Shown piece after piece: positions 1 through 64,000 of a DNA stretch of 64,000 bases. The DNA lies in contig NZ_LT838272.1 of NCBI RefSeq assembly GCF_900176005.1, forward strand, positions 1,631,587 through 1,695,586. The letters run 5' to 3'. The stretch's first letter is position 1. Every line of letters begins with the position of its first letter. Both the position numbers and the translations under genes were made by a program. This stretch comes from Thermanaeromonas toyohensis ToBE. Its GTDB lineage: Bacteria > Bacillota > DSM-521 > Neomoorellales > Neomoorellaceae. Under the pieces are notes generated by a model. It did no database searches, was not told the DNA's origin, and was given only the letters and a program-made list of their open reading frames with translations.

Positions 1-37
1 TTCTCCTTGCCAAAAAGCTGTCCTGGGAGGGATAGGC

Positions 38-280
38 ATGAGTGCCCGGACGGTGGAGTTCACCCGGGCGGTGCGGCCCTTGGGGCCAGCGCTGCAGCCG
101 ACCGCACGTGGGGGACGAAAGAAGAAGCGGGTGCTGGAGAAGTGCTGCAAGGAAACCTGGAGGGACCACCTGGCTGAGTGGGTATGGAACGCTCCTGAGC
201 CGGTGTTCCGGCTGGTGCTTCTGCTTTTGCGTGTGAGCTGGTGCATGCGTAAGGTTGCAAGGGTCTTTTGTGTGCGGTAG
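38..280 (+). CDS. Small basic hypothetical protein
   Basis: An 80-residue reading frame starting at ATG 38, seven bases after a GGGAGG ribosome binding site. It is rich in Arg and Lys, with a hydrophobic stretch (LVLLLLRV) near residues 58-66. I do not recognise a family. Overlapping frames on both strands are of similar length, so the ribosome binding site is the main reason to prefer this one. Confidence 0.35.
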   Translation: MSARTVEFTRAVRPLGPALQPTARGGRKKKRVLEKCCKETWRDHLAEWVWNAPEPVFRLVLLLLRVSWCMRKVARVFCVR

Positions 281-295
281 TCGGGGTGCCCGTTG

Positions 296-583
296 ATGGG
301 CCGCAAAAAACTGACCGCCCGGGAGGGAGCGACTGTGAGCGCAATAACGCTTGCGGGCACAAAAAGGAAGTTCAGGCTGCCCAGGTCGCTGTGGCTGAGG
401 AAGCCGGCGACGCGGGTGGTGCCGGACAGAAAGAAGGAGGAGAGCCGGCGCGCGTGCCGGCGGAAGGAGTGGGAGAAAGAGCTGGAGGACATGAGTTTCA
501 CTCTCCCAGAAGATATAGGGAGAGGACACCGGGTTCTACTGGAAGTCCTCTTCGCGGTGTGCGTTAACGACTTTTCTTTGTGA
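296..583 (+). CDS. Small basic hypothetical protein
   Basis: A 95-residue frame from ATG 296 (a TTG codon directly precedes it) to TGA 583. The product is strongly basic in its first two thirds (clusters such as RKKEESRRACRRKEWEKE) and has an acidic/hydrophobic tail. There is no good ribosome binding site and no recognisable family, so the call rests on length and on the hairpin that follows it. Confidence 0.38.
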   Translation: MGRKKLTAREGATVSAITLAGTKRKFRLPRSLWLRKPATRVVPDRKKEESRRACRRKEWEKELEDMSFTLPEDIGRGHRVLLEVLFAVCVNDFSL

Positions 584-596
584 GGAAAAGAAAGCA

Positions 597-642
597 GCCC
601 GGCATGCGCTGGCCTGCCAGCTTTAACCAGGGCATGCCGGGC
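597..642. other. Nested inverted repeat
   Basis: Arms GCCCGGCATGC (597-607) and GCATGCCGGGC (632-642) pair perfectly over 11 bp. A second inner hairpin, GCTGGC/GCCAGC, lies at about 608-621. The + side is followed by seven A's and the minus side by a T-rich tract, so it would terminate minus-strand rather than + strand transcripts. It may instead be a structured 5' leader for the gene at 665. Confidence 0.6.
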
Positions 643-664
643 AAAAAAAGGAGGGCGAAAAAGC

Positions 665-982
665 GTGTTTGCCCTTGCCGAGCTGATCCCAGAGGATGTA
701 AGGGAAGCGATGTTCCGCCTTTGCGGTGGTGGCCGTGCTGGCCAGCCAGCTGAGCACGTAGATGGTGAGGCTGCGGCCTACCGGAGCGATGGTTCCCGGG
801 TGCCGCTGGAGGCCGCTGTGGAAGTCCTGGTTCAGGACAGGCGGTTCAGGGGTGCGGCGCGGCGCGGCCGGGAGCCGTACGGGCTGGCGCGGGAGGTCCT
901 CCGCAGTGCCGGCATCCGGGTCCCGCGGAGGCACTTCCGCAAGGTCATGTTGGAGGCGTCGAGAAAGGTGCTGGCTAGTTAA
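665..982 (+). CDS. Hypothetical protein
   Basis: A 105-residue product starting at GTG 665, with an AAGGAGGG ribosome binding site about 8 nt upstream. The middle is charged and Gly/Arg-rich and the C-terminal half appears helical. No family recognised. It sits in a run of same-strand small genes and is followed by a strong intergenic hairpin. Confidence 0.6.
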   Translation: MFALAELIPEDVREAMFRLCGGGRAGQPAEHVDGEAAAYRSDGSRVPLEAAVEVLVQDRRFRGAARRGREPYGLAREVLRSAGIRVPRRHFRKVMLEASRKVLAS

Positions 983-983
983 G

Positions 984-1018
984 GCGCTGCCCCGCGCGGA
1001 CTGTCCGTGCGGGGCGCT
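984..1018 (+). other. Intergenic hairpin
   Basis: The sequence GCGCTGCCCCGC...GCGGGGCGC folds into a long GC-rich stem with a CTG loop, between the stop at 982 and the GGGGGG ribosome binding site of the gene at 1038. There is no T tract. Its CCCCGC/GCGGGG core resembles the outer stem of the multi-hairpin elements found elsewhere in this window. Confidence 0.5.
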
Positions 1019-1037
1019 CTAACAAGGGGGGTATAAA

Positions 1038-1346
1038 ATGGGCTACATCGTGATGACGTTCGAGGAATTCATAGAGGGCCTGGACCGCATAATAGAGGAA
1101 GCCAAAAAGATAGTGAGACTTCTGACCCACAGTCCAGTTTATGCGCCGTGGTTCAGGGGGCTGTGGGAGGCAGACGGAGATGTGTATGATTTTTATCCAT
1201 TGGCCCGGGAAATCAGCTGGAAGGTGTGCGGCCGCGACCTTTCTCTGATGCAGTGGGAGAAGGCGTGGCAGTACCGGACTGTGCTGGCGAACGAGTTGAA
1301 GGTTGCGCGTGAAGAGTTCGCAAATGCAGTCGTTGGCTGGTATTAA
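1038..1346 (+). CDS. Hypothetical protein, duplicated remnant at 3194
   Basis: A 102-residue product from ATG 1038, with AAGGGGGG 8 nt upstream. An amphipathic helical N-terminus (FEEFIEGLDRIIEEAKK) is followed by an aromatic-rich segment, and it ends in REEFANAVVGWY. The last eight residues or so recur in a truncated reading frame ending at 3268, so this gene or a relative was once duplicated. Function unknown. Confidence 0.75.
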   Translation: MGYIVMTFEEFIEGLDRIIEEAKKIVRLLTHSPVYAPWFRGLWEADGDVYDFYPLAREISWKVCGRDLSLMQWEKAWQYRTVLANELKVAREEFANAVVGWY

Positions 1347-1375
1347 TGTACCAGAACCGGGGAGGTTGCGGTCTT

Positions 1376-2314
1376 ATGGTTATAACACTTATCGAAGAAG
1401 TAAGCCCCGGAGATGTAATAAGGTTTGAGGAAGCAGAAGAGAAGCTCTGGAACAGCCCTCCTCCGGTAGAGGCGCGCTACCGCCTGGCCGGTGGTGATGA
1501 GGGGAGGATAGACCGGGACACCTGGAACAAGCTGAACAAGCAGTACTGGGGCGAAGATGTCCTGGAAGAGTTCGATATGTTTTTTGCCTTGCCCAGGTGG
1601 AGGCTGTTTGGGGATGCTCCTGATATTCTCCGTGCTGCCGGGTACGACGTGAACGTCGTTACTCTGGAAGAGCAGGCCGCGGAGCGGCGGAGGCGGTACA
1701 TGGCCGCTGTCGAGGAGCAGAAAAAGAGGGAGGAAGAAAGACGGCAGCAGAGAAAGCGTGCGGAGGGACTGATTGAGCAAGAAACATGCGGTTTAGTCAA
1801 AGCCGGAGAAGTGGCCGGTTTTTATGAGTTATTTGATGAAGAATATAGCGTACGACCCCTGGGGTTCTACCACAGCGGCCTGGACTTTCTCTCCGTCGGC
1901 CGTTCGCGCTTAACGAGGAAGAAGATGGTCCTGCACGGCTACGGCAACGCCGTAGACACGTACTGCGACCCCGAGACGGCTGAAGAACTCTTCCGGCGCA
2001 CGTGGGAGTTCCGGGTAAAGGTCCATGGCGGCGGGGAACTTGGTGTCGCGCGTGCGGGATTCAGCGCTTTGATCCACGCGCGATTTTATGGCGACTGTCA
2101 CGGGGCGGAGGCTAGTAGGTGGATAGTGGGAAATCTTATGGACAAGTTCCTGCCGCTGCTGCAGGAGAAGTGCGTCGTGTGCGCTTGCAGGAACGTGTGG
2201 AAGGGCTTCGACATTGAGCAGGCCCGGCAGGTGTGCCAGGAACTGGGGATACGCTTCAGGGAGGACCCGGAGCGCCACGGCGTATTTCTGCTAGAGCAAC
2301 AGCCTGGCTGCTGA
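1376..2314 (+). CDS. Hypothetical protein with charged coiled coil
   Basis: A 312-residue product. ATG 1376 is chosen over ATG 1346 because GGGGAGG lies about 10 nt upstream. Residues about 100-140 are nearly all charged (ERRRRY...EEQKKREEERRQQ) and predict a coiled coil. The C-terminal 180 residues contain several Cys (including CVVCACR) and His. No family recognised. The 1038 gene ends about 30 nt upstream, suggesting one operon. Confidence 0.75.
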   Translation: MVITLIEEVSPGDVIRFEEAEEKLWNSPPPVEARYRLAGGDEGRIDRDTWNKLNKQYWGEDVLEEFDMFFALPRWRLFGDAPDILRAAGYDVNVVTLEEQAAERRRRYMAAVEEQKKREEERRQQRKRAEGLIEQETCGLVKAGEVAGFYELFDEEYSVRPLGFYHSGLDFLSVGRSRLTRKKMVLHGYGNAVDTYCDPETAEELFRRTWEFRVKVHGGGELGVARAGFSALIHARFYGDCHGAEASRWIVGNLMDKFLPLLQEKCVVCACRNVWKGFDIEQARQVCQELGIRFREDPERHGVFLLEQQPGC

Positions 2315-2329
2315 AGGGGGCGGATTTTG

Positions 2330-2539
2330 ATGAAAATAGCGTGCCCTAAGTGCGGCAACAAGGATTATTTCACCCTTGTTTTAAGCTACCTGCGTCTCAG
2401 CGTGGAGCGCGGTCCGGACGGCGGCTACGTTGCTCGCTGGGACGAGGGCGAGTGCGAGACTGCCTACTGTGGGGTCTGCAATACCCAGCTGGAGCTGGAC
2501 CAGGCGGAGCATCTTTATGCTCACTCTACAATTGAGTAA
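2330..2539 (+). CDS. Small zinc-ribbon protein
   Basis: A 69-residue product with two CxxC knuckles, CPKCG near residues 5-9 and YCGVC near 47-51, as in a zinc ribbon. It starts at ATG 2330 after a GAAGGGGG ribosome binding site. A degraded copy of residues 15 onward lies at 4226-4377 fused to part of another gene. Role unknown; nucleic-acid or protein binding is typical for such ribbons but is only inferred. Confidence 0.75.
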   Translation: MKIACPKCGNKDYFTLVLSYLRLSVERGPDGGYVARWDEGECETAYCGVCNTQLELDQAEHLYAHSTIE

Positions 2540-2552
2540 GGGGGCAACGCTG

Positions 2553-3029
2553 GTGAACATTGATGGTTTCTATCTATGGCACTGTGGTGTCTGCGAGAAG
2601 AGCGTGCCGGAATCCCCTAACGAAAACGACCCGTGGGGATACGGCAACCTACTGCTCCTTGAGGTGGATGGAAAAGTAAAACAGGTCTGCAGGGACTGCA
2701 TTTCCGAACTTGGAGAAATGGTCCGGGGTAAGGGTGCCGGGTTCATATGCAATGGTATTTCCTACACCGGTCCCCGGGCCCGGGAATGGGCCAACGAAAT
2801 AATTGACGCCCTTTTAGGCGAGGGCGACATAGAGGAATTTGGCTGCGGCTGGCCGGTGATGGCCATGCTTTACGGAGCTGAAGAGAAGCCATATTACACT
2901 TCACTTGTGGCGCTGGTAGAGGCGGCACAAAGGTCGTGTGGTAGTGGGTGCCCTGAGGAACCGGACCGATGTCCGGTGGCCTTTTGGGCGGCAAGACTGG
3001 AAGTTCCTTTTCTGTGCCGGAAGCGGTAG
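2553..3029 (+). CDS. Hypothetical Cys-rich protein
   Basis: A 158-residue product starting at GTG 2553, with TAAGGGGG 8-9 nt upstream and 13 nt after the previous stop. Two CxxC pairs (HCGVC near residue 11 and CRDC near residue 49) suggest a metal-binding N-terminal half; further Cys occur near the C-terminus. The frame stays open upstream to 2430, but that part overlaps the previous gene and lacks a ribosome binding site. No family recognised. Confidence 0.75.
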   Translation: MNIDGFYLWHCGVCEKSVPESPNENDPWGYGNLLLLEVDGKVKQVCRDCISELGEMVRGKGAGFICNGISYTGPRAREWANEIIDALLGEGDIEEFGCGWPVMAMLYGAEEKPYYTSLVALVEAAQRSCGSGCPEEPDRCPVAFWAARLEVPFLCRKR

Positions 3030-3046
3030 GGCGGGACGGCGGGGCG

Positions 3047-3168
3047 CTGCTGCCCTGCCTTCTGGGCGGAGGGAATAGCCGGACAGAAGGCAAGGCAGCA
3101 GTTCTGGTGTTCCGGCAACACGTGATGTGCCGGGACGAGTAAGAGAGCAGGTTCTGGCGTGCCGGAAC
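3047..3168 (+). repeat. Multi-hairpin intergenic element (variant copy)
   Basis: An 18-bp stem with one mismatch pairs 3047-3064 (CTGCTGCCCTGCCTTCTG) with 3084-3101. Further hairpins follow, the last being GTTCTGGC/GCCGGAAC at 3151-3168. The CCCTGCC arm and the chain of hairpins resemble the elements at 15350, 18334, 26792, 31470, 37734 and 38075, although the right arm differs. It lies between the stop at 3029 and a gene remnant. Confidence 0.5.
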
Positions 3169-3193
3169 CGCAAAGATTAAGAGGAGGGGGAAC

Positions 3194-3268
3194 GTGGCTG
3201 TTCCAGGAAGACGTTGTCTAGAGCCCGCTTGTGAAGGATTCACAAATGCGGTTGTGGGGTGGTACTGA
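3194..3268 (+). pseudogene. Truncated 3' remnant of a 1038-like gene
   Basis: A 24-codon frame starting at GTG 3194 after GAGGAGGGGG and ending EGFTNAVVGWY-stop, matching the end of the protein encoded at 1038-1346 (EEFANAVVGWY). The rest of the gene is missing. The short frame keeps a good ribosome binding site, so a peptide could still be made. Confidence 0.6.
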
Positions 3269-3338
3269 TGGAAGCGACCTCCATTGTGGTAAAATAAGTT
3301 AAACGAGTGTTACGGTTGTACTCCAAAGGTGAGAAATC

Positions 3339-4097
3339 ATGAAAAGTTCCTTAGTAAAGAAACTTGAAATGGCCTTCAACCTAAAGAGAAGACTGGACGG
3401 CCTCCGCCCCTTGTCAAGTGCGCAGCTGGCGAGGCTCCGGGAATACTTCACAGTAGAATGGACGCACCATTCGACGGCACTCGAGGGTAATACGCTGGAC
3501 CTTAGGGAGACACGCCTTGTGCTCTTGGACGGTTTAACGGTCGGTGGTAAGACGCTCAGAGAGCACCTGGAAGTGGTCGACCACCGGGATGCGATTTTGT
3601 GGCTGGAGGAAGCTGTACGGAGCAGAACCCCGTTGACTGCAGGGTTGGTGCGTGAGGTGCATCGTCTGGTAGTAAAGTCGACGCTCCCGGAGGAAGCAGG
3701 CCGGTACCGCCGGGGTGGGGTGCGAATAGCAGGCAGCGAACATGTACCCCCGGCGGCCTGGGATGTACCTGCTTTGGTAGACAGGATGGTAGAGGAGTAC
3801 GCGGGGATGGCGGGTGAACACCCGATAAGACGCGCCGCCTGGCTACACTGGCGGCTGGTGTGGATACACCCGTTTATGGATGGCAACGGGCGGACTGCGC
3901 GGCTGCTCATGAACTTTTCCTTGATGACGGACGGGTATCCGCCTGCAGTAATCAGGAAAGAAGAGCGGATGCGGTACCTAGAGACCCTTGAGACAGCATC
4001 TGTGGGCGGAGACTTGGGACCGTTTGTAGAACTGGTCGCGGAGCGGGTTATTGAAAGTCTGCGAATATATTTGGAGGCAGCTGGCGAGCCTGTGTAA
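3339..4097 (+). CDS. Fic family protein (class II, self-inhibited)
   Basis: A 252-residue Fic/DOC-fold enzyme; this family typically transfers AMP or another nucleotide monophosphate to a protein hydroxyl. The active-site loop HPFMDGNGRTAR is intact at residues 177-188, including catalytic His177. An N-terminal inhibitory motif STALEGN at residues 45-51 matches the (S/T)xxxE(G/N) helix of class II Fic proteins, whose Glu blocks ATP gamma-phosphate placement. No partner antitoxin gene is adjacent, which fits cis inhibition. It starts at ATG 3339 (ribosome binding site AAAGGTGAG) and is followed by a clear terminator, so it is probably its own transcription unit. Target unknown; it could serve stability of the mobile element. 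Confidence 0.95.
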   Translation: MKSSLVKKLEMAFNLKRRLDGLRPLSSAQLARLREYFTVEWTHHSTALEGNTLDLRETRLVLLDGLTVGGKTLREHLEVVDHRDAILWLEEAVRSRTPLTAGLVREVHRLVVKSTLPEEAGRYRRGGVRIAGSEHVPPAAWDVPALVDRMVEEYAGMAGEHPIRRAAWLHWRLVWIHPFMDGNGRTARLLMNFSLMTDGYPPAVIRKEERMRYLETLETASVGGDLGPFVELVAERVIESLRIYLEAAGEPV

Positions 4098-4195
4098 GCC
4101 GCTGCTTTCCGGGACTTATAAAAGGCAGGCACGAGGTTTTAGGTACAGGCAGGAAACCAGTGTTTAGTGGCAATAATAAATATCGCGGTCTAAAG

Positions 4196-4230
4196 AGGTC
4201 GGCATCCCATACTTAGCCGACCTTTTATTT
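4196..4230 (+). terminator. Rho-independent terminator
   Basis: AGGTCGGC (4196-4203) pairs with GCCGACCT (4216-4223), and TTTTATTT follows. It ends the Fic transcription unit. Confidence 0.8.
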
Positions 4231-4597
4231 CATTCTTGCTTTAAGTTACCTGCGTCTCAGCGTATATCGTGGTCAGGACGGCGAGTACGTTGCCTGCTGG
4301 GACGAGCGCGAGTGCGAGACTGCTTGCTGCGGGGTCTGCAATGCTCAATTGGAGCTGGAGCAAGCGGAGCATCCTGTGGATGACGCCGTAATGGACGACG
4401 TCTGGACTGGCGATTGCCTCCCCGAAACCCGAAAGGCGGTGGTCAGCTGGCTGAGAAGGCAGGCAGAAAGAACCTATAACCCTTTTATGGACTCCTACAA
4501 GATTGAGGGATGGCGGCCCGACTATACAGGGTTGGCGGGGAGAACATGCCCCGACGTATTACCGACTCTACAGAAGGGAGGAGGTATTGGGGGATGA
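4226..4597 (+). pseudogene. Chimeric remnant of two element genes
   Basis: From 4226 to about 4377 the sequence translates (no start codon, TAG just upstream) as a close copy of the zinc-ribbon protein at 2330, including LSYLRLSV and CGVCN. From 4378 to about 4500 it continues in the same frame as a copy of the C-terminus of the protein at 20877: DDAVMDDVWTGDCLPE against DDAVMEEVWAGDTLPK, and RRQAERTYNPF against RRKAEKSYDPF. It then runs on into unrelated sequence to 4597. It is a record of recombination between element genes. Confidence 0.7.
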
Positions 4598-4929
4598 CTG
4601 GATTTAAGCAGTTAAGTGGAGAAATAGTTTCAGAGTACAACATCCTGATCACCAAAGAGCCCGTTGTAGGCTTTCTGGTAACTGCAAACCGGGAAGTGGA
4701 TGGTAATTGTTGGATTTCCGTGCGGCCACTTGAAGCAAATTGGGAGGGTGGAGATTTTTTCTCTATCCACTTAGATAAAGAAGAAAAAATAGTTGGCATA
4801 ATTCCTGCTCCTCATGGAAGCTATATAGTTCGCGGACTAATGCCCGACGATACTTACGAACTTTTGGGATACGAATTTCCCGGTGCTTACCATCCTGATT
4901 GGCTGGACGAGCTGATAAAAAAAACGTAA
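4594..4929 (+). CDS. Hypothetical protein
   Basis: A 111-residue product from ATG 4594 with GGGAGGAGG 9-10 nt upstream; an upstream in-frame extension to 4510 overlaps the chimeric remnant and lacks a ribosome binding site. The composition is that of a small beta-rich soluble protein (short alternating hydrophobic strands, Gly/Pro turns). No family recognised. A tRNA-like sequence follows 70 nt later. Confidence 0.72.
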   Translation: MTGFKQLSGEIVSEYNILITKEPVVGFLVTANREVDGNCWISVRPLEANWEGGDFFSIHLDKEEKIVGIIPAPHGSYIVRGLMPDDTYELLGYEFPGAYHPDWLDELIKKT

Positions 4930-4999
4930 ACAATGGGGGGAGAAAGCTGGCGAAGGCAACAAATAGTTTGGTAATTGAGCGCCACGGGTTGTTGGGTGC

Positions 5000-5071
5000 A
5001 GGGGAGTAGCTCAGCGATAGAGGGCCGGCTGTTAACGATGTGTCGTAGGTTTGCCCCCTGACTCCCTGCCA
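5000..5071 (+). tRNA. Degenerate tRNA-Asn(GTT)-like sequence
   Basis: Matches the tRNA-Asn layout: GTAGCTCAG D-arm start, CTGTTAA anticodon loop with GTT at 5031-5033, TAGGTTTG T-arm and encoded GCCA at 5068-5071. GGGGAGT (5001-5007) pairs with ACTCCCT (5061-5067). The anticodon stem has lost a base on each side and hardly pairs, the D stem has 3 of 4 pairs, and the T loop departs from TTCGAAT. It is probably a decayed tRNA carried by, or marking an att site of, the element. Function doubtful. Confidence 0.5.
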
Positions 5072-5102
5072 CCCGCAGAAATAATGGCCCCAGAAATCAC
5101 AT

Positions 5103-5444
5103 TTGAAGCAAGCGCTTTTATCATCAGTGTATTGTAATACCGTTGACCGGCTTTTTGATATACAAGCTGGACATCCATTGGGTTTCACACCGTGTCCTTT
5201 TGACGCACTGGAGTGTAAGAATTTTCCTTTGTATGGCAAAGTGGACTGCTGGCTAAAAGGTTTGGACAACACGGTTAGAGCTTCACGTTGGATAAGTAAT
5301 AGCAACGTTTTTTATGAAGCACCTGCTCTCGGCATAGCAAGTCTGGCTGAGACGCTGGGAGAAGCAGCGCAGAAGGTGCGTGAGGCTATCAAATATCGTG
5401 AGCAGGGACCTGCTAAGCGAGAAGAGTCGCTGCTACAGGAGTAG
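5103..5444 (+). CDS. Hypothetical protein, possibly 5'-truncated
   Basis: A 113-residue frame whose only available start is TTG 5103, because an in-frame TAA lies at 5082, and there is no good ribosome binding site. Four Cys (CNT, PCPF, EC, DCW) are followed by a helical C-terminus. A strong terminator begins at its stop codon. The weak start may mean that the N-terminus was lost when the tRNA-like sequence arrived. No family recognised. Confidence 0.45.
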   Translation: MKQALLSSVYCNTVDRLFDIQAGHPLGFTPCPFDALECKNFPLYGKVDCWLKGLDNTVRASRWISNSNVFYEAPALGIASLAETLGEAAQKVREAIKYREQGPAKREESLLQE

Positions 5445-5478
5445 GCTGGCAACCGGAAGCGCCAGCCTCTTCTGTTTC
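5444..5478 (+). terminator. Rho-independent terminator
   Basis: GGCTGGC (5444-5450) pairs with GCCAGCC (5461-5467), followed by TCTTCTGTTT. It begins at the last base of the preceding stop codon. Confidence 0.75.
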
Positions 5479-5542
5479 ATTTTGGTCTTAGAGGGGGGCG
5501 GCAGATATTTGCCAGCCCCACAAAGACTAGGGGAGGGATTTT

Positions 5543-6199
5543 ATGCACGCCCTGCACTGCTTTCTTGTCGAAGTGGGCGCGCCGATTGACGTGTCCGCCT
5601 TAACTGCTGAGGAGGTGGACGAGGTAAAGTGGGAAGTCCGGCAGAAGGCACTCGAGGTTTTGGATTCCTACGAGGGCCAGGTATTTGACTATTACGAAGA
5701 AGAAGGGGCCGGTGGTTGGGAGGACGAATTTCCCGGTCGGGGTGTTGTCCTCGGGGCGGAAGACCCTGAACGCTTTAAGGAACTGCTGCTGGAGTTCAAG
5801 GACATGCCTTTAAAGAGGGCGCTGAGCCTGATGGATTTTGTGGAGTACTGTGATTTGAAGTGGCGTACCCGGGAAGAAATCGAAGGAGACATTGAAGTGC
5901 TCCAGCAGGAGGAACCCGTAGATGTAGTAAACGCTTCTGGCCAGCCTATTTACTGGAGCGGGCGGCGCAGGGCTACAATTGGGGTTACGCGGAAGCTAAT
6001 TGAAGAGATATGGGAGAAGGGCGGCAGCGTATACGACCACTTAGCAAAAATATTTAGGCTGGTTACAGGGGAATACCTTTTCGAGTCGGGGTTTTACAGC
6101 GTTCCGGATTACAGCGCTAAAATACGGGCTTCGACACTGGAGAATGCGCTGGAAAATCCGGCGAAGTATGCACTTGTATTTGTGGACTGTCATTTTTGA
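5543..6199 (+). CDS. Hypothetical protein, tandem paralogue A
   Basis: A 218-residue product from ATG 5543 (GGGGAGGG 6 nt upstream). It begins MHALHCFLVEV and ends ALVFVDCHF. The gene at 6399 encodes a shorter relative with the same two ends and a shared middle motif (DEFPGRGVVLGAEDPERF here, DDFPGRGVVLGAEEPERF there). The protein is acidic and Trp/Tyr-rich. This copy has about 30 additional residues in the middle. No known family recognised. Confidence 0.8.
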   Translation: MHALHCFLVEVGAPIDVSALTAEEVDEVKWEVRQKALEVLDSYEGQVFDYYEEEGAGGWEDEFPGRGVVLGAEDPERFKELLLEFKDMPLKRALSLMDFVEYCDLKWRTREEIEGDIEVLQQEEPVDVVNASGQPIYWSGRRRATIGVTRKLIEEIWEKGGSVYDHLAKIFRLVTGEYLFESGFYSVPDYSAKIRASTLENALENPAKYALVFVDCHF

Positions 6200-6246
6200 T
6201 TTGGCGGCTGGGGCCGGCAAGTCCGGCCCCTTTCAGCAAGTTTTTG

Positions 6247-6371
6247 CGTGTTCTGCCCTTTGTGCCGGATGGCGGGCCTTTCGGTGCGAAGGGGAGGACA
6301 CGAGAATGTCGTCCGGCGCGGCATGACCGCCGCCGGACAGCAAAAAGAGGGGCCGGGCAATCTTTCCGGCC
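6247..6371 (+). repeat. Multi-hairpin intergenic element
   Basis: Three consecutive hairpins lie between the two paralogues: 6247-6302 (CGTGTTCTGCCCTT with AAGGGGAGGACACG), 6311-6338 (GTCCGGCG/CGCCGGAC) and 6351-6371 (GGCCGG/CCGGCC). The first has the recurring layout of this window: a CCCT-type left arm and a right arm with GGGGAGG carrying one unpaired G. The gene that follows keeps an ordinary ribosome binding site. Confidence 0.6.
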
Positions 6372-6398
6372 AAAAACTCTTTGTGGGGAGGGGTAACA

Positions 6399-6962
6399 AT
6401 GCACGCCCTGCACTGCTTGCTTGTAGAGGTACCTGTCAAGATTTCTCCGGGAGCCTCAGCCGGGGAGCTTGACAGGGTCAAAAAGGAGACCCGGGCGGTG
6501 GCGTTGAATGCGATGAACCGCTACAGGGGGATCGCCTTCGACTGGTGCTCCCGGGACGATGCTGGGCGGTGGAAGGACGACTTCCCCGGCAGGGGTGTTG
6601 TCCTGGGAGCAGAAGAACCCGAACGGTTCCGGGAGCTGCTGAATGAGTATAAGGACGCCCCGCTCAGGGCGGCGGAGGCCCTGCTGTGGGACCTCAAGAT
6701 AGAAGTGTGGGCGGAAGACTGGAAGTGGCCTCTGGTAATGGACGCGGTAACGCTCGAACGGATTTGGAAGACCGACGTGCTGGACGGCTACGCTGGATGG
6801 TGCCTGAAAACGGCTCTAAAGCTTGTGACAGGGGATTATATTTTCGACGCCCGGTTTTTCAGCGTACCGGATGACAGCACGAAAGTTGGGCGGGAGACGC
6901 TGGAGAAGGCCCTGGCGAACCCCGAAAGGTACGCGCTGGTGTTCGTGGACTGCCACTTTTAA
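6399..6962 (+). CDS. Hypothetical protein, tandem paralogue B
   Basis: A 187-residue paralogue of the protein at 5543. ATG 6399 is chosen because it aligns with the paralogue start (MHALHC) and lies about 7 nt after GGGGAGGGG; an upstream TTG would add six residues. The C-termini (YALVFVDCHF) are identical over ten residues, so selection or recent duplication has kept both ends. Function unknown. Confidence 0.8.
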   Translation: MHALHCLLVEVPVKISPGASAGELDRVKKETRAVALNAMNRYRGIAFDWCSRDDAGRWKDDFPGRGVVLGAEEPERFRELLNEYKDAPLRAAEALLWDLKIEVWAEDWKWPLVMDAVTLERIWKTDVLDGYAGWCLKTALKLVTGDYIFDARFFSVPDDSTKVGRETLEKALANPERYALVFVDCHF

Positions 6963-6983
6963 TTGTCGAAGGAGGATGCTGCC

Positions 6984-7394
6984 GTGTCTTACTACCTGGA
7001 AATGCGGAGCAAGTACGGGTTCAGTGATGGGGAGCTGGTGCCCGCGGAAGCGGAAGTGGTGCGCTCCATTCTCGTGGAAGCCATCAACGCATATTTGGGC
7101 CCGGACTCAAAAGTAGAGGCATACGAGTATGACCGGCCGGGGATGCACAACCCCTGCTTGATAATGTACCGGGACAAAAAGACAGGAGAAGACGTTCCTG
7201 AGCCGGAAGGGGTGGAAGAATTTGCGCTGGCGTTCGAAGAGGATGCTCTCGGAGCGTGTTACGAAGTAAAAGCTTTTCGGCTTCCGGGGTGTGAAGACGT
7301 AATCAGAAAATTTGTGGCTGCATATCTTACACAGGCCGGCACTATGAAGCTTAAAGAAAGCGGTGATGTTGGTGGGACCCGAAATTTTGGGTGA
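6984..7394 (+). CDS. Hypothetical protein
   Basis: A 136-residue acidic product. GTG 6984 is chosen over TTG 6963 because GAAGGAGG lies 7-8 nt before it. It starts 21 nt after the paralogue pair, and its 3' end overlaps the HD-domain gene by 29 nt, so the genes are probably translationally coupled. No family recognised. Confidence 0.7.
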   Translation: MSYYLEMRSKYGFSDGELVPAEAEVVRSILVEAINAYLGPDSKVEAYEYDRPGMHNPCLIMYRDKKTGEDVPEPEGVEEFALAFEEDALGACYEVKAFRLPGCEDVIRKFVAAYLTQAGTMKLKESGDVGGTRNFG

Positions 7395-7917
7395 AGAGTT
7401 AAGCCTGGTAAAAAATGCGAAAGTGCGTCAATTTGTAGAAGCCTGTTTAAGGGACGCGCCGGAGTATTTCTGGCGCGTCCCCGCTTCTTCCTCCGGGAAG
7501 TATCATCCTGGGTGGGCGCAGGGGGAGGGCGGGCTGGTGAGGCACACGAAGGCGGCCGTCAGGGTGGCTCTAGACCTGCTGCGCGCATACCCCCACTTAG
7601 AAAAGAGCCGCGACTTTATCGTCGCGGCCCTGCTCCTGCACGACACTCTCAAGCACGGGACAGGCGAAGGGCGTACGGTGAAGGAGCACCCTTTGCTGCC
7701 GGAGCAGTATTACAGGGCCCACACGAAACTCATAGGCCGCAGGGCGTATAAAAAGGTAATGGCCCTTATCAGAGGGCACATGGGCATATGGGGGCCGGTG
7801 AAGCCGCGGATAGGTTTGTTTTCCAGACTTAGTGTGGTCGAGCTGGTACACTTGGCGGACTACATAGCAAGCCGGAAGTGGTGCTCACTGGGAAAGAGCG
7901 GCCAGGAAGGAGAGTGA
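7366..7917 (+). CDS. HD-domain hydrolase
   Basis: A 183-residue protein with an HD-type metal-dependent phosphohydrolase layout: GGLVRHTKAAV around residue 57 supplies the first His, ALLLHDTLKHG around residue 85 supplies the HD pair, and later RGHM and HLADYI supply further ligands. This arrangement resembles the C-terminal HD domain of YhaM-type exonucleases, without the OB domain. The substrate cannot be told from sequence; a nucleotide or nucleic acid is likely. ATG 7366 overlaps the upstream gene, and the stop overlaps the start of the next gene. Confidence 0.85.
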   Translation: MLVGPEILGEELSLVKNAKVRQFVEACLRDAPEYFWRVPASSSGKYHPGWAQGEGGLVRHTKAAVRVALDLLRAYPHLEKSRDFIVAALLLHDTLKHGTGEGRTVKEHPLLPEQYYRAHTKLIGRRAYKKVMALIRGHMGIWGPVKPRIGLFSRLSVVELVHLADYIASRKWCSLGKSGQEGE

Positions 7918-7919
7918 CG

Positions 7920-8570
7920 GTGGTGGAACGCACGCAATACCGGTCGTTTCTGGCCGGATCAGTGAGGATGAGTGAAGAAGCCTGCAGGAAGCTGGAGCTA
8001 GCACTGGTGATGACCAATGAAGGTCCGGTAGGGGTTTCAGAATATCTGGAGCTGACCTACTGCAACGGCAGGGTATACGTCCGGGGGTGGTGCGCTACGC
8101 CTGACGACCTTTATCGCGCAATGGTAGAAGAAATAGCCCGGCACAAAGACGTGGACGACATAGACGAGCTGGACTGTACGCAGTATTGGAACGGGGTTCT
8201 GGATGCCTGTGGCCGGTATTATGTAGGCCGCGGGCGGTGGTGCTACGTCGCAGGGGAAGTTCCTCCGGCTCCTTCTGAAGGTGGTCTGTGCTGGCAGAAA
8301 GTGGGACTAAAGGGCGAAAACAAGCTGGAGCTCCTGGGATGGTGTACTGAGAAGGCGCTCCGGGAACTGGGCCCCGGTTCTGTTGATGACGCCGTCGACT
8401 GGGGAGACCTGCACTGTATAGATGCTTTTATGTGCAGTGAGCCTGACAACGAACGCTGGGTCGTAATTGTTGCAAAGACCGCTCCGGATGCCTGCCGGTT
8501 GCAGTTCGCTGTCCGCGAGAAGCTGGCTGCTATGGGCTTTGAAAATGTGGAGGTCATCACGGAGTGGTAA
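7920..8570 (+). CDS. Hypothetical protein, three-member family, member 1
   Basis: A 216-residue product from GTG 7920 (AAGGAGAG upstream). The first 130 residues align with the proteins at 9078 and 9469: an N-terminal block like YRSFLAGSVRMSEEA and a conserved GRYYVGRGRWCYVAGEVPP block. This member alone has about 85 additional C-terminal residues. No known family recognised. Three copies in 2 kb suggest local duplication and divergence. Confidence 0.78.
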   Translation: MVERTQYRSFLAGSVRMSEEACRKLELALVMTNEGPVGVSEYLELTYCNGRVYVRGWCATPDDLYRAMVEEIARHKDVDDIDELDCTQYWNGVLDACGRYYVGRGRWCYVAGEVPPAPSEGGLCWQKVGLKGENKLELLGWCTEKALRELGPGSVDDAVDWGDLHCIDAFMCSEPDNERWVVIVAKTAPDACRLQFAVREKLAAMGFENVEVITEW

Positions 8571-8610
8571 TTCTCTGGTCGAGTAGATGGTTAACAGACA
8601 GATTGGTCGG

Positions 8611-8649
8611 GGGGAGGTGGGGCGCTCCTTCAGGGGCGCCGCAGTAATG
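8611..8649 (+). promoter_or_regulatory. SD-hairpin-start element 1
   Basis: SD GGGGAGGTG at 8611-8619. Arms GGCGCTCC (8621-8628) and GGGGCGCC (8633-8640) pair over 8 bp with one G-T and a TTCA loop. ATG is at 8647. The true SD-ATG distance is 27 nt; with the hairpin looped out it is 7 nt. Confidence 0.65.
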
Positions 8650-9054
8650 AATTTGAACCTGAACCTGGCGGAACTCAGCCTGGACGAACTGAAGGCGCTG
8701 TCGGCTGCTGTAGCGGAAGAAATAAAACGCCGTTTAAGGGTCGGAGAAGGAATAGAAATCGTGCTGGAGACTGACGGGTGGTACGACCCGCGCAAGAACG
8801 GCGGGGCATACGTGGCAATTGTCAGGGACAGGCCCGGCGGCGGAGTAGAAAGAGAATTTGTAGACCCAGTTCAGAAGGTGTATGACAGCAAGCGCCGGAA
8901 GTACCGCGCCAAGTGGGTGTTCAGGGCGCTGCCCGGGACACGGATAGAGGCGCGCATCAGGAGCGGGTCGTGGAGAAACGAGCACCGCGACTACTACGTT
9001 GTGGGCCCGGACGGCTTGCGGGAAGCATCACAGGGAGAAGTCTTGGGGCTGTAA
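8647..9054 (+). CDS. Hypothetical protein
   Basis: A 135-residue product. A helical N-terminus (ELSLDELKALSAAVAEEIKRRL) of the kind seen in small DNA-associated or dimerising proteins is followed by a basic beta-rich domain. ATG 8647 has no SD in the usual place; the SD is beyond the hairpin. The in-frame ATG 8587 has no SD at all. No family recognised. Confidence 0.72.
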   Translation: MNLNLNLAELSLDELKALSAAVAEEIKRRLRVGEGIEIVLETDGWYDPRKNGGAYVAIVRDRPGGGVEREFVDPVQKVYDSKRRKYRAKWVFRALPGTRIEARIRSGSWRNEHRDYYVVGPDGLREASQGEVLGL

Positions 9055-9077
9055 GTCTTTTAGGGGGGACCTTAAGG

Positions 9078-9455
9078 ATGGGGTGCTCTTACACGCTTTC
9101 AGGGAAGATCAAGATGAGCAGGTGGGCGTGCGAAGTTCTTAAGGAAAGTACAATCGGCTTTCCCGACGACCCTATTCCGGTAGTTGAGTATGTCAAGATA
9201 GAATATCTCGACGGCCAAGGGCAGGTATATCTGTTCAGGCAAGGCACGGAGTGCTGGGATGAGTGGCTTGACGAGGAACTGGTAGCGCTGATAGCGCGGT
9301 TGAAGGATCGCCCGGGTATAGACTTCCTTGATTGCAAAGGGAAGGATCTTGAAGATTTTGGGCGGTTTTATATTGACTGTGGCCGCTGGTGCTACGTGGG
9401 GGCGGAAATTCCTCCGGTTCCTCCTGGAGACGATCCGCGCTGGCAGAAAGTTTAG
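9078..9455 (+). CDS. Hypothetical protein, three-member family, member 2
   Basis: A 125-residue paralogue of the proteins at 7920 and 9469, with the shared block GRFYIDCGRWCYVGAEIPP. ATG 9078 has AGGGGGGACC about 10 nt upstream. It lacks the long C-terminal extension of member 1. Function unknown. Confidence 0.75.
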   Translation: MGCSYTLSGKIKMSRWACEVLKESTIGFPDDPIPVVEYVKIEYLDGQGQVYLFRQGTECWDEWLDEELVALIARLKDRPGIDFLDCKGKDLEDFGRFYIDCGRWCYVGAEIPPVPPGDDPRWQKV

Positions 9456-9468
9456 GGAGGCATTCTGA

Positions 9469-9906
9469 ATGCCAACGACGAACCTGATGGGTTACCGTTC
9501 TCTGCTGGGCGGGACAATCAGAATGACGAAAACAGCATACGAAAGGCTTAGAAGGGCTATTAAAAGAGAAGTCGTAACGCCCAACGGATCCACTGGGGTA
9601 GGGGAGTATCTTGATTTTGCGTACCGCGATGGGGTGCTGTACGTCCGCGGCAGCAATACTACCCGGGATAATCTTTTTGATAGGGTAGTAGGACTTCTAG
9701 CGCGCTGTAAAGATATAGATGGCATAGATAAACTTGACCATATGGACCTTAATGATGGCATTCCGGGTCGGTTTGGGCGGTACTACGTTGATTGCGGGCA
9801 GTGGTGTTATGTGGCGGGTAAAATACCCGGGCCACCGCGCGCTGGTAGCCGCGCGTGGAATGAAGCAAAACTTCCCAAGATGATCTTTTTGGTGAAATGG
9901 AGGTAA
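9469..9906 (+). CDS. Hypothetical protein, three-member family, member 3
   Basis: A 145-residue paralogue with YRSLLGGTIRMTKTA near the N-terminus and GRYYVDCGQWCYVAGKIP near residue 110. ATG 9469 follows TTAGGGAGG, 13 nt after the stop of member 2. The strongly conserved Trp-Cys-Tyr core in all three suggests a structural or binding site, but there is no family match to name. Confidence 0.75.
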   Translation: MPTTNLMGYRSLLGGTIRMTKTAYERLRRAIKREVVTPNGSTGVGEYLDFAYRDGVLYVRGSNTTRDNLFDRVVGLLARCKDIDGIDKLDHMDLNDGIPGRFGRYYVDCGQWCYVAGKIPGPPRAGSRAWNEAKLPKMIFLVKWR

Positions 9907-9937
9907 GGCTAACAGGCTGATACGGGAAGGATGTTCT

Positions 9938-9983
9938 GCATGCGGGGGCGCTGCTTGAGTGGTGGAGGCGGCGCCCCGCATGC
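9938..9983 (+). other. Long intergenic hairpin
   Basis: GCATGCGGGGGCGC (9938-9951) pairs with GCGCCCCGCATGC (9971-9983), one G bulged. No T tract follows (TGTAAAAACAACC), and the next SD, GGAGGGG, is downstream of it. It may be an mRNA-stabilising or attenuating structure. Confidence 0.6.
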
Positions 9984-10015
9984 TGTAAAAACAACCAGGA
10001 GGGGAGCAAACTGTC

Positions 10016-10567
10016 GTGCACCTTAAAGACCTTAAGGTTAAAAACCTGTCGGCTGCGGCCATCTATGCCCAGCCGGCGTATTACAACTGGGACGAACACG
10101 ACGGGGAGTGGTACGTAGTATATCCGGTGTACGGTGAAGGACTCGAGGACGAAAACGTTTACGAGCCGATGATGAACTATTATTATCCACTCCCGCGTGT
10201 TGCAGGAGACCCGAAGCGGCTTGCAAATATCCTGCATCAGAAACACCTTCCGTTAGCGCTGGTATGTTTCCCAGAAACCAAGAGCTATGCGTTAGCCCTC
10301 ACGGCGGGCGGTATGGATCTCACGTGGGAAATTTGCTTCGGATACATTCTGGCGGGCTATTTGCCACCATTTTATTTCTGTGATTTACCCCAATATCCGG
10401 GAATGAGAGCAAATGGTTGGCGGCGGCTGGTGCTGAGCGCCTGCCGCAGGACGTGCCAGATTATAAAAAGGCAGGCTGCGTCCAGGCTTTATTATCTAAA
10501 AGCTGAACGTTTTTTCGGGAACACAAGGAAGAATACCGAACGGGAGGTGATGGCACCCGGGGCTTAA
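10016..10567 (+). CDS. Hypothetical protein
   Basis: A 183-residue product from GTG 10016 with GGAGGGG about 10 nt upstream. The first half is Tyr/Trp-rich (NYYYPLPRVAG); the C-terminal third is basic with Cys residues (SACRRTCQIIKR). Its last codons and stop (TAA 10565) lie inside the hairpin that precedes the next gene, so translation of this gene would melt that hairpin. Function unknown. Confidence 0.72.
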   Translation: MHLKDLKVKNLSAAAIYAQPAYYNWDEHDGEWYVVYPVYGEGLEDENVYEPMMNYYYPLPRVAGDPKRLANILHQKHLPLALVCFPETKSYALALTAGGMDLTWEICFGYILAGYLPPFYFCDLPQYPGMRANGWRRLVLSACRRTCQIIKRQAASRLYYLKAERFFGNTRKNTEREVMAPGA

Positions 10568-10588
10568 AACCCGGGTGCCGGTTTTATG
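10542..10588 (+). promoter_or_regulatory. SD-hairpin-start element 2
   Basis: SD GGGAGGTG at 10542-10549. A perfect 10-bp stem pairs GGCACCCGGG (10552-10561) with CCCGGGTGCC (10570-10579), with an 8-nt loop holding the upstream gene's TAA. ATG is at 10586. The true spacing is 36 nt; looped-out spacing is 8 nt. Confidence 0.7.
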
Positions 10589-10945
10589 GGCCGGTTGAGG
10601 AAGATGGGGAGGAACCCCTATTTCGGCCGGTGGCCGATGGATGACGACCCGGCTGACTGTTTTGAGATAGGGCCGGGCAACCTTATGTGGGACCTGCGCA
10701 CGACCGAAAGGAAGGTCCTGCCGTGCACCGTCACAGTCGGGGGCTTTGTGGTTAAAGATGTGTACTTCCCCCGGGAAAAGACAGCCGCCCGGATAAAGGA
10801 GATGGCCCGGGAGGCAGTGGGGGTCTACGGGCGCAGGAGCCCTGAAGAGTATCCGGTTCCAAAAGGCGTAAAGGAGCGGTATGTGCAGTACTTCCGCTAC
10901 TGCATAGCGAAACTGCTTGCTGGTGAAGGGGGCGGGCTGCGTTGA
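10586..10945 (+). CDS. Hypothetical protein
   Basis: A 119-residue product from ATG 10586, which lies directly after the SD-hairpin element. It has a basic N-terminus (MGRLRKMGRNPYFGRW) and a helical, basic C-terminus. It overlaps the next gene by 4 nt, indicating coupling. No family recognised. Confidence 0.72.
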   Translation: MGRLRKMGRNPYFGRWPMDDDPADCFEIGPGNLMWDLRTTERKVLPCTVTVGGFVVKDVYFPREKTAARIKEMAREAVGVYGRRSPEEYPVPKGVKERYVQYFRYCIAKLLAGEGGGLR

Positions 10946-11484
10946 GCGACGCGCTGACCGATATTCGAAGGGATGAAGTGCTGGCCTCCCTGAGAAGGGA
11001 ACTCCGCAGGAAGGAAAGGGAGTTCATGGCGGAGCCTTCTCGTGAAAAAGCGGAAGAGCTGTTTTTGCTGTGGAAGAAATATTACCGGTCTCCGCACGGC
11101 TACTGGAGCGGCCCCAACAGGATGATGGCGCTCGAGCGCCTGGCCTTCTATCACGGGTGGACGCCGGAGAAGGGGCTGGGGCCGCTGCCGGCGTACTACC
11201 GGCCGAAAGATGTTGCGTTTATAGAGTTCGGGGCGGGGTTCATTTCAAATAGCTCCGCCCTCGAGGACCTGGTGGCGGACGCTATAAGGCGTGCATTTGG
11301 GGGGCCGGTAAACTACGCGAAGTATTTGGTAAAAATCACTGTAGAACCGCTCAAAAAAGTGTCGTGCGGGGAATGCCGGCTGTTCAGTGATTACTGCGGC
11401 TCCCTGCACTGCGAATCCAAGAGCCTTGACGAACTGAGGAAGAGGATTGCGGACGCGAAGTCCGCGGAAGGTCTTGTAAGGTAA
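10942..11484 (+). CDS. Hypothetical protein with C-terminal Cys cluster
   Basis: A 180-residue product starting at TTG 10942, overlapping the previous stop (TTGA). The N-terminal half is helical and charged. The C-terminus carries CGECRLFSDYCGSLHCES near residues 143-160, a four-Cys cluster likely to bind zinc or iron. No family recognised. Confidence 0.7.
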   Translation: MSDALTDIRRDEVLASLRRELRRKEREFMAEPSREKAEELFLLWKKYYRSPHGYWSGPNRMMALERLAFYHGWTPEKGLGPLPAYYRPKDVAFIEFGAGFISNSSALEDLVADAIRRAFGGPVNYAKYLVKITVEPLKKVSCGECRLFSDYCGSLHCESKSLDELRKRIADAKSAEGLVR

Positions 11485-11497
11485 AGGAGAGGTACTG

Positions 11498-11689
11498 TTG
11501 CTGTTTAATGTCTATGTCATGGGAAGCATTCAAGTTGAGGTTGAGACTGCCGAGGATGCTATAAAACGCGCTCGTGATGAGTTTGAACGCCGTCTTCGAG
11601 AAAACCTTTCTGCGTTTATGCAGGCGATTACTGTCGAGGAAGATACTCTCCTTAACCGTACCGATTACTATGATTTGCTCAACCGATGA
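11498..11689 (+). CDS. Small hypothetical protein
   Basis: A 63-residue product from TTG 11498 (AAAGGAGAGG upstream). A beta strand pair at the N-terminus (LFNVYVMGSIQVEVETAEDA) is followed by a long charged helix. It resembles small phage proteins of unknown role. It lies in the same run as its neighbours. Confidence 0.6.
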   Translation: MLFNVYVMGSIQVEVETAEDAIKRARDEFERRLRENLSAFMQAITVEEDTLLNRTDYYDLLNR

Positions 11690-11717
11690 ACCGAGAGACT
11701 TTCCCTCAAACAAACAT

Positions 11718-11763
11718 AAGGAGGTGAGCAGCGCTCGGGTTAATCCCGGGCGCCCTGCTTGTG
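11718..11763 (+). promoter_or_regulatory. SD-hairpin-start element 3
   Basis: SD AAGGAGGTG at 11718-11726. Stem GCGCTCGGG (11731-11739) with CCCGGGCGC (11745-11753), 9 bp with one wobble and a TTAAT loop. GTG start at 11761. Real spacing is 34 nt; looped-out spacing is 11 nt. The start is independently supported by the family-typical MGYTHYW N-terminus, and no other SD is near it. Confidence 0.72.
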
Positions 11764-12393
11764 GGCTATACGCATTACTGGTACCGACCCAAGGTTATAG
11801 GGAAGAAGGCCTTCAGTGCAATCGTCAGGGATTTTAAAAAGATTATCCCTGCGCTGGAGAAGGCCGGGGTAGTGCTTGCGGGACCTCTGGGCGAAGGGGA
11901 ACCGGTAATCACCACAGATATCGTTAAGTTCAACGGCTCGCGGCACTGCGGGCACCCTGCCGAGCACGAGCTCGTTATCCCGTGGCCGGCGCCGGGCGCT
12001 GGTGGGGTGTTTGCCGGGGAGCCGGTGGCGGGAACGTGGTTCGCGGGGCACCTGTTGATGACGCGGGCGTGCCCCGGGGACTGCTCGTACGAAACGTTTT
12101 ACTTCCCGCGGGTGCGTGAACTCCTTTATGAAGGAGAACAGCCGGAGGAGAACGGGCTCTGGTTCGATTTCTGCAAGACCGCGTTCAGGCCGTACGACCT
12201 GGCGGTGACTGCGTTCCTAATTATAGCCAAGCACCACCTTAAGAACAGAATTGTGGTACGCACCGACGGAGAAGATGCCCACTGGGCAGACGCCAGGCTG
12301 CTGTGCGCCATTGAGCTGGGTTACGGCTTGGGCTACGGGATTAACGAACAAAGGGAGCTCTGCGCCCAGCAGGCATCCCGTGTTGGTACGTAA
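11761..12393 (+). CDS. MGYTHYW-type phage/plasmid protein of unknown function
   Basis: A 210-residue product beginning MGYTHYWYRPK. This N-terminal signature is shared by a widespread set of uncharacterised phage and bacterial proteins, which fixes GTG 11761 as the start. Conserved-looking features include HCGHPAEHELVIPWP near residue 60, several Cys and His, and ETFYFPR near residue 105. An enzymatic fold is likely but unassigned. Its SD is separated from the start by a hairpin. Confidence 0.82.
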   Translation: MGYTHYWYRPKVIGKKAFSAIVRDFKKIIPALEKAGVVLAGPLGEGEPVITTDIVKFNGSRHCGHPAEHELVIPWPAPGAGGVFAGEPVAGTWFAGHLLMTRACPGDCSYETFYFPRVRELLYEGEQPEENGLWFDFCKTAFRPYDLAVTAFLIIAKHHLKNRIVVRTDGEDAHWADARLLCAIELGYGLGYGINEQRELCAQQASRVGT

Positions 12394-12416
12394 TACCCGC
12401 GTTGGAGGGGACGCCG

Positions 12417-12734
12417 GTGAAGGATGTTCTGGTTACGACCCCTGTCCAGCTGTTCTACTGGCTGGACAGGGGCGAGGTTGTAATGGCGGACGCTCCGCTG
12501 TTCAAGGTGCTGTTCTGGCGCTCGCAGGGGAGGTACCACATGGTGGTACAGCCCGGGTTCGCCACGGCGCTGGAGGTAACCACTCCCGAGCGGCGGGACG
12601 TGGAGCGGATGTTCAAATTCTGGTCGGACAGGGTTGAGTTTTTTGTGTCTCTGGGCGCGCGGGTAGGGAGCGAACCTGCTCCCTGGTGGAAGAAAGCTGT
12701 GGGGCGGCTGTGGTGGAAGCTCATGGGGGTCTGA
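12417..12734 (+). CDS. Hypothetical protein
   Basis: A 105-residue product. GTG 12417 is chosen because GGAGGGG lies about 7 nt upstream; TTG 12402 would place the SD inside the gene. Short alternating beta strands are followed by a basic, Trp-rich C-terminus (APWWKKAVGRLWWKLMG) that could contact membrane or nucleic acid. No family recognised. Confidence 0.68.
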   Translation: MKDVLVTTPVQLFYWLDRGEVVMADAPLFKVLFWRSQGRYHMVVQPGFATALEVTTPERRDVERMFKFWSDRVEFFVSLGARVGSEPAPWWKKAVGRLWWKLMGV

Positions 12735-12769
12735 CTGCACAAGCCGCCTTCAAAAGGAGGCTATAGGGG

Positions 12770-14164
12770 ATGTTTATAAAAAGTTTGGTCCTGGAGAACT
12801 TCAAGGGCACCCGGCAGGCCAGCTATGAATTCGGCCGGGTGAACGAAATAACCGGGGACAACGGGACGGGAAAGACCACGATAGCTGAAGCCATAGTTTT
12901 TGCGTTGTTTGGTACGACCCTCAGTGGGTCGAACAAGACCGAAGCCCTCATCCTGCAGGGGGAGGAGAAGTGCAGCGTCAGCATTGCGTTTGTTGATGGT
13001 GCCGGCAGGGAGCACGTCCTGACCCGGATCCGGGGGAAGAGCAAGCAGCTCTCCCTGACCTTAGACGGCAGGGCGGTCACCCAGCCGGACGTGGACGCCA
13101 TGATAGGCGACAGGAAGGCCTTTATGGCGGCCTTCTGGCCGACGTACGTGCTGGGCCTTTCCGATGCCGAGGCCAGGGAGTTATTCGTGGGCCTGCTGCA
13201 GTCCGTGCCTTTTGAAAAGGTCCTGGAGCAAATGGAACCCGAATACAGGGATGCCCTGGCCGGACTTGGTTTTGACGACCCGCAGAAGGCAGCTGCGAGG
13301 GTGCGGGAACAGATAAAGGCGGCCGAAAAGGAAGTTGCCAGGCTGGAGGGGGCACTGAGCGAAGCGCTGCGCGCGGCGTCGGTAGAGGTACCGGAAGGAG
13401 TAGCCCCCGAAAAAATCCGGAAGCTGCAGGAAGAATATGAGGCGCTGTCCGCTGTTGTCCAAACGGGAGCACAGGAAGAAGTTGCAGTGCTTGAGCGGGA
13501 AGTGGCAAGGTTGGCCGGTGAGTTCAAACACTTAAAAGAGCAGTACAAGTCGCTCACTCCGAGGTGGAAGCCCGGTGATAGGTGCCCGACATGCGGGCAG
13601 GTAATAGGTCCGGAAGCTCTTGCCGCAGCAGAAAGGGCCCTGGAGGCTGCGAAAAAGGAGCTTGAGCAGAGAATACGGGAGGTCGGCACCCGTGGCAAGG
13701 CCCTGCAGGAGCAGCTTAAGGCACTGAAAGAGAAACGGGGCCAGGACACCCGGGAACTGGCGGTCAGACAGAGAGAACTCCTGGAAAAGATTACAGCCGC
13801 CAGGGAACGCAATGCCGCCAGGGAAAGCATCCTGCGGCAGAAGGCGGAGGCGGTGGAGAAGGCCCGGCAGTATCAGGAGGAGCTGGAGCGCGAGGAGAAA
13901 TGGCTTGAGGAACTTCGGGCGCGGCTGCAGGCCATTACCCAGTATGCTGCAAGGCAGGCCGAACTGATGGCGTCCCAGCTTGCGGGCTACCTTAAAAGGG
14001 TTTCCGTCCAGCTTTTCGACGTGGTAAAGAGCACCGGCGAGATCAGGCCGGTGTTCAGGCTTTTATACGACGGGAAGCCGGTACAGGTGCTGTCTGCTTC
14101 GGAAAGGGTCAAGCTGGGTCTGGAAGTGGCCGCGGCAGTGAAGCAGATAACCGGCAGGGATTGA
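12770..14164 (+). CDS. Rad50/SbcC-like ATPase with zinc hook, interrupted by in-frame UGA
   Basis: A 464-residue SMC-type ATPase. Walker A GDNGTGKT is at residues 29-36; long coiled coils flank a CPTCG zinc-hook motif (Cys272, Cys275); an ABC signature-like LSASERVKLGLEVA lies near 439-453. Rad50/SbcC proteins act with a nuclease partner on DNA ends; phage versions (gp46-like) support recombination and replication. The frame stops at TGA 14162-14164 just before Walker B, but the next 48 codons continue in the same frame with PTFVDNAES, the expected Walker B region. The truncated product would lack the catalytic aspartate. Either the gene is inactivated or the UGA is read through. ATG 12770 follows AGGAGG...AGGGG. 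Confidence 0.9.
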   Translation: MFIKSLVLENFKGTRQASYEFGRVNEITGDNGTGKTTIAEAIVFALFGTTLSGSNKTEALILQGEEKCSVSIAFVDGAGREHVLTRIRGKSKQLSLTLDGRAVTQPDVDAMIGDRKAFMAAFWPTYVLGLSDAEARELFVGLLQSVPFEKVLEQMEPEYRDALAGLGFDDPQKAAARVREQIKAAEKEVARLEGALSEALRAASVEVPEGVAPEKIRKLQEEYEALSAVVQTGAQEEVAVLEREVARLAGEFKHLKEQYKSLTPRWKPGDRCPTCGQVIGPEALAAAERALEAAKKELEQRIREVGTRGKALQEQLKALKEKRGQDTRELAVRQRELLEKITAARERNAARESILRQKAEAVEKARQYQEELEREEKWLEELRARLQAITQYAARQAELMASQLAGYLKRVSVQLFDVVKSTGEIRPVFRLLYDGKPVQVLSASERVKLGLEVAAAVKQITGRD

Positions 14165-14308
14165 CCCACGTTTGTGGACAACGCGGAGAGCGTAACAAAG
14201 TTTGGCGCCCCTCCCGGCCAGCTGTTCACGGCGCGGGTGGAGGCGGGCCAGGACCTGGAAATCGCCGTGGTGGATGCGGGGCCCGAGGAGTTGAGGGAGG
14301 CTGTGTAG
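14165..14308 (+). other. In-frame Walker B continuation after the UGA
   Basis: 48 sense codons directly after TGA 14164, ending at TAG 14306-14308. They encode PTFVDNAESV (Walker B/D-loop type) and about 37 more residues, as expected for the end of a phage-type SbcC/gp46 ATPase. No frameshift is needed. A GTG at 14174 could restart translation but has no SD. Confidence 0.8.
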
Positions 14309-14362
14309 GGCCCCGCAGCCTAAAACCGGACAGGAAATTTTACTGGCGGGAGGGGATAGGCC

Positions 14363-14974
14363 GTGGCGGTAAAGCCCTGCAGCGCTCCCGGTGAGGAATT
14401 GCCGGGCAGGTGTCATTACCGCAGCCCTGATGCGGTCGGGGTCCTTGGGGGAATGCTTCATCGTTACCTCGAGCGGCTCGGCTGCTTTGACGGGCGGCTG
14501 CTGGCAGTAGTCTGTGTGGGCTCGGCGGCCTGCCCGGGCGACGACCTGGGGCCAAAGGTCGGCAGCATACTGTTAGGGCTAGGTAGTCTGCCATTCGCGC
14601 TGTACGGTACTGCCAGCGACCCGGTCCACGCCGTAAACCTCGGGGAAAAACTGGCAGAACTGGAGCGCAAATGTCCGGGTGCGGCAGTGGTAGCGGTCGA
14701 TGCCTGTCTGGGGTGGCCCCGGGACGTGGGTATGATCACCGTGGGTCCGGGGCCGCTGGTGCCCGGGAGGGGGACGGGAAAGAAGCTGCCTGCTCTGGGA
14801 GACGTCTCGATAACCGGAACAGTCGGGGCATATGTTCACGATGCGTTCTTCAGCCTGTTAATAACAGACCCCGTTCTGGTCAAAGACCTGGCTGAATGTA
14901 TTGCAAAGATCATTTGTTTTGGGGTGGGTTTGGGCCGTGCTGCAGGCGAGTGCGGCATGGCCGCGAGTAGCTAG
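14363..14974 (+). CDS. YyaC/DUF1256-like protein
   Basis: A 203-residue protein matching the layout of the YyaC (DUF1256) family, which is related to hydrogenase-maturation and GPR-type proteases and is usually encoded by endospore formers. Visible features are VCVGSAACPGDDLGPKVG near residue 50, LYGTASDPVHAVNL near 80, AVVAVDACLGWPRDVG near 112 and GPGPLVPGRGTGKKLP near 128. GTG 14363 follows GGGAGGGGAT. Finding it on a mobile element is unusual; it could affect host spore formation, but its biochemical role is unknown even in the chromosomal family. Confidence 0.85.
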   Translation: MAVKPCSAPGEELPGRCHYRSPDAVGVLGGMLHRYLERLGCFDGRLLAVVCVGSAACPGDDLGPKVGSILLGLGSLPFALYGTASDPVHAVNLGEKLAELERKCPGAAVVAVDACLGWPRDVGMITVGPGPLVPGRGTGKKLPALGDVSITGTVGAYVHDAFFSLLITDPVLVKDLAECIAKIICFGVGLGRAAGECGMAASS

Positions 14975-14990
14975 AAAGGAGGGCATGCCT

Positions 14991-15332
14991 GTGGCGGACT
15001 CTATCAGGCGGGTCTTGCTCGGGCAGGTGGCCGTGGATTCCGGGCACCTGCTGATTATGGACCCGCTATATATTAGCAGGCTTGAGGAAGCGGCGCGTGG
15101 CACCGGGAAAACGGTGTCGGAGGTAGCGCTGGACATAGCCTACCGGTGTGCTTCCGGGAAGCACCTGGGGGGACAGGTGAACTTCCCGAACGGAGTCTCT
15201 GGGATGGCGGTTGCCTTCCAGTCGGGTATCGGAGACGGCGTTTACCCGGTGATAGGGCACGTTAAAAACCTGCGCGGGTGGGGCGAACGCCTCATAAGGG
15301 TGGAGATAGGTCTCGGGCACGTGCTGATGTAA
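14991..15332 (+). CDS. Hypothetical protein (VDSG..LLIMDP type)
   Basis: A 113-residue product. GTG 14991 is chosen because AAGGAGGG lies 6 nt before it; ATG 14985 abuts the SD. The segment VAVDSGHLLIMDPLYI resembles the start of small phage-borne proteins of unknown function that share 'DSGQL.I.DP.Y'. Gly-rich beta C-terminus (PNGVSGMAVAFQSGIGDGVYPV). Role unknown. Confidence 0.72.
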   Translation: MADSIRRVLLGQVAVDSGHLLIMDPLYISRLEEAARGTGKTVSEVALDIAYRCASGKHLGGQVNFPNGVSGMAVAFQSGIGDGVYPVIGHVKNLRGWGERLIRVEIGLGHVLM

Positions 15333-15349
15333 CAGACGCGGCGGGGCGC

Positions 15350-15483
15350 TGTGCCCTGCCCGGGGTTCCGTACTCAGTGGGGCCGCGGGGAGGGCACAGT
15401 TGATTGTGCCGGTCCGCACGCGATGCGGGCGGCAGCCCAAAAATTTGGACCGGTCTCCCGTGCGGCGGAGACTGGCCAAACTA
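15350..15483 (+). repeat. Multi-hairpin intergenic element
   Basis: First stem TGTGCCCTGCCCGG (from 15350) with CCGCGGGGAGGGCACA (to 15398). A second large hairpin is closed by CCGGTCC/GGACCGG (about 15409-15466), and a third by GTCTCC/GGAGAC (about 15464-15483). It has the same CCCTGCC...GCGGGGAGGG outer stem as the elements at 18334, 26792, 31470 and 38075. Confidence 0.65.
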
Positions 15484-15509
15484 GAAAAGGAGGAGGTAGA
15501 AACATTACA

Positions 15510-15752
15510 ATGAACTTCGCTGAGAGGGCGTTCTGCAGGTTTTACAGGTGGGCGAACCCGGACGTCACAGAGCGGGAACTCGCCTATTATCTGGAGTACG
15601 CACGGCAGGAGTTCTGGCGCGGCATAGTAGAGGACGACCAGCTTCTCAAAGCATATATTGCGCTGCGCCTTTCCTTTGAGCAAATATGTGCTGCCTGCCA
15701 GAAGGGCAGGGCCGTCTTGATGCAATTTTGGAGCAGCCTGAAAACTGCTTAA
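15510..15752 (+). CDS. Small helical hypothetical protein
   Basis: An 80-residue, mostly helical product from ATG 15510 with AGGAGGAGG about 14 nt upstream, a long but unobstructed spacing. An in-frame extension upstream passes through the hairpin element and has no SD. A C-terminal CAACQK motif is present. No family recognised. Confidence 0.65.
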   Translation: MNFAERAFCRFYRWANPDVTERELAYYLEYARQEFWRGIVEDDQLLKAYIALRLSFEQICAACQKGRAVLMQFWSSLKTA

Positions 15753-15765
15753 GGAGGTTTTGATT

Positions 15766-16197
15766 GTGCGCCTTTACCGGGACATGGGGACCGGAGAACT
15801 GCTGGAACTGTACAAAAGCGCACTGGAATCGTTCAGAGCGGAATGCTTTGGCGGTTCCGACCTTAAGGTTCTGGTCGGGACGGCCCGGGAGCTCCACAGG
15901 AGGGGGGTTGACGCCGGGCGGATGGCGAGGAAGTACCCGCGCTGCCCCGCGTGCGGGCACAGGGAGAGAAAGCCGGCTGCCGTGGCTGGTGTGCACGAGT
16001 GCTTGAGATGCGGTGCCCTGTACGGCGTCTGCGGGCTGGAGGAAAGCCTTCTCCTGGTGAAAGAGCGGTGGGGTGACGCCCCGGAGGACCCCGCCGATGA
16101 GAGGTACTTTGATTTTACCTGCCCTGGGCCGTCAGGGGTTGTCCGCCGGCACGGGTGGTTTAACAGAAAAACGGGCGAAATCGTGCAGGCGGGGTAG
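15766..16197 (+). CDS. Zinc-ribbon hypothetical protein
   Basis: A 143-residue product. GTG 15766 is chosen (AAGGAGG 8 nt upstream). A helical N-terminal third is followed by CPACGHRE near residue 63 and CLRCGALYG near residue 83, a classic four-Cys zinc ribbon. The remainder is acidic. Probably a nucleic-acid- or protein-binding accessory protein; family not recognised. Confidence 0.72.
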   Translation: MRLYRDMGTGELLELYKSALESFRAECFGGSDLKVLVGTARELHRRGVDAGRMARKYPRCPACGHRERKPAAVAGVHECLRCGALYGVCGLEESLLLVKERWGDAPEDPADERYFDFTCPGPSGVVRRHGWFNRKTGEIVQAG

Positions 16198-16230
16198 CCC
16201 GCCCTGAACGGGGCTGGCGGCTTTTCAGCT
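16196..16230 (+). terminator. Possible terminator
   Basis: AGCC-GCC (16196-16203) can pair with GGC-GGCT (about 16216-16222), followed by TTTTCAGCTTTTT. There are mismatches in the stem, so strength is uncertain. Confidence 0.45.
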
Positions 16231-16254
16231 TTTTACCGGGAGGGATTGAGAAAA

Positions 16255-16791
16255 GTGATCGGTACTCAGGGCCAAATCAGATATTTGCGCTACTGGCGGT
16301 ACACCAGGTCCGGGCGGCCGGTGTGTTTGACCCTCCGCTTCCGCGGCGGGAGGATTCTCCCGGAAGACGCCCGGAAGTGGGCGCGTTCGGTCGCCCGGGA
16401 CTGGGGAGACATCAACTGGGAAAAAGCGGTAAGGGTAAAGGGCTTGCCTGGCCGGGCGTGGTGGTTCTCCTGCTCCGGACACGGAGGATATATCCTCGTT
16501 GCGCCGGCAGCAGAAGTCCCGGAGATATTTCAGCGTTTTAAATGGGAAGACCTGGGTGAAGCATATGGGAACTTGGGCGTTTACGTTTTCGAAGAGGACT
16601 GCGACTGGGCCGTGTTTGTGCTGGCTTTCCCGGAAGTCGCCAGGTGGGAAATTGACAACCTCAAGGTGTGGCCTTCCGACCTGCCCCGGGATGCCGGTAT
16701 AGAATGTGCAGCCCGGGGCCTGCTTGAAAGGGCAAGGGAGAGCGTGCGGCGCTGGAAGTCACCGGAAGTGGCTGCCGCGCTGGGCTTATAA
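16255..16791 (+). CDS. Hypothetical protein
   Basis: A 178-residue product. GTG 16255 is chosen with GGGAGGG 10 nt upstream; TTG 16246 would leave only one base between SD and start. It is Trp-rich, with a basic N-terminal strand region (YLRYWRYTRSG) and a helical C-terminus. No family recognised. Confidence 0.72.
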   Translation: MIGTQGQIRYLRYWRYTRSGRPVCLTLRFRGGRILPEDARKWARSVARDWGDINWEKAVRVKGLPGRAWWFSCSGHGGYILVAPAAEVPEIFQRFKWEDLGEAYGNLGVYVFEEDCDWAVFVLAFPEVARWEIDNLKVWPSDLPRDAGIECAARGLLERARESVRRWKSPEVAAALGL

Positions 16792-16802
16792 GAAAACACA
16801 AT

Positions 16803-16843
16803 GAGGAGGTGAATGGCAGGCGCATCTGCCTGCCGGAGAGATG
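16803..16843 (+). promoter_or_regulatory. SD-hairpin-start element 4
   Basis: SD GAGGAGGTG at 16803-16811. Stem GGCAGGC (16815-16821) with GCCTGCC (16828-16834), 7 bp plus a T-G closing pair, GCATCT loop. ATG at 16841. Real spacing is 29 nt; looped-out spacing is 9 nt. GGAGAG also directly precedes the ATG, but with no spacer. Confidence 0.62.
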
Positions 16844-17338
16844 GCTAAAATTATCTGCGTGACGGTCAGGGACAAGACCCTACCCGAGGACGAAAACTAC
16901 GTCGGGTGGGGTGTTGTGGTCAACGGCCGCCTGGTGGCCCTTGACGACACCCATTACAGCTCGTGCATGAGCGAAATAGCCGAAGGGCTGGCGGCCGCGC
17001 TGGAGGTACCGGTGGAGGATGTTGTTGTGGACGTAGACGGTCCCGGGTGGGACTGGCACAGGGACGTTTTGCCGAAGGTTGCCGCTCCATCGGGGCCCGA
17101 AGTGATTTTGAGTGTGCAGGGGGATATTGAAGAGTTAGTCGGGAATGATGGCCGCAGCGCCCTCCCGGAAAAGGTGCGCCGGGCAATCGGGGCTGGTCTC
17201 GTCACGCCCCAGGTGATCCGGCGTGCGGCGGAGATCGCCCGGGATGCCATTCTTGAAGGGGGCTACTGGGACTACCTTCGCGCAGCGTTGGAGTGCGCTG
17301 TCGAAGAGACCGAAGAAAGGGATGGCGCTGATGTGTGA
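16841..17338 (+). CDS. Hypothetical protein
   Basis: A 165-residue product from ATG 16841. The N-terminal 80 residues form a beta-alpha unit starting MAKIICVTVRDKTLPEDENY and contain an acidic VDVDGPGWDWH motif; the C-terminal half is helical. It is preceded by an SD-hairpin element and overlaps the next gene by 8 nt. No family recognised. Confidence 0.75.
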   Translation: MAKIICVTVRDKTLPEDENYVGWGVVVNGRLVALDDTHYSSCMSEIAEGLAAALEVPVEDVVVDVDGPGWDWHRDVLPKVAAPSGPEVILSVQGDIEELVGNDGRSALPEKVRRAIGAGLVTPQVIRRAAEIARDAILEGGYWDYLRAALECAVEETEERDGADV

Positions 17339-17639
17339 GCTTTACGTGCTGGTCTTCAGTCCTGGTGACGGCCCCCATCTGAGGGCGTTCCGCGCTGTAG
17401 TGCAGTTGGTGGTCACTGCGATGGCAGCAACCAGAGGCCTGGATGCCGAAACAGTGGAATTCGGGTCTCAGGTCTACCTGGCAATTAAGGGGGATACGCA
17501 AGAGATTGCGGCGTTTGCTGAAGAGCTGAACCGTCAGACGGGTCTGGGCGGATTTACCGTTCTCCTCGGGGGAAGAGGCGATGTCAGTACCTTAAGGAGG
17601 TTGCATCGGCGCGGTGTGGTGCGCTGCGCCATGGCGTAA
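17331..17639 (+). CDS. Hypothetical protein
   Basis: A 102-residue product from ATG 17331, overlapping the preceding stop; the upstream in-frame ATG 17322 is also possible (GAAAGGG in between serves as SD). A beta-alpha-beta fold is likely. It ends with a basic stretch (RRLHRRGVVRC). No family recognised. It is followed by about 235 nt without a gene. Confidence 0.65.
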   Translation: MCELYVLVFSPGDGPHLRAFRAVVQLVVTAMAATRGLDAETVEFGSQVYLAIKGDTQEIAAFAEELNRQTGLGGFTVLLGGRGDVSTLRRLHRRGVVRCAMA

Positions 17640-17805
17640 CCGGGGTGGCGCCGCACTGAATAGTTAACAGCGTAGCCCAAGGGATGCGGGGTGAACCGAC
17701 GCGACTTAACTTTCAGGTTAGAGAGAAACTGGCTGATGAAAGCTCGGTGTTCAAGGCGCGTAGTCCAGGTATGCGTATTTGGTAATGAAGAACACAAGAG
17801 GTTTT

Positions 17806-17815
17806 GTGGTATAAT
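17806..17815 (+). promoter_or_regulatory. Extended -10 promoter for hicBA
   Basis: TGTGGTATAAT contains a consensus TATAAT (17810-17815) and an extended TG element. No convincing -35 lies 17 bp upstream. It is about 60 nt before the HicB start and lies in an AT-richer stretch, so the toxin-antitoxin pair probably has its own promoter. Confidence 0.6.
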
Positions 17816-17875
17816 AACTTCGGAAGTAGCTATAGTTAAGGGAAAATCGACATCGTTTTCTATGGGGTGGGCAGC

Positions 17876-18076
17876 ATGAAGTTTATATTTACGGTCGAAG
17901 AGATGGATAATGGTAGGTACCTTGCGACGTGCGATGAACTGAATGCTGTGGCTGATGGGGAAACAGAAGAAGAAGCTGTAGCTAACCTTAAGGAAGCGGT
18001 ACGAGAGCTGCTAAGAAACTATCCATTACAACACGAACGGCCGGGAAAGCGCCTGGTCGTAGAGGTAGGTGCGTAG
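17876..18076 (+). CDS. hicB: HicB-like antitoxin
   Basis: A 66-residue protein with the HicB/UPF0150 N-terminal fold: FTVEEMDNGRYLATCDELN, then a helix GETEEEAVANLKEAVRELL. HicB neutralises HicA and often represses the operon. It is short and lacks the C-terminal DNA-binding domain that larger HicB proteins have. ATG 17876 has GGGGTGGG upstream. The next gene starts immediately after its stop. Confidence 0.85.
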   Translation: MKFIFTVEEMDNGRYLATCDELNAVADGETEEEAVANLKEAVRELLRNYPLQHERPGKRLVVEVGA

Positions 18077-18313
18077 ATGCCGCACTTGCCAGATATTAGT
18101 TACCGGGAGCTGGTGAGCCTTCTCCGTGAGTATAGCAGGGAACTGCGCGGAGAAGGCTCACCTGTTATTGTCGGAGTAGGTCGCGATGGACGTTCCTTTA
18201 CTATTCACCAGCACCCCTCCCAAAAAGTGTACCGTCAAAAGCTAGCGAAAATACTTCGCTACGCTGGGATAACCGAAGAAGAGTTTTGGGAATGGTATTA
18301 CGAAAAAAGATAA
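18077..18313 (+). CDS. hicA: HicA-like toxin
   Basis: A 78-residue protein resembling HicA mRNA interferases: FTIHQHPSQKVYRQKLAKIL followed by RYAGITEEEFWEWY, the usual HicA C-terminus. The catalytic His is probably in IHQHP (about residue 44). HicA cleaves mRNA and tmRNA in characterised pairs. It begins one base after hicB stops, so the two are coupled; antitoxin first is the less common order. Confidence 0.82.
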   Translation: MPHLPDISYRELVSLLREYSRELRGEGSPVIVGVGRDGRSFTIHQHPSQKVYRQKLAKILRYAGITEEEFWEWYYEKR

Positions 18314-18333
18314 GTTTTGGTGTGGTCAGGGCG

Positions 18334-18392
18334 TTCTGCCCTGCCCGGAGCCCGTCCTGTAAAGCGGGGGTTGCGGGTAGGGCAGAATTTTT
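18334..18392 (+). repeat. Multi-hairpin element, terminator-like copy
   Basis: TTCTGCCCT-g-CCCG (from 18334) pairs with CGGG-t-AGGGCAGAA (to 18387), enclosing an inner AGCCC/GGGTT stem, and six T's follow. It has the recurring CCCTGCCCGG...GCGGGTAGGG layout, here with a T tract that would make it a rho-independent terminator for hicBA. Confidence 0.7.
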
Positions 18393-18573
18393 TGCGCTGG
18401 CTGTCGCCTGATGACAGACCAGAGAAAAGCAAACTGTACCCGAGATCAGTGGAGTTAATAAGCACGGGTTCCCCAAAAAGACTTGCTGCGTGAGTGCATT
18501 TTTGCTGTGACAGAGGCTTTGATGCGAGCAGCGGCTGGCATGGCGTCAAAAAACAAAGAAAGGCGGGTGAACC

Positions 18574-19011
18574 GTGGTATACCTACAGTCTTTTTTCTCT
18601 GAACCGCGTGCCACGCCATATTCTGTGGCGCGCTGGCAGCCGCGGGGTTACAGGTACCCCGAGCTAAGGGTGCTTGCGCCGCTGCTGCCGGACGGACGTC
18701 CGATAAAGAGGGTCTCGCCGGACAAGTATCTAGACCTGTACGCTGGGGCGCTGGCCTCCAGGTGGCAGGACGTAAAGAAAACTGTATCCTGGCTTAAGAA
18801 GGTGGACGCGGCCCTGTGCTGCTGGTGCAATCCGGAACGCCAGAAGGGGTATGAGAAACTGTTCTGCCACACGATACTGATTGGTTTCCTGCTGGAGGAG
18901 GCGGGTGTGCCGGTAGTGTACCTGGACGGGAGGGAAAAGCCGGTGTGGGATGAGGCCGACCGGGCGCGGTTTCTAAAGATTCTGCGGGCAGAGGTTCTGA
19001 AAAGGCAGTAG
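18574..19011 (+). CDS. DUF488/DUF4326-like protein
   Basis: A 145-residue product from GTG 18574 (AAAGGCGGGTGA upstream). The segment ALCCWCNPERQKGYEKLFCH resembles the CWC...CH motif of DUF4326/DUF488-type proteins, which are small, often phage-borne and of unknown biochemical function. Surrounding sequence (ILIGFLLEEAGVPVVYLDG) fits a Rossmann-like strand after the His. A terminator starts at its stop codon. Confidence 0.65.
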   Translation: MVYLQSFFSEPRATPYSVARWQPRGYRYPELRVLAPLLPDGRPIKRVSPDKYLDLYAGALASRWQDVKKTVSWLKKVDAALCCWCNPERQKGYEKLFCHTILIGFLLEEAGVPVVYLDGREKPVWDEADRARFLKILRAEVLKRQ

Positions 19012-19042
19012 AAGGCACCTGGCGGGTGCCTTTAAAAATTTC
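19012..19042 (+). terminator. Probable terminator
   Basis: AAGGCACC (19012-19019) pairs with GGTGCCTT (19025-19032), 5-nt loop, then TTAAAAATTT. The stem is strong; the T tract is interrupted. Confidence 0.6.
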
Positions 19043-19062
19043 CGGAAGGGGGCGTGGTTTTC

Positions 19063-19347
19063 ATGCCGACCTTAGAAGAACTGGCACGCCAGAAAATAGA
19101 AAGGGGGAACGCCAGGAAGAGGGAGCCCGAGTTCGATAACGAGGAGGAGCTGGGGGCTGTTCCTAAAGGGAACAGGCAAGCGATAGTGATACGGCGCCTT
19201 ACGAAGGGGGCGCAGGTCTACTACGACCTTCGGGTGTTCTACTGGGACAAGAATGAAAACGTGTTTAAGCCCAGCCCCAAGGGGGTGATGATGAGCGTGG
19301 AGCAGTTTAAACAGGTGATAGACTTGCTGAAGGGCATCACCATTTAA
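19063..19347 (+). CDS. PC4/p15-like ssDNA-binding protein
   Basis: A 94-residue protein. Its C-terminal 50 residues match the transcriptional coactivator PC4 fold: YYDLRVFYWDKNENVFKPSP followed by KGVMMSVEQFKQVIDLL. Bacterial and phage PC4-like proteins bind single-stranded DNA as dimers and can regulate transcription or assist recombination. The first 40 residues are charged and probably disordered. ATG 19063 follows GGAAGGGGG. It sits just upstream of the recombination-directionality-factor-like gene. Confidence 0.8.
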   Translation: MPTLEELARQKIERGNARKREPEFDNEEELGAVPKGNRQAIVIRRLTKGAQVYYDLRVFYWDKNENVFKPSPKGVMMSVEQFKQVIDLLKGITI

Positions 19348-19387
19348 TGATCTGACAGTGCAAACCGTAAAGCTGCGTCCAGGAGAA

Positions 19388-19414
19388 GGTCGGGGTTGCT
19401 TCCCGGCTTTTTAA
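19388..19414 (+). terminator. Rho-independent terminator
   Basis: GGTCGGG (from 19388) pairs with CCCGGCT (to 19408), followed by TTTTTAATTT. Confidence 0.65.
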
Positions 19415-19468
19415 TTTACGGGGGCATTTATCCCCATCAGAAAACATTTCGTGAGGAGGGGTGTTTAT

Positions 19469-20797
19469 ATGATAAAAGGCTGGAGCGACGTAGTCAGGAT
19501 TCCGAGGCTGGGCACTATTGCCCTGGGGGAGAAGGACGACAGGGGGACGCCGCGTTCCCTTGACTACTTTGTGGTGCCGCCGGAGGTCCAGGAAGTGTAT
19601 GGCCCCCAGCCGCGGGAGCTCGACATCATCCTTCCCAGCGACGACCTTGAGACCGTTTTTCCGGCATACCTGAAGCGATACGGCGACCAGTTCGGGCTAA
19701 TCTGCCGGGGCGACGGCGAGACAGCCACGGTCAACGAACTTTACGCACGGAGCAGCGGCATGGAATACGGCATAGCGTACCGGGACGGCCAGTTTGTAGA
19801 CGCTGCTACCGGTGAGGTGCTGTTGGTCGAAAGGTCCGGCGACAAAGGGTGGGTGCGCATACCGTGCCCCTATAAGAGCTGCCAGCACTACATCAACAAA
19901 AAGTGCCGGGAGGTGGCGGTGCTTTCCGTGCTTCTACCGCGCGTGCCCGGGGTGCTGGGAGCCTACAGCATCGACACCGGGTCGTTCCACTCGTATACGA
20001 ACATAATGAACAGCCTGCTGATTTTGAAGCAGATGCTGGGCCGGATCAGCTTCATCCCGCTCAAGCTGAAGGTCCGCATGCAGGAGGTGCACCCTGAAGT
20101 CAATGGCAAGCAGATCAAGCGGAGGGTTCCCATTATGTACATCGACATGGGGGACCTGACGCTTGAAAAAGTGCTGCAGCTGGCGCGGGAGCGGAAGCTG
20201 CTTGCCGTAGCGTCGCTGCCGAGCCTCACCAGCGCCATTGAGCTGGAACCCTACAACGAAGACGTAAAGCCGGAGCTCCTGTACGTTGAAGAGGAGGCTG
20301 ACGTTCCCGCGGAGCCTGCGGAAGTGCCGAAAGCCCAACCCGCCGTTCAGGTCCCGGCACAGGAGGAGAAACCCGAACCCGCCGTACAGCAGGCGGAGCC
20401 TGAACAGGAAGCGGTGGGGGAACCCGCAGGCATGTTTCCTGAGAAAACTGTAGAACAACCCGCAAGCCGGGAAGAAAGGAAAATAGAGAGCGGCCAGAAC
20501 ATGGTAGTGACCGTCCAGTCAGGCCCCAGGGAGGCGAGGACGCAGAGGGGTGTCTGGGTCTACTGTTCGGTGACCCTGGAAGACGGCAGGAACACCGAGG
20601 TGTGGGCGGTACCCGGGACGCCTGCGGTGGACGGTCTGAAGCTGGCAAAGAAGGGAGACAAACTCTTTATTACCGTCCAGCAGGCGAAGAACGGGAAGTA
20701 CGCTATTACGGCAGCGGTACCGGCAACGGAAGTCGAGGGCCCTGAGACCGAAGAGGACTTTGGCTTTGAGGATATATTTAACAACGAACCCTTTTAA
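19469..20797 (+). CDS. Recombination directionality factor-like protein
   Basis: A 442-residue protein. The first 270 residues resemble phage gp3-type recombination directionality factors: DRGTPRSLDYFVVPPEVQ, YGPQPRELDIILPSDD, ICRGDGETATVN, a CPYKSCQHY...C cluster near 140 and TGSFHSYTNIMNSLL near 180. In phages such proteins switch a serine integrase from integration to excision. A Pro/Glu/Ala linker (about 275-345) leads to an OB-like C-terminal domain (MVVTVQSGPREARTQRG) not usual for the family, which may bind ssDNA. No integrase is in the window. ATG 19469 follows GAGGAGGGG. The homology is recognised by pattern and not confirmed. Confidence 0.7.
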   Translation: MIKGWSDVVRIPRLGTIALGEKDDRGTPRSLDYFVVPPEVQEVYGPQPRELDIILPSDDLETVFPAYLKRYGDQFGLICRGDGETATVNELYARSSGMEYGIAYRDGQFVDAATGEVLLVERSGDKGWVRIPCPYKSCQHYINKKCREVAVLSVLLPRVPGVLGAYSIDTGSFHSYTNIMNSLLILKQMLGRISFIPLKLKVRMQEVHPEVNGKQIKRRVPIMYIDMGDLTLEKVLQLARERKLLAVASLPSLTSAIELEPYNEDVKPELLYVEEEADVPAEPAEVPKAQPAVQVPAQEEKPEPAVQQAEPEQEAVGEPAGMFPEKTVEQPASREERKIESGQNMVVTVQSGPREARTQRGVWVYCSVTLEDGRNTEVWAVPGTPAVDGLKLAKKGDKLFITVQQAKNGKYAITAAVPATEVEGPETEEDFGFEDIFNNEPF

Positions 20798-20805
20798 CAC
20801 GTGGG

Positions 20806-20834
20806 GGCGGCATCCCAAATTACGGGATGCCGCC
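20806..20834 (+). other. Perfect 11-bp hairpin
   Basis: GGCGGCATCCC (20806-20816) pairs with GGGATGCCGCC (20824-20834). No T tract follows. It lies between the RDF-like gene and the next gene and could be a processing or stability element. Confidence 0.6.
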
Positions 20835-20876
20835 GCCAGTACATAAAAAGTAATTCTTGGGTTTGGGGTGAAGTTG

Positions 20877-21278
20877 ATGTACATGAAGATAACCATCCAC
20901 GACTTCATACCCGGCGGCAGTGTGCTGGAGTACGTGACCCGTCCGGACCGCCCTTACACTCCGGGCCTTAAGATTGCCGACGTTGAAGGGGAATACATCG
21001 ACCTGAGCCTGGAGTTGGTCGGGGAGCTGGAGGTAGAGTTCGGTGGAAGGAAATATACGGGTTACCTGCCTCCCCCGGTAGCGGACGCCGTGCGCAAGGG
21101 GGAAGTCAAGCCGCTGGCTTTTCCCCGGTTCGCGCTGAGGCTCGTGGTGGACGACGCGGTAATGGAGGAAGTGTGGGCTGGCGACACCCTCCCAAAAAGG
21201 AAGGAAAGTCTGGTGCAGTGGCTCAGGAGGAAGGCAGAAAAGAGCTATGACCCGTTCGAGGGCCCTTACAAACTTTGA
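20877..21278 (+). CDS. Hypothetical protein, paralogue of the 24377 C-terminus
   Basis: A 133-residue product from ATG 20877 (GGGGTG 6 nt upstream). ITIHDFIPGGSVLEY near the start and FPRFALRLVVDDAVMEEVW further on align with LSLHDFRPGADVYDY and NPWFALRLEKDNYADDVF in the 232-residue protein at 24377, so the two are paralogues. A fragment of the C-terminus also lies in the chimeric remnant at 4378-4500. Function unknown. Confidence 0.78.
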   Translation: MYMKITIHDFIPGGSVLEYVTRPDRPYTPGLKIADVEGEYIDLSLELVGELEVEFGGRKYTGYLPPPVADAVRKGEVKPLAFPRFALRLVVDDAVMEEVWAGDTLPKRKESLVQWLRRKAEKSYDPFEGPYKL

Positions 21279-21327
21279 ATCTAAGGATCCTGCCGGAACG
21301 TTCTAGGCCTGGAAGGGGGGAATCGGT

Positions 21328-21576
21328 TTGTCAGGCTTGTCCTGGAGGGTCCGCTTATTGGTGGGTTTACCGGAAGAGGTTGAGCGGCAGGCCAACGAGT
21401 GGCTGGCAGGGCTGGAGGGGGCCGAGCAGGTTTGGGTGAAGCACTGGGGCGCCAACCCGGTGTCGTTGCTGTTGCTGGTGAGACTGAAGGTGGCCGACAC
21501 AAAAACGGCAGGGTTAGAGGTTCGGAGACAGCCTGCAGAGGAAGATGACGAAATAGCGAAGTTGTTTCCTTTCTGA
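21328..21576 (+). CDS. Small hypothetical protein
   Basis: An 82-residue product from TTG 21328 with GGAAGGGGGG about 8 nt upstream. Beta-alpha-beta pattern (RVRLLVGLPEEVERQANEWL... VSLLLLVRLKV), similar in outline to the protein at 21691. The C-terminus is acidic. No family recognised. Confidence 0.62.
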   Translation: MSGLSWRVRLLVGLPEEVERQANEWLAGLEGAEQVWVKHWGANPVSLLLLVRLKVADTKTAGLEVRRQPAEEDDEIAKLFPF

Positions 21577-21645
21577 TGGGTCGCCTTCGACGAATTATTC
21601 AGAGGGCACCAGTCTAACGAACGCTGACCCGGCGAAATTTGGAAC

Positions 21646-21693
21646 AGGGGGGTTGGGGAGGAGCTACCATGGTAGCCCCTCCCCGGACAAATG
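21646..21693 (+). promoter_or_regulatory. SD-hairpin-start element 5
   Basis: SD AGGGGGG at 21646-21652. A 14-nt arm pair GGGGAGGAGCTACC (21655-21668) / GGTAGCCCCTCCCC (21671-21684) has one mismatch. ATG at 21691. Real spacing is 38 nt; looped-out spacing is 8 nt. This is the longest stem of the set. Confidence 0.7.
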
Positions 21694-21942
21694 GAAAACC
21701 GTTTGCTAGGGCTTACAGTATGGGCGAAGGACTGCCGGGAAGCGGAGGACATCCGCTGCTTTCTGTCTGAAAAAACGTTAGGGGACTATACCTGGAGGGG
21801 AGGAGTTAAAGTCAGAGCGTATTTTGGTGACCGGGAGGGCTTGGAGGAAGCCGTGAGGCTTCTCAAGTGCGCTTTTCCGGGCTTGAAATCATACCCTGGG
21901 ACAACGGATGGAGAGGACATTTTTTTGACTTACGATGATTAG
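21691..21942 (+). CDS. Small hypothetical protein
   Basis: An 83-residue product from ATG 21691 directly after an SD-hairpin element. Pattern LGLTVWAKDCREAEDIRCFL ... VKVRAYFGDREGLEEAVRLL suggests a ferredoxin-like beta-alpha-beta fold. No family recognised. Confidence 0.66.
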   Translation: MENRLLGLTVWAKDCREAEDIRCFLSEKTLGDYTWRGGVKVRAYFGDREGLEEAVRLLKCAFPGLKSYPGTTDGEDIFLTYDD

Positions 21943-22037
21943 GGAACAAGATTAGATTGGCTGGTCTGCGTGAACGAAGTCTGGGGTAGTCTGAGCAGGA
22001 GGGCAGGACGGCCCTCCCCGGGTGTTCCAGGAGAAGT

Positions 22038-22268
22038 ATGGAGTACCGGGGGAAGGTCGTCAATCCGCGTGCGCCTGGCGGCATGACCGCTGGAGTGCTG
22101 ACAAAGCTCTTACAGCCCTACCGTCGAGCAGGGGTGCTAAAAATATCAAACGAAAGGGGTGATGAATTTTATTTGCCGGGTGGGGTCGTTGGGTGCATCC
22201 TACCAACCGGGAAGGAGGGGTTGGAGAAGCGGGTTGTAGCGGCCCGCTTTTCTGTTAGACATGTTTGA
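22038..22268 (+). CDS. Small hypothetical protein
   Basis: A 76-residue product from ATG 22038 with an ordinary SD (CAGGAGAAG). Gly-rich and basic. Its last 20 codons form one arm of the hairpin before the next gene, and the genes overlap by 8 nt, so its translation should open that hairpin. No family recognised. Confidence 0.62.
   Translation: MEYRGKVVNPRAPGGMTAGVLTKLLQPYRRAGVLKISNERGDEFYLPGGVVGCILPTGKEGLEKRVVAARFSVRHV
22211..22263 (+). promoter_or_regulatory. SD-hairpin-start element 6
   Basis: SD GAAGGAGGGG at 22211-22220. Stem AGAAGCGGG (22225-22233) with CCCGCTTTTCT (22243-22253), small bulge, 9-nt loop. ATG at 22261. Real spacing is 40 nt; looped-out spacing is 11 nt. Confidence 0.62.
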
Positions 22269-22488
22269 GATGGTATCGGCGGTGTCGGCCGCGGCGGTTG
22301 ATCTGGTACTGGAGGAGCTGCGCAGGATGTTGCAACCCCCTAGACTGGAGACAATCGCAGACGTGGCCGACTACCTGGACAGGGCAGCCAACGGCGGATG
22401 CCGGACAGTTGGGGAGCTTAAGAGGGTCATCCGGACGGCACGGGACGCCCTGCGCACGATTGCAGAGCAAGGTAGAGAGCGAAAGTGA
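22261..22488 (+). CDS. Small helical hypothetical protein
   Basis: A 75-residue, all-helical product from ATG 22261 (VSAVSAAAVDLVLEELRRML ... GELKRVIRTARDALRTIAEQ). It overlaps the upstream gene by 8 nt and its SD lies across a hairpin. No family recognised. Confidence 0.65.
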   Translation: MFEMVSAVSAAAVDLVLEELRRMLQPPRLETIADVADYLDRAANGGCRTVGELKRVIRTARDALRTIAEQGRERK

Positions 22489-22541
22489 AGGACAGCCGGG
22501 CCTTCCTGCAGGCCCGCGAAATTTCCAATGATACAATGGAA

Positions 22542-22592
22542 GGGGTGATTTTGGAAAGCGGGCCCTCAGCGGGCCGCTTTCTCATAAGTATG
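22542..22592 (+). promoter_or_regulatory. SD-hairpin-start element 7
   Basis: SD GGGGTG at 22542-22547. Stem GAAAGCGG(g)CCC (22554-22565) with GGGCCGCTTTC (22571-22581), one bulge. ATG at 22590. Real spacing is 42 nt; looped-out spacing is 14 nt. The start is independently supported by the MGWTF N-terminus. Confidence 0.62.
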
Positions 22593-23162
22593 GGTTGGAC
22601 GTTTGTCCACAAGCCCCACAACGTTACCACAAAAGACTTTCTTAAGAAGGAGTTCACGTGGGAGAGGGAGGACGGCCTTTACTGCCGCGTCCTCGACTGC
22701 GCGATAGTCCGCCTCTGCGAGGCGTACTTGGCTGTCGAGAGTGGCGACGCCTCCGGTCCGAAAGAAGTGTTCGCGGTGGTCTGCCTTCTGCAGTACCGCC
22801 CGAACGACTACTACAACTTCGGGTATAAGGACATGAGCGAAGATATGCACCCATACTATTACAGCTGTCCGGAACGCATCCTCAGGCTCCTCACTCCGAC
22901 CGACAACGCGTCGGCGAGAGAGTGGAGGGAAAGGTGCTGGGAGCAGCTCCGGGAGAGGAAGGAAAGGCCCCGCCTGCAGAAGGGGAAGGTCATCCAGTTT
23001 GAAGAGCCGATCACCTTCTCCAGCGGGCTAAGGGAGAGCACCTTCCGCATAGACGACCCCCGGCGGCTCTGGGTGTCGGACCGCCACGGGTGGCGGTACA
23101 AGTTGAGCCGCTGGGTGATTGAAAGGATTCCGTACCGGATCTTGGAGAACTTTCCGGCTTAA
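22590..23162 (+). CDS. MGWTF-type (DUF6927-like) protein
   Basis: A 190-residue product beginning MGWTFVHKPHNVTTKDFLKK. The MGWTF.H.P start followed by a KDF/REFF helix is typical of a widespread uncharacterised phage/bacterial family (DUF6927-like), which fixes ATG 22590 as the start even though the frame stays open to 22485. The protein is basic and Arg/Tyr-rich toward the C-terminus. Function unknown. Confidence 0.8.
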   Translation: MGWTFVHKPHNVTTKDFLKKEFTWEREDGLYCRVLDCAIVRLCEAYLAVESGDASGPKEVFAVVCLLQYRPNDYYNFGYKDMSEDMHPYYYSCPERILRLLTPTDNASAREWRERCWEQLRERKERPRLQKGKVIQFEEPITFSSGLRESTFRIDDPRRLWVSDRHGWRYKLSRWVIERIPYRILENFPA

Positions 23163-23210
23163 GTTAAGGCATGGGCCATCCGGTAGGCCCAGAAAACCCA
23201 ATTCCAAACT

Positions 23211-23268
23211 GGGAGGAGGGTTGGGGAAAGCGGGCCGCCGGGGGCCCGCGAGTACCCGGACAAAGATG
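23211..23268 (+). promoter_or_regulatory. Possible SD-hairpin-start element (weak)
   Basis: SD GGGAGGAGGG (23211-23220), stem GCGGGCC (23230-23236) with GGCCCGC (23243-23249), ATG 23266. Looped-out spacing stays 19-25 nt, so it fits the pattern poorly unless a second pairing forms. Confidence 0.35.
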
Positions 23269-23805
23269 GGTCAGTACCACATTGTGGTGAACTTAGACAA
23301 GAAAGAGTTTATCAGCCCGCATAAACTCGGGGACGGCCTTAAACTTCTGGAGCAGATGAACAGCCACGGCGGGACGATGGCCGCTCTCTGGGTGCTGCTG
23401 GCGTGCTCAAACGGCCGCGGTGGGGGAGATATTCCTGATGGCGTAGATTACAAGTTTGACGAAAGGAAGAACAAAGTAGTTGAGGTAGTTCCGGACCGGG
23501 AGTACCGGCGTTTGGCGAAGGAATACATTGGCCGGTGGGCCGGCGACCGGATAGCGATTATTGGAGACTATGCAGACGATAGCGACTTACCTGCGGAATT
23601 TGCTGCTAGCACGATATACCGAGACTGCATGGAAGGCAAAAACGGGTGGCGTGATATATCAGACGGAGTCGTCCCCATTGTTGAGGTTGCATGCGGGGTT
23701 AGGATAGAGCGTACGGAAGGCTGGCGGGAGAAGCATTTGATTGGAGAGGAGAAAAGGGCTGTGTACCTGTGTCCGGACTTTGTAATCGGCATACAAAGGA
23801 GTTAG
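23266..23805 (+). CDS. MGQYH-type hypothetical protein
   Basis: A 179-residue product. MGQYHIVVNLDKKEFISPHK matches the start of an uncharacterised family common in actinobacteria and phages (MGQYY.VvNldK.e...P), which sets ATG 23266. Typical family landmarks follow: HGGTMAALWVLLACS and WAGDRIAIIGDYADDSD. The open frame upstream to 23119 is not used. Function unknown. Confidence 0.8.
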   Translation: MGQYHIVVNLDKKEFISPHKLGDGLKLLEQMNSHGGTMAALWVLLACSNGRGGGDIPDGVDYKFDERKNKVVEVVPDREYRRLAKEYIGRWAGDRIAIIGDYADDSDLPAEFAASTIYRDCMEGKNGWRDISDGVVPIVEVACGVRIERTEGWREKHLIGEEKRAVYLCPDFVIGIQRS

Positions 23806-23948
23806 TGCGATAAGGCAGGACTGGCGTAGCGGGCCATTAGACCTGCTACGCTGTTGGGCAAATGGTGTTGCCCATCACTGGCCTCACGGCTGAGGGGGCT
23901 GGTAGAAAAACATTTTGACTAAACGGGTCCAGAGAAATTCATGAAGAG
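23806..23948 (+). other. Intergenic region with two hairpins
   Basis: GCGTAGCGGG (23824-23833) pairs with CCTGCTACGC (23842-23851), and GGGCAA (23856-23861) with TTGCCC (23868-23873). No T tract, no gene and no clear promoter seen. Confidence 0.5.
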
Positions 23949-23995
23949 AAGGAGGTGATTGGGGCGGGCTCTGATGGCCCGTCCCCATTTAGATG
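23949..23995 (+). promoter_or_regulatory. SD-hairpin-start element 8
   Basis: SD AAGGAGGTG at 23949-23957. Stem GGGGCGGGC (23961-23969) with GCCCGTCCCC (23977-23986), one bulged T. ATG at 23993. Real spacing is 35 nt; looped-out spacing is 9 nt. No other SD is present. Confidence 0.7.
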
Positions 23996-24349
23996 CCGAG
24001 CAAGTACCGCAGGATAGCTAAAAAAGCTGTAGAGCAGTATATGCGTGAGAACCGCCGCCAGGCGGTATTTTCGCTTTACGAGCTTTCGCTGGTGGCGGAC
24101 AGGGCGGCATTTGAAGCAGGAAAGAAGTACGAACTTTTTCCCGACCTCGATTCGTATGCAACACTTTTGCCTCCTGGCGCACGGGTATTCTGGAACGCGC
24201 AGAACGGACTTCTTTCCGTGGCTAACCCGTATTGTCCCGGCGCCCAGAAACAGATACGGGAGGCAGAGCGTGTTCCGGGTCCCTTTGACGCTGCCGTCGA
24301 TATGGGGCCGGACGCCTGGTCCGCGGCAGGGCGGAGGGGCGCCGTGTAA
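23993..24349 (+). CDS. Hypothetical protein
   Basis: A 118-residue product from ATG 23993. Basic helical N-terminus (SKYRRIAKKAVEQYMRENRR), then a soluble domain. Preceded by an SD-hairpin element. No family recognised. Confidence 0.68.
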   Translation: MPSKYRRIAKKAVEQYMRENRRQAVFSLYELSLVADRAAFEAGKKYELFPDLDSYATLLPPGARVFWNAQNGLLSVANPYCPGAQKQIREAERVPGPFDAAVDMGPDAWSAAGRRGAV

Positions 24350-24376
24350 CATGGTATCATCAGGAGGGTACTTGAA

Positions 24377-25075
24377 ATGTATTGGACCAGGCCCCAGATG
24401 ACGCGGTGGTTCGAAGCTCTGGCAGCCGGATTGATAGACGGCGACCAGCGGCTTGCGAGAAGCGACGGCCGTCCAAGAAAGCTGCCGGTCAGTGCTGTTT
24501 GGGAATACCTGGACAGTGCTGGCCTTGTGAGTAACGATGAATTCGATGCGTTTGCGGGTTCTCCGGCTGCCAGGGCGGGCATTGTCTGCCTGTGGCATTC
24601 GGCCAGTGAGGAGTACGAGTGCTGGCTCAGTGGGAGCCCGCTGGTGGTAGAAGTTGAAACACCCTTCGGCCCTGGGGTGCTCTCTTTGCACGACTTTCGC
24701 CCCGGGGCCGACGTTTACGACTACTACGAAGAGGGGTCTGAAAAGAGCGATGTCTGGGGAACCGATATTGTTGCAGTGTTTGAGCTCCCGGAGGCCAGTT
24801 TCCGCTATGAGGTTGCCGGCGGGTTCCGGGTTGAATGGCGTGGTAAGATTTATGAAAACGAACTCATCCCGCGGCCTCTGGTGCGGCTCCTCAAACAGAG
24901 CAAGGTGAAACCGGTGCTGAATCCGTGGTTTGCCCTTCGCTTAGAAAAGGACAATTATGCTGACGATGTATTCGTTAGCCATACTCTTCCAGAGTCTTAC
25001 TATGGTCTCAAGCGACTGTTTTTGGATGCTGCGGAAGAAGTACTGGGCAGGCAGGGAAGGCCTGTTGCCATCTAG
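24377..25075 (+). CDS. Hypothetical protein, paralogue of 20877
   Basis: A 232-residue product from ATG 24377 (GGAGGG 9 nt upstream). The N-terminal 90 residues look like a small helical domain (RPQMTRWFEALAAGLIDGDQ); residues about 95-215 align with the 133-residue protein at 20877 (LSLHDFRPGADVYDYYEEG; WFALRLEKDNYADDVF). Function unknown; the extra N-terminal domain could bind DNA but this is a guess. Confidence 0.75.
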   Translation: MYWTRPQMTRWFEALAAGLIDGDQRLARSDGRPRKLPVSAVWEYLDSAGLVSNDEFDAFAGSPAARAGIVCLWHSASEEYECWLSGSPLVVEVETPFGPGVLSLHDFRPGADVYDYYEEGSEKSDVWGTDIVAVFELPEASFRYEVAGGFRVEWRGKIYENELIPRPLVRLLKQSKVKPVLNPWFALRLEKDNYADDVFVSHTLPESYYGLKRLFLDAAEEVLGRQGRPVAI

Positions 25076-25105
25076 GGCCGGAGAACGTCTGCCGGGGTGG
25101 CGCTC

Positions 25106-25339
25106 ATGGAGTACCGGAATGCTGAGCGGTGCAGCGCCTGCGGCGGCAGGTGCTGCGCTATCTACCTTCCTGTGGAGGATGGCGGCATGTTTCCCGCCGG
25201 ATGGTACGGATTTGACGAGTGGGCCGAGGGCTGGTTCGACTACTTCGAGGAGTCCGGGGCACTCAACTGTGGTGTCCAGCTCCTTCATGACCCACTCGTT
25301 CTGCATATGGCCGACCATTGTCAGCGACCCCACGGCTAA
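25106..25339 (+). pseudogene. YkgJ-like Cys-rich protein, 3' end cut by IS insertion
   Basis: ATG 25106 (GGGGTGG upstream) begins a 77-codon frame with RCSACGGRCCAIYLP, the CxxCxxxCC motif of the YkgJ zinc/iron-chelating family. The homology should continue with further Cys, but the frame ends HCQRPHG at TAA 25337, inside the left end of the IsrB-bearing element. It is therefore probably a gene truncated by that insertion. The missing 3' part is not obvious downstream of 26768. Confidence 0.6.
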
Positions 25340-25357
25340 AGCCGGGCGCTTGTCGGT
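25329..25357 (+). repeat. Left subterminal repeat
   Basis: About 22 of 29 positions match the segment at 26738-26765 in direct orientation, by eye. Confidence 0.6.
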
Positions 25358-25364
25358 AATAACC

Positions 25365-25636
25365 TGGCAGCTTCCGCTTTAAGCGTGGGGTGGGATGGCG
25401 GTACTCCCAGCAACAGCTGACTAGACGGCGCCTCCATCTTAGGGGGCGCAGCCGCGCCGGGGAACTGAGAAGCGGTCCGGGGTATTTCGCAAGCCTCGGG
25501 GTGCCGCGGCAGAACCGCCTAATGCCTGAAACGTTACCCTGCGGCAGGAAACCGCAGGGGAGTTCTCCGGGCAGCGTCGATGCGACCGCAACCCTTTGGG
25601 GGCCGCAATCGGCACCCCGGAAGGGGGGAAAACGAA
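25365..25636 (+). ncRNA. HEARO / omega RNA of IsrB
   Basis: About 270 nt of highly structured, gene-free sequence ends at the isrB start. It begins TGGCAGCTTCCGCTTTAAG, similar to the start of known IscB omega RNA scaffolds (GGCTCTTCCAACTTTATG in OgeuIscB, from memory). Clear stems include CTGCGG/CCGCAG with a CAGGAAA loop (about 25539-25557) and CCGGGG-type pairs. In IscB/IsrB systems the guide is at the 5' end, so bases just upstream of 25365 (about 25346-25364) would be the guide. Confidence 0.85.
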
Positions 25637-26722
25637 ATGGAGTACGGAGTGTCAAGGAACGAAATAAGCAAAGCCTGTGCCTTGTATTTTTCGGAACGCA
25701 TTCCGGTGGTGTCGAAGGACGGCAGGCCGCTGATGCCGTGCCGTCCGGCCAAGGCACGGAAATTGCTTTCTTCCGGGAAGGCAGAGCCCCGCTGGTCCAA
25801 GTTGGGGCTGTTTTACATTCAGCTCAGAATAGACGTCAAATCAGAGTACAATGGCGGCGGCCAGAGCTTCGTACTGGCACACGACCCTGGTTCCAGGTTC
25901 GACGGGATGGCCCTGGGGTGCAAGTTCGTCCAGCTGCGGTTTATGGTCATCCTGCCGCAAAAGGTACCGGGTAAGATGAAGAACCGCCGGGAGCTGCGGC
26001 GGGGGAGGAGGTACCGCAACTGCCGCAGGCGTCCCTACCGGCCGAGGAGCCCCGGACCGTACTGGATAGGTCCTACGCAGCTGGCTAAGGTCCTCTTCCG
26101 GTTGGCGGTAGTAAGGGAACTGTGCTGCCTGTTTCCAATCTCTCATTTTATCGTGGAGGACGTACGGTTCAACCACTTCCGGTTCCGGCACGGGAAGCAT
26201 TTTTCCACAGCAGAAATTGGTAAGACGCGGTATTATTCAGAACTCCGCGGGCTGGGGGTTTTGGTCCGGGTGGAAGGTTGGCAGACAAAGTTGTGGCGTG
26301 AGGGTGTCGGGTTGGAGAAGGTTACCCGGAAGGATGCGTTAATTCTCGGTTCTCATGCGAACGACGCCGTGGCCATGCTCTGGGGGCTGGCTGGCTGCGG
26401 GGTGAACGAGGGTGCTCCGTTTTACGTGCTGCGCCGGCCGGAATTCGCAAGGCGGAGCCTTCACCGGCAGAACTTCCAGAAAGGCGGCGTGCGACCCCTG
26501 TTTGGTGGGACGAGCAACGGTGATTTTCTGAGGAAGGGGGACTACGTAGAAGTGGAGAGAGCGGGAAAAGTTAACCGCGGTTGGGTGTGCGGGCTACCCA
26601 CGGAGACGACCCCGCTTGTGGGGGTCATGGACGCCAGGGGTGTACGTATTGGCCAGTTTGCGCCTAGGAAGGTGCGCCTGCTGCAACGGGGGCACAACAT
26701 TCTTTGGGAGAGGGTAATTTAA
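25637..26722 (+). CDS. isrB: IsrB, OMEGA RNA-guided nickase (RuvC only)
   Basis: A 361-residue protein with the IsrB order of domains: PLMP motif at residues 31-34; RuvC-I HDPGS with Asp83; Arg-rich bridge helix about 113-132; RuvC-II HFIVED with Glu174; RuvC-III SHANDA with His240 and Asp243; then a C-terminal TAM-interacting region (LRKGDYVEVE, about 295 onward). Only about 65 residues separate RuvC-II from RuvC-III, so the HNH domain that defines IscB is absent. IsrB, the proposed ancestor of IscB and Cas9, nicks the non-target strand guided by the omega RNA. All RuvC residues look intact. ATG 25637 follows GGAAGGGGGG. About 20 residues precede the usual PLMP start. Confidence 0.95.
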   Translation: MEYGVSRNEISKACALYFSERIPVVSKDGRPLMPCRPAKARKLLSSGKAEPRWSKLGLFYIQLRIDVKSEYNGGGQSFVLAHDPGSRFDGMALGCKFVQLRFMVILPQKVPGKMKNRRELRRGRRYRNCRRRPYRPRSPGPYWIGPTQLAKVLFRLAVVRELCCLFPISHFIVEDVRFNHFRFRHGKHFSTAEIGKTRYYSELRGLGVLVRVEGWQTKLWREGVGLEKVTRKDALILGSHANDAVAMLWGLAGCGVNEGAPFYVLRRPEFARRSLHRQNFQKGGVRPLFGGTSNGDFLRKGDYVEVERAGKVNRGWVCGLPTETTPLVGVMDARGVRIGQFAPRKVRLLQRGHNILWERVI

Positions 26723-26737
26723 GTGTGGCACTTTTTT

Positions 26738-26766
26738 CCCACAGCTGAAGCCAGGGGACTCCGGTG
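26738..26766 (+). repeat. Right subterminal repeat
   Basis: CCCACAGCTGAAGCCAGG and the following bases match the left repeat at 25329 in direct orientation. It lies 15 nt after the isrB stop and probably marks the right end of the IS unit. Confidence 0.6.
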
Positions 26767-26791
26767 CCGAAGTTTTGTTGAACGGGCGGGG

Positions 26792-26881
26792 CGCGTACCC
26801 TGCCCAGACCGCAGGTGGAACGCATCTGCGGTGCGGGGAGGGTACGATGCCCGGGTGTCCGACCACGCGATGGGCGGGCAC
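26792..26881 (+). repeat. Multi-hairpin intergenic element
   Basis: GTACCCT-gCCC (from 26795) pairs with GGGgAGGGTAC (to 26845) around an inner ACCGCAG/CTGCGGT stem. A second hairpin, GTGTCCG...CGGGCAC, is at 26855-26881. Same layout as the elements at 15350, 18334, 31470 and 38075. Confidence 0.7.
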
Positions 26882-26916
26882 AAAAAAATAGTTATGGTAG
26901 AAGGGGGTAACACCAA

Positions 26917-27129
26917 ATGAAATGCGAAACCATGGAGGAACTAATGTGTTGGGCAAGGGAATGCGGCATAAAGCCGGAGGACCTTGATGAACTAGTGCAT
27001 GAGTTCAAGGCTGCGGAGGCGGCGGAAATAAACAACGGAGGGCTTGAGGCCCAGCTTGAATATCTGGTGCAGTGCTGCGGGAGCGTCCGGGACCTTCAGG
27101 AGGCGCTGGAGAGGGAACTTGGCATTTGA
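26917..27129 (+). CDS. Small helical hypothetical protein
   Basis: A 70-residue acidic, helical product from ATG 26917 (AAGGGGG 9 nt upstream). TMEELMCWARECGIKPEDLD looks like a helix-turn-helix pair. No family recognised. Confidence 0.68.
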   Translation: MKCETMEELMCWARECGIKPEDLDELVHEFKAAEAAEINNGGLEAQLEYLVQCCGSVRDLQEALERELGI

Positions 27130-27156
27130 TCGGAACGTTGTGGGAAGGGGATAACC

Positions 27157-27339
27157 TTGCGCATAGGCACTAAAAGGTTTTCCATCTGGATTGTCCTTCA
27201 CAGGGGGAAAACCCGCTGGCACAGCGGGAAGTACACGGTCGTACTTGCGAAAGGGCATTACGTTGAAGGTGCAGGCTGGGGATGGACCAGATGGAGGTTC
27301 ATTCCTCTGGGCCGCAGAGCCGCAGTTTCCCAGGAATAA
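27157..27339 (+). CDS. Small basic hypothetical protein
   Basis: A 60-residue product from TTG 27157 (GGGAAGGGGAT upstream). Basic and Trp-rich, mostly beta (FSIWIVLHRGKTRWHSGKY). No family recognised. Confidence 0.55.
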   Translation: MRIGTKRFSIWIVLHRGKTRWHSGKYTVVLAKGHYVEGAGWGWTRWRFIPLGRRAAVSQE

Positions 27340-27361
27340 AGAATTAACGGAGGGATATTTG

Positions 27362-27868
27362 ATGCCGTACAAAGAAATATGGATGCCGCCTGAGGTATTT
27401 TTGAAACACAAAGGAGTGAAGGCGTACCACGTGTACAAGAACGACGACCTGGATCAAGGGGTAAGACTTTTTTGGTACGGTCTATCTCCCCAGTGTTCGG
27501 ACACTGAAAATTCGTTCGACGTACGAGATGTTGCTAGCGCTCTCGGGATGCCGCAGCCCAGTAGTCTCGAAAACATAGCAGCTGTTATCCGGGCTGCTAT
27601 TGACCGGGCACTGGAAGGGCGACCAGAGGAGTGCGGTTCGGACTTTGCGAGGTGTTGGGAGGGCAGGAATGAAGATCCCGGCCCTGAAACTGTTGATATT
27701 CTGGCGGAACTGATTACTCCCGAGGTCCGCAGTGCTCTGGTAGGAGTATTGGAGTTCTGCAATTTCGCAAAGGACTTTGGATTTGCCGGGGAGATTCTGG
27801 ATGAAATGGACCTAAGCGACGATGCGTTCGAGGAAATACTGTCCTTGCTGGAGCGCCTGGTTAACTAG
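27362..27868 (+). CDS. Hypothetical protein
   Basis: A 168-residue product from ATG 27362 (GGAGGG 7 nt upstream). N-terminal 50 residues are beta-rich (AYHVYKNDDLDQGVRLFWYG); the rest is helical and acidic, with Cys at SPQCS, EECGS and ARCWE. No family recognised. Confidence 0.72.
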   Translation: MPYKEIWMPPEVFLKHKGVKAYHVYKNDDLDQGVRLFWYGLSPQCSDTENSFDVRDVASALGMPQPSSLENIAAVIRAAIDRALEGRPEECGSDFARCWEGRNEDPGPETVDILAELITPEVRSALVGVLEFCNFAKDFGFAGEILDEMDLSDDAFEEILSLLERLVN

Positions 27869-27888
27869 CGGGCCAGGAGGGAACGAAT

Positions 27889-28218
27889 ATGTACCGCAAG
27901 AAGAAGAAAAAGCTGGACCCAGTACCACTGCTGCACGTTTACGGCCAGCGCTACTGGCATGATGAAGCAGTTATTCTGGGCAACAAGGAGGCACTGGAAG
28001 CTCTGGCCAGAGCTGTAGAAAAAGCGATAAAGAGCGGCCACGGGGAGGCGGAGCTGTACACTGCCGACGGAGAGGGCTATACGATAGTGGTCCTGCGAAA
28101 GGGCGAACCGTGGCCGGAGGGCTGGGAGCATTTGGCCCTTCCCTATACGGACGACTGTGCTCGCGAGCGGCGGGAGGACGCTGTCTGGCCGTGGGAACTG
28201 CCAGGCTTCCGAAAATAA
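27889..28218 (+). CDS. Hypothetical protein
   Basis: A 109-residue product from ATG 27889 (CCAGGAGGG upstream). Very basic first 10 residues (YRKKKKKLD), then a strand-helix-strand core (LHVYGQRYWHDEAVILGNKEALEALARAV). No family recognised. Confidence 0.7.
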   Translation: MYRKKKKKLDPVPLLHVYGQRYWHDEAVILGNKEALEALARAVEKAIKSGHGEAELYTADGEGYTIVVLRKGEPWPEGWEHLALPYTDDCARERREDAVWPWELPGFRK

Positions 28219-28234
28219 CATGAAGGGGGTGGAG

Positions 28235-28277
28235 AAGGTGCGGGCGGGATATTAACCCGCCCGGCCTGATATTTATG
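28235..28277 (+). promoter_or_regulatory. SD-hairpin-start element 9
   Basis: SD AAGGTG at 28235-28240 (GAAGGGGGTGG further up). Perfect stem CGGGCGGG (28241-28248) with CCCGCCCG (28256-28263), 7-nt loop. ATG at 28275. Real spacing is 34 nt; looped-out spacing is 11 nt. Confidence 0.6.
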
Positions 28278-29006
28278 GACAAAAGGCTTGCGGAATTATG
28301 TCGGCTTCTTATGAAAGCGGGAGCGAGCATTGAAGAAGACTTTATGCACGTGTACATTACAATCGACGGCAACGGGATAAGACTAACCAAAAACCTGTTT
28401 AGCCCACGTCTAGTAGTGGATGAAAGCAATCGACTTAAGTATAGAATTGACAGCAACGGTTTTCTAGGAGCCGACGTTCTCATTGGCGGGCACACTAGCA
28501 TAAGCTTTGATTTCTACTATGACTTTTCGAAAGATCGTGAGACCAATCCGCTGTTTTGGGACCGTGCTTTCGATATGGCTTGCAGAGTACGAGACAAGAT
28601 ACTGTTGAGCCCCGAATGGCCGCTCGTGTTCACAGCCCAAAGCTTACAAAAGGCACTAGAAGAGCATGCCAAAAGGCCGCGGCGGGAAACGTACCTCTTA
28701 ATCCGCAGTATCGAATCTATTTACAATCAGGAGCACGAGCGGTGGCGACAACTGCGCAGAGAAAAAAGGAGGGCACGGCAGGAAATAGTAGACCGACTGA
28801 TGCGGCTCATATATAATGCCCCGCATTCCCTCAACTTTCTAAGAAGGCTGGGCAGGACTATAGTAACCAAGGTCAATTGCAATTACTGGCGCGTGGAGGT
28901 AAAAGTCAAAGGCAGAACGCTAGCCGCCCGGGGACCGTGTCCGGTGGCAGCGGCTTCGGGGCTGGTATGGGTGTACAAAAACGAACTGCGGCGGTTAGCC
29001 GCTTAG
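28275..29006 (+). CDS. Hypothetical protein
   Basis: A 243-residue product from ATG 28275 behind an SD-hairpin element. The first 100 residues are beta-rich (DFMHVYITIDGNGIRL); a charged helical stretch near 155-185 (QEHERWRQLRREKRRARQE) is followed by a basic C-terminal domain. Codon use looks less GC-biased than its neighbours. No family recognised. Confidence 0.72.
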   Translation: MDKRLAELCRLLMKAGASIEEDFMHVYITIDGNGIRLTKNLFSPRLVVDESNRLKYRIDSNGFLGADVLIGGHTSISFDFYYDFSKDRETNPLFWDRAFDMACRVRDKILLSPEWPLVFTAQSLQKALEEHAKRPRRETYLLIRSIESIYNQEHERWRQLRREKRRARQEIVDRLMRLIYNAPHSLNFLRRLGRTIVTKVNCNYWRVEVKVKGRTLAARGPCPVAAASGLVWVYKNELRRLAA

Positions 29007-29026
29007 CTTACTTAATTAAGTTTGCG

Positions 29027-29058
29027 AGGCCGGGAAATAACGCCCGGCCTTAGCGTTT
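29027..29058 (+). terminator. Probable terminator
   Basis: AGGCCGGG (29027-29034) pairs with CCCGGCCT (29043-29050), then TAGCGTTT. The T tract is short. Confidence 0.5.
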
Positions 29059-29094
29059 AAACATAGATTGGCTTCCCGAGGAGGGATGACAGCA

Positions 29095-29493
29095 GTGGCT
29101 GACCGGATAAAGCCTATAGAAATTTACAAATATGAACCCGACCCGGAGAACCCGCCATACCTGCGCTATCTGGGCAACCGCACTGTGGGCGAAGTCTACC
29201 GGGAACTGGTGGAGCGGCTGGAGGCAGACGGTTTGCTGCCCGAGGAGTATTTTGATGTCGTGTACGAAAGCCCCGTGAGGCCCAGGCTGGACGCGGAGTT
29301 TCCCCGGTACCTCGTGCTGGCCTGTTATCCGGTCACCGGTAGGTCCGAAGGTCACTACGTCCACGTAGATGCATTTGTCGAAGGCGATTCCGGTGTAATC
29401 AGACCGGTGCCAGTATTTCTGGGCAAGACCTTCCGGGGTTTTGAATTCGCGGCGGCGGCCGCGAACGCCTGTGCCAGGCATCTCGGGGCTTAA
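29095..29493 (+). CDS. Hypothetical protein
   Basis: A 132-residue product. GTG 29095 is chosen because GAGGAGGG lies 9 nt upstream; ATG 29086 abuts the SD. The segment YFDVVYESPVRPRLDAEFPR and a C-terminal Ala-rich helix stand out. No family recognised. Confidence 0.7.
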   Translation: MADRIKPIEIYKYEPDPENPPYLRYLGNRTVGEVYRELVERLEADGLLPEEYFDVVYESPVRPRLDAEFPRYLVLACYPVTGRSEGHYVHVDAFVEGDSGVIRPVPVFLGKTFRGFEFAAAAANACARHLGA

Positions 29494-29510
29494 AGTATTC
29501 GATCGAAGAA

Positions 29511-29552
29511 GGGGGGAGGGGAGCGGCTTTAAAAGCCGCTCCAGCGCTTATG
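29511..29552 (+). promoter_or_regulatory. SD-hairpin-start element 10
   Basis: SD GGGGGGAGG at 29511-29519. Stem GGAGCGGCT (29520-29528) with AGCCGCTCC (29534-29542), then 7 nt to ATG 29550. Real spacing is 30 nt; looped-out spacing is 7 nt. Its presence is the main reason to call the small frame at 29550. Confidence 0.6.
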
Positions 29553-29639
29553 ACTATAGCGGCGCTGCACACAAAACGCATAGAATGCATTCCCACGGAG
29601 GAGCGGTACCCGGTGAGCGTCTATGGCGGTAGTAGTTAA
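29550..29639 (+). CDS. 29-residue small ORF upstream of rnhA-like gene
   Basis: ATG 29550 to TAA 29637-29639, product starting MTIAALHTKRIECIPTEER. Its stop lies 17 nt inside the RNase H-like gene, so ribosomes finishing here could re-initiate at ATG 29623. It may be a leader peptide coupling the two. Too short to recognise. Confidence 0.5.
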   Translation: MTIAALHTKRIECIPTEERYPVSVYGGSS

Positions 29640-30279
29640 CTGCGATGGGTTATGCGAACCAACCAATCCGGGAGGAACAGCCTGCTACGGGTGGGTCGCC
29701 TACCGGGGCAGAGAGAAGATAGGAGAGGGCTATGGTGTTGTCTGCTCAGGTCCTGAGGCGACCAACAACGTGGCGGAATACACGGCAGTAATCAGAGCGC
29801 TGGAATGGCTGTTGGAGAACGGCTTTGCCGGGGAAGAAATAGAAGTCCGCTCCGACAGCCAGCTGTGCATGTATCAGCTGCAGGGCTTTTATGCTGTCCG
29901 TTCGCCGCGGATACTGCCGCTGTACGAAAGAGCGGTCTCCCTGGTGCTGAAGTTTAAGAAAGTGAGGTTCCGGTGGGTGCCGCGGGAGCTGAACGAGGAA
30001 GCGGACGCACTTTCGCGCAGGGCGTATGCCCTGGCGGCGCCGCCTGACCCTGCAAGGCTGGAGCGGGCGCGGGAACTCGTGCCGCTGGTGAAGCATACTG
30101 GTGGGAGTATATACAGTGTGCCCTCCCAGAGCGGAGAGGGTGAGTACACAGTGGACATTCTAGCGGGGACGTGCACCTGCGCTGACCATGCGGTGCGCGG
30201 GAACCGCTGCAAGCACATCCTTGCGGCGGAAATGGCCGCCGAGAGAATAAGAGAGGGAGGGGAGAAACATGAGTTTTGA
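29623..30279 (+). CDS. RNase HI-like protein with C-terminal SWIM zinc finger
   Basis: A 218-residue fusion. Residues 1-130 follow the RNase HI fold: VVNCDGLCEPTNPGG (first Asp), NNVAEYTAVIRALEW (catalytic Glu), EVRSDSQLCMYQLQG (second Asp) and NEEADALSRRA (final Asp). Residues about 170-205 hold CTCADHAVRGNRCKHI, a SWIM-type CxCx(n)CxH finger that binds DNA or protein. RNase HI cuts RNA in RNA-DNA hybrids, useful for primer removal or R-loop control on a plasmid. The RNase H-SWIM fusion is unusual. GGAGGAG is about 18 nt upstream of ATG 29623, so translation may depend on the small ORF before it. Confidence 0.88.
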   Translation: MAVVVNCDGLCEPTNPGGTACYGWVAYRGREKIGEGYGVVCSGPEATNNVAEYTAVIRALEWLLENGFAGEEIEVRSDSQLCMYQLQGFYAVRSPRILPLYERAVSLVLKFKKVRFRWVPRELNEEADALSRRAYALAAPPDPARLERARELVPLVKHTGGSIYSVPSQSGEGEYTVDILAGTCTCADHAVRGNRCKHILAAEMAAERIREGGEKHEF

Positions 30280-30673
30280 TTTTTGGCCAATACTTGGCTA
30301 TGGCCTTGTGGTTGAGCCAGAACTTCTTGACCTTAAGAAAGCAGCCCATCTGCTGCGCAGTTACGATTTAGAGCCTGACGAAACAGGAATATACGAGTTC
30401 ATGCAAATTTTGTTTGATGATGTGGTTCCCGGACTCCCTCCAGGGCCCGTGCACTACCTCATGTACACCAGCCAGGGCGAAATGGACGACGAAGTCTACC
30501 TTTACCTGCCGCCTTACTTGCCGTGGGAGGTGTCAGAAGAGTATGTGCGCCTCACGCCGGAAGCGGTGGCTCAGGCAATCGCTGGCCTGCTTGAACCCTA
30601 CCTGGCGGACGGCGTAAGGAAGGAGGACATTGTTGCCAGGGTAGGTGAGATAGCTTCTGTAGGCGGGGCATAG
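30269..30673 (+). CDS. Hypothetical protein
   Basis: A 134-residue acidic product from ATG 30269, overlapping the RNase H gene by 11 nt (GGAGGGGAG upstream). No motifs recognised. A terminator follows, so this gene ends the operon. Confidence 0.7.
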   Translation: MSFDFWPILGYGLVVEPELLDLKKAAHLLRSYDLEPDETGIYEFMQILFDDVVPGLPPGPVHYLMYTSQGEMDDEVYLYLPPYLPWEVSEEYVRLTPEAVAQAIAGLLEPYLADGVRKEDIVARVGEIASVGGA

Positions 30674-30700
30674 ACAACTACGCCGGAGAACAGGGAAAAG

Positions 30701-30736
30701 AAAGGCGGGCTTTGAGAAGCCCGCCTTTCTGATCAA
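30701..30736 (+). terminator. Rho-independent terminator
   Basis: AAAGGCGGGCTT (30701-30712) pairs with AAGCCCGCCTTT (30717-30728), TGAG loop, then CTGATC. It is nearly symmetrical and could act in both directions. Confidence 0.7.
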
Positions 30737-30822
30737 CTTTCTGTAACTCCCGCAAAGGCCTGTCAAAACCTTATCGGCTCTATAGAGGAAATTAAGGTTT
30801 CGATTGGGGAGGAGATAACATT

Positions 30823-31458
30823 ATGACGCATGCAATGGTAAAGAAGCTGGCGGATGAGATAGCAAAAATAACCAGACTGTTGCCGGGGTGGGAGGTGGTG
30901 CACAGTGGCGGCGGAATCATCATGGCTGTGAGGGATTTCGAACTGAGTTGCGACGGTCAGAAGTGCCTGGCCGGGGTTAGCGTGGACGATGATGCTGCTG
31001 TAGCGTACAGGGCGGGCAGCACCTGGCTCAGGGCCGGCGACATTATCCCGTCTTTGGGCTGCCTGGGGGAAGACGTAGATGAAGTGGTGCTGGTGGCGAG
31101 CAACGGGAAGAGGCGCCAGTATCCCGGGGCTGACCTGCTGTCTTTTGGTGACGTCCTGGAAATAGAGAAGGCGATGGACGTCCTTGGCGGCGTCAGTTTT
31201 AACGGTGCAAAACTGGAGACCCGGTGCCCCGCATGCGGGGTGGAGGGTGTGAGAGTGCTGTTGGTCGATGGGTACCTTGAGGGGTATAACGGCAATGTAT
31301 ATTTCTGCTGTCCTGGCGAAGGGCGGTCGGTACCGCTGTTTGATGCGGGGCTCGACGTACGCGTTCCCGGCCGCTGCGGCAGCTGCGGGCACCAGGGGAA
31401 CATAGGAGACTTCGTAATCATAGTGCGGGAAAGGGAACGGGAAGAGGAAACGGCGTAA
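30823..31458 (+). CDS. Hypothetical protein with zinc ribbons
   Basis: A 211-residue product from ATG 30823 (GGGGAGGAG upstream). Residues about 135-200 contain CPACG, FCCPG and CGSCGHQG, two or more zinc knuckles. The N-terminal part is mixed alpha/beta. The extreme C-terminus is charged (VREREREEETA). No family recognised. Confidence 0.74.
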   Translation: MTHAMVKKLADEIAKITRLLPGWEVVHSGGGIIMAVRDFELSCDGQKCLAGVSVDDDAAVAYRAGSTWLRAGDIIPSLGCLGEDVDEVVLVASNGKRRQYPGADLLSFGDVLEIEKAMDVLGGVSFNGAKLETRCPACGVEGVRVLLVDGYLEGYNGNVYFCCPGEGRSVPLFDAGLDVRVPGRCGSCGHQGNIGDFVIIVREREREEETA

Positions 31459-31469
31459 TGGTGGGGCGG

Positions 31470-31597
31470 CACGCCCCGCCCGGAGCCCCTCTATGAGGGG
31501 GGGGCTGCGGGGAGGGTGTGAAAGCCTGAGTACTGGGACCGCATGACGGCCCCAGTATAAGCAAAGAGCGGGCTCCCGGCAGGGAGCCAAAATTTTT
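31470..31597 (+). repeat. Multi-hairpin intergenic element with terminator
   Basis: First stem CACGCCCCgCCC (from 31470) with GGGgAGGGTGTG (to 31520) around an inner AGCCCCTC/GAGGGGGGGGCT stem. Second hairpin ACTGGG/CCCAGT (31532-31556). Third GGCTCCC/GGGAGCC (31571-31588) followed by AAAATTTTT, a likely terminator. Confidence 0.7.
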
Positions 31598-31617
31598 GCC
31601 AAAAGGGGGTTGGGAGC

Positions 31618-31953
31618 ATGGCGTGCTCCCCTGCAGCATTTAAGGTACTAAAGGCGATACCCGTGCTTGAAAAGGAACACCCTGCCGAGCGACTCGGGGA
31701 GTTCTACCGCAAGCTCGGGTGGGACGGGAAGAAGGTGGTAGACCCAACGAAGGTTAAGATGCACCGGGACGATTTTACCCGGCTCGTGCAGGCGGAGATG
31801 GAGCGGGCGTACCACTACTGGCCGCAGGTTCCCCGGTCGAGGATAGCGCTGGAAGTGGGGTTCCTGTGGATGAACCAGGGACCTTCCAGCGACGGGGAAG
31901 TGCCGGGAATGGTTGAACTGCTGCCGGGGTGGCTGCAGAAGGACCTGAAATAA
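31618..31953 (+). CDS. Hypothetical protein
   Basis: A 111-residue product from ATG 31618 (AAGGGGG 8 nt upstream). The start codon lies inside a 7-bp hairpin (GGGAGCA/TGCTCCC), which could hide it. The core MHRDDFTRLVQAEMERAYHY is helical. No family recognised. Confidence 0.68.
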   Translation: MACSPAAFKVLKAIPVLEKEHPAERLGEFYRKLGWDGKKVVDPTKVKMHRDDFTRLVQAEMERAYHYWPQVPRSRIALEVGFLWMNQGPSSDGEVPGMVELLPGWLQKDLK

Positions 31954-31974
31954 ATCCACGAAGGAGCGGGTTTT

Positions 31975-32349
31975 ATGAATGAAGGGCTTTTGCTGAAGGC
32001 TTTCGTGGAATACCTGCGCTCCGACAGGAACTATGAGGAGGAGGCCAGGAGGGCCGGCGTATCTCTGGGGTTCCTGGCTGCGGTGATGGCAGCCAACATA
32101 GACGAGTACATCGCGGAAATGGTAGACTGGGCCGCCCAATGCCGTGAGTTTTACTGTCCTGAGTGCAATGACGGGGAATACTACAACGCAAACAACGTGC
32201 CCAGGGATGAGAACGGCTTTCTGTGCTCGAAATGCGGCAGACCGCTCAGCAGCAGCTGCTGTGCCGGGTGCGGGCGCAACATAGCCGATGTTGGCGGCAC
32301 GCAGGTGCACGGGGGTTGGGCATACTGCAGTGGGTGTTCTCCCGGTTAA
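31975..32349 (+). CDS. Zinc-ribbon protein
   Basis: A 124-residue product from ATG 31975 (GAAGGAGCG upstream). A helical N-terminus (LLKAFVEYLRSDRNYEEEA) precedes about 65 residues with many Cys: YCPEC, LCSKCG, CCAGCG and CSGC. Two zinc ribbons are likely, with possible nucleic-acid binding. Family not recognised. Confidence 0.75.
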   Translation: MNEGLLLKAFVEYLRSDRNYEEEARRAGVSLGFLAAVMAANIDEYIAEMVDWAAQCREFYCPECNDGEYYNANNVPRDENGFLCSKCGRPLSSSCCAGCGRNIADVGGTQVHGGWAYCSGCSPG

Positions 32350-32360
32350 AGGAGTGCGGG

Positions 32361-32395
32361 GTACTGGTGGGGCAGAAGGCAGCCCCCACCAGTAC
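32361..32395 (+). other. Perfect 12-bp hairpin
   Basis: GTACTGGTGGGG (32361-32372) pairs with CCCCACCAGTAC (32384-32395). No T tract follows. The next SD (GAAGGAGGGG) is downstream. Confidence 0.6.
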
Positions 32396-32421
32396 TGGAC
32401 ATAGCGGAAGGAGGGGCGTTT

Positions 32422-32679
32422 ATGGGTACGGTAAACATCTATGCCAACCGCTTTATGGTCTTCAATGAAACATCCGATTTTGTCATCAAGTTTGGGGTGG
32501 CGTTCCCGGAGAACAAGGAAGTGGCGTGGAACGCCATTGTTTATCTGTCTCCGTCCACGGCAAAGGAGCTGGCTATTGTGCTCAGCCAGGCGGTGGCCGA
32601 ATACGAAAAGGAACTGCAGACTGATATACCCGTTTCCTCTTCCACCGATTCCGGAGCAGACGACAATGTGCTCCAGTAG
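32422..32679 (+). CDS. DUF3467-like protein
   Basis: An 85-residue product from ATG 32422 (GAAGGAGGGG upstream). NIYANRFMVFNETSDFVIKF and YLSPSTAKELAIVLSQAVAEYE match the DUF3467 pattern of small proteins found in phages and bacteria, of unknown role. The last 20 residues are Ser/Asp-rich. Confidence 0.72.
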   Translation: MGTVNIYANRFMVFNETSDFVIKFGVAFPENKEVAWNAIVYLSPSTAKELAIVLSQAVAEYEKELQTDIPVSSSTDSGADDNVLQ

Positions 32680-32691
32680 GGGGTGGTTCCC

Positions 32692-33231
32692 GTGCGAGTG
32701 CTGCTGATCGGGAAGGCGGGCGCCGGGAAGGATACGGTAGCGGAGTATCTGGTGAAGCGCCACGGCTTCAGGCGGTACGCGTTTGCCGATAAGATAAAGC
32801 AGATAGCGATGGAACTGTGGCCTGAGGAGTTCAGGTACAGGAAGCCGCGGTGGCTCCTCCAGCAGGTGGGTTCGAAGCTGAGGGAGATCGACCCGCTGGT
32901 GTGGGTCCACTACGTCTTCCGGCAGATAGAGCAGGAACGGCCGGAGCGGGTGGTGATAACCGACGGCCGCCTGGAGGAGGAATACAGCGTCTGCCGGAGT
33001 GCGGGGTTCGCGGTAGTTGAGGTGAGGTGTCCGGATCCTTTGCGGCTGGACCGGCTTTATGTACGCGACGGCGTAGCCCCCACGCTCCGGGAAGCCGCAC
33101 ATGAGACGGAGGCGTGGTCCTGCCCGAAGCCGGACTTTGTCCTGGACAACAGCAGGACGCTGGCCGACCTGTACGGGCAGGTGGACCGCCTGGTGGGAAT
33201 TCTCAAGAACAGGCAGGCCCAGGCAGTCTAG
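32692..33231 (+). CDS. Deoxynucleoside monophosphate kinase-like protein
   Basis: A 179-residue P-loop kinase. MRVLLIGKAGAGKDTVAEYL carries Walker A (GKAGAGKD), followed by FADKIKQIA and RVVITDGRLEEEY, as in phage and bacterial dNMP kinases and AAA_33 adenylate-kinase-like proteins. It probably phosphorylates a nucleoside monophosphate. GTG 32692 is chosen (GGGGGTGG 8 nt upstream). It stands at the head of a replication and nucleotide block (primase, clamp, nucleotidase, nuclease). Confidence 0.82.
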   Translation: MRVLLIGKAGAGKDTVAEYLVKRHGFRRYAFADKIKQIAMELWPEEFRYRKPRWLLQQVGSKLREIDPLVWVHYVFRQIEQERPERVVITDGRLEEEYSVCRSAGFAVVEVRCPDPLRLDRLYVRDGVAPTLREAAHETEAWSCPKPDFVLDNSRTLADLYGQVDRLVGILKNRQAQAV

Positions 33232-33253
33232 CCAGTCTGCCGGGAGTACCCTT

Positions 33254-34618
33254 ATGGAAGAGGGGGTGAAGGTGTTGGATGCCGATGTTCTGATGGGGCT
33301 GGACCTCAGGCCTGCGGGGAGAGACGAGAGGCGCGGCAACTGCCCGGCCTGCGGCGACACCAAGGGGCACCTGTACCTGAACCTCAGGAAGGGTGTCTAC
33401 TACTGCCACAGGTGCGGTTTCTCGGGCAAGATAAGGGACGGGTTTTTGGGCTGTGACTGGCAGGGGATGCCGCCCCTGCCCGAGGAAAACGTCGCCCCAG
33501 TAGAAGTGCTCGACCGCGTCTACAGGCTGCTCTTCCAGCACCTTCCCCTGTCCCGGGAGCACCGGGAGCAGCTACTGAGGAGGGGCCTGCCGGAGGAGAA
33601 GCACCGGCAGTACGCGACGCTTCCCGCGGAGGGCAGGCGTGACGCGGTTCGTGCGGTGATAGAGGTTACAGACCCTTCGGGTGTGCCGGGCTTCTGCGTT
33701 GGTGACCGGGGGTGGTACCTGAGCGGCCCGCCTGGGCTGCTCATACCGGTCAAAAACTTTGAGGGGAAGATATGGGGCGTCCAGGTGCGCGTGGACGATC
33801 CCGGAGACGGCGGCAAGTACCGGTGGCTCTCTTCGAGGAAGGGGAGGGGGCCTAAAGCGAAGGTGCGGTACCACGTGGCGGCGGCCGGGGACATGCGCCG
33901 CGTGTGGGTCACGGAGGGGCCGCTGAAGGCCGACGTCGCGGCCCACTTTTTGGGTGAGACGGTCATTGCGGTTCCCGGCGTGAACACGTGGGCGAGCACC
34001 GGGCTGGTGGACGCTTTTAGAGGTAAGGAGGTTAAGGAAGCAATCATTGCGTATGATATGGACCTTCAGGCCAACGTCCACGTGGCGAAGGCCTCCCTGG
34101 CGCTGGGAAAAGAAATTTTTCGGGCGGGCCTTAAGGTCCGTTATGCCTGGTGGAACCCGCAATACAAAGGGCTGGATGACCTGCTCAATGCAGGCGGGTC
34201 GCCGGAGGTCATAAGCGTCAGGGAGTACAAGGACCGCTTGAGGGAATTATCCATGCGGGGAGGCCAGCAGGGCATGGTCTGGACGCACGGAGTTGGCTGG
34301 GTTGCTGCAAAGCCCGTACTCCAGCGGAGGACGAACAAGAAAACGGGCCAGACGCACGACATGGCTTATGTAGTAGTCTGGGTGCTAAATAAAGACAAAG
34401 AGAAGCTGGAAGCTATAACGCTAACCGCGTGGGGAAAGATGGCCCACGAGGCGGTGGCCCTGGAGAAGGGGCAGTTTATTACCTTTGAGGGAGTATGGCA
34501 CCAGATATCGGCATACGATGCCGCAGGGAACGTAATTCCTGCTGCCCAGTGCTTCTTGACGAAGATCGTAAGACTGCCAGAGGTCCCGGAGGTGGGAGGT
34601 AATGGAAACTTTAGGTGA
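33254..34618 (+). CDS. DnaG-like primase with C-terminal extension
   Basis: A 454-residue protein. An N-terminal CHC2-like zinc finger has Cys30, Cys33, Cys51 and Cys54 (NCPACGDTKGH ... YYCHRCGFSG). A Toprim-like domain follows: VWVTEGPLKADVAAHFLG near 217 (Glu of the EGxxK-type motif), then AIIAYDMDLQANVHV near 262. The final 120 residues (YVVVWVLNKDKEKLEAITL) look like an OB-type ssDNA-binding domain. Such proteins synthesise RNA primers; plasmid and phage versions serve the element's own replication. No helicase domain is visible. ATG 33254 follows GGGAG; TTG 33274 is an alternative start. Confidence 0.85.
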   Translation: MEEGVKVLDADVLMGLDLRPAGRDERRGNCPACGDTKGHLYLNLRKGVYYCHRCGFSGKIRDGFLGCDWQGMPPLPEENVAPVEVLDRVYRLLFQHLPLSREHREQLLRRGLPEEKHRQYATLPAEGRRDAVRAVIEVTDPSGVPGFCVGDRGWYLSGPPGLLIPVKNFEGKIWGVQVRVDDPGDGGKYRWLSSRKGRGPKAKVRYHVAAAGDMRRVWVTEGPLKADVAAHFLGETVIAVPGVNTWASTGLVDAFRGKEVKEAIIAYDMDLQANVHVAKASLALGKEIFRAGLKVRYAWWNPQYKGLDDLLNAGGSPEVISVREYKDRLRELSMRGGQQGMVWTHGVGWVAAKPVLQRRTNKKTGQTHDMAYVVVWVLNKDKEKLEAITLTAWGKMAHEAVALEKGQFITFEGVWHQISAYDAAGNVIPAAQCFLTKIVRLPEVPEVGGNGNFR

Positions 34619-34961
34619 ACAGATGCTGAGGGAGCGCCTAGACCCGAGGCCAGACCTGAAAAAGGACTCGTGGCTGTGGGAAGTGCTTCTGCACTATGTT
34701 TATGGTACGGGGCTATACTGGGTGCTGCACGGCTTCCGGTGTGCCGGCACGCTGCTGGTAGTCAAAGACGACGGTAGCGTAGTGATGCGGCCGCACATCG
34801 GTCCAGATGGCTGGGAAAACCTGGAACAGTATATGGACTTCCGGGAGCAACACCTGGTACCCCGGAAGGAGGAGCTTGAGAGAGTGCTGAGGGATTTGGC
34901 CACAGCACTGGCGGAGTACAGGAAGGAAAAGTTGAGGAATACTGTGCCTAAGGAATACTAA
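34602..34961 (+). CDS. Hypothetical protein
   Basis: A 119-residue product from ATG 34602, overlapping the primase gene by 17 nt (GGAGGTGGGAGG upstream). Mostly helical, Trp-rich core (SWLWEVLLHYVYGTGLYW) and a charged C-terminal helix. It may be an accessory subunit of the primase, judged by overlap only. Confidence 0.7.
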   Translation: METLGEQMLRERLDPRPDLKKDSWLWEVLLHYVYGTGLYWVLHGFRCAGTLLVVKDDGSVVMRPHIGPDGWENLEQYMDFREQHLVPRKEELERVLRDLATALAEYRKEKLRNTVPKEY

Positions 34962-34993
34962 AGCCTCCCGTATTGGGTGGCTTTTATATTTTA
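34960..34993 (+). terminator. Rho-independent terminator
   Basis: AAAGCCtCCC (34960-34969) pairs with GGGtGGCTTT (34975-34984), then TATATTTTA. It separates the primase unit from the clamp gene. Confidence 0.7.
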
Positions 34994-35019
34994 CCAAAAA
35001 TTTAGGGAGGGAATAACTA

Positions 35020-36168
35020 ATGCAAATAGTTTGTAAGACTCGTGAGCTCAGAGAGGCAGTGGGCTTCGCCAAAAAGATGCTGCCCAAAGCTACAACCCTG
35101 CCGGTGCTGGAAGGCATTATGCTGGAAGCGCAGGGCGGGGAGTTCAGAATAATGGCGCATGATTTGGAGTGCGGCGTGATTTTAAAAGTCAGCGGTGCCA
35201 GAGTAGAAAAAGAGGGCCGGGCACTTGTCCCCGGCAAAGCTTTTTCCCTTCTGGTGGAAAAGTTTACTGCAGAGGAGACCGCGATAGACGCCTCGGACGG
35301 GAACGTAACTATACAGTGCGGGAGCAGCAGGGCCGAACTGACAGGAATGGACCCGGACCTGTACCCCGAACTTCCTTCCCAGCAGGAGTACAGAGAGGTC
35401 GTTGTTGTTTTAGAAGAGCTCCTGCCCGCCCTGCGGGAGACTTTCAGCTTTACGAACCCCTCGGGGTGGGAAGCCTACGTGCGCTCCGTGCTGTGGGAGG
35501 TAGAAGAAGAGGACGTGCTGAACCTGGTCGCCACGGATACACACCGGTTGGTCGTGAGGAGGGTGCCGGGAGTGAAAACGGGAGGGACGCGCGGAGCCTG
35601 GCTGCTTCCCGTAGCTGGTCTGGCGAGGATGGCGGGCGTGCTCAGCGGTTCTACCGGGCATGCGGCCGTAAGGTTTTCCGAGAACTTTGCCCGGATTATC
35701 ACCGCTGGTGGGGCGTTCTACATGAGGCTGCTGTCAGGCTCCTACCCTCCGTACCGCCAGGTAATTCCACGAGAAGACGCCCCGGTTTCTGTAGTGGTCG
35801 ATGCTGGCGTCCTGCGCTCAGCCCTGGAGCGTGCAAGAGTTCTTAAGCAGGGCAGCAAGGACGACCCGGTGGTGATGATCGCGCCGGTAGCAGGGGCTGA
35901 CGTGTTGACGGTCAAGACCGTCAGGTGCGAGTACGGTGCGCTGGAGGAGGTGCTGGAAGCTGAAGTCCGGGGCGGAAGCGGGTTCCCGGTATATCTCAAC
36001 AGCAAGTACCTCCTCAGCGCCCTGAGGGGTGCCAGCGACAGGGTGGTGCTTGACATTTATGCACCGCTGAAGCCGGTCGTGGTGAGGCGTGCCGGCAGTG
36101 AGGACTACCTTGCCCTGGTGCTGCCCGTGAGGGTCCCGGAAACGGAGGCTGCTGAGAAATGCGCGTAG
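35020..36168 (+). CDS. dnaN: DNA polymerase III beta subunit (sliding clamp)
   Basis: A 382-residue beta clamp, normal length for the family, with three repeated domains: MQIVCKTRELREAVGFAKKM start, FRIMAHDLECGVILKV, TDTHRLVVRR near 175, SGSYPPYRQVIP near 240 and FPVYLNSKYLLSAL near 325. It forms a ring that tethers polymerase to DNA. It ends LPVRV followed by an additional 9-residue tail rather than the canonical end. A second, element-encoded clamp beside a primase suggests partly self-sufficient replication. ATG 35020 follows TAGGGAGGG; a terminator precedes it. Confidence 0.95.
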   Translation: MQIVCKTRELREAVGFAKKMLPKATTLPVLEGIMLEAQGGEFRIMAHDLECGVILKVSGARVEKEGRALVPGKAFSLLVEKFTAEETAIDASDGNVTIQCGSSRAELTGMDPDLYPELPSQQEYREVVVVLEELLPALRETFSFTNPSGWEAYVRSVLWEVEEEDVLNLVATDTHRLVVRRVPGVKTGGTRGAWLLPVAGLARMAGVLSGSTGHAAVRFSENFARIITAGGAFYMRLLSGSYPPYRQVIPREDAPVSVVVDAGVLRSALERARVLKQGSKDDPVVMIAPVAGADVLTVKTVRCEYGALEEVLEAEVRGGSGFPVYLNSKYLLSALRGASDRVVLDIYAPLKPVVVRRAGSEDYLALVLPVRVPETEAAEKCA

Positions 36169-36722
36169 GTGTGGACTTGTGCAATACGGTTGCGGACGTA
36201 AACGCCTGCATAAAGGCTGCCCTGGGGCTCCCGGAGGGTTATACCTTCCGGGAGTACAGCATGCGGGCAGTAGGTGTACGCGATAAGGTCGGGTGGTTCA
36301 GGAAACACCCTGAAGTATTTGTGGAGGCACTCCCACTGCCAGGAGCTGTGGAAACACTGGAAAAACTGGCGGCATGCGGGGTCGAGATATGGTATGTTAC
36401 TTCAAGGCCCGTGTGGGCCAGGGAAATAACCCGAGACTGGCTAAAGAAATGGAGTTTCCCCAAAGGGGAACTCATAATGGAAGCCGACAAGGCCCGGGTG
36501 TACGAAAACCTGGGCCTTGACCTTTTCTTTGAGGACGCACCGGGAGAAATAGAGCGGCTGGAGCGGGCGGGTGCCAGGGTTGTCGCCGTGGCACAGCCGT
36601 ACAACAGGGGTGCCTTCCGGTGGGATGACACAGGGAGAGGGGGAGACCTTCTTGGTGTACTCTTACACTGCGCTGGAATGCTTTCAGGCGTGCCCCAGGC
36701 GGTTTTACTACCGGTACGTTGA
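36159..36722 (+). CDS. HAD-superfamily 5'-nucleotidase-like protein (NT5C type)
   Basis: A 187-residue HAD hydrolase. Motif I GVDLCNTVAD (nucleophile Asp5), motif II YVTSRP near 88 and motif IV LFFEDAP near 125 match the 5'(3')-deoxyribonucleotidase group. It probably removes phosphate from nucleotides and adjusts the dNTP pool with the kinase at 32692. It overlaps dnaN by 10 nt, and its last 22 codons overlap the nuclease gene. Confidence 0.82.
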   Translation: MRVGVDLCNTVADVNACIKAALGLPEGYTFREYSMRAVGVRDKVGWFRKHPEVFVEALPLPGAVETLEKLAACGVEIWYVTSRPVWAREITRDWLKKWSFPKGELIMEADKARVYENLGLDLFFEDAPGEIERLERAGARVVAVAQPYNRGAFRWDDTGRGGDLLGVLLHCAGMLSGVPQAVLLPVR

Positions 36723-37698
36723 ACGGATACCGGAGCCACCTTCTGAGGCAGTAGAGTTCGGCAGCGCGGTTCACGCAGCCGTGGCGGCTGGGCTGAGCGG
36801 CCGTGACCCCGAAGAAGCGGTGAGGCAGATGCCGCTGAAGGTTGTTATCGGGGAAAAGCTGGAAGAGGCAATAGACCTTGCGATGCGGTTCCTCAGGAGG
36901 TATTCGCCCCGCGGGGTGTACCTGGTGGAAGAGAAAGTAAAAGGGGTCATAGCCGGTGAGGAGTTCGTCGGCCGGCTGGACCTGGTGGAGACCGGTGACA
37001 CCACGGGGATTATCACCATCACCGATTTTAAGACCGACTGGGACAAGTACATGCCCACCGAAAAGATGCAGCTGCCGCTGTACGCGTACCTTTTTTTGTC
37101 GATGATGAACGAGAAGCCCAGGCCGGTGCAGGCCAGGCTGTGGTTCCTGAGGCACGCGAGGGAACCCGTGGCGGAAGAAACGCTCACTCCGGAGCACATG
37201 TCCAGAGCGGTCCAATGGGCTGAAGGAATAATAAAAGAGATCAGGGACGCCCTGGAGCTTCCCGGGTGGATGGGTTTTGACCCGGTTCCGGGGTCGTGGT
37301 GCAAGACCTGCGGCTATTCCTTCAACTGCCTGGACATTGCCGAGCCGCAGGACATAGTGGAGGCGGGGGCCCTGGCCCTGAGGCTGGAACGCGCGCTGGA
37401 CGTGCTGAAGACCCGGCTTAAGGAGCACGTAAGCGAGCACGGACCGCTGCAGGTGAGCGACCAGTACTGGGGGGACTATTCTTACAGCATCTGGAAGTTC
37501 CCCGACATCCAGGCGTTCATGGAGCTGCTCGCCGGAGCGGGGGAAGACCCCTGGGACTACATTGAAGTGAACGGTTCCAAGCTCAAGAAGCTGCTGAAGG
37601 GCCCGCTGGGCGAGCGGATAAGGCAGATCGGGGAGGAGAAGCCCCGGCACTATTTCACCCACCGGGAGAAGCCCCCTGGGAGCAGGGAAGAGGCATAA
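36655..37698 (+). CDS. PD-(D/E)XK nuclease, Cas4/AddB type with Fe-S cysteines
   Basis: A 347-residue RecB-family nuclease. YSYTALECFQACPRR at the N-terminus, GRLDLVE near 106 (catalytic Asp), ITDFKTD near 124 (Asp-x-Lys) and QLPLYAYLF near 140 form the catalytic core. Cys13 plus WCKTCGYSFNC (Cys216, 219, 225) match the four-Cys arrangement holding a 4Fe-4S cluster in Cas4 and AddB. Such enzymes process DNA ends in recombination or replication; no Cas genes are near. GTG 36655 has GGGAGAGGGGGAG about 9 nt upstream; ATG 36625 would overlap the nucleotidase gene by 98 nt. Confidence 0.88.
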   Translation: MYSYTALECFQACPRRFYYRYVERIPEPPSEAVEFGSAVHAAVAAGLSGRDPEEAVRQMPLKVVIGEKLEEAIDLAMRFLRRYSPRGVYLVEEKVKGVIAGEEFVGRLDLVETGDTTGIITITDFKTDWDKYMPTEKMQLPLYAYLFLSMMNEKPRPVQARLWFLRHAREPVAEETLTPEHMSRAVQWAEGIIKEIRDALELPGWMGFDPVPGSWCKTCGYSFNCLDIAEPQDIVEAGALALRLERALDVLKTRLKEHVSEHGPLQVSDQYWGDYSYSIWKFPDIQAFMELLAGAGEDPWDYIEVNGSKLKKLLKGPLGERIRQIGEEKPRHYFTHREKPPGSREEA

Positions 37699-37733
37699 GC
37701 CTGGCAGTGGAGCGGACAGTGCAGGGGTTTTAC

Positions 37734-37778
37734 GCCCTGCCTCCGGTCCCTGCTGTACGGGGACTGCGGCAGGGCGCA
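37734..37778 (+). repeat. Multi-hairpin-type intergenic element (single stem)
   Basis: GCCCTGCC (37734-37741) pairs with GGCAGGGC (37768-37775) around an inner GGTCCC/GGGACT stem, with unpaired TGC on the right side as in the other copies. Confidence 0.6.
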
Positions 37779-37812
37779 AGGCCTGCAGGTGCGTGGCAGG
37801 GAGGGACCTGGC

Positions 37813-38058
37813 GTGGCCAGCAAGACCGGAAAGAGGCGCCGCAAGAAAGACAAGAAGAAGGGTGTGGATGCCAGAACATCCCTTTTGGAGCCGGCATGGC
37901 TGCCCGACGGCAGGTACGTGTGCCCCAAATGTATGAAGCGAGAAACGCTCTGTATTATTGATTACGGCCTGGCCAAGAACCGCTCGAGGGGGATGTTCTG
38001 GTTTCTGGTGCAGTGCCAGGAATGCGACGTAAAATTTAGGGTTCAGAAGGACGTGTAG
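37813..38058 (+). CDS. Small zinc-binding hypothetical protein
   Basis: An 81-residue product from GTG 37813 (GGGAGGGA upstream). Very basic first 20 residues (ASKTGKRRRKKDKKKG) are followed by VCPKCMKRE and VQCQECDVKF, a four-Cys zinc ribbon. It probably binds nucleic acid. Confidence 0.72.
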   Translation: MASKTGKRRRKKDKKKGVDARTSLLEPAWLPDGRYVCPKCMKRETLCIIDYGLAKNRSRGMFWFLVQCQECDVKFRVQKDV

Positions 38059-38074
38059 GGCAGGGAGGTCTCCA

Positions 38075-38159
38075 GTGCCCTGCCCGGGGCCCTTAAGCGG
38101 AAAGAAGGGCTGCGGGGAGGGCGCGAAAACCGGCGTGCTGTACGCGATACAGTCACGCC
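38075..38159 (+). repeat. Multi-hairpin intergenic element
   Basis: GTGCCCTgCCC (from 38075) pairs with GGGgAGGGCGC (to 38124) around an inner GGCCCTT/AAGGGCT stem. A second hairpin, GGCGTG/CACGCC with inner TGTA/TACA, is at 38132-38159. It closely matches the element at 31470. Confidence 0.7.
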
Positions 38160-38212
38160 TGCAAAAACTGTCGCACCCGGAAAGTTAAAACCTGATGGGA
38201 GGAGGGGTTTTC

Positions 38213-38527
38213 ATGGCTGTCCTTTGGGTGTCGCGGAAATTTAACGAGCCCGACCCGCTCAAAGCGACACTCGAGTCGCTGAAGCAGGCCTTTGTAGAGA
38301 CCCGAGCCCGAAAGCTCGGGTTAAAAACAGAATACACCGTTGTAGGGGATTGCATCGAGCTCGCTGTGGAAGGGAACAGTGGTGCAATCTCTGCACTGCT
38401 CAAAGAGATTTATGAGGAGACAGGGATGTGTGGCTTTGTAGTAGACGTTGAAGCGCAAGAAGAGCGCAAGGAGCTGGACAAAGTGGTGAGTACGCCTATC
38501 ATTTTGGCCGAAGTGGTGGATATATAG
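38213..38527 (+). CDS. Hypothetical protein
   Basis: A 104-residue product from ATG 38213 (GGAGGAGGGG upstream). Helix-strand pattern (DPLKATLESLKQAFVETRAR; YTVVGDCIELAVEG; ALLKEIYEETGMCGFVVDV). It shares an overall 'small alpha/beta with CGFVV' flavour with the C-terminal GLGGFTVLL part of the 17331 product, but homology is not clear. Unknown function. Confidence 0.7.
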   Translation: MAVLWVSRKFNEPDPLKATLESLKQAFVETRARKLGLKTEYTVVGDCIELAVEGNSGAISALLKEIYEETGMCGFVVDVEAQEERKELDKVVSTPIILAEVVDI

Positions 38528-38603
38528 TTGTGCTGGCTGAGTATCAGGAGACAGCTGTTCTGAAGGAGGGAGGGGGCGGCCTGCAACGGCTCACTGTGAT
38601 GAA

Positions 38604-38954
38604 ATGGCTGCTTTTAAAGCCGGTATAATAGATTTTGACCTTGGATTGAGAGCTAGTTACATCATTGAAGCCCCTGATCCTGGGGTAGCGGAGAGCGCCC
38701 TGGAAAGGTGGCTTGAGGGGAAAACATGGAAGCTTTCTTTCCTGAAAAGAGTGGGCGGGGCCGGATTTTGCCCTGATCTGATAGTGGAAGAGGTGACACG
38801 GGTGTGCCCCATGTGCAGCAGCAGCTTTGTCATACGCATACCCCTGCATATCGGAGACGGCCCCCGGACTATTTGTCTGGGATGCGGTAGGAATTTCGGT
38901 GCTGTTTTCACCGGACCGGGGCAGTCGCATTGCGCCCTTGGCCGAGGTTCTTGA
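38604..38954 (+). CDS. Hypothetical zinc-knuckle protein
   Basis: A 116-residue product from ATG 38604. GAAGGAGGG lies 33 nt upstream, with only a weak 4-bp hairpin between, so the start is uncertain (ATG 38599 is out of frame). VCPMCSSSF near 67 and ICLGCGRNF near 90 form a zinc ribbon. No family recognised. Confidence 0.62.
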   Translation: MAAFKAGIIDFDLGLRASYIIEAPDPGVAESALERWLEGKTWKLSFLKRVGGAGFCPDLIVEEVTRVCPMCSSSFVIRIPLHIGDGPRTICLGCGRNFGAVFTGPGQSHCALGRGS

Positions 38955-39133
38955 ACGGAGCGGCACTGTTGCTGGCGGTAGCGCTTTAAGCAAGCCACAT
39001 TTGTCGTTGCACGGTGTTTGACCTGTTTCCATCGCCAGTTGGTATGGTTATGGCCGAAGATGAAACGCAGGCCGCGCGGGAATGCGACGTTCCGGTGCGT
39101 GGCCTTTTAGCCCCCTAAAGATAGTTTTTGGAA

Positions 39134-39177
39134 GGGAGGTGCGGGAGCGGACGTATTAACGTTCGCTCCGTACAATG
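39134..39177 (+). promoter_or_regulatory. SD-hairpin-start element 11
   Basis: SD GGGAGGTG at 39134-39141. Stem GGAGCGGACGT (39144-39154) with ACGTTCGCTCC (39159-39169), 11 bp with one wobble and an ATTA loop. ATG at 39175. Real spacing is 33 nt; looped-out spacing is 7 nt. Confidence 0.72.
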
Positions 39178-40125
39178 CGCAAGCTGAGCGCAAAAGAATG
39201 GTGGGAAGAGCTGCAGGGAATTTCGTATGTTCCCACGCAGCAAATTTGTGCGGCTTTGTCGCTGGCTCAGGTACTCGAGAAGCCGATACTGGTCGAGGGG
39301 CCGCCCGGGGCGGGCAAGACAAGCCTGGCAAAGGCCGCAGCCAGAGTGCTGGGGGCCAAGCTGGTGCGGCTCCAGTGTTATGAAGGGATAGACGCGTCTA
39401 GGGCTTTGTACGAATACAACTATGGTAAGCAGCTGCTCTACCTGAACGCCCTGCGGGACCGGGTGTCGCAGGTCCTTAACGGCACAAAGAGCTTGGCAGA
39501 AGCTGTAGACGTGCTTGACCGCGAGGCCCCTTTCTGGGGAGAGGAGTTTCTTGTGCGGCGGCCTGTTCTGGAAGCACTGGCACCGGTGGACGGCAAGCCC
39601 CGTGTGCTGCTCGTGGACGAAGTTGACCGGTCAGACAGGGAGTTCGAAGCCCTGCTGCTGGAAGCTCTGTCCGACTGGGCAGTATCGATACCCGAGTTTG
39701 GAACGATTGTTGCCCGTGAAAAACCCCTGGTGCTGCTAACGTCTAACAGGACCCGGGACCTGTCGGATGCGTTGCGCCGCAGGTGCCTCTATCTTTGGCT
39801 CGATCTTCCTGACAGAGAGAGGGAAACGAAAATTATTAGGGCACAAGTGCCGGGGGCCAGCGAGCGCTTTGCCCGGAAAGTAGCTGAATTCCTGGCGGAA
39901 TACAGGAAGGCTTCCCCGAAGCACGTGCCCTCTGTAGCTGAGGCTATAGAGCTCGCCGCCGCCCTTCTGGCCACGTCGGGCGAAGAATTCGGTGCCAGTG
40001 AGATAGAAGCCGCGCTGGCGGTGTTTGCTAAGAACAAAGACGATGTGCGGCTGGGTGTCCGTGCCGCCGAGAAGCTGTTTAAGGACAGCGGCGAAAGAGA
40101 AGAAAGGGGTGCGGAGAGTGCTTAA
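39175..40125 (+). CDS. MoxR-type AAA+ ATPase
   Basis: A 316-residue AAA+ protein. Walker A EGPPGAGKTS at residues 41-50, Walker B VLLVDEVDRSD near 143, sensor 1 LTSNRTRDLSDALRRR near 185 including the arginine finger region, and a C-terminal lid. MoxR ATPases act with VWA-domain partners as chaperones or metal-centre or complex-assembly factors. The VWA gene overlaps its 3' end by 8 nt. It is the first gene of a three-gene operon and lies behind an SD-hairpin element. Confidence 0.92.
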   Translation: MRKLSAKEWWEELQGISYVPTQQICAALSLAQVLEKPILVEGPPGAGKTSLAKAAARVLGAKLVRLQCYEGIDASRALYEYNYGKQLLYLNALRDRVSQVLNGTKSLAEAVDVLDREAPFWGEEFLVRRPVLEALAPVDGKPRVLLVDEVDRSDREFEALLLEALSDWAVSIPEFGTIVAREKPLVLLTSNRTRDLSDALRRRCLYLWLDLPDRERETKIIRAQVPGASERFARKVAEFLAEYRKASPKHVPSVAEAIELAAALLATSGEEFGASEIEAALAVFAKNKDDVRLGVRAAEKLFKDSGEREERGAESA

Positions 40126-41629
40126 AAACGATACCCTGTTGCGGTCGATTATAGGTTTTGGCGAGTATGCCAGGAAAAAGGGGCTTAGGGTGAGTACTGC
40201 TGAGGTAAGTGATGCTGTAGCCGGTCTGGCTGCCTTAGGGCCGATGTCTCTTACGGGGTTGCGAGAGGCTCTCCAGCTCTGCATGGTAAAGAGTGTCGGG
40301 GACTTTGAGAAGTTTAACGAGGCATTTGACGAGTATTTTCTGGGGCTCAGACCTGACGTAGTCGCCACTGTTGCCGTTATGTCCTTGGAAGGGCAAGGGA
40401 GGCGTGCGGGCGGGCGGCGGAAGGAACCGCCGCCGGGCCGCACGGAACAGAAAGCGGTTGAGGAGGATGGCGCCAGCAATAAAAGTTTTGAGGCCGTGGG
40501 TACGCCTGTCGGGGCGGTTCCGGCGTGGGCATCAGCGCTAGCGTCGGGTAAAGGTGGCTCCATTCCGGAATCGCTCAAGCTTTACCTTGCGGGCCAGGTG
40601 TTTTCGGCCGCATCTGAGCTGGTGCGTGACCCGTTAAGCGATGCAGATCGCAGGGATATTGTGGTAGCCGTAAGCAGGTTGGCTGTAGAGAAGCTGTTGT
40701 GCGAAAGTGACCTCCCGGCGGTAGAGGACGCCCTACGGGGGTTTATAAAGCTGGCCTCGGCGGTAGAAAAGGCGCGGTGTAAGTATAAGACCCGCAAGAA
40801 CAGCTGGTCGGATTTTAGTGCATTGGGCCGAACTCCTTTTAATGGTTTGGCTACCGAACTGGTGGGCATCCCACCTGACCTGCTTGATGCGCGGTTGGAG
40901 CGGCTTGATAGGGCACGGCTTGCCCTGCTAACGGAGGAGATTAGCCGAGCTGCCGCCGCCCTCAAGCCGCTCATCGGCGGGCTGCCCGGGCCGGCGAACC
41001 GGAGGCGGGTACTGGATTACAGGAAGACACTGCGTGCTAGCCTGGCTACGTTTGGCGAGCCTTTCAGGCTCTGCCGTTCGGCTAGACGCCGGCGGCTGCG
41101 AAGGCTGGTGACGGTCTGCGACGTGTCCGGGTCGGTCAAAGAAGTCACCGGGCTTTTTCTGGCATTTATGTATGGCCTTCACCAGGCGTTCGGTGGGCGG
41201 GTGAGGCACTTCGTGTTCGTGTCTGAGGTCGACGAAGTGACCGGATATTTTTCTCTGCCCACCTACGGGGAGTGCTTTGACAGGGTTGTCAGTGCAGCCG
41301 CCGTAGACTACAGGGGCTACTCCAACTACGGGAAGATGCTGAAATCTCTGTGGGGGAGGTACCGGGACGCGTTCGACCACGAGACGGTAGTGCTGTTTCT
41401 TGGGGACGCGCGGACGAACAGGTACGACCCGGAGGTCGGCATTCTGGAGGAGATTTCTGCTGTGGTCAAGAGGACCTTCTTTCTCAACCCCGAAGACCCG
41501 AGAGAGTGGTATACAGGAGATTCGGCGGTTGCCGTGTACAGGGCTGCGGCTGAGTTTGTGGACATCAGCAGGTTCCGGAAGCTCCTGGAATTTATCAGCA
41601 GACTACCGGGGGTGGTGGTGGCGTGCTGA
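40118..41629 (+). CDS. VWA-domain (CoxE-like) protein
   Basis: A 503-residue protein. The C-terminal third is a CoxE-like von Willebrand A domain: VTVCDVSGSVKEV with MIDAS residues Asp335, Ser337 and Ser339, the conserved YRGYSNYG loop near 400 and VVLFLGDARTNRYDP near 425. The N-terminal 300 residues are helical with a Gly/Arg/Pro-rich linker near 95-120. VWA partners of MoxR present substrates or scaffold complexes. GTG 40118 (GAAAGGGGTG upstream) overlaps the MoxR gene, and its stop overlaps the next start. Confidence 0.9.
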   Translation: MLKNDTLLRSIIGFGEYARKKGLRVSTAEVSDAVAGLAALGPMSLTGLREALQLCMVKSVGDFEKFNEAFDEYFLGLRPDVVATVAVMSLEGQGRRAGGRRKEPPPGRTEQKAVEEDGASNKSFEAVGTPVGAVPAWASALASGKGGSIPESLKLYLAGQVFSAASELVRDPLSDADRRDIVVAVSRLAVEKLLCESDLPAVEDALRGFIKLASAVEKARCKYKTRKNSWSDFSALGRTPFNGLATELVGIPPDLLDARLERLDRARLALLTEEISRAAAALKPLIGGLPGPANRRRVLDYRKTLRASLATFGEPFRLCRSARRRRLRRLVTVCDVSGSVKEVTGLFLAFMYGLHQAFGGRVRHFVFVSEVDEVTGYFSLPTYGECFDRVVSAAAVDYRGYSNYGKMLKSLWGRYRDAFDHETVVLFLGDARTNRYDPEVGILEEISAVVKRTFFLNPEDPREWYTGDSAVAVYRAAAEFVDISRFRKLLEFISRLPGVVVAC

Positions 41630-43341
41630 CCAAGGGCGACAGCCCGGCGGTCAGGGAGGCCTTTCGGCTCGCCCTCGAAAGGGCCGGATTCGGTCCGGCA
41701 AGGCCGGAAAGCCTGAGCCGCATCCGGGTGAGCAGCCAGAAAAACATCGTGCTGGACGACAAGCTGCTGGTGGGGCGTGAACTGCTGGAACGCTGTGGCG
41801 TTGGATCCGCAGAAGGACTGCGGGAACTGCTTTCGCGCCTCGCCCCCACTGCGGCGGCATGGTTGAAGCGGGTTCTGGATGGTGCGCCGGGGCAGGTTGC
41901 AGTAATGCCGTTGACTGAGCTGGACTTTCTGGGGTACGAAGCTTCAGGAGAGGAGAGACCTCTGGGGGCGTTTGTGGAGGCATTTAAAAAGCACCACGAA
42001 TGGTATTCGTCCGAGCTGCGCTGCCTGCTGGAGGCACGGTTTGCCGGCATTGTTCCTGAAAGAAGTTCCGGGGCCGTTTCCAGGGCGCTCTGCGAGGTGT
42101 CTCGGGAGGAGTATGTGGCTGTGCGTACCGTGGGGGGAGCATGGGTTTTCCGGTGTCCATGCGGTGTGTCAGCCGTTGTTTCCTCTCAGGGGCACGTCCA
42201 GGTTGACAAGCGCGGCGTAGCCCAGTTGGAACAGGACAAGGCCACTATAGTAAACCTCGCTAAGTCCGTATGGGCAGAAAAGCTCAGCAGGGATGGCATT
42301 GTAGACAGCGCACAGAGGTGTTTAGAAAGAGTTCGGGAAAGCTTAGCAGGTTACTTTTATCCGGCAGCTGTTGCGAAGAAGGTGTCTGAGCTGGAGGCGC
42401 TGGTCCGGAACCTGAGAGCGGGCAACTTAGTTGTACGGGGTGAAGTTCTTGCTGTTCCCGGGCCTCAGCCGCCTGTGCGTGTATATGAAGTGAAAGATTA
42501 CCTTTGTTCGACTCTGGAAGAGATACTGAATGCGCCCAAAGTTCCCGCTGGTGAAATACAAGGGGTTCTGCGTCAGGCGTGGGAAAACTCAGGAAAGGAG
42601 TTATGGGAGGAGGTGCGTTCCAGGTGGGAAGCCCTCCCGGAGCTCTGCAAAATTATGCCTCTGGTGAAGAACGCGTACGGGGAGGCTGCGGCTTTCGCGG
42701 AGCAGTGGGAGAAAGGAAACCTTGCGCTCCAAGACGGGGCGGTCTTAATGGGCGGCAGGCGGATCGCGCCGCCTTACGGAGACAATGCTCTGGCGGAACT
42801 GAAGCAGTTGAAGCAGCGGTTTGAATTCCAGGCTTCACAGGCTGTATCACCACAGGCCTCGGATATAATAGAAGCAGCCCTCAGGTTTTTTATGCGGCAC
42901 CCGAACCAGGTTGGCGCTACCACTGCAGCTGCCATACTCACGGGCAGCAGGGCGCAAAAGATAGTCAAGGAGGGCTACACTAAGCTGCCGGAATATGGCC
43001 TGTTAAAAAGCAGGTGTTCCCAGCGGAAGGTTGTGGAGGTAATTTCGTGGCTTACGCGGCAGGGGCTTCTTCAGGTTACTTATAAGGGCTACTATGGGCT
43101 TCCCGTGCTGAAGGTGTCGGGGCCGGTAGCCGAACTGCTTAAGGAAAGCGGTGCGGTACTTACCACGACATATGTGGAGGAAGATGCGGTTCCTAAGGCT
43201 GCGTCAAGGAAGGACTGGGAGGTACTGGCGGAAATGGCTGGGCAGGGTGTGTTTGCGGCCCGCGCAGCACTGGCAACTGCGGCGGCCTTGTGGCCGTCAG
43301 GAAAGGCTGCGAGGCTGTGGAAGGAAGCTTCAGCGGAGTAG
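41623..43341 (+). CDS. Large protein with C-terminal RQC/winged-helix domain
   Basis: A 572-residue product from GTG 41623, overlapping the VWA gene by 7 nt. Residues about 415-505 (NQVGATTAAAILTGSRAQKI, KLPEYGLLKSRC, VVEVISWLTRQGLLQVTYKG) match an RQC-type winged helix, the DNA-binding part of RecQ helicases, but no helicase domain is present. The N-terminal 400 residues include RCPCGVSAVVSSQG and coiled-coil stretches. It may bring the MoxR-VWA pair to DNA. A MoxR-VWA-RQC operon is not one I recognise as characterised. Confidence 0.75.
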   Translation: MLTKGDSPAVREAFRLALERAGFGPARPESLSRIRVSSQKNIVLDDKLLVGRELLERCGVGSAEGLRELLSRLAPTAAAWLKRVLDGAPGQVAVMPLTELDFLGYEASGEERPLGAFVEAFKKHHEWYSSELRCLLEARFAGIVPERSSGAVSRALCEVSREEYVAVRTVGGAWVFRCPCGVSAVVSSQGHVQVDKRGVAQLEQDKATIVNLAKSVWAEKLSRDGIVDSAQRCLERVRESLAGYFYPAAVAKKVSELEALVRNLRAGNLVVRGEVLAVPGPQPPVRVYEVKDYLCSTLEEILNAPKVPAGEIQGVLRQAWENSGKELWEEVRSRWEALPELCKIMPLVKNAYGEAAAFAEQWEKGNLALQDGAVLMGGRRIAPPYGDNALAELKQLKQRFEFQASQAVSPQASDIIEAALRFFMRHPNQVGATTAAAILTGSRAQKIVKEGYTKLPEYGLLKSRCSQRKVVEVISWLTRQGLLQVTYKGYYGLPVLKVSGPVAELLKESGAVLTTTYVEEDAVPKAASRKDWEVLAEMAGQGVFAARAALATAAALWPSGKAARLWKEASAE

Positions 43342-43349
43342 CGGTGGTT

Positions 43350-43385
43350 GGCCCCGGGCCGTTTGTGCCCGGGGCCTTTTTAATT
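43350..43385 (+). terminator. Rho-independent terminator
   Basis: GGCCCCGGGC (43350-43359) pairs with GCCCGGGGCC (43367-43376), followed by TTTTTAATTTT. It ends the MoxR-VWA-RQC operon. Confidence 0.85.
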
Positions 43386-43489
43386 TTAGCCTTGGGCGAA
43401 AATTTGCGCGGTGTGTTCCTACCAGATGCCAGTTTGTGGCAACAAGGGAAACCTGCAGACTATTTGTTATCAAGGAGGGGGAAGAAGAT

Positions 43490-45118
43490 ATGTCCCGCGA
43501 CGGCACCAGTAAGGAAGACGCATCCTTATACTGGCTGGCGCTCCTGTCTGTTGTGTTAGGGCTCATTTTGGTATATTCGGCCTTTTTGAAGCTGGCGGGG
43601 GCGCCGGGAGACGTGATAACTGCCGGCCAGTCGTTCCTTTTGGCGCGGCTTGAAGGCCGGCCGTGGGCGCCCTACGAAATCAGGGCTGCAGTATACTTTG
43701 GTATGCTGATGCTCGTAGTGATGGCGGTCGTTACTGCGGTGGGCCCGCGCGTGCTGGCATTTTGGAAGCAGCAGAAAAGGCAGTCGCTACTCTTGAAACG
43801 CTACGCATCCCACCAGGGCTCCGCGGAATGGGGCAGCCTGGGAGAAGTGAAAAAGTTGCTGGGTAACGACGGTGTGATAATCGGGGGGCAGAAGGGGCTG
43901 GGCGGCTGGAAAGCAGTGCGCCTTTCTGCACGGTATTCGTTCGAGCACGTAGCGGTGATCGGTCCTACAGGTTGCGGTAAGAGTACGTGCTTCTTCATAC
44001 CCAACCTTCTGGAACTGGCGCCGGGCGCATCAGCTGTGGTGACGGACCCGAAAGGAGAGTTGGAAGAGGTAACGGCTCCAGTCCTGCGAAAGAGGGGCTG
44101 GGATGTGTATACGTTTGCTCCCACGGAACCGGCTATCTCGTTGGGTTACGACCCGCTGCGCTGCGCCAGGGATGAAGTCGAAATCAGCGACATTGCTGAT
44201 ATTATACTGAGGAACGGTTACGATCCGGAGGGACGCGGTACTGATACCCAATGGATAAACTTTAGCGCTCCGCTGTTCGAGGCAGTACTGTATGCCGCAA
44301 GGGAACTATTGGGCATCCGTGCTACGGTCAGGGAAGCCGTTACCATAGTGAGCGAGATGGACGAGGAGAAGCGTGCAGAGATTTTCAAGCAGGTGGGAGG
44401 CAGGGCTCTCAGCCGCTACTTAGCGTACCTGCAGAGCATCCAGTCTCCGGAGACCGCGGGTTCCATACGAACCATCCTCACTGCTTCGGTGCGGGTGTTC
44501 GACCGGCCGGATGTCGCTGAAGTGGCGTGTAAAAGCAGCATCCTTGACTTCACGGTTCTCAGGGAAAAGCCTTCTGTCCTTTTTGTGCGGATACCGGAGC
44601 GCAGGGCGCACCTGTTGAAGCCGCTGACGGCGACCTTTTTCTGGCAGCTGCTCGAACACATTGCGGACGCACCGGGGAGGCCTGTATACTTCTTCTTAGA
44701 CGAATTCCCAAACATCGGAAAGATACCGGGCTTTGCGAACATGGCGGCCACGCTGAGGTCCCGGGGAATAAGCCTGTGCATCGGGCTTCAGGGGGTTGAG
44801 CAGCTGGCCCGGGAGTATTCCGAGCAGGAACAGAAGGACATTTTGAACAACCTTAAGACCAAGATATACTTTCCCGGGGCATCGGGGGAGACGGGCCAGT
44901 ATGCGAGCACGCTTGCGGGATATGCTACCGCCAGGGACAGGTACGGCGATACTGGCCAGAGGGTGGAACTTTTCAGCGCAGCCGAACTCCGGACGATACC
45001 AGAAGGGAAGATACTGGTGATGTCCCGCAACTTCCAGCCACTGCTCCTTGACGCCCTTCACTACTCGAGGCTGGGAGCAGTGAAAACGGGGGTGAGGGCG
45101 CCTTTGCGCTTCCGGTAG
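43490..45118 (+). CDS. VirD4/TraG-type coupling protein
   Basis: A 542-residue type IV secretion coupling ATPase. Two membrane segments lie at about residues 11-32 and 63-84; Walker A GPTGCGKST at 158-166; ADPKGELEE-like TDPKGELEE near 185; Walker B FFLDEFPNIG near 401. In conjugation it docks the relaxosome and pumps DNA to the secretion channel. No relaxase or other T4SS gene is in the window, so the rest of the system would lie outside it. ATG 43490 follows AAGGAGGGGG. It is the best evidence that positions 1-45 kb are conjugative. Confidence 0.92.
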   Translation: MSRDGTSKEDASLYWLALLSVVLGLILVYSAFLKLAGAPGDVITAGQSFLLARLEGRPWAPYEIRAAVYFGMLMLVVMAVVTAVGPRVLAFWKQQKRQSLLLKRYASHQGSAEWGSLGEVKKLLGNDGVIIGGQKGLGGWKAVRLSARYSFEHVAVIGPTGCGKSTCFFIPNLLELAPGASAVVTDPKGELEEVTAPVLRKRGWDVYTFAPTEPAISLGYDPLRCARDEVEISDIADIILRNGYDPEGRGTDTQWINFSAPLFEAVLYAARELLGIRATVREAVTIVSEMDEEKRAEIFKQVGGRALSRYLAYLQSIQSPETAGSIRTILTASVRVFDRPDVAEVACKSSILDFTVLREKPSVLFVRIPERRAHLLKPLTATFFWQLLEHIADAPGRPVYFFLDEFPNIGKIPGFANMAATLRSRGISLCIGLQGVEQLAREYSEQEQKDILNNLKTKIYFPGASGETGQYASTLAGYATARDRYGDTGQRVELFSAAELRTIPEGKILVMSRNFQPLLLDALHYSRLGAVKTGVRAPLRFR

Positions 45119-45222
45119 GGCGGGGGCGAGAGCAGGAGGAACCCCATAGGTACCAGTCTGGTAGGCTGGTTACGAAGCGGGCCGCGTTTACCGGCACCAG
45201 CGGCTCCAGAGGCGTCCAGTTT

Positions 45223-45281
45223 TTCGACAAATTTCCCCTTGAGTTTTGGCTTGAGCTGCGGTTAAGCTAGAAAATGTCGAA
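45223..45281. promoter_or_regulatory. Two Spo0A boxes around a candidate promoter
   Basis: TTCGACA at 45223-45229 and TGTCGAA at 45275-45281 are both exact 7-bp Spo0A boxes in opposite orientations, each in an A/T context (TTTTTCGACAAAT; AAAATGTCGAAAAA). Between them TTGAGT (45239-45244), a 17-bp gap and TTAAGC form a weak promoter. They precede the Spo0E-like gene by 26 nt. Confidence 0.6.
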
Positions 45282-45306
45282 AAAATAGCGGAAAGGAAGG
45301 GCGAGG

Positions 45307-45492
45307 ATGAGCATTGGTAAAACCCTCGTACAGATAGAAAGGATGCGGAGGAAGCTCATGGCGGTGGACCTAGCGGACACGGAGACGCTGCTGGCCATAA
45401 GCCAGAAGTTGGACGGGCTGGTTGTGCAGTATTACCGGGAAAAGCTACTGCACGCGAAGGAGTCGGCCAGCGTTGGCCCCACAGACAGGTGA
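45307..45492 (+). CDS. Spo0E-family aspartyl-phosphate phosphatase
   Basis: A 61-residue protein with the Spo0E signature SQKLD at residues 32-36 in LLAISQKLDGLVVQYY. Spo0E proteins are small helical hairpins that dephosphorylate Spo0A~P and so delay or block sporulation. ATG 45307 follows GGAAGGGCGAGG. Two Spo0A boxes lie just upstream, which would allow feedback control by the regulator it inactivates. On a mobile element it may keep the host vegetative. Confidence 0.85.
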   Translation: MSIGKTLVQIERMRRKLMAVDLADTETLLAISQKLDGLVVQYYREKLLHAKESASVGPTDR

Positions 45493-45527
45493 GGCCACGG
45501 TGCGGCCAGGAAAGGAGATGAGGGCTG

Positions 45528-45884
45528 GTGCGTGAAGTACCGCGTCCGTTAACCGAGGAAGAAAGGGAGTGGTTGCGGCAGGCCCTGTCACTGCTCTCTA
45601 CGGGAGAATATCTTGGCGGCGGCCGCTGGGTGGACGCTGAGACGGGGCAGGTCCTGCCCCTAGACCCTCCCATCGACCCGGAGCCCTATTTGGCACAGAT
45701 TGAGCGGCTGCAGGTGGTAGACATGTGCCGCTGTGGCGACCCGGGCTGCCACACGGTGCGCTTTCAGCACTACCGGCCGGGGAAAAGCGTTGCCCTGGTT
45801 CACACAAATACGTTGGATGGGCGCCAGCTTATAGTATTTGTGGACGAAGAGACTGAGCTGCTGACAGAACTGGAAGTCATTTAA
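45528..45884 (+). CDS. Hypothetical protein
   Basis: A 118-residue product from GTG 45528 (AAAGGAGATGAGGG upstream). Conserved-looking DMCRCGDPGCHTVRFQHY near residues 65-82 suggests a bound metal, followed by a beta-rich C-terminus (QLIVFVDEETELLTELEV). Similar small proteins occur beside housekeeping genes in clostridia, but I cannot name the family. Confidence 0.7.
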   Translation: MREVPRPLTEEEREWLRQALSLLSTGEYLGGGRWVDAETGQVLPLDPPIDPEPYLAQIERLQVVDMCRCGDPGCHTVRFQHYRPGKSVALVHTNTLDGRQLIVFVDEETELLTELEVI

Positions 45885-45977
45885 CGTATGTTGAAGAGGG
45901 GTGCCGCCGCGTATTATTCTGATTTTTGGTTGGGAATTGGATGTGGAAATTCCACCACGTGAAGGGGGGAATAGCAA

Positions 45978-47975
45978 GTGAAGAAATGGTGGGGGAAGGC
46001 AGGACTTTTCGGAGTTACTCAGGTAGCAGTGTTACTCTTGTTGGTGGCACTATTTGCTCCGCCAGCGTCAGCAGGTTACGACCCGTGGTCGGACTGGCAG
46101 CAGGCCAGGGAGATTGAGGCCGGCGATCCGGCTGCTGCGGAAGCCCTTTACCGGCGGGCCGCTGCTTATTTCGAAGAGCAGGGCGACCTTATTAATGCCG
46201 GGCTGGCCTGGCAGAAAATATTTTACCTTTGTGAGCGCCAGGGGAAGCTCATTGAAGCGGGAGAAGCTTACGCTAGAGAGGCCACCCTTTTTGAGCGGGC
46301 GGGCAGGCCTGACTGGGCCTGGGGGGAGACGGCCCGGGGAGAAGCGCTGCGGCCAGTGGTGCGTCTCTTCTACCAGACAGAGACAGGGAACGTTCCTCCC
46401 TTGGCCAAGTTTGAGCCGCCCAGGGGTGCCTATTTAGGGCTTTACGAAGAGCGTGGGCAGGCCAGGCACGACTACAACCGGGTGAAAGATCTCTACGGTA
46501 GGCAGCACGCCCTTTTCTTAAGCTACGCGCATATCTATGGCCCGGGTGATGTATACCTACCCTGGGATACCATACATAAGGTGCGGGAGGTCCCGGGAGC
46601 CGGGCTGGTGCTTGCGCTGGAACCGAACTGCGGGCTGGACGGGTTGCGGGAAGAAGATATACTGGATATTGCTTGGCGCCTGGGAGAGTTAAACATACCG
46701 GTGTTCCTTCGCTTTGCCTCGGAAATGAACATGGAGGGGACCAACCAGTGGCACGGCGATCCCCAGAAATATGTTTTCTGGTTCAGGAAGGTCGCTTCCA
46801 TTATGCGGGAGTTTGCTCCTAATGTAGCCATGGTCTGGAATCCCTTTGATATAGTCCAGCCGGAAGGGGTCAAGGCCAGCGCCCTTTCCTATTATCCGGG
46901 AGATGCTTACGTGGACTGGGTGGGCGTGAACTTTTACAGCGACTACTATTTGAGCGGTAGGGCAGACGAGCCCGGCGCAGGGATAGACCCGCTGCAGCGT
47001 CTGGACTACTGGTACCGCGTGTTTGCCGGCCGCAAGCCCCTTATGGTGGGAGAGTTCGGGATTGCCCATACCGCCCTCAAACCCTATCAGGAGGATGTAA
47101 CGCGGTGGGCGGCCAACTATATCCGTAAGTTTTATAATACCTTGCCCCTGCTTTATCCCCGCGTTAAGGCGGTTGTGTATTTTGACCTTGATGAAAGTGA
47201 CCCTCTCTACACCCAGGCTAAAGTGAGCGATTACCGGCTCAGCGACAAAGAAGAAGTGCTGAAGGCCTACCGGGAAGCCATAGCCAGCCCTTATTACTTA
47301 GAGCAGGTTGGCCAGAGCAGCACGGCTTCTTCTTACCGTGAGCTCAATGAAGGGGAGAAGCTGAACGGTGAAGTTATCCTTGGCGCTTATGCCAAGATTT
47401 ACGACCCCTTTATCAGCAGCGTTGAATACTATCTTGACGGCAGGCTTATAGCCCGGACCAGCACCCCTCCCTACCTGGCCAGGTTTGATTTTAGCCGGGC
47501 CTATGGGCCAGTGTCTCTTGAAGTTAAGGTTTTTGACAGCCAGGGGAGGGAAGCCTTCAGCCGGGCCTACCTGGTAGAAGGTGGGGGTATCCCGGCGGCA
47601 GTTTTCACTTTGGGCGAGAAACAGTACATTTCGCGGGGTGAAACAAAAGAGATGGACGTGGCTCCCTTTACGCAGGAAGGCCGCACCTTTGTGCCCTTAC
47701 GGTTTTTGGCGCAAGCGCTGGGAGTGCCTGGCGAAGGTATTTTTTGGGATGAGAAAGAGCGTCTCGTAAAGATTTCTTCCCAAGGCCACACCATAGTGCT
47801 ACAGGTGGGCAGGAAGGAAATAGAAGTTGACGGGCGGGTAGAACCCATGGACGTGGCGCCCGTGGAGAGGCAGGGGCGCGTTTTCCTGCCGGCCCGTTAT
47901 GTGGCGGAGGCTTTGGGATATGATGTAGGCTGGGTGGAGAAGAGGCAGCAGGTCGTAGTCAAGCTTACACAGTAA
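45978..47975 (+). CDS. Secreted GH26-like protein with copper amine oxidase N-like repeats
   Basis: A 665-residue exported protein. Residues 1-32 are a signal peptide (KKWWGK, hydrophobic core, ASA-G). A helical repeat region (about 40-120) is followed by a GH26-like (beta-mannanase) domain, about 145-420, with FLRFASEMNMEG (acid/base Glu) and LMVGEFGIAH (nucleophile Glu). A short Ig-like segment leads to a C-terminal stalk domain (about 545-665) of the copper amine oxidase N type (TFVPLRFLAQALG, VFLPARYVAEALGYD), common in Moorella-like Firmicutes. It probably acts on cell-wall or extracellular polysaccharide. GTG 45978 follows GAAGGGGGG. Confidence 0.88.
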   Translation: MKKWWGKAGLFGVTQVAVLLLLVALFAPPASAGYDPWSDWQQAREIEAGDPAAAEALYRRAAAYFEEQGDLINAGLAWQKIFYLCERQGKLIEAGEAYAREATLFERAGRPDWAWGETARGEALRPVVRLFYQTETGNVPPLAKFEPPRGAYLGLYEERGQARHDYNRVKDLYGRQHALFLSYAHIYGPGDVYLPWDTIHKVREVPGAGLVLALEPNCGLDGLREEDILDIAWRLGELNIPVFLRFASEMNMEGTNQWHGDPQKYVFWFRKVASIMREFAPNVAMVWNPFDIVQPEGVKASALSYYPGDAYVDWVGVNFYSDYYLSGRADEPGAGIDPLQRLDYWYRVFAGRKPLMVGEFGIAHTALKPYQEDVTRWAANYIRKFYNTLPLLYPRVKAVVYFDLDESDPLYTQAKVSDYRLSDKEEVLKAYREAIASPYYLEQVGQSSTASSYRELNEGEKLNGEVILGAYAKIYDPFISSVEYYLDGRLIARTSTPPYLARFDFSRAYGPVSLEVKVFDSQGREAFSRAYLVEGGGIPAAVFTLGEKQYISRGETKEMDVAPFTQEGRTFVPLRFLAQALGVPGEGIFWDEKERLVKISSQGHTIVLQVGRKEIEVDGRVEPMDVAPVERQGRVFLPARYVAEALGYDVGWVEKRQQVVVKLTQ

Positions 47976-48002
47976 CGACTCAAGGGGGTGGGCCTCTACG
48001 AG

Positions 48003-48545
48003 ATGAGCGCCAAGAAAAATACCCTTCTCACCGGCCCGCCGGGTTGTGGCAAAACAACGGTCGTGCGGCGCCTGCTCGAGCTGCTGCCAGCAGGGGTCAC
48101 GGCCGGGTTTTACACAGAGGAGATCAGGGAAGGCGGAAAGCGTACCGGGTTTGCGGCCCAGATCCTGGGAGGCCCAAGGATCATCCTTGCCCGCGCGTCT
48201 GGCACTGGCCGCTACCGTGTTGGCCGCTACACCGTGGAGGTTGCGGCTTTCGAAGAGATGGTCCTGCGGCCGCTCGCGGCGGCCCTGAAGGACCCGTCCA
48301 AGCGCTTCCTGGTAATCGACGAGATAGGCAAGATGGAGCTCCTCGCTCCTTCCTTTGCGGAGTTGGTCTTGGCCTGCCTGGACGGTCCACGGCCCCTCGT
48401 GGCTACGGTAATGCTCGCGCCGCACCCGTTTGTCGACCGGATCAAGGCCAGGCCGGATGTGGAGGTGATTGCGGTCGGCGTGGACAACCGTGACCAGTTG
48501 CCGATAGAACTGGCCGGCAAGCTGGTGGGGTTTGCGAGGTGTTGA
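48003..48545 (+). CDS. THEP1-type nucleoside-triphosphatase
   Basis: A 180-residue P-loop NTPase. LLTGPPGCGKTTVVRRLLEL (Walker A), GFYTEEIREGGKRTGF and FLVIDEIGKMEL (Walker B) are diagnostic of the THEP1 family, which hydrolyses nucleoside triphosphates in vitro; its physiological role is unclear. The C-terminus VGVDNRDQLP fits. ATG 48003 is used; GTG 47988 would put the SD inside the gene. Confidence 0.92.
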   Translation: MSAKKNTLLTGPPGCGKTTVVRRLLELLPAGVTAGFYTEEIREGGKRTGFAAQILGGPRIILARASGTGRYRVGRYTVEVAAFEEMVLRPLAAALKDPSKRFLVIDEIGKMELLAPSFAELVLACLDGPRPLVATVMLAPHPFVDRIKARPDVEVIAVGVDNRDQLPIELAGKLVGFARC

Positions 48546-48667
48546 ATGGATTTGTCCGAATTTGGCCGGATAGCCAGCTAGCTGCCCCGGACGGTCCGGG
48601 TCCTCTCACTCAGGAGCCTTTTTATGACCGGCCTGATTCCAGGGCGTAGAATGGAGAGTGGAAGGGC

Positions 48668-48976
48668 GTGAGCGAAATGGGGATAATCGGCCACGTTCCG
48701 GGGGCTCTGCGCGAGAAGCTGGGCGAGGAGGCGACCCAAGAGCTCGTCGCCTTCCTGGACCAGACGGTGAAGGGGCTGCGGAAAAATATCAGTGAAACGA
48801 GCGCGGAGAGGATTGAGTGGCGGATAGCCGAGATCAAAGCGGAAATAGCCGAAGCCAAGACACAGATAATCAAACAGGTCGCCGCGGCGCAATCATGCCT
48901 GATGAGGGAGGTGTTGGCGCTCCTCGCTGGGGAGGCCGCCGTGGTGTACCCGCTCCTGAAAGCCTTGGCGAAGTGA
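48668..48976 (+). CDS. Coiled-coil protein (LA_3696/DUF1640-like)
   Basis: A 102-residue helical protein from GTG 48668. IIGHVPGALREKLGEEATQELVAFLDQ followed by ERIEWRIAEIKAEIAEAKTQ resembles the LA_3696 family of small coiled-coil proteins, often with a membrane-anchoring C-terminal segment (VLALLAGEAAVVYPLL). Role unknown. A terminator follows. Confidence 0.7.
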   Translation: MSEMGIIGHVPGALREKLGEEATQELVAFLDQTVKGLRKNISETSAERIEWRIAEIKAEIAEAKTQIIKQVAAAQSCLMREVLALLAGEAAVVYPLLKALAK

Positions 48977-48991
48977 ACGCATTTCTCCCTG

Positions 48992-49026
48992 CGGCCCCAC
49001 CTTCGGGCCGATTTTGATTTTTTCCG
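48992..49026 (+). terminator. Rho-independent terminator
   Basis: CGGCCC (48992-48997) pairs with GGGCCG (49005-49010), then ATTTTGATTTTTT. Confidence 0.75.
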
Positions 49027-49113
49027 TAGGAAGTAAAAAAGCATGGTAAAAGCGGGTACCAGAGGTTATACTGGTTTTGAGGCCAAACAGAGGCGCACTG
49101 TGAGGTGGTCTGA

Positions 49114-49386
49114 GTGACAGAGGTGGTCCTGCGCATACCGGACGAAATACGGGAGGCCCTGGGGCCCCGCCGCGATCCGGCCAGGGAAATAATGAAGAGG
49201 CTCGCGGTCTCCCTCTACGCCGAGAGGAAGATATCCCTGGGCAAAGCGGTGGAGCTTTCGGGCACCAGTTATTCTTCCTTCCTGGAAGCCCTTGCCGACT
49301 TTGGGGTGGAGCTGGACTACGACGAGGAGGACCTGGTGAGCGACTTAGAAACCCTGGAGGGGTTGAGGTCCGTTGGTGGTGAGTGA
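49114..49386 (+). CDS. UPF0175-family antitoxin
   Basis: A 90-residue protein with the UPF0175 pattern VVLRIPDEIREAL ... REIMKRLAVSLYAERKISLGKAVELSG. The family encodes ribbon-helix/HTH-type DNA-binding antitoxins usually paired with a DUF3368 PIN toxin, as here. GTG 49114 follows GAGGTGG. It overlaps the PIN gene by 14 nt. Confidence 0.85.
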   Translation: MTEVVLRIPDEIREALGPRRDPAREIMKRLAVSLYAERKISLGKAVELSGTSYSSFLEALADFGVELDYDEEDLVSDLETLEGLRSVGGE

Positions 49387-49624
49387 CGCTCCCGTTCTCA
49401 TCGGCCTCAGCCGGATAGGATTCTTGTGGCTACTGAAAAGGCTGTGGGGTACGGTGGCGATACCGGAAGCCGTTTACCAGGAAGTGATGACGGGCTCCCC
49501 GGGGAGCGAGGAAGTGGTCAGGGCGGTCGAAGCGGGCTGGTTCCGGGTCGCAAAGATCCGGAAGGCAGCGTTAGAATTAATTCGGCTCATCGAAAGGGCC
49601 GGGAGTGAGCAAGAAGCGGCGTGA
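49373..49624 (+). pseudogene. DUF3368 PIN-domain toxin, C-terminally truncated
   Basis: An 83-residue frame starting VVSDAPVLIGLSRIGFLWLL, the usual PIN N-terminus with the first catalytic Asp, then AIPEAVYQEVM. Intact members have about 150-160 residues and continue past 'GEAEAI' with the remaining acidic residues; here the frame ends GSEQEAA at 49624. A short EARRLGP-like stretch follows in another frame, suggesting decay. The toxin is probably inactive. Confidence 0.72.
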
Positions 49625-49721
49625 TAGAGGCGCGAAGGCTAGGTCCGGCCCTTAAATATTGATCCAAAATGCTGGAAAAGATCAATGCTTTCAGGATATA
49701 ATAGTGGCGGGAGGGATAGTG

Positions 49722-49940
49722 GTGGCTACGGTTGAGAGAATCCTTCACGAGATCAGGCGTCTCAGCAAGGAGGAGAAGGAAATACTGCTGAATGCTTTAG
49801 AGCGCGAAAGGGCGGAAGACGAAGCTGTCGAGAAATTCGAAAAGGCTGCTGGTTCCTGGGCTGACTTTGACGCCGATAGCTTTGTGGCTGAAGTCTATGC
49901 GCGGCGGCACGGAGAGGGAAGGGCGGTACCCGGGTGGTAG
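49722..49940 (+). CDS. VapB-like antitoxin
   Basis: A 72-residue product from GTG 49722 (GGGAGGG 6 nt upstream). A helical N-terminus (ERILHEIRRLSKEEKEILLN) and acidic tail (WADFDADSFVAEVYARR) fit an antitoxin of a PIN toxin. It overlaps the toxin gene by 7 nt. Confidence 0.75.
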   Translation: MATVERILHEIRRLSKEEKEILLNALERERAEDEAVEKFEKAAGSWADFDADSFVAEVYARRHGEGRAVPGW

Positions 49941-50347
49941 TCCATGCAAAATACCTAGTGGACACCGACTGGGCAGTATACTATCTCCGCGGCAGAGAAC
50001 CTTATGTAACCAGGTTGAAGGTCTACCGTGAAGAACGGCTGAGCGTCAGCGTAGTTTCCCTGGCCGAGCTCTATGAAGGCGTGTTCCGGGCACCAGACCA
50101 GCAGGACAAAGAGAAAACGCTGAACGACTTTCTGGCGGGGTTGGTTGTGGTTGACGTAACCCGAGACGTAGCCCGCACCTTCGGGCGGCTCCGGGCAGAA
50201 CTGCGAAGTAAGGGAATAACAGTAGCCGACATGGACCTTTTGATCGGGAGTACAGCAGTTTAATATGGGCTGGTCATCCTGACGGACAACCGCCAGCATT
50301 ATGAGAAAATACCAGGGATCCGGCTGGTCGAAGTAGTGGGGGAATAA
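49934..50347 (+). pseudogene. VapC PIN-domain toxin with in-frame TAA
   Basis: The frame from GTG 49934 encodes YLVDTDWAVYYLRG (first Asp), SVVSLAELYEGVF (Glu) and ITVADMDLLIGSTAV, then TAA at 50261-50263. The same frame continues YGLVILTDNRQHYEKIPG to TAA 50345, which is the expected PIN end with the TDN motif. One nonsense change therefore removes the last about 28 residues, including an active-site Asp. The antitoxin is intact. Confidence 0.8.
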
Positions 50348-50423
50348 AAGTCTTTTAGGTCAGTAAAGACAATATCGGGGTTGGTCCCTTTAGCCGCAAA
50401 GTTGAGCGATAAGGCACGGGAAA

Positions 50424-50451
50424 GGGGCCGACCTTTTTGTTTGGTCGGTCT
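50424..50451 (-). terminator. Possible terminator after ferredoxin
   Basis: On the minus strand GACCGACC pairs with GGTCGGCC across a 9-nt loop (aaacaaaaa), directly after the ferredoxin stop. Only a short CCTTT follows. Confidence 0.45.
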
Positions 50452-50638
50452 ATACTTCCCTTATCGCTCCGCTCGGGCACGTATCAACGGCTTCCCTGAC
50501 GCAATCCTCCAAGTCCTCGGGCACCTCATCTACAATCACACGAGAGGAGCCCTCATCGTCCCAGTCAAAAACTTCGGGGCACAGGTCTATGCAGGCCCCG
50601 CAGCCGGTGCAGAGGTCCTGGTCTACGTAGACTCTCAC
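50450..50638 (-). CDS. 4Fe-4S ferredoxin
   Basis: A 62-residue ferredoxin with one classical cluster site: CTGCGACIDLCPEVF near residues 9-23 and the partner CP in VDTCPSGAI near 54. The intermediate 25 residues lack the second CxxCxxC, so it holds a single 4Fe-4S cluster, as in thermophilic Moorella/Thermotoga-type ferredoxins. It carries electrons for anaerobic metabolism or, here perhaps, nearby radical-SAM enzymes. The start at 50638 has GGAGGG upstream on the minus strand. Confidence 0.93.
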   Translation of the reverse strand: MRVYVDQDLCTGCGACIDLCPEVFDWDDEGSSRVIVDEVPEDLEDCVREAVDTCPSGAIREV

Positions 50639-50728
50639 GGAAAAGTCCCTCCTCTAAGGGTCAAGCTCAGTAAGGATCGCCAATGGTAGCAGCCTATTGG
50701 CATGCTTAAGACATGGTAAGTTATAGCC

Positions 50729-51242
50729 TCATGAGATATTATACCGTCTGGAGAATGCGTTATAAATGCAAACTGCTGCAAACCCGCCCAATATGGTGCC
50801 AAAGAACTGGGAGGCAAGGAAACTCTGGGCACGCCGGGCGGTCAGGACGGCAGCATATTTGAGCAGTATCATAAGGAGTACGCATTTACACGCTGAGGCC
50901 ACGGGGATACTGAGCCAAATATTCTGGTCCGTAAGCAGGCCGAAAGTCGCTACCAGGACTGTGTTGGCCGGTATCATAAGAGGCATTACGGCCCGGGCAT
51001 CTAGCGATAAGGCTCCTTTTAGGAGTAGAAAGGGCTCCCTTTAGGAGTAGAAACCCGGGCCCCAGCGTCCCTGCAACAAGCCCGCCTGCGATACCCATGA
51101 CCAAGGTGGCAAGAAGAAGTATAGTACTAAGCAGTGTGCTAGTGGCGAGTGGCGGTAACCCTAGCATAGGGACTTCAACACACGTTATCGCAAATAAGAT
51201 AGTTAGCCCCAAAGCCTTAACAGTTCTACGCATATTTCTCAA
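50729..51242 (-). pseudogene. Membrane protein (ECF S-component-like) broken by 22-bp duplication
   Basis: Two overlapping frames together make one protein of about 165 residues with five or six membrane segments: the 5' part from 51242 (KALGLTILFAITCVEVPMLG ... GFLLLKGAL) and the 3' part from about 51000 to 50729 (DARAVMPLMIPANTVLVATF). At 51011-51054 a 22-bp segment is repeated in tandem (GGCTCC.TTTAGGAGTAGAAA twice). Removing one copy joins the frames as FLLLKGALSLDARAVM. The fold resembles an ECF transporter substrate-binding subunit; the substrate is unknown. Confidence 0.7.
51011..51054. repeat. 22-bp tandem duplication
   Basis: Copies at 51011-51032 and 51033-51054 differ at about two bases (CTTTT against CCTTT, and the last base). 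Twenty-two is not a multiple of three, so the duplication shifts the frame of the minus-strand membrane protein. Confidence 0.85.
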
Positions 51243-51329
51243 CCCTTCTGGCAGGTTCCCTTTTTATGGCAGAAATTAACCCTTTACGTACTAATATCCA
51301 AATACCTTACCAACCTGCTCAATACACAT

Positions 51330-52118
51330 TCACGGCCCGCACACCTTGCACGGCCTGTACCTGGCGTTCAGGGCCTCCTCCCTGCTACCGAACTCCACCC
51401 GGTTGTGCGGCGCTATCTTCTGCGCCCAATCGCAGGTGGGAAGGTGGAAGATTTTCGACCTGGCATTGCCTATGTAGTGGCTGCCGCTGCCCTGCTTCCC
51501 GGCCCCGCCGCCCGGCGTCGGGACGGGTGCCGCTCCCCACAGCCCCTTGCCCTGCTCCCTGGCCTCCCGCTGGAACTTGACGAACATATCGGCGTACTTC
51601 ACGTTGGGGGAGACGGTCATGACCTGGGCGTAGCCGTCCAGGAGGAGCCGGGCGTTGAACATCTTGGTCCGCACCTCTTCCTCGGAACCGGAGGAGGGCT
51701 GTTCCAGCCACACGTAGGCCAGCAGGCGGCCGTAGTTGTCCCTCTCCTGGACGTCGAGTTCAAGCCAGACCTTCTTCCCCGTGAGCTGCCTTTCGGTGTA
51801 GGCCTTCGCCTCCCTGCCATAGGGCTCCTCCTTTATGCCCAGGTCGGGGTGGCTTATCTCCGGGCAGTTGACGCCGAACATCCGCACCCGCTCGTCGCGG
51901 CCGTTGAGGTTCACGTGGACGGTGTCGCCGTCGGAGACGGAGGTGACGGTGGCTTGAACTGTGCGCACGGCGGCCGGGGCCGATGTGGGTAGCGCTTGCT
52001 GCGTCTGGGTGGGGGCTTGGGCGGCAGGTTGCTCTTGGAGCGCCTGCGCCTTGTCGGGGGCGGCTTGGGGCAGTACTCCCGACGCACAGCCTGAGAGCGC
52101 CCCCAGCGCGAGGACCAT
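51330..52118 (-). CDS. Secreted thermonuclease-like lipoprotein with Ada-type zinc domain
   Basis: A 262-residue protein. LGALSGCASG is a lipobox. An Ala/Gln/Pro linker leads to a staphylococcal-nuclease domain (about 55-195): VTSVSDGDTVHVNLNG, RVRMFGVNCPE, DVQERDNYGRLLAYVW (catalytic Arg/Glu). The C-terminus FHLPTCDWAQKI ... YRPCKVCGP is the Ada-like metal-binding module often fused to this nuclease. The ATG at 52118 leaves no positive n-region; reading on to a CTG at 52169, preceded by GGGGGAG, would add RSRLTPLRFTHLAVAL and complete a normal lipoprotein signal. It probably degrades extracellular DNA. Confidence 0.88.
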   Translation of the reverse strand: MVLALGALSGCASGVLPQAAPDKAQALQEQPAAQAPTQTQQALPTSAPAAVRTVQATVTSVSDGDTVHVNLNGRDERVRMFGVNCPEISHPDLGIKEEPYGREAKAYTERQLTGKKVWLELDVQERDNYGRLLAYVWLEQPSSGSEEEVRTKMFNARLLLDGYAQVMTVSPNVKYADMFVKFQREAREQGKGLWGAAPVPTPGGGAGKQGSGSHYIGNARSKIFHLPTCDWAQKIAPHNRVEFGSREEALNARYRPCKVCGP

Positions 52119-52169
52119 CAGGGCGACGGCAAGGTGGGTGAACCTTAACGGGGTCAGTCGGCTACGCAG

Positions 52170-52448
52170 GTTTACTCACTCCCCCGTGCTACCAGATAGG
52201 CCCGCAATAAGACTCGGAATGGCGGACCCGAGTTTGGAGCTCGAGATGTAACGAACCAATAATGGGTAACTCTTTCTAGGATACTCTTTGGATCGTCGAG
52301 CCAGTATAACCTATACCCTCCACGTAGCCGGAGCAGGCTATCAGGGTAGCCAAGAAACGGTAGATCGCTACGTGCACCTCTGGTGCCACTCTCAGCCCCC
52401 AATATTTTTACTTGTGAATTTCGGTCTGAACAGTCGGGCGCAAGGTAA
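52170..52448. other. Gene-free region
   Basis: About 280 nt between the nuclease gene and the radical-SAM gene. I see no convincing frame, terminator or riboswitch; AT content is somewhat higher than around it. Confidence 0.4.
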
Positions 52449-53822
52449 CTAGTTTGGGGCTTTGGTAGAGGTGCGGTGTACCCAGACCTTGTCAGAGACG
52501 CGTTTCCACTCAGAAGAGCGCTGGTCCAGAAAGCTCCCAATTTCTCCTCCCAGCACTGTATCGGCACCCGGGTGTGTCGGGCGTGCCCCGGTCTCCCTGA
52601 CAATGTCGCGGAGGGCTTCCGGCACATCGATTACCGGGCAAGGGCGGAGGTAGTTCTCGGAGAAAGGTTGCCTCTTCTGGTAGGCCATGAACAACGGAGA
52701 ACTTAAAACTTCCTTAAGGGACTTTTCTCTGATGTTGTCCACCGCGAAATGCACGAAGGCACACGGTTCTACATCCCCGCGAGCATTAATGTGGAAGTAG
52801 CTCTTGCCTCCGGCTATGCACCCGCAGGTGAGTTCCCCGTCGTTCCAGAAGTCGATAATCTGAATGGGCTTGTGGGTACGTAGGTACCTGAAGCGCTTAT
52901 AGAGCCAAGCGCGCTGTTCCGGAGTGATCATCAAGCTCACGTCAGGGTCGCGGCCAATGGGGATGTAGTGGAAAGACCACAGGTACTTAACTCCTTTGGT
53001 GATGAGAAACTCGATAAAGGCTTCGCTTGCTACCTCTTCGATGTTGTCCTTGGTCACCGTTACTGAAGCACCGAATAGGACCCCGCGCTCTTGCAGGCGA
53101 TCCATAGCGGCACATATCTTTCCAAAGACGCCCTTTCCGCGCCGGGCATCGGTAAGTTCTTCGAATCCCTCAAGGCTGATGGCTGGAGAGATATTTCCAA
53201 GTTCCTGCAGGCGTTCGGCAACTTCGTCCGTGATCCGCGTCCCGTTGGTGTACATCATAAAGGCAACGTCATTGTGCTTTTCAGCAAGTTCGAAGAGGTG
53301 GGGGTAAAGGAGGGGTTCACCCCCCGAAAGGACGAAGGTGTAAATCCCGAGCTCTTTAGCTTCGCGAATGATCCGGTCAAAAAGTTCGGGCTCAAGCTGG
53401 TCGTGCTTGGCATATTCTCCGGCCCAGCACCCAGTGCACTTCAGGTTGCAGGCACTTGTGGGGTCGATAAGGATGGTAAAAGGAATGTGTATGCCTTCCT
53501 TTTCCTTGACCTGTTGTCGCCGCGCGGCCCCGACAAGCAGGCTGTTGACCACCACGTTGCACACCATCTTATGGCGCATTCCCCGGTCAATCTCGGAAAA
53601 CATCTTGTTGAGGTACTCGTGGACAACTGCGTCGTTTTCGTAGACCTCCTTTAGTTTCCTGATTTGCTCCTTGTAGTTTGGGTCGCGCGTAAGGAGCTCG
53701 AGAACCTGAAGAAAGCGGGGAATGTTCGCTTTGGGGTCACCTTCGAGATAGTTTAAGACTTGCTCGAGAAGCTTCTCCCCCACAAACCTCTTGGCGAACT
53801 CCAAATTAAGGCGCAGAGGCAT
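52449..53822 (-). CDS. Radical SAM protein with SPASM-like C-terminus
   Basis: A 457-residue radical SAM enzyme. The cluster motif CNLKCTGCW is near residue 127, SGGEPLLYP near 167 (SAM site). An additional helical N-terminal 110 residues precede the barrel. The C-terminal region (TCGCIAGGKSYFHINARGDV, EPCAFVHF, RPCPVID) supplies Cys for auxiliary Fe-S clusters. Substrate unknown. The gene just upstream on the same strand (stop 53840) is a B12-binding radical SAM protein, so both are probably one operon. Confidence 0.9.
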   Translation of the reverse strand: MPLRLNLEFAKRFVGEKLLEQVLNYLEGDPKANIPRFLQVLELLTRDPNYKEQIRKLKEVYENDAVVHEYLNKMFSEIDRGMRHKMVCNVVVNSLLVGAARRQQVKEKEGIHIPFTILIDPTSACNLKCTGCWAGEYAKHDQLEPELFDRIIREAKELGIYTFVLSGGEPLLYPHLFELAEKHNDVAFMMYTNGTRITDEVAERLQELGNISPAISLEGFEELTDARRGKGVFGKICAAMDRLQERGVLFGASVTVTKDNIEEVASEAFIEFLITKGVKYLWSFHYIPIGRDPDVSLMITPEQRAWLYKRFRYLRTHKPIQIIDFWNDGELTCGCIAGGKSYFHINARGDVEPCAFVHFAVDNIREKSLKEVLSSPLFMAYQKRQPFSENYLRPCPVIDVPEALRDIVRETGARPTHPGADTVLGGEIGSFLDQRSSEWKRVSDKVWVHRTSTKAPN

Positions 53823-53839
53823 ATTTTTAACCCCCTTCC

Positions 53840-55240
53840 TTAATTTAATGGTTTAAAATAGGCTTCAGGGTTGACCGTTAGCTTGGCTCCATACCAGAGA
53901 CGTCGCCAATGACTTAAAGAAATTTTTCCAAGTAGAAGCTGTTTTAGTGCCCACCAAACCGTAAATAGGACATTAGAGGGTTTTAGATAGGCTGAACGAT
54001 ATAAATTGACCAGTTCCTGGTAGAACCGGGGTAGGGGGAGTTTGGTAGGCAGTACAGCGTGTAAGAGATCGTATAGCTCATAGTTGAAAGTTGTTATGTG
54101 TTCCTTTACTTTTTCGAAGAGCTCGGTACCGGGTAAAGGGGTTAACACACTAAAGTAAGGTTGGCTTATGCGTAAGCGCTTGACATATTCAGCGAGTTTT
54201 TTAAAGTCGGTTTCATTAAACTGTGGGTCTACAATAAAAGAGGCATACACCCCAATGTTAAGGGATTGCAATACCTTCAGGGCCCGTTCATTGTTTTCTA
54301 CGGTGTTTCGCTTTCCTACATTTTCTAAGTCTTGATTTTCTGTTTTTTCGAATCCTATAAAAACCTGGTCTAGACCTACCTCTTTTAGCTTAGCAATTAA
54401 GTCCGCATGGGCGACGATAGTATCGCTTCGGGCCTGGATAATGAAACGCCTCCGGGGGAGCCGTTTTTGTTTAATAAGGGCTATAATACGCAGTACCCGG
54501 GGAATATCTGCCAGAAAATTATCATCGGTGAAGAGGACATCTCCAGGAGGAAGCTGGGCTAGCTCTTCTACCACTCGCTCTGGTGACATGGTTCTGAACC
54601 TTCCACGGTTAAAACGCCAAACGCTACAGAAATTACACCGGTAAGGGCAACCCCTAGAGGTCTCTACTGTAATTACCGGGCGCCGGAAACCTAAAAAATA
54701 GTGCGGACGATAGGGGGCTGTGAGATCACGGCGGGGGAAGGGTACTTGGTCCAAATTTGTCAACAATGGCCTGATACCGGTAAAGACCTGGCCGTCAGGA
54801 TAGTTTAATACCAAGCCGCGCACCTGGGACAAATCTTGCCCGCCCTCTAGGGCAGAGATCAGTTCTGGTGTAGTGGTTTCGCCTTCTCCTATTACTAACG
54901 CATCTATTGCAGGGTGGAAGAAAGCCTCGGGAGTAAGGGAAGCATGGTGTCCCCCTACGAAAATGAAAAACTTTGGATTGATCTGGCGCAGCGCTTGGGC
55001 TAAATTTAGCACACGGTATGTATCTACGGCGAAGGAACAGCTTATCCCTATAGCCTGGGGGTTGAATTCTTTTACTGCGTTAACCGGCAATTCTCCTTCG
55101 AGCAAGTCTAAAAGTTTGACCTGGTGATGGGCACTTGTTAAGGCACCTGCTACAATTTCCAGTCCTAAGGGTTCAACGCAGATGGTGCTTTGGAATCCCA
55201 GACCTCCCTTGGGGCGAGGTTGTAGCAACAGCACGCGCAT
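53840..55240 (-). CDS. B12-binding radical SAM protein
   Basis: A 466-residue protein. The N-terminal cobalamin-binding fold (VLLLQPRPKGGLGF, NPQAIGISCS, FVGGHHASLTP, VIGEGETT) lacks the DxHxxG loop, as is common in this class. The radical SAM domain has RGCPYRCNFCSVWRF near 195-209. A C-terminal DUF4070-like helical region follows. Relatives include hopanoid and bacteriochlorophyll enzymes and methyltransferases; the substrate cannot be told. A strong terminator separates it from acr3 upstream. Confidence 0.9.
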   Translation of the reverse strand: MRVLLLQPRPKGGLGFQSTICVEPLGLEIVAGALTSAHHQVKLLDLLEGELPVNAVKEFNPQAIGISCSFAVDTYRVLNLAQALRQINPKFFIFVGGHHASLTPEAFFHPAIDALVIGEGETTTPELISALEGGQDLSQVRGLVLNYPDGQVFTGIRPLLTNLDQVPFPRRDLTAPYRPHYFLGFRRPVITVETSRGCPYRCNFCSVWRFNRGRFRTMSPERVVEELAQLPPGDVLFTDDNFLADIPRVLRIIALIKQKRLPRRRFIIQARSDTIVAHADLIAKLKEVGLDQVFIGFEKTENQDLENVGKRNTVENNERALKVLQSLNIGVYASFIVDPQFNETDFKKLAEYVKRLRISQPYFSVLTPLPGTELFEKVKEHITTFNYELYDLLHAVLPTKLPLPRFYQELVNLYRSAYLKPSNVLFTVWWALKQLLLGKISLSHWRRLWYGAKLTVNPEAYFKPLN

Positions 55241-55265
55241 GATAGTTTCCCCTTTCCACTATTTT

Positions 55266-55300
55266 AAAAAGAAGGGCCCCGATGGTAGGCCCTTCTTTTT
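55266..55300. terminator. Bidirectional terminator
   Basis: AAAAAGAAGGGCC (55266-55278) pairs with GGCCCTTCTTTTT (55288-55300), with A's on one side and T's on the other. It ends acr3 on the minus strand. Confidence 0.85.
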
Positions 55301-55308
55301 AACACACT

Positions 55309-56391
55309 TTATTCCCTGTTGCTCGCCGTTTTGGGCTCTCCCGTAGGGGTAAAATATTTGCGCGAAAAGGCCAGAGCCACATTGACCAGGCCGATCATTA
55401 CCGGTACCTCAATTAAGGGGCCGATTACCGCGGCAAAGGCCTGGCCGGAGTTGATGCCGAAGACGGCCACGGCTACGGCTATGGCCAGCTCAAAGTTGTT
55501 GCTGGCTGCTGTAAAGGAGAGGGTAGTGGTCTGGGCATAATTTATTCCTAACCGCATGCTCAAGAAAAAGGATATCAAGAACATCACTACAAAGTAGGCG
55601 ATAAGGGGTATGGCTACCCGCACGACATCCATGGGAAGGCTAACAATATAATTGCCCTTCAAGGAGAACATGACCACAATAGTGAAGAGCAAAGCTATTA
55701 GAGCCAAGGGGCTTACTTTAGGCACAAAAACTTTTTCGTACCACTCTTTGCCCTTAGCAGGTAAAAGTATCCTCCGGGTAAGAAAGCCGGCCACAAAGGG
55801 GATGCCAAGATAAATAGCTACACTGGTGGCTACTTCTCCAATGGACACCTGCACCCGCATACCCTTAAGCCCTATGAGGGTAGGCAATACGGTAATGAAG
55901 ATATAAGCATATATAGAGTAAAACACGACCTGGAAGATGGAATTGAGGGCCACCAGGGCGGCCGCATATTCACTGTCGCCATTGGCTAGGCTGTTCCATA
56001 CAATGACCATGGCGATGCAGCGGGCAAGGCCTATAAGAATAAGCCCTACCATATACTCAGGATAGTTCCGGAGAAAGATTATGGCCAGGATGAACATCAG
56101 AATAGGGCCGATTACCCAGTTTTGGATGAGGGAGAGGGCTAACACCTTGGAGTTCTTAAAAACTTTGCCCATCTCCTCATATTTTACTTTGGCTAAGGGA
56201 GGGTACATCATAACAATCAGGCCTATGGCTATGGGGATGGAAGTGGTTCCAATAGAAAGCTTATCCAGGGCCGTAGCCACCCCTGGCACAAAATAACCCA
56301 AGCCTACACCGAAAGCCATGGCCAGGAAAATCCATAGAGTAAGGAAGCGGTCCAGCAAGGAAAGGCGTGCTGCAGCTTGGCCGTTGGGCAT
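55309..56391 (-). CDS. acr3: ACR3 arsenite efflux permease
   Basis: A 360-residue membrane protein with ten predicted membrane segments, the normal length for ACR3 (bile acid:Na+ symporter superfamily). The conserved [13 protein letters not shown] carries catalytic Cys125, and [17 protein letters not shown] and [10 protein letters not shown] are diagnostic. It exports As(III), possibly Sb(III). The ArsR gene 110-130 nt upstream on the same strand probably controls it. Confidence 0.97.
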
Positions 56392-56500
56392 AACCAGTTT
56401 TGACCTCCCTTTCTAGGTTACTATTTTGGCTGCTGGTGCTTTTCTAGATAGCACGCTGCTTTTCATATATTGCTTTTTCACTCGGATTACAGTTAGTTTT

Positions 56501-56872
56501 TTATTCTTGTCTTCTTACCGGCCGGCAATTAACTTTGGGGTTTTGCTTTAGCTTTTCAACTTGGAGCTTTTCCTGTTCCAACCCCTTTTTGTCCTGTAAA
56601 GGAGAAAACAGATAGGAGGAAAAATCTTGCAGAAACCTCTCCAGGAACTCCCTTCTCAAGGAATAAAATACCCACTGGCCTATCTTTTCTTCCTCTACCA
56701 GGCCAGCCTCTTTAAGAACACGCAGATGCTGGGAGATAGCTGGCTGAGAAACATTGAAGATTTCCTCCAGCTCGCATACACAGAACTCCTGCTCGGCCAA
56801 AAGGGCGACGATTTTTAAGCGCAGGCTTTGGCCCAGGGCCTTAAATATTTTTTCAGCTTCTTTTATTTCCAA
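56501..56872 (-). CDS. arsR: ArsR-family repressor (acr3 unit)
   Basis: A 123-residue winged-helix repressor. The metal site motif EFCVCELEEIF (Cys-x-Cys) and recognition helix SQPAISQHLRVLKEAG are intact. TTG 56872 is chosen because AGGAGGTGA lies 8 nt upstream; the ATG at 56929 would sit at the predicted transcription start and has no SD. As(III) binding releases it from the operator, derepressing acr3. The C-terminal tail is long and charged, with one Cys. Confidence 0.92.
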   Translation of the reverse strand: MEIKEAEKIFKALGQSLRLKIVALLAEQEFCVCELEEIFNVSQPAISQHLRVLKEAGLVEEEKIGQWVFYSLRREFLERFLQDFSSYLFSPLQDKKGLEQEKLQVEKLKQNPKVNCRPVRRQE

Positions 56873-56937
56873 GCATTGCTTCACCTCCTGAACATTTGGT
56901 CCTATTTGCAGTTGGTTGCGCATAATCATTTGCTTAT

Positions 56938-56966
56938 ATATTATTTTACCTTTGAATTTCTGTCAA
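56938..56966 (-). promoter_or_regulatory. Consensus promoter for arsR-acr3
   Basis: On the minus strand TTGACA (56966-56961), a 17-bp spacer and TAATAT (56943-56938). Transcription would start near 56931. Confidence 0.8.
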
Positions 56967-56994
56967 GGAATTGTTGGGGATGGTTACAAAAAGG

Positions 56995-57043
56995 TTGACA
57001 CCCGAGGGTGTTTGTTTTAAAATTTAAATTGCAATATAGCAAT
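56995..57043 (+). promoter_or_regulatory. Promoter and operator for the + strand ars operon
   Basis: TTGACA (56995-57000), 17-bp spacer, TAAAAT (57018-57023). Just downstream ATTGCaatataGCAAT (57028-57043) is a perfect 5-bp inverted repeat followed by ATATAgtaaTATA, suitable as an ArsR operator. It is divergent from the acr3 promoter 30 nt away. Confidence 0.8.
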
Positions 57044-57126
57044 ATAGTAATATAAAGAGCCAATTCTATTGCGTTACCGTGTATTTCACCGTATTTCAAA
57101 TTACACCGCTTAAGGAGAGTGAAGGC

Positions 57127-57513
57127 GTGGAACGGCTAATCGAATATCTCAAAGTCCTGGCAGATCCCACGCGCATGAAAATAATTAAATTCCTTTTAGA
57201 GCGCGACATGTACGTTTGTGAATTGGTGGCGGTGATGGATATCGCCCAACCCACTGTATCCCAGCATCTAAGGAGATTAAAAGCGGTGGGACTGGCGGAG
57301 GAAAAGAAAGAAGGCCAGCGCGTCCGTTACCGGGTGAATAAGGAGGTGTTGGCTGAATGCCAGAGGGAACTAGAGATATTTTTGGCTACTCCCATCAAAG
57401 ATATCCCCCAAATGAAAGAAGAGTGGGAGCGCTTTGAAGCCCTCGTAGCCAGCGGGAAAGTATTGAGTTCTTGTCCACCGCCTATAGAAGATACCCATAA
57501 CGACTTAGCTTAG
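57127..57513 (+). CDS. ArsR-family repressor (permease unit)
   Basis: A 128-residue ArsR protein with MYVCELVAVMDIAQPTVSQHL: only one Cys in the alpha-3 helix (VCE in place of CVC), so its metal site differs from the divergent ArsR. A C-terminal SSCPPP could supply another Cys. GTG 57127 is chosen (AAGGAGAG 9 nt upstream). It heads the operon with the permease. Confidence 0.9.
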   Translation: MERLIEYLKVLADPTRMKIIKFLLERDMYVCELVAVMDIAQPTVSQHLRRLKAVGLAEEKKEGQRVRYRVNKEVLAECQRELEIFLATPIKDIPQMKEEWERFEALVASGKVLSSCPPPIEDTHNDLA

Positions 57514-57566
57514 TTCAAATTTGGTACAGCTTTTTTAAAGCTAATTTAAAAGGAGATGTTCTTCCT

Positions 57567-58739
57567 ATGAGCAAGCAAATTAAGCTGCTCTTAATTTTAG
57601 CCGTATTTCTAGCAGCCTACTTTCTCCCCTTCCACCATCCCAGGATGCAGAGCGCCATCCTAGAAGCTTTTTACATGCTACAGGAATATGCTAGGGAGCA
57701 CGTGCTCTTCTGCCTGGTACCTGCCCTCTTTATCGCGGGGGCTATGAGCAACTTCCTTTCTTCCCAGGCCGTAATGAAGTATCTGGGCCCAGACAGCCCC
57801 AAGGTGACGGCCTACGGAGTAGGAGCGGTTTCCGGGGCCATACTGGCTGTCTGTTCCTGCACTGTACTGCCTCTATTTATGGGTATTTACAAGCGGGGAG
57901 CGGGCTTAGGACCAGCCATAGCTTTCCTTTACTCCGGCCCAGCCATCAATGTACTGGCCATTATCCTTTCGGCCCGGGTTCTGGGCTGGCAAATAGGGCT
58001 GGCCAGGGCCCTGGGAGCGGTCCTGTTTTCGGTAGTTATAGGCCTTATTATGGCCCTTCTCTTTAGAGGAGAAGAGCAGGAGAGGACCAAAGGATTGCTC
58101 ATGCCTGAAGGTGAAGGCGAACCAAGGCGGACTTTAGGCCAGACTACGCTGTACTTCCTGGTCCTGGTGTTGATACTCGTCTTTGCCGCTTGGGGTAAGC
58201 CTGCGGAGAAGGTAGGTTTCTGGTATGCCGTGTACAGCGTAAAGTGGTATCTGGTGATCGGCCTGCTCATAGCCCTGGCCCTGATATTGCGGGCCTGGTT
58301 TACGCGGGAAGAATTAGCCGCCTGGGTGGATTCCACCTGGGATTTCAGCATTAAGATTTTACCCCTTCTCTTTGGAGGGGTACTGGTGGCCGGATTTCTC
58401 ATGGGCAGACCCGGCGTGGATACAGGGATAATCCCGGCCAAGTATATTTCCATGGTGGTGGGGGGCAACGGGCTTTTAGCCAACTTTACTGCCTCCCTTG
58501 TAGGAGCGTTTATGTACTTTGCCACTCTAACGGAAGTACCCATTGTACAGGGGCTTCTGGGCTCTGGCATGGGCCAGGGGCCTGCTCTAGCCCTGCTTCT
58601 TGCAGGGCCGGCTTTAAGTTTGCCCAATATGCTGGTTATCAACAGCGTCCTGGGCTTTAAGAAAACCTTCGCTTATGTTTCTCTGGTAGTCATAATGGCC
58701 ACCCTAACGGGCATGGTATTTGGAGCGCTGGTCGGCTAA
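57567..58739 (+). CDS. ArsP/DUF318-type permease
   Basis: A 390-residue protein with about ten membrane segments. AVCSCTVLPLFMGIYKRGAG is the Cys-containing signature of the UPF0718/DUF318 permeases, and a second half-repeat (FTASLVGAFMYFATLTEVPI) follows. ArsP members export trivalent organoarsenicals; others have unknown substrates. ATG 57567 foll. AAAGGAG. It is followed by redox proteins, so a thiol-reactive substrate is likely. Confidence 0.88.
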   Translation: MSKQIKLLLILAVFLAAYFLPFHHPRMQSAILEAFYMLQEYAREHVLFCLVPALFIAGAMSNFLSSQAVMKYLGPDSPKVTAYGVGAVSGAILAVCSCTVLPLFMGIYKRGAGLGPAIAFLYSGPAINVLAIILSARVLGWQIGLARALGAVLFSVVIGLIMALLFRGEEQERTKGLLMPEGEGEPRRTLGQTTLYFLVLVLILVFAAWGKPAEKVGFWYAVYSVKWYLVIGLLIALALILRAWFTREELAAWVDSTWDFSIKILPLLFGGVLVAGFLMGRPGVDTGIIPAKYISMVVGGNGLLANFTASLVGAFMYFATLTEVPIVQGLLGSGMGQGPALALLLAGPALSLPNMLVINSVLGFKKTFAYVSLVVIMATLTGMVFGALVG

Positions 58740-58777
58740 AGGAGTAAAAAATTTGCTTGGGGGAGGTCAGAGGATTT

Positions 58778-59503
58778 ATGTCCGTGTCCTTGAGGGAATT
58801 AGCGCAAAAGATGGTGGACATTTTGGGATTAAAAACTCAACCTGTAGCGGTTAAGTTTTGTGAAAGGACGTATGGGGATCATTTAGAGCAGAGGAAGATG
58901 CGCTACTGCCAGGCTTTGATGCTGGCCAGGCACGGAGAAGAGGTTGTTTTGACGGCGGAAAACATCGCCTGTCCGGCAGCCGCGGCAGCCTTCGGCTTCA
59001 AACCTTTGCCGGAAAAGATTGCCGAAGGTGACATGCTAGCTAACCTGGGACTGTTCGCCCAGCCCGCTGCAGCCAAGTATACCATGTCCCTTATGCCGAG
59101 ACTAGAGAGGGGCAAATATCAGGCTGTGCGCCTGCTCCCCCTTTCCCAGGCAGAAGGTGTGGTGCCGGATGTAGTGGTGGTAGAAGGGCTACCGGAACAG
59201 CTTATGTGGATTATCCTGGCTTCTGTCTTTAATACTGGTGGCAGGCTAAACTTTGAAACCGGGGTCTTCCAGGCCACCTGTGTTGACGCCACGGTAGTTC
59301 CCTTTATGAAACAAAAGGTGAATGCCTGTTTTGGCTGCTATGGGTGCCGGGAGGCGAGCGACATTGACCTATCAGAAACCGTTATGGGGTTTCCTGGGGG
59401 TATACTCGAGGAGGTGGTAGATTCTTTAAGCAGACTGGCGGCCAAAGCTCTGCCTAGAGCCAGAGGTAAGTCCGTGTATAAGGGTTTCGTAGGGCAACAA
59501 TAG
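58778..59503 (+). CDS. DUF169 protein
   Basis: A 241-residue DUF169 protein: QPVAVKFCE, RYCQALMLARHGEEVVLTAE, CPAAAAAFGF and CFGCYGCREASDI. The many conserved Cys suggest a metal or Fe-S site. Function unknown; the family is common in strict anaerobes. ATG 58778 follows GGGGGAGG. It sits in the ArsR-permease operon. Confidence 0.88.
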   Translation: MSVSLRELAQKMVDILGLKTQPVAVKFCERTYGDHLEQRKMRYCQALMLARHGEEVVLTAENIACPAAAAAFGFKPLPEKIAEGDMLANLGLFAQPAAAKYTMSLMPRLERGKYQAVRLLPLSQAEGVVPDVVVVEGLPEQLMWIILASVFNTGGRLNFETGVFQATCVDATVVPFMKQKVNACFGCYGCREASDIDLSETVMGFPGGILEEVVDSLSRLAAKALPRARGKSVYKGFVGQQ

Positions 59504-59542
59504 TAAAATAGTAAAAATGATACAGGGAAGGGAGCGTTACTT

Positions 59543-59935
59543 ATGGGTCCCGGTGAAATGAATCTCGAACAGGTATTGCAGAAGATGCAGGAGAAATTGG
59601 GCGGCGATCCCTATCCTATGCGCTTGCTCAGCCAGCTGGTACCTCAGGGAGTAATGGACCAGGCCAGGTCAAGCCAATTTGTTGAAACCTTGCCTGCTAT
59701 TCCCATAAAGTATAAAATGTTGATGTACGTAACTGCTGCGGCAGCCTTGGGTTCGGAGTATTGCACTAAGGTTTATGCCCAGCGGGCCATGAGGGAAGGG
59801 GCTACCGTCCAGGAGATTATGGAGGCTGTCTTGATTGCTCGCTTTGTCAGCGCTTCTACCGTATTTGCTACCGCCATTCCTACCATGGAAATGCTTTTAA
59901 ATTCAACTCCCAAAGAAGGAGGGGACGTTAAATAA
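59543..59935 (+). CDS. Carboxymuconolactone decarboxylase/AhpD-like protein
   Basis: A 130-residue AhpD-fold protein. IPIKYKMLMYVTAAAALGSE followed by YCTKVYAQRAMREGATVQEI is the family core. The usual active-site CxxC is reduced to a single Cys (SEYCTKV), so peroxidase-type disulfide chemistry is uncertain. The start codon is ATG 59543 (AAGGGAG upstream); its stop overlaps the next start. Confidence 0.88.
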   Translation: MGPGEMNLEQVLQKMQEKLGGDPYPMRLLSQLVPQGVMDQARSSQFVETLPAIPIKYKMLMYVTAAAALGSEYCTKVYAQRAMREGATVQEIMEAVLIARFVSASTVFATAIPTMEMLLNSTPKEGGDVK

Positions 59936-60177
59936 TGGAAATCAAGGTCTTAGGTCCGGGTTGCGCCCGGTGTAAGGCGCTGGAACAAAATGTTATAAAC
60001 GCTCTGGCCGAAATGGGTGTTGCGGCTGACGTGGAAAAGGTAACTGACATCAACAAGATCACTGATTATGGGGTCATGATGACACCCGGGCTGGTCATCA
60101 ACGGCAAAGTTAAAGTCTTCGGCCGGGTGCCTGACAAAGAGGAGATTAAGAAGTGGGTCCAGGAGGAAATGAGCTAA
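59935..60177 (+). CDS. Thioredoxin-like redox protein (TM0996/MTH895 type)
   Basis: An 80-residue small thioredoxin fold: IKVLGPGCARCKALEQNVIN with the CxxC site CARC, and YGVMMTPGLVINGKVKVFG with the cis-Pro. This group is often encoded next to permeases of the DUF318 type, suggesting that it reduces substrate or transporter thiols. It overlaps the upstream gene (TAATG). Confidence 0.93.
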   Translation: MEIKVLGPGCARCKALEQNVINALAEMGVAADVEKVTDINKITDYGVMMTPGLVINGKVKVFGRVPDKEEIKKWVQEEMS

Positions 60178-60190
60178 AGGAGTGGGGTGT

Positions 60191-60565
60191 ATGGCGGAAA
60201 AGTGCACCTGCGACCCGGCAGAAATTATGATTTTCCCTTGCGCCGGAGGGTCGAATGTAGGGCAGCTGGCCAACCAGGCGGCGGTAAAGCTGGACCAAGA
60301 AGGAGTAGGCAAGCTTTTTTGCTTGGCCGGCCTCGGGGGTCATGTGCAGAGCATTGTGGAATCCACCAAAGTGGCCAAAAGGATCGTAGTTATTGACGGC
60401 TGTCCCATAGCTTGTGCTAAAGCTACAGTAGAACATGCTGGCTTTCCGGTGACCGACTATGTTATGGTGACCAAATTGGGAGTTAAAAAACACCACGATT
60501 TTGTCTGGACGGATGAAGAAATTGAGCGCGTGGTAAAAGCGGTGAAGGAATCCCTGGGGTATTAG
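60191..60565 (+). CDS. DGC-domain putative zinc-binding protein
   Basis: A 124-residue protein: MIFPCAGGSNVGQLANQAA, LFCLAGLGGHV and VVIDGCPIACAKATVEHAGF, the DGCP...C signature of the DGC family. Probably a Cys-rich metal-binding or sensor protein; function unknown. ATG 60191 follows AAAGGAG. It is the last gene before a terminator. Confidence 0.9.
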   Translation: MAEKCTCDPAEIMIFPCAGGSNVGQLANQAAVKLDQEGVGKLFCLAGLGGHVQSIVESTKVAKRIVVIDGCPIACAKATVEHAGFPVTDYVMVTKLGVKKHHDFVWTDEEIERVVKAVKESLGY

Positions 60566-60569
60566 TTTT

Positions 60570-60610
60570 AAGGCCACGGGTAGGAGATATTTGCCCGTGG
60601 CCTTCTTAAA
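60570..60610 (+). terminator. Rho-independent terminator
   Basis: AAGGCCACGGG (60570-60580) pairs with CCCGTGGCCTT (60594-60604), followed by CTTAAA. Confidence 0.75.
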
Positions 60611-60631
60611 AAGAGGAGAAGGGGTTTATTT

Positions 60632-61786
60632 ATGGGTATCTATCTGGATAATGCCGCCACTTCTTTCCCTAAGCCTGAGAGAGTATATAAGGCCATAGAT
60701 GATTATTTGCGCCATACAGGGGTCAGTGCTGGGAGAGGAGCCTATAAGCTTGCTTTGGAGGCTGATAGAATTGTATATGAGGCCCGCTCTCATTTAGGCC
60801 GCCTGTTCAACATAAAAGATGTAAGCCGCATAGTGTTTACCTTTAACGTTACTGAAGCCTTAAACCTGGCCATAAAGGGATTGCTTAAAGAGGGGGATCA
60901 CGTTATAACTACTTCGATGGAGCATAATGCCGTCTGGCGGCCTTTAAAAAGGCTTGAGCGGGAAAGAGGAATTAAAATAACTGCCCTCCCTTGTCCTCAA
61001 GGAGGCTCTTTTCGTTTGCGCGATTTACAGGAATCTATCCGGCCAGAGACCAAAATGATAGTCATGCTCCATGCTTCCAATGTTACCGGCGCTTTGATGC
61101 CGGTGGAGGAAGTAGGGAAAATAGCGCGCAAGAAGGGTATACCTTTTCTGGTGGATGCTGCCCAGACAGCAGGGGCCTACCCCATTGATGTGGAGGCCAT
61201 GAATATCGATCTTTTAGCCTTTACTGGTCACAAAGGGTTAATGGGACCTCAAGGGACAGGCGGTTTATATATCAGGGAAGGCTTTGAGCCGGAGCCCCTT
61301 ATCGAGGGAGGGACAGGAAGCGAGTCTATCTTAGAAGAGCAGCCCCGGGTTTTGCCTGACAGATATGAGGCAGGTACGCAGAATGTGGCGGGGCTAGCGG
61401 GCCTGAAAGCGGCGGTGAAATTTTTGCTGGAGACTGGCGTGGAAAACATCCGGAAAAAAGAGCTAGAGCTTCTCGGTTATCTGCAGGAAGGCTTAAAAAG
61501 AATACCCGGCTTAGAAATTTATGGCCCTCCTGATGTTACCTCCAAGGTTGGTGTAGTGTCTTTTAATTTAACTTCTGTGAGTGCTGGTGAAGTAGCTTAT
61601 GTGCTAGACGAGGTTTATGGGATCATGGTAAGATCTGGGCTGCACTGCGCACCTTGCGCTCACCGCAGTATAGGCACTTTAGAACGGGGGGCAGTCCGGG
61701 TAAGCCTGGGTTATTTTAACACCCGGGACGATATTGATACCCTTCTAGCGGCCCTGCGAGATATTTCTGGACGTTTAAGAGGGTGA
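60632..61786 (+). CDS. Cysteine desulfurase-like aminotransferase
   Basis: A 384-residue class V PLP enzyme. IYLDNAATSFPKPERVYKAI start, SMEHNAVWRPL (His near 99), LVDAAQTAGAYP (Asp near 180) and FTGHKGLMGPQGTGG (PLP Lys near 204). The catalytic Cys is in LHCAPCAHRSIG near 341, placing it with group II (SufS/CsdA-like) enzymes. It supplies sulfur for Fe-S or other thiol chemistry. ATG 60632 follows AGAGGAGAAGGGG. Confidence 0.93.
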   Translation: MGIYLDNAATSFPKPERVYKAIDDYLRHTGVSAGRGAYKLALEADRIVYEARSHLGRLFNIKDVSRIVFTFNVTEALNLAIKGLLKEGDHVITTSMEHNAVWRPLKRLERERGIKITALPCPQGGSFRLRDLQESIRPETKMIVMLHASNVTGALMPVEEVGKIARKKGIPFLVDAAQTAGAYPIDVEAMNIDLLAFTGHKGLMGPQGTGGLYIREGFEPEPLIEGGTGSESILEEQPRVLPDRYEAGTQNVAGLAGLKAAVKFLLETGVENIRKKELELLGYLQEGLKRIPGLEIYGPPDVTSKVGVVSFNLTSVSAGEVAYVLDEVYGIMVRSGLHCAPCAHRSIGTLERGAVRVSLGYFNTRDDIDTLLAALRDISGRLRG

Positions 61787-61793
61787 TAGTTTA

Positions 61794-61964
61794 ATGAGCA
61801 AAGTATTTATAGTGTTGGATGAAGAGGAGCAAGTGAAACTTGAGAGGATATGCCTGGATAAAGATAGGGAAGAGGCCTTAGAGTTTATTTTAAAGCACGT
61901 GGCTCAAAAGCTTAAGAAGCCGATGCCCTGTCTGGCGGGGCAGCTGATGCGGCCCGAGAGGTGA
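61794..61964 (+). CDS. Small hypothetical protein
   Basis: A 56-residue product from ATG 61794, 7 nt after the desulfurase stop, ending at TGA 61962-61964. Sequence start SKVFIVLDEEEQVKLERIC, then a charged helix and a PCLAG tail. It lies tightly between the desulfurase and the Fe-S protein, so it is probably part of the operon. No family recognised. Confidence 0.65.
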   Translation: MSKVFIVLDEEEQVKLERICLDKDREEALEFILKHVAQKLKKPMPCLAGQLMRPER

Positions 61965-61968
61965 AACT

Positions 61969-62490
61969 ATGTACTTACAAGATATACGTATAATCTACAT
62001 GGAGCCCTGCCTGGCTGACCCGGAGAAGATACGCCTAAAGGCCCGCTTCTCCCGCGATATCCGCGAATTAATGCCCTATCTTAACGCGGTTATTCCCCAC
62101 GCTGTTTATAATCCTGAAATCCATACATTAACCTTTACTAAGGAATTTCGCCTGCTGACAGTCTATCCCCAAGAGATGACTATAGCTAAAGCGCTTAATA
62201 CTACCGATGCGTTTAAGACTCTGGATTGGTTTAAAGATTTAGTTAACGACACTTATGCCCGCCGGGACCAAATTGAACCCCTTTACACCCGGCGCCGGCG
62301 ACCCACAGCCTTGGAGATATACAAATATCTCCCGGGTAAAAATTGCAAACAATGCGGTGAGCCCACTTGCCTGGCTTTTGCGGGTAAGATATTTATGGGG
62401 TACCGGTCCTTAGACGAATGTGGGCTTTTAGCCCGTGAAGAATATACTGTGTTGCGGGAGGCTTTAAGGCAATTAGTTGCGGGGGGTTAA
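61969..62490 (+). CDS. 4Fe-4S-domain protein (CoFeS-type)
   Basis: A 173-residue protein. The C-terminal 60 residues hold LPGKNCKQCGEPTCLAFAGK and DECGLL, the CxxCxxxxC...C motif of the 4Fe-4S domain seen in corrinoid Fe-S proteins (PF04060). The N-terminal 110 residues are a mixed domain often found with it. It starts 4 nt after the previous stop. Perhaps an electron carrier for the operon. Confidence 0.87.
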   Translation: MYLQDIRIIYMEPCLADPEKIRLKARFSRDIRELMPYLNAVIPHAVYNPEIHTLTFTKEFRLLTVYPQEMTIAKALNTTDAFKTLDWFKDLVNDTYARRDQIEPLYTRRRRPTALEIYKYLPGKNCKQCGEPTCLAFAGKIFMGYRSLDECGLLAREEYTVLREALRQLVAGG

Positions 62491-62782
62491 GAACGTTGAC
62501 ATACTATCCCTAAGGGTCAGGGTTCGGCGCACTTCTTATTAGGATAGTTATCCCCAAATATCCCGTTATCTCTCCAGTTTTGCCCCCAATTTTTCGTCAG
62601 GCATGTATTCAAGTATTAAGCCTGACCCAATAGAGCTGCCTCTAAATTTTCGATTTCCCTCCAGTTCAAAAACCCTCTGTTGTGACAATAATAGCCATGA
62701 ATGTTCCTTCTTTGCTTGGTGTAACTTAATAGATTCGCTCTAAAGAAGGGGGCTTTTCATTTTGGGGCGATTTCTTATGCCA
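62491..62782. other. AT-rich gene-free region
   Basis: About 290 nt without a convincing gene. It contains TCAGGC...GCCTGA (about 62598-62630), a weak inverted repeat, and nothing else I can name. Confidence 0.4.
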
Positions 62783-62811
62783 TTGACAGGAAGAATATAT
62801 AGGGGTATAAT
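62783..62811 (+). promoter_or_regulatory. Consensus sigma-A promoter for padR
   Basis: TTGACA (62783-62788), exactly 17 bp, TATAAT (62806-62811). Just downstream TTGATG (62815-62820) and CATCAA (62839-62844) form an inverted repeat that could be the regulator's operator. Confidence 0.85.
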
Positions 62812-62849
62812 GCATTGATGGAAGATACATTTTTCTGTCATCAAAGGGG

Positions 62850-63272
62850 GTGGGCGGTACGAAATACGACTCCGTAGAATACTGGACTAGCTTAATTAGG
62901 ATGTGCCTTTCACGCTTCTTCATCCTCCACGCTTTGCACATGCGTCCCTTACACGGGTACGAAATAACCAAGCAGGTAGCCGCCTTGACCAGAGGATGCT
63001 GTGCCCCTACGGAAGGGAGCCTATATCCACTTTTGAGGGAATTTGTGGAGGCAGGAGTGGTGACTGTAGAGACGCAGGTAGTATCGGGACGCGAACGGAA
63101 AGTATATACCTTAACTCCCTTGGGAGAACGTGCCTATAGTGTGGCGGCTCGGGCGTGGGCGGAGGTGGCGTGCTATATATTAGAAGCAGTTAAAGCCCAA
63201 AGTTCAGAAATATGTGCTACAGGTAGCACGGGGAAACAAGAGGTGGGGGAAGAACGGCAGGTAGCATTATGA
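62850..63272 (+). CDS. PadR-family regulator
   Basis: A 140-residue PadR winged-helix protein: RFFILHALHMRPLHGYEITK, EGSLYPLLREFVEAGVV and RERKVYTLTPLGER. A CC pair (TRGCCAPTEG) next to the recognition helix could bind a thiophilic metalloid. GTG 62850 follows AAAGGGG. It precedes the permease gene by 21 nt and probably represses it. Confidence 0.9.
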   Translation: MGGTKYDSVEYWTSLIRMCLSRFFILHALHMRPLHGYEITKQVAALTRGCCAPTEGSLYPLLREFVEAGVVTVETQVVSGRERKVYTLTPLGERAYSVAARAWAEVACYILEAVKAQSSEICATGSTGKQEVGEERQVAL

Positions 63273-63293
63273 CTTCCTGGAGGTGTTGTAGTA

Positions 63294-64000
63294 TTGAGCG
63301 AACAGGTCAACAACCTGGTTACAGCATTGAGGTTCTTCATTCAGATTTCCCTTGAACTTGTAGTACTTTTTATTGGGATTACTTTCCTTGTCAGCCTCAT
63401 CCTGCAGTACGTTTCTCCGGAAAGGGTACAGAGCGCTCTTAAGGGGAAACGGCTTGGCTTAGGGAACATCGTAGCCGCGGTATTTGGGGGAGTCACACCT
63501 TTTTGCTCCTGCTCTGCGGTTCCCATGCTGATGGGGCTACTTGAACTGGGTGTACCTTTCGGAGTGGCCATGTCGTTTTTAATAGCTTCTCCGCTGGGGG
63601 TCTTCAATCCGGTTGTACTCTCTCTCTTCGGTACTTTGCTGGGGCGGCGCGTCCTTGTGCTTTATATAGTTACCACCTTTATTGCGGCCGTTTTAGCGGG
63701 TATTATCCTGGATGCACTGGGCCTAGCGAAGTACGTAAAAGATGTGCGTATTATTGGTGCTCTGCAAAATTCTGAGAAGGGCGGACCTGTCACGTTGAAG
63801 GAGCGGATCAAAACGGCGGCGCAGAACGCTGTGGGGCTCTTTCGCCAGATGGTACCTTACCTGCTGGTAGGTGTGGCCATCGGTTCCTTTATCTACGGCT
63901 TCGTACCGGCGAGTTTTTTGGTCCGCATTGCTGGACCGCATAACCCATTTGCCATCCCAGTAGCTGCGGCAATAGGGGTTCCCTTATATGTCCGGACAGA
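63294..64000 (+). CDS. ArsP/DUF318-type permease, runs off window
   Basis: The first 235 codons of a permease from TTG 63294 (GGAGGTG 10 nt upstream); the 3' end is outside the window. Signature TPFCSCSAVPMLMGLLELGV near residue 65 followed by FGVAMSFLIASPLGVFNPVV matches UPF0718/ArsP permeases. At least five membrane segments are visible. Together with PadR it makes a third regulated transporter unit in the island. The substrate is probably an organoarsenical, by family only. Confidence 0.88.
   Translation, partial: MSEQVNNLVTALRFFIQISLELVVLFIGITFLVSLILQYVSPERVQSALKGKRLGLGNIVAAVFGGVTPFCSCSAVPMLMGLLELGVPFGVAMSFLIASPLGVFNPVVLSLFGTLLGRRVLVLYIVTTFIAAVLAGIILDALGLAKYVKDVRIIGALQNSEKGGPVTLKERIKTAAQNAVGLFRQMVPYLLVGVAIGSFIYGFVPASFLVRIAGPHNPFAIPVAAAIGVPLYVRT

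Follow-up and report, generated by a model that had tools for sequence, protein, structure and literature searches.

The window analysed here is a 64,000-nucleotide stretch of the Thermanaeromonas toyohensis ToBE genome. Between positions 8611 and 39177, all 11 of the gene starts first listed are preceded by a strong Shine-Dalgarno sequence (SD) and then a stable hairpin, which leads to the start codon. A twelfth hairpin site at 23266 (MGQYHIVV) and a thirteenth (L002:16861, ~23 kb upstream of the window) lie outside the original list of 11. The window sites, together with the gene for a conjugative coupling protein carried by the same element, are as follows:

8609..8649, plus strand: GGGGGGAGGTGG SD, hairpin arms 8618-8628/8633-8643, ATG 8647 (scan, folding; in-frame upstream alternative starts present)
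10542..10588, plus strand: GGGAGGTGAT SD, hairpin arms 10551-10561/10570-10580, ATG 10586 (scan, folding, covariance-model match)
11718..11763, plus strand: AAGGAGGTGA SD, hairpin arms 11731-11739/11745-11753, GTG 11761, MGYTHYW protein (scan, folding, homologues)
16803..16843, plus strand: GAGGAGGTGA SD, hairpin arms 16814-16822/16827-16835, ATG 16841 (scan, folding)
21646..21693, plus strand: AGGGGGGT SD, hairpin arms 21654-21667/21672-21685, ATG 21691 (scans, folding)
22203..22263, plus strand: GGGAAGGAGG SD, P1-like stem CCAACC/GGTTGG around the SD, hairpin arms 22223-22236/22240-22253, ATG 22261
22524..22592, plus strand: AAGGGGTGAT SD, P1-like stem TCCAA/TTGGA, hairpin arms 22553-22564/22571-22582, ATG 22590 (MGWTF, DUF6927)
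23211..23268, plus strand: the additional site, GGGAGGAGG SD, compound hairpin (inner stem 23230-23236/23243-23249), ATG 23266 (MGQYHIVV)
23948..23995, plus strand: GAAGGAGGTGAT SD, hairpin arms 23961-23970/23976-23985, ATG 23993 (scan, folding; covariance-model match, training site)
28223..28277, plus strand: AAGGGGGTG / AGAAGGTG SD, hairpin arms 28241-28248/28256-28263, ATG 28275 (scan, folding)
29507..29552, plus strand: AGAAGGGGGG SD, hairpin arms 29520-29529/29533-29542, ATG 29550 (scan, folding)
39130..39177, plus strand: GGAAGGGAGGTG SD, hairpin arms 39144-39154/39159-39169, ATG 39175, AAA ATPase (scan, folding; covariance-model match, training site)
43151..45118, plus strand: conjugative coupling protein (T4SS-DNA_transf)

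The architecture that an earlier note had described at the 11 starts was recovered at every one of them by a mechanical scan (for an SD, a stem of 7 bp or more and a start codon) and by folding, and its extent proved to be larger than first noted; the scan placed the 22261 start at an overlapping TTG, 4 nt further on. Folding of the 48 nt before each of the 11 starts produced a hairpin every time, at energies of −15.6 to −28.1 kcal/mol. The stems are GC-rich and stable, mostly of 8–12 bp, and precede many genes of a cluster. That all arms differ, as the same note had stated, is mostly correct: arms and loops are highly variable at the AGGAGGTGA-type window sites, but a GCGGGCC core is common to the arms of several sites. 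The ORF at 29550 comprises only 29 codons and overlaps the start of an RNase H gene at 29623.

The effect of the hairpin on spacing is pronounced. At the 11 starts, 29–45 nt separate the last G of the AGGAGG equivalent from the start codon in linear terms, and 3–14 nt once the hairpin is removed (except at 28275, where counting from the far SD gives 22 nt). Across 19 sites the linear gap is 29–55 nt and the effective gap, given the predicted hairpins, averages 10.8 nt, with outliers of 22 and 26. For 91 further distinct leaders of related elements (88 hairpins), a mean linear gap of 36.4 nt is reduced to an effective 10.1 nt (standard deviation 3.3, most being 7–11 nt), this effective spacing being confined by the scan's own limits. 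Ordinary genes with a strong SD within 20 nt, which make up 78 of 210 ORFs sampled from the chromosome and 28 of 80 from the element, have a median gap of 8 nt in both sets. In the stretch from hairpin to start, local SD scores reach just 1–4. The situation is of the T4 type: without structure the SD–start distance is overlong, and the predicted hairpin restores a usable spacing. Folding in context speaks against a simple bridge, in that it leaves the SD only partly unpaired (mean probability of being unpaired 0.14–0.79) and at times pairs the start codon (range 0.04–0.93).

On the 72-kb ICE-like element, a stricter second scan found 11 plus-strand sites, namely, 10 of the original 11 (28275 dropped out) and the upstream site. 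It found none on the minus strand, a mean of 0.53 (maximum 2) in 60 Markov shuffles, and four in 16 chromosomal stretches of 20 kb scanned on both strands (640 kb of strand); these contrasts exclude a chance origin. The flank stretches L002-L005 were left out of the chromosome count; L004:8835 (GTG) and L005:8288 (TTG) are one weak match each. A loose scan based on minimum free energy, which gave 44 sites on the element's plus strand, none on its minus strand and 118 in the 640 kb of host strand, was too noisy, and therefore only the stem-score scans were counted. The comparison with the host chromosome that had been suggested as a check on element-specificity yielded only a few chance-like matches in the sample, and no model match elsewhere in the genome was as high as the top ones, which are training sites.

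Other identities were considered for the hairpins. The T-rich tail expected right behind a terminator stem is not a feature of these hairpins: of the 12 sites in the window, even a loose intrinsic-terminator pattern fits only two, at 10551-10580 and at 22561-22575 (the latter being the inner stem of the 22590 site), and none of the other 10. Terminators were therefore rejected. Stop codons often appear, by eye, in AT-rich loops, but the reading frames are inconsistent, and the idea of leader peptides was discarded. Rfam covariance models gave no match at the window hairpin sites (E to 1), nor, at gathering scores, at the sites in L283, L284, L286 and L293. A pattern search of the genome itself with one arm sequence returned nothing.

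The first covariance model, R1, was built from trimmed sites because the MAFFT alignment A1 misaligned the arms. Its top four matches in the genome itself are training sites, the best of all being 16803..16843, and no other place scores as high, although this whole-genome search missed three other training sites in the window; the 10586 and 29550 sites also have covariance-model support. The training sites of R2 came from G000, G008, G010, G133, G194, G283, G286, G368 and L092. With such models, further Bacillota stretches with clusters of two to eight leaders were found, and the suggestion that this is a general scheme gained support from their presence in many related mobile elements. Leaders occur in at least 23 of the 113 genomes scanned from one class and at least 18 of the 398 scanned from the phylum (7 of the 18 supplied training sites); scans of >40 genomes were run under stricter filters, so the counts are lower bounds. 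A set of 20 stretches was picked for its covariance-model matches. Similar leaders recur at as many as eight genes within a single 20-kb stretch. The leaders lie near genes of the conjugation or establishment type (ArdC, RadC, SSB, coupling protein), relatives of the coupling protein co-occur with the hairpin across genomes, and the hairpin-bearing genes themselves include those for ArdC-like proteins, RadC, SSB, a methyltransferase and DUF6927. Many leaders of one class have GGGGCGGGCC/GGYCYGCCCC in common, beyond the bare needs of pairing.

Homologues of the hairpin-bearing genes present a mixed picture. The MGWTF homologues in G466 have the hairpin, and the viral ones examined are without it; ArdC homologues on Alicyclobacillus and Geobacillus plasmids have ordinary SDs and no hairpin, and the G286 AAA homologue likewise has none. 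Since homologues in other elements manage without it, the hairpin is not required. Queries of viral contigs with a Gp3-like protein and a Fervidicola VWA protein found no relatives.

We refer to the hairpin before the start as P2 and to that around the SD as P1. The contention that base pairing is what is kept was borne out: the MGYTHYW gene retains the hairpin in Fervidicola and a third genome (L081:9137 and L126:18251), the leaders of the three genomes pairing with unrelated arms, and the MGWTF and ArdC-like leaders retain it across genomes with partly common arms. In alignments A3 and A4, 98.8% and 97.5% of cells, respectively, are paired, and the covariation score exceeds all 500 shuffles, of which 2 and 9, respectively, reach the observed number of pairs changed on both sides; these alignments consist of sites chosen for pairing only, and their covariation therefore overstates independence. 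A permutation test was used because a MAFFT alignment of 64 leaders told little when folded with RNAalifold (−10.0 kcal/mol): in leaders likewise chosen for pairing, none of 2000 partner permutations gave the P2 arms as good a fit as their own partners do. In one sub-group of leaders, P1 forms a covarying hairpin in addition to P2, and another palindrome occurs upstream, within the last ~100 nt before the start. Although P1 was not selected for, its partner fit is reached by 0 of 2000 permutations (n = 81). The per-site letter-shuffle result is weak (mean 8.04 versus 5.96, mean p 0.286), and a clear P1-like stem is seen at only three of the 12 own-element sites, a set that is not significant (214 of 2000 permutations). 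A competing pairing, P4, exceeds permuted partners by a small margin in one set but does not do so in another.

Several explanations must be weighed. An mRNA processing or stability element, in which the hairpin would be a nuclease site or a protective structure and its location between SD and start secondary, would suit stable, GC-rich stems ahead of many clustered genes; cutting within the hairpin would, however, part the SD from its gene, and the narrow effective spacing and the fixed order of SD, stem and start would be left unexplained, making this account improbable. The palindromes could instead work at the DNA level, for instance by providing hairpin promoters or sites for priming on the single strand that is transferred. 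The hairpin genes are similar to leading-region genes, and the reference list of PMC8708921 cites single-stranded promoters of conjugative plasmids; yet a promoter downstream of the SD would yield transcripts without one, and G-T cells number 136 of 923 as against three A-C cells, as expected for sense RNA, albeit from a scan that itself permits G-T and penalizes A-C. We regard a DNA role as very improbable. Misassigned starts, with the real ones upstream and the palindromes encoding N-termini, are barely credible: in-frame alternatives do lie upstream at 8647, 22590 and 23266 and in the G286 MGYTHYW gene, but nine of the 12 window sites have none, and in the SSB and RNase H genes that bear hairpins the assigned start coincides with the beginning of the Pfam family. 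Moreover, the same Met begins the MGYTHYW and MGWTF homologues, mostly with an ordinary SD ahead of it; the starts at 11761 and, despite its upstream alternative, 22590 are thereby backed, as the earlier note had held.

A shared translational switch deserves more attention, although as the whole explanation we consider it unlikely. Here, the P1 and P2 leader would be a cis-regulatory RNA that an element or host protein binds, or an upstream ribosome opens, and establishment and cargo genes would thereby be switched jointly. The covariation of P1, the recurrence of similar leaders within single stretches, and a gene set of a kind expected to turn on after transfer all argue for it. Against it stand the scarcity of P1 at the element's own sites, its weak letter-shuffle result, the equivocal behaviour of P4 and the diversity of arms and loops in the window; moreover, no common regulator gene was identified.

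On the architecture, its concentration in elements, the effective spacing, the conservation of pairs with turnover of the arms and the recurrence across genomes, we conclude that the leaders are probably hairpin-bridged (split) ribosome-binding sites, forming a general translation scheme of conjugation-type mobile elements in Bacillota. The elements seem to use hairpin leaders as a general scheme because so many of their genes bear them. The homologues in which an ordinary SD precedes the same Met count in favour of this reading, as does the T4 precedent. The hairpin between SD and start would fold alone and remain folded, converting a linear gap of ~30–55 nt into an effective one of mostly 7–12 nt; the 30S subunit would pair with the SD, and the start codon would come to lie in the P site while the hairpin loops out. 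By analogy with what is reported for T4 genes 25 and 38, the folded hairpin may be accommodated by the ribosome, and the hairpin would aid rather than repress translation. Among the roles first suggested (bridge, switch or protein site), the spacing favours the bridge, and regulation is also plausible given P1 in the sub-group. There, the P1 loop would contain part of the SD; partial pairing of the SD by P1 suggests control rather than simple bridging, and in this large sub-group P1 probably adds control. It is possible, although we lean against it, that the two-hairpin mRNA leader (SD in the P1 loop, P2 bridging), which we found nowhere described, jointly controls the translation of establishment and cargo genes in a large conjugative-element family of the Bacillota, the P2-only sites of the window being a simpler form.

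A structured SD–start gap has hitherto been treated as a T4 rarity; here it recurs at several genes per element and in many genomes, offering dozens of natural, sequence-diverse cases of the 30S subunit handling folded RNA from SD to P site. Gene-start prediction in these elements would change, and the leaders may reveal how conjugative elements coordinate establishment genes after transfer.

Frpo and ssi are DNA promoters that lie upstream of genes in leading regions. Judging by reference titles in PMC8708921, they resemble the present case in being hairpins of early-transferred regions with anti-restriction genes, but the hairpins here lie between SD and start. The EGeRS1 leaders of pLS20 (PMC8708921) are likewise structured and repeated at several establishment operons, including ardC; they are, however, 420–750 bp long and directly upstream of the RBS, whereas the present hairpins are short, follow the SD and belong to single genes. 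Escherichia coli thrS, as excerpted from PMC3936740, is also a split ribosome-binding site, whose long hairpin is said to be accommodated by the ribosome without unfolding; it is one gene only, in which an essential single-stranded region of 24 nt adjoins the 5′ UTR hairpin, as opposed to an SD–start hairpin at many genes. The best-known case is that of T4 genes 25 and 38, for which PMC3014915 describes a long SD–AUG gap restored to a usable distance by intervening structure (from 27 to 11 nt and from 22 to 5 nt, respectively) and a reduction of initiation by structure-destabilizing mutations. Those are two single genes of one phage group, whereas the leaders described here serve many genes of many conjugation-type Bacillota elements and, in one sub-group, carry a second hairpin around the SD.

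All eleven leaders of the earlier note, with starts at 8647, 10586, 11761, 16841, 21691, 22261, 22590, 23993, 28275, 29550 and 39175, were recovered on the plus strand by a scan for a Shine–Dalgarno (SD) sequence, a stem of no fewer than 7 bp closing a 3–10-nt loop, and a start codon with an open frame; each was also read and folded, the site at 22261 emerging at an overlapping TTG, and the minus strand of the window gave none. The window derives from a 3.33-Mb single-contig genome (G000:C1:1631587-1695586), and 16 × 20 kb of its chromosome, scanned on both strands, gave three matches. The flanking stretches contributed one upstream site, ~23 kb before the window (L002:16861), and one downstream match with a GTG start (L004:8835). 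When loops of up to 26 nt were allowed, the 72-kb element stretch gave 11 sites on the plus strand (ten of the eleven plus L002:16861, with 28275 dropping out) and none on the minus strand, versus four in the same chromosome sample (16 × 20 kb, both strands); this is the host comparison for which the earlier note had called, and the Poisson probability of at least 11 element sites at the chromosome rate is 2.5 × 10−12. Sixty block-wise Markov shuffles of the element stretch averaged 0.53 matches, with a maximum of two. Inspection of one chromosomal match, in stretch L019, placed it within a coding frame. The longer-loop scan, run over both strands of 20 further Fervidicola contigs (323 kb), found two matches; in 360 kb of genome G286 it found three, two of them being the sites described for that genome.

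The search of relatives by covariance model, likewise proposed earlier, revealed further clusters. For a first model, R1, nine sites were cut to a common geometry; its four best matches in the whole own genome fall within the element, all of them training sites, and no other place scored as high. In a sample of 398 genomes from the phylum, R1 matched 14 at E ≤ 0.1; on inspection, seven of these contained clusters or further sites (G000, G008, G010, G194, G283, G286 and G368), and no convincing cluster was confirmed in the other seven. A second model, R2, built from 19 natural sites, matched 23 of 113 genomes in the class of G194 at E ≤ 0.1 (22 without G194, a source of training sites), the matches often grouped closely on one strand. 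Twenty stretches, chosen because R2 matches lay there, were fetched from 15 of the 23 genomes, G194 apart; every stretch carried two to eight hairpins on a single strand, totalling 97 scan matches, or 94 hairpins. In the phylum sample, 18 of the 398 genomes matched R2 at E ≤ 0.02; seven are training-site sources, and of the 11 new genomes, ten were confirmed by the scan and one (G160) was not.

Judged by its genes, the window together with the stretch upstream carries an ICE-like element. Its coupling protein, identified by Pfam, lies at:

43151-45118, window: type IV secretion system (T4SS) coupling protein

Other Pfam domains in the window comprise AAA, VWA, beta clamp, a Gp3-like recombination directionality factor, RNase H and a PD-(D/E)XK nuclease; upstream are a tyrosine recombinase, a ParB-like protein, DUF6744 and MoxR/VWA proteins. 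Relatives of the coupling protein (E ≤ 10−30) occur in 15 genomes of what is, by its handles, the same sample of 398, and seven genomes have both these and R2 leaders (P = 5.6 × 10−7; 5.8 × 10−6 without the own genome). Without all training genomes, the two co-occur in four of 11 (P = 1.5 × 10−4). Hairpin and coupling gene are ~4–8 kb apart on one contig in G000, G118, G189 and G352; a coupling protein also lies near hairpin genes in stretch L293, as do tyrosine recombinases in L286. The genes served encode ArdC-like proteins, RadC, SSB, Mu Gam-like proteins, RNase H, a DUF6094 methyltransferase, a PD-(D/E)XK nuclease, DUF6927 and AAA proteins, and many have no Pfam match; the protein of L002:16861 resembles ArdC-like proteins of other hairpin clusters (43–44% over ~100 aa). 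This set appears to resemble an establishment or leading-region repertoire.

The element also carries a gene for a DUF1256 protein, which we take to belong to a spore-protease family (14363-14974). Beside the coupling protein, 45978-47975 encodes a protein of 665 aa that contains a copper amine oxidase N-terminal domain and weakly matches glycosyl hydrolase 26. A HEARO-like RNA that falls short of the gathering score (E = 0.0079) lies directly 5' of the gene for an RRXRR protein, presumably of IscB/IsrB type (25320-26722). Seven copies of a second recurrent structure, a stem of ~53 nt interrupted by internal loops (GCCCTGCCCgg...gCGGGGAGGGC), were found by eye:

~15338-15410, window: ~53-nt stem
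~18322-18392, window: ~53-nt stem
~26783-26858, window: ~53-nt stem
~31456-31526, window: ~53-nt stem
~37723-37792, window: ~53-nt stem
~38056-38128, window: ~53-nt stem
L003:12390-12470, flank stretch: ~53-nt stem

Compensatory changes occur, in one copy or more, at 12 of the 21 pairs predicted for it, and Rfam gave no match at these copies.

Homologues of the MGYTHYW protein (start 11761) were sought in IMG/VR (21 loci; 251 with alignment in a second search, 80 of these kept), in the genome_contigs collection (19 loci) and in 100 relatives, where none was found besides the own genome. Most leaders inspected by eye have an ordinary SD a few nucleotides before the same Met, upholding the claim that the protein family fixes this start; a few have no SD. 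One of the 19 genome loci, in Fervidicola ferrireducens (61% identity), has the SD-hairpin-start arrangement, as do three further genes on its 14-kb contig. Among the 398 genomes, three matched (G000, G286 and G133, the last being the Fervidicola place), and in all three a hairpin stands before this gene, its arms unrelated from genome to genome, in agreement with the view that pairing rather than arm sequence is conserved. For MGWTF (start 22590), 11 viral loci gave no scan match at those genes and none of six leaders read by eye had such a hairpin; two homologues in G466, one identified by Pfam, do have one, sharing a GCGGGCC core with the arms in the window. No hairpin precedes the G286 AAA gene, a homologue of a hairpin gene, or the ArdC relatives on Alicyclobacillus and Geobacillus plasmids. 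In Ca. Fermentithermobacillus carboniphilus, SD-hairpin-ATG-like leaders at L092:9168-9210 (from the covariance model; its frame has only 23 codons) and ~10600-10653 (by eye) flank an MGYTHYW-like gene whose N-terminal part looks disrupted. In G194, nearly letter-for-letter the same leader stands at two different genes (L233:396-437 and 1339-1380), which suggests spread by duplication.

Common to the leaders are an SD, a hairpin (P2), a short gap (mostly 3–11 nt) and a start. At 19 sites (12 in the window, one upstream, four Fervidicola, two G286), the linear SD-start gap is 29–55 nt (mean 39.4) and the effective gap, with the hairpin removed, averages 10.8 (range 3–26); the large values belong to 28275 and 23266, where a weak SD lies closer or the hairpin is compound. 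The effective distance is thus near-ordinary: for ordinary genes with a strong SD the median is 8 nt, whether in the chromosome sample (78 of 210 ORFs ≥ 200 aa) or in the element (28 of 80 ORFs ≥ 100 aa). For 91 distinct leaders (88 hairpins) of the G194 class, effective spacing is 10.1 (standard deviation 3.3), mostly 7–11 nt. Since this order and spacing are what bridging predicts, and PMC3014915 reports such an arrangement for T4 genes 25 and 38, we favour, as the probable reading, a hairpin that would bridge SD and start. When the leaders were folded together with as much as 90 nt of upstream and 40 nt of downstream sequence, 17 of the 19 sites gave the named stem a mean pair probability ≥ 0.5 both at 37 and at 65 °C; at the other two a different register had been named, and both form hairpins when the interval is folded. 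Two features of these folds count against plain bridging: the SD is free only in part (0.14–0.79), and the start codon is sometimes paired (0.04–0.93).

The main rival, control by a second stem or by a leader-binding factor, seems less likely, and it could operate alongside bridging. In the large class, a stem P1 (for example, with arms CCATTTCC/GGGAATGG, CTCACTTC/GAGGTGAG, CCAATCATC/GGTGATTGG or CCGTTCTC/GGGAACGG) flanks the SD, whose core sits in the P1 loop, and P2 follows immediately. P1 was not a selection criterion of the scan, and in 81 ATG leaders of the 97 matches (GTG/TTG starts and duplicates removed) own partners outscored all 2000 permutations (mean 9.59 versus 8.77 for the best). 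Shuffling the letters gave a weaker result per site (mean P = 0.286). Own partners were equalled by 25 of 2000 permutations in eight G010/G194 leaders and by 214 of 2000 in 12 own-element leaders, where P1-like stems occur at 22261, 22590 and L002:16861. Many leaders have a further GC-rich palindrome upstream of P1 (GGGCCGACCGGCCC or GGCGGCCCGGCCCGCC). The left arm of P2 is complementary to the 3' strand of this palindrome, so the two may pair instead (P4); that pairing is marginal in the large class (12.32 versus 12.24 for the best permutation) and is equalled by 85 of 2000 permutations in the own element and 1350 of 2000 in G010/G194.

In keeping with the statement that no element is known to use such a hairpin as a general scheme, the matches listed in searches of open-licence PMC papers included no report of SD-hairpin-start as a general feature of mobile elements. 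The cases that turned up there were the T4 genes, thrS and an rpsA split motif; the EGeRS1 leaders of pLS20, as described there, lie upstream of the ribosome-binding site, whereas the hairpins here lie between SD and start.

Follow-up and report, generated by a model that had tools for sequence, protein, structure and literature searches.

The window analysed here is a stretch of 64,000 nucleotides from the genome of Thermanaeromonas toyohensis ToBE. Three overlapping genes on the same strand occupy its positions 39175-43341, and they encode a MoxR AAA+ ATPase, a CoxE-type VWA protein and a 572-residue protein with an RQC domain. The reading frames and coordinates of the initial annotation proved correct; the genes run from 39175 to 40125, from GTG 40118 to 41629 and from GTG 41623 to 43341. 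The features of the locus are as follows:

33254-37698, + strand: replication and repair genes of a putative mobile element, upstream of the operon (DUF3854/TOPRIM primase-like protein, DnaN, NT5C-like protein, PD-(D/E)XK Cas4-like nuclease)
39139-39173, + strand: hairpin in the 5' leader of the MoxR gene, between the Shine-Dalgarno sequence GGGAGG (39134-39139) and the start codon
39175-40125, + strand: MoxR-type AAA+ ATPase, CoxD/MadB-like, 316 aa (Pfam AAA 6e-12, AAA_5 9.5e-11)
40118-41629, + strand, GTG start: CoxE-type VWA protein, about 503 aa (PF05762 VWA_CoxE, 1e-31)
40997-41578, + strand: VWA_CoxE domain and the conserved motif preceding it (proposed finger), residues 296-489 of the VWA protein
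41623-43341, + strand, GTG start: third protein, 572 aa, with RQC as its single recognisable domain
42853-43146, + strand: RQC winged helix, residues about 411-508 of the third protein (PF09382, 4e-11; Pfam match at residues 413-515)
43350-43376, + strand: intrinsic terminator closing the operon, a hairpin of 10 GC pairs followed by TTTTT
43490-45118, + strand: VirD4/TraG-type coupling ATPase (PF02534, 3.6e-44)

Operon structure and translation signals

The MoxR and VWA genes overlap by 8 nt, and the VWA gene overlaps the third gene by 7 nt. Overlaps of this size resemble those of translationally coupled operons. Codon-position GC differs little among the three genes, and the first 400 codons of gene 3 conform as well; because its N-terminal part matches the other genes in this respect, gene 3 looks coding throughout. 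The overlaps, together with a terminator of its own, bear out the view of the locus as an operon of three genes. Its placement next to a conjugation ATPase requires a nuance: the VirD4 gene is indeed adjacent, but a terminator with an all-GC hairpin and a run of T intervenes between it and gene 3, so that VirD4 is probably a separate transcription unit.

The leader of the MoxR gene folds into a stable hairpin (-25.1 kcal/mol, z -4.17, with 0 of 200 shuffles as good), which would bring the Shine-Dalgarno sequence and the MoxR start codon together. The same layout (a strong Shine-Dalgarno sequence some 31-38 nt upstream, a GC-rich hairpin, and a start codon that lacks a nearby Shine-Dalgarno sequence) is found in MoxR and in four other genes of the element, with start codons at window positions 10586, 11761, 16841, 28275 and 39175. 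The loops of these hairpins often contain TTAA. By a fixed definition, 5 of the 112 candidate genes of the element have the layout, compared with 2 of 420 sampled from the remaining genome; these figures include the first examples, which had been seen before the definition was set. The five leaders are possibly structure-bridged translation starts.

Domains and motifs of the three proteins

Both members of the MoxR-VWA pair had been classified correctly in the initial annotation, as judged from the Pfam matches listed above. The nearest named family of the MoxR protein is the MadB ATPase (NCBIfam, 1e-80), with a score of 271 bits that lies below the equivalog cut-off of 475 bits. In an alignment with 14 relatives, Walker A (GPPGAGKT), Walker B (LLVDEVD), sensor 1 (TSN) and the arginines RRR are conserved, and MoxR retains the residues required for ATP hydrolysis. 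In a phylogenetic tree with its relatives, it occupies the longest branch and does not group with the copies of the host family. The MoxR of a Geobacillus plasmid was also compared as a candidate close relative and found not to be close.

In the VWA protein, whose residue numbering includes two residues ahead of GTG 40118, the MIDAS residues D337-x-S339-x-S341 and D432 are invariant among the aligned relatives, and the motifs DVSGS and GDAR are conserved. Residues for metal-dependent adhesion are retained as well. A model built with 19 relatives has NorD of NorQD (9qhe, TMt 0.55) and the human MDN1 MIDAS among its best PDB matches. Four helices are predicted at the N-terminus of the model (residues 2-22, 29-42, 47-58 and 62-79, mostly with pLDDT 78-92), and a four-helical N-terminal domain is a named feature of CoxE-type VWA proteins (PMC7159879). 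Against MadC, an NCBIfam equivalog, the protein reaches 136 bits of the 600 required, below the cut-off.

The RQC assignment for the third protein is supported by profile, alignment and structural comparison alike. Alignment with RecQ proteins reveals that the GS, the YG and other signature positions are shared by the RQC of the third protein. In the structural model, pLDDT ranges from 91 to 97 at residues 411-480 and from 77 to 86 at residues 481-510, with the reservation that RecQ RQC sequences were present in the AlphaFold input alignment, so that this part of the model depends in part on the sequence call. The nine best PDB matches found by Foldseek are all RecQ or WRN structures (e.g., 4q48, 1oyw and 3aaf), and a complex of the WRN RQC with DNA is among the matches (TMt 0.62); the low quality of most of the model keeps the whole-chain E-values modest, the best being 0.011. 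The net charge of the RQC region (residues 405-510) is +7.

The RQC winged helix of RecQ and WRN is the same and can be aligned along its length with that of the third protein, but the latter differs in lacking both the helicase and the four-cysteine zinc module. Neither these nor a Walker A/P-loop motif could be detected by Pfam searches and sequence inspection, in agreement with the original description of an RQC domain without a helicase. The description of the protein as ending in that domain holds for its presence but not quite for its position, as some 64 residues with predicted helices follow. The third protein does not belong to the RQC-minor-1 family (NF041107; 27 bits against a cut-off of 115). 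Residues 1-410 are modelled poorly, and no Pfam domain is assigned there. Weak similarity to the DUF6744 signature was found over 30 residues (236-265; profile 8.5 bits, E 0.057), a likeness that is no more than suggestive, since an unrelated protein, one among about 400, outscored it.

Addition of a third gene to a CoxDE-type pair has a precedent in defence: MoxR-vWA conflict systems are derived from CoxDE by adding a third component, and the third components described in the ternary systems are VMAP, iSTAND, FtsH and beta-propeller (PMC7159879). On these grounds the operon might be a ternary conflict system with a new third component, in which RQC would sense invading DNA while the pair would set the threshold for the response or drive it; defence genes are, in addition, often carried on mobile elements. 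We consider this explanation unlikely. The operon differs from those systems in that none of the described third components is present, as the third protein gives RQC alone above the Pfam cut-off, and in that the VWA protein carries no fused effector: in an alignment with ordinary CoxE proteins, it stops near their usual ends, with no effector domain C-terminal to the VWA domain. PADLOC matches consist of generic P-loops and the RQC stretch of DpdF, with nothing system-specific, and no variable set of related operons was found. Of the DNA-directed “assembly or defence machine” initially suggested, the defence part thus receives no specific support from PADLOC, Pfam or the VWA C-terminus and stands as one rival among several; a DNA-directed machine is still a fair reading.

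The probable mobile setting and the conservation of the genes

The genome contains exactly two copies of a 23-bp direct repeat, at 1611082-1611104 and 1699406-1699428, and the operon lies between them. The right copy is about 3.8 kb beyond the end of the window, and a gene for a tyrosine integrase is found 1.6 kb inside the left copy. The repeats probably delimit an 88-kb integrated element with genes of plasmid type. An empty attachment site was not found in family members, and a search for sister elements via VirD4 detected none among 100 relatives at E < 1e-40. The element includes genes for ParB, an RDF-like protein, an SMC-type ATPase, a DUF3854/TOPRIM primase-like protein, DnaN, a Cas4-like nuclease and VirD4. 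A mobile setting for the operon, as proposed at the outset, is supported by the genome-unique repeats, the integrase, the primase-like protein, DnaN and VirD4, the element itself being putative.

Other loci of the region can be briefly described. A member of the Gp3-like recombination directionality factor family (PF18897, 3e-47) is encoded at window positions 19451-20797, even though the integrase identified belongs to the tyrosine type. Two small gene pairs at 49114-50263 resemble PIN-type toxin-antitoxin modules by eye, and a cluster at 55309-60177, in the right half of the putative element, looks by eye like arsenic resistance and is probably cargo. A type IIG restriction-methylation-like protein is encoded to the left of the repeats (L070:9741-12701).

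The element also harbors a second MoxR-VWA module, made of DUF6744, bpMoxR (2e-57) and a VWA gene 3 kb further on. This module is located left of the window (L071:9817-19887) and includes proteins of 242 aa and 887 aa that have no Pfam match. The 887-aa protein was considered as a relative of the third protein of the operon and discarded, as the two show no similarity.

Conservation of the three genes is uneven. A relative of the VWA protein is present in 111 of 398 genomes of the phylum, with a MoxR relative adjoining in the loci inspected. CoxD/CoxE-type pairs are common in related genomes, and the third gene was absent wherever they were inspected. In 14 larger neighbourhoods of the pair, the flanking genes look like ordinary chromosomal genes and no RQC protein was seen. 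Outside the phylum, relatives of the pair are linked to metabolic genes, such as those for methanol dehydrogenase or CO-dehydrogenase-type enzymes; the likeness to MadB and MadC was consequently rejected as a sign of phage defence. A search of 101 relatives, 398 phylum genomes, 72,556 plasmids and viral contigs yielded no protein that resembles the third one over its full length; all matches in these data are confined to the RQC domain, and most are RecQ-sized proteins. Co-occurrence of the three genes, on which the initial annotation had made its proposal depend, fails in the sampled genomes, plasmids and viral contigs: in the data searched, conservation of the pair does not extend to the third gene. 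The trio is known from one genome, and conservation gives no support for a functional unit.

These observations bear on another explanation, namely that an ordinary CoxD/CoxE pair, which matures a metal cofactor or complex of a host enzyme, was picked up by the element, with the RQC protein as either a passenger or an operon regulator. The frequency of such pairs in chromosomes of the phylum is in its favor, as is the preservation of every conserved residue in both MoxR and VWA. The explanation is, however, improbable in our view: no client enzyme could be recognised among the element genes read, part of which were annotated; MoxR stands apart from the host-family copies on the longest branch of the tree; and there is a 7-nt overlap between the second and third genes. 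As to the known pairs, CoxD/CoxE and NorQ/NorD resemble the operon in their adjacent genes, in a NorD-like VWA fold and in having homologous ATPase and VWA proteins whose motifs are intact. The operon differs in its RQC third gene and in its divergent MoxR, and no metalloenzyme client was recognised among the element genes read nearby, annotation covering part of them; such a client might also be encoded in trans.

Possible functions and parallels on other mobile elements

MoxR-VWA pairs with a third gene are found on other mobile elements. Plasmid pCAR1 carries the order MoxR-DUF3150-VWA near genes for SSB, RecT, an exonuclease, MobH and TraD, and these MoxR-DUF3150-VWA genes are reported to be conserved in R478, Rts1, SXT and R391 (PMC2642839). 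In a plasmid collection, DUF3150 is present on 1,118 plasmids, 969 of which are typed as conjugative; none of the papers searched mentions DUF3150 by name. Like the operon, this module combines MoxR, VWA and a third protein beside recombination and transfer genes of a mobile element, but its MoxR is CbbQ/NorQ-like instead of CoxD-like and DUF3150 shows no detectable similarity to the RQC protein. DUF6744-MoxR-VWA genes are found on large plasmids of Firmicutes (Alicyclobacillus and Brevibacillus), in Alicyclobacillus immediately downstream of DnaN; SSB, primase, MoxR and VWA genes follow one another on a Geobacillus plasmid. The DUF6744-bpMoxR-VWA module, too, offers the set of an ATPase, a VWA protein and a third protein on plasmid-type elements, but its MoxR belongs to a clade different from that of the operon MoxR. 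Mobile elements thus repeatedly own a MoxR-VWA pair and an unrelated third protein near DNA-processing genes; no function for such modules was found in the literature searched. The trio is in line with this pattern, its pair being a different one and its third protein bearing a DNA-binding domain.

We tentatively favor the view that the operon encodes a DNA-addressed remodelling machine of the CoxDE/NorQD type that serves the mobile element itself, a reading that we regard as plausible, if somewhat short of probable. The mechanism of NorQD, in which a MoxR ring holds a VWA finger in its pore (PMC13036017, PMC9976466), is used as an analogy. By this analogy, the pore of the MoxR hexamer would grip the VWA finger, and ATP use would twist the VWA/MIDAS head against the client to which it is bound. 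As a dedicated partner, the third protein would bind duplex or branched DNA through its RQC winged helix, while its remaining part would be held by the VWA protein, bringing the motor to DNA. The ring might then load, remove or remodel a nucleoprotein complex in replication, repair or transfer of the element. Formation of the complex, DNA binding, the client and the process served are all inferred.

Several observations argue for such a DNA-addressed remodeller: the gene overlaps and the operon's own terminator; the intact residues of MoxR and VWA; the match of the VWA model to NorD and the MDN1 MIDAS; an RQC domain with a net charge of +7; the primase-like, DnaN, Cas4-like and VirD4 neighbours; the second MoxR-VWA module of the element; and the plasmid parallels. 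On the opposite side, a gene of an operon can equally be a client, a regulator or a passenger; the trio comes from one genome only, and the first 410 residues of the third protein are poorly modelled.

The first of those roles deserves separate consideration. If the third protein were the client and not the DNA address, the pair would assemble or activate a DNA-binding factor for replication, partition or transfer. MoxR-VWA pairs typically serve one dedicated client complex (PMC3893208, PMC9976466), and the replication and transfer genes in the vicinity agree with a client of that kind. We view this possibility as distinctly unlikely: no related initiator or transfer protein was found, and the sequence expectations are the same as those of the DNA-addressed remodeller.

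A broader speculation, which we consider decidedly doubtful, is that three-part MoxR-VWA machines form a recurrent class on mobile elements, with a third subunit that links the motor to the DNA of the element. The RQC protein would be a fast-evolving member, perhaps a distant relative of DUF6744 fused to RQC, and the class would help plasmids and integrative elements to be maintained or transferred.

MoxR-VWA pairs have mostly been studied as chaperones for metalloenzymes, membrane complexes and virion parts. Here, what looks like a known type of ATP-driven protein-remodelling machine is joined to an RQC partner so far unique in the data sampled, which suggests that such machines can be aimed at DNA. 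If true, a dedicated DNA-binding partner would extend the MoxR-VWA motor to nucleoprotein remodelling, comparable to McrBC, whose assembly has a similar finger-in-pore arrangement (PMC13036017). Attention would likewise turn to the MoxR-VWA modules, as yet unexplained, that belong to the backbone of many conjugative plasmids, resistance plasmids included.
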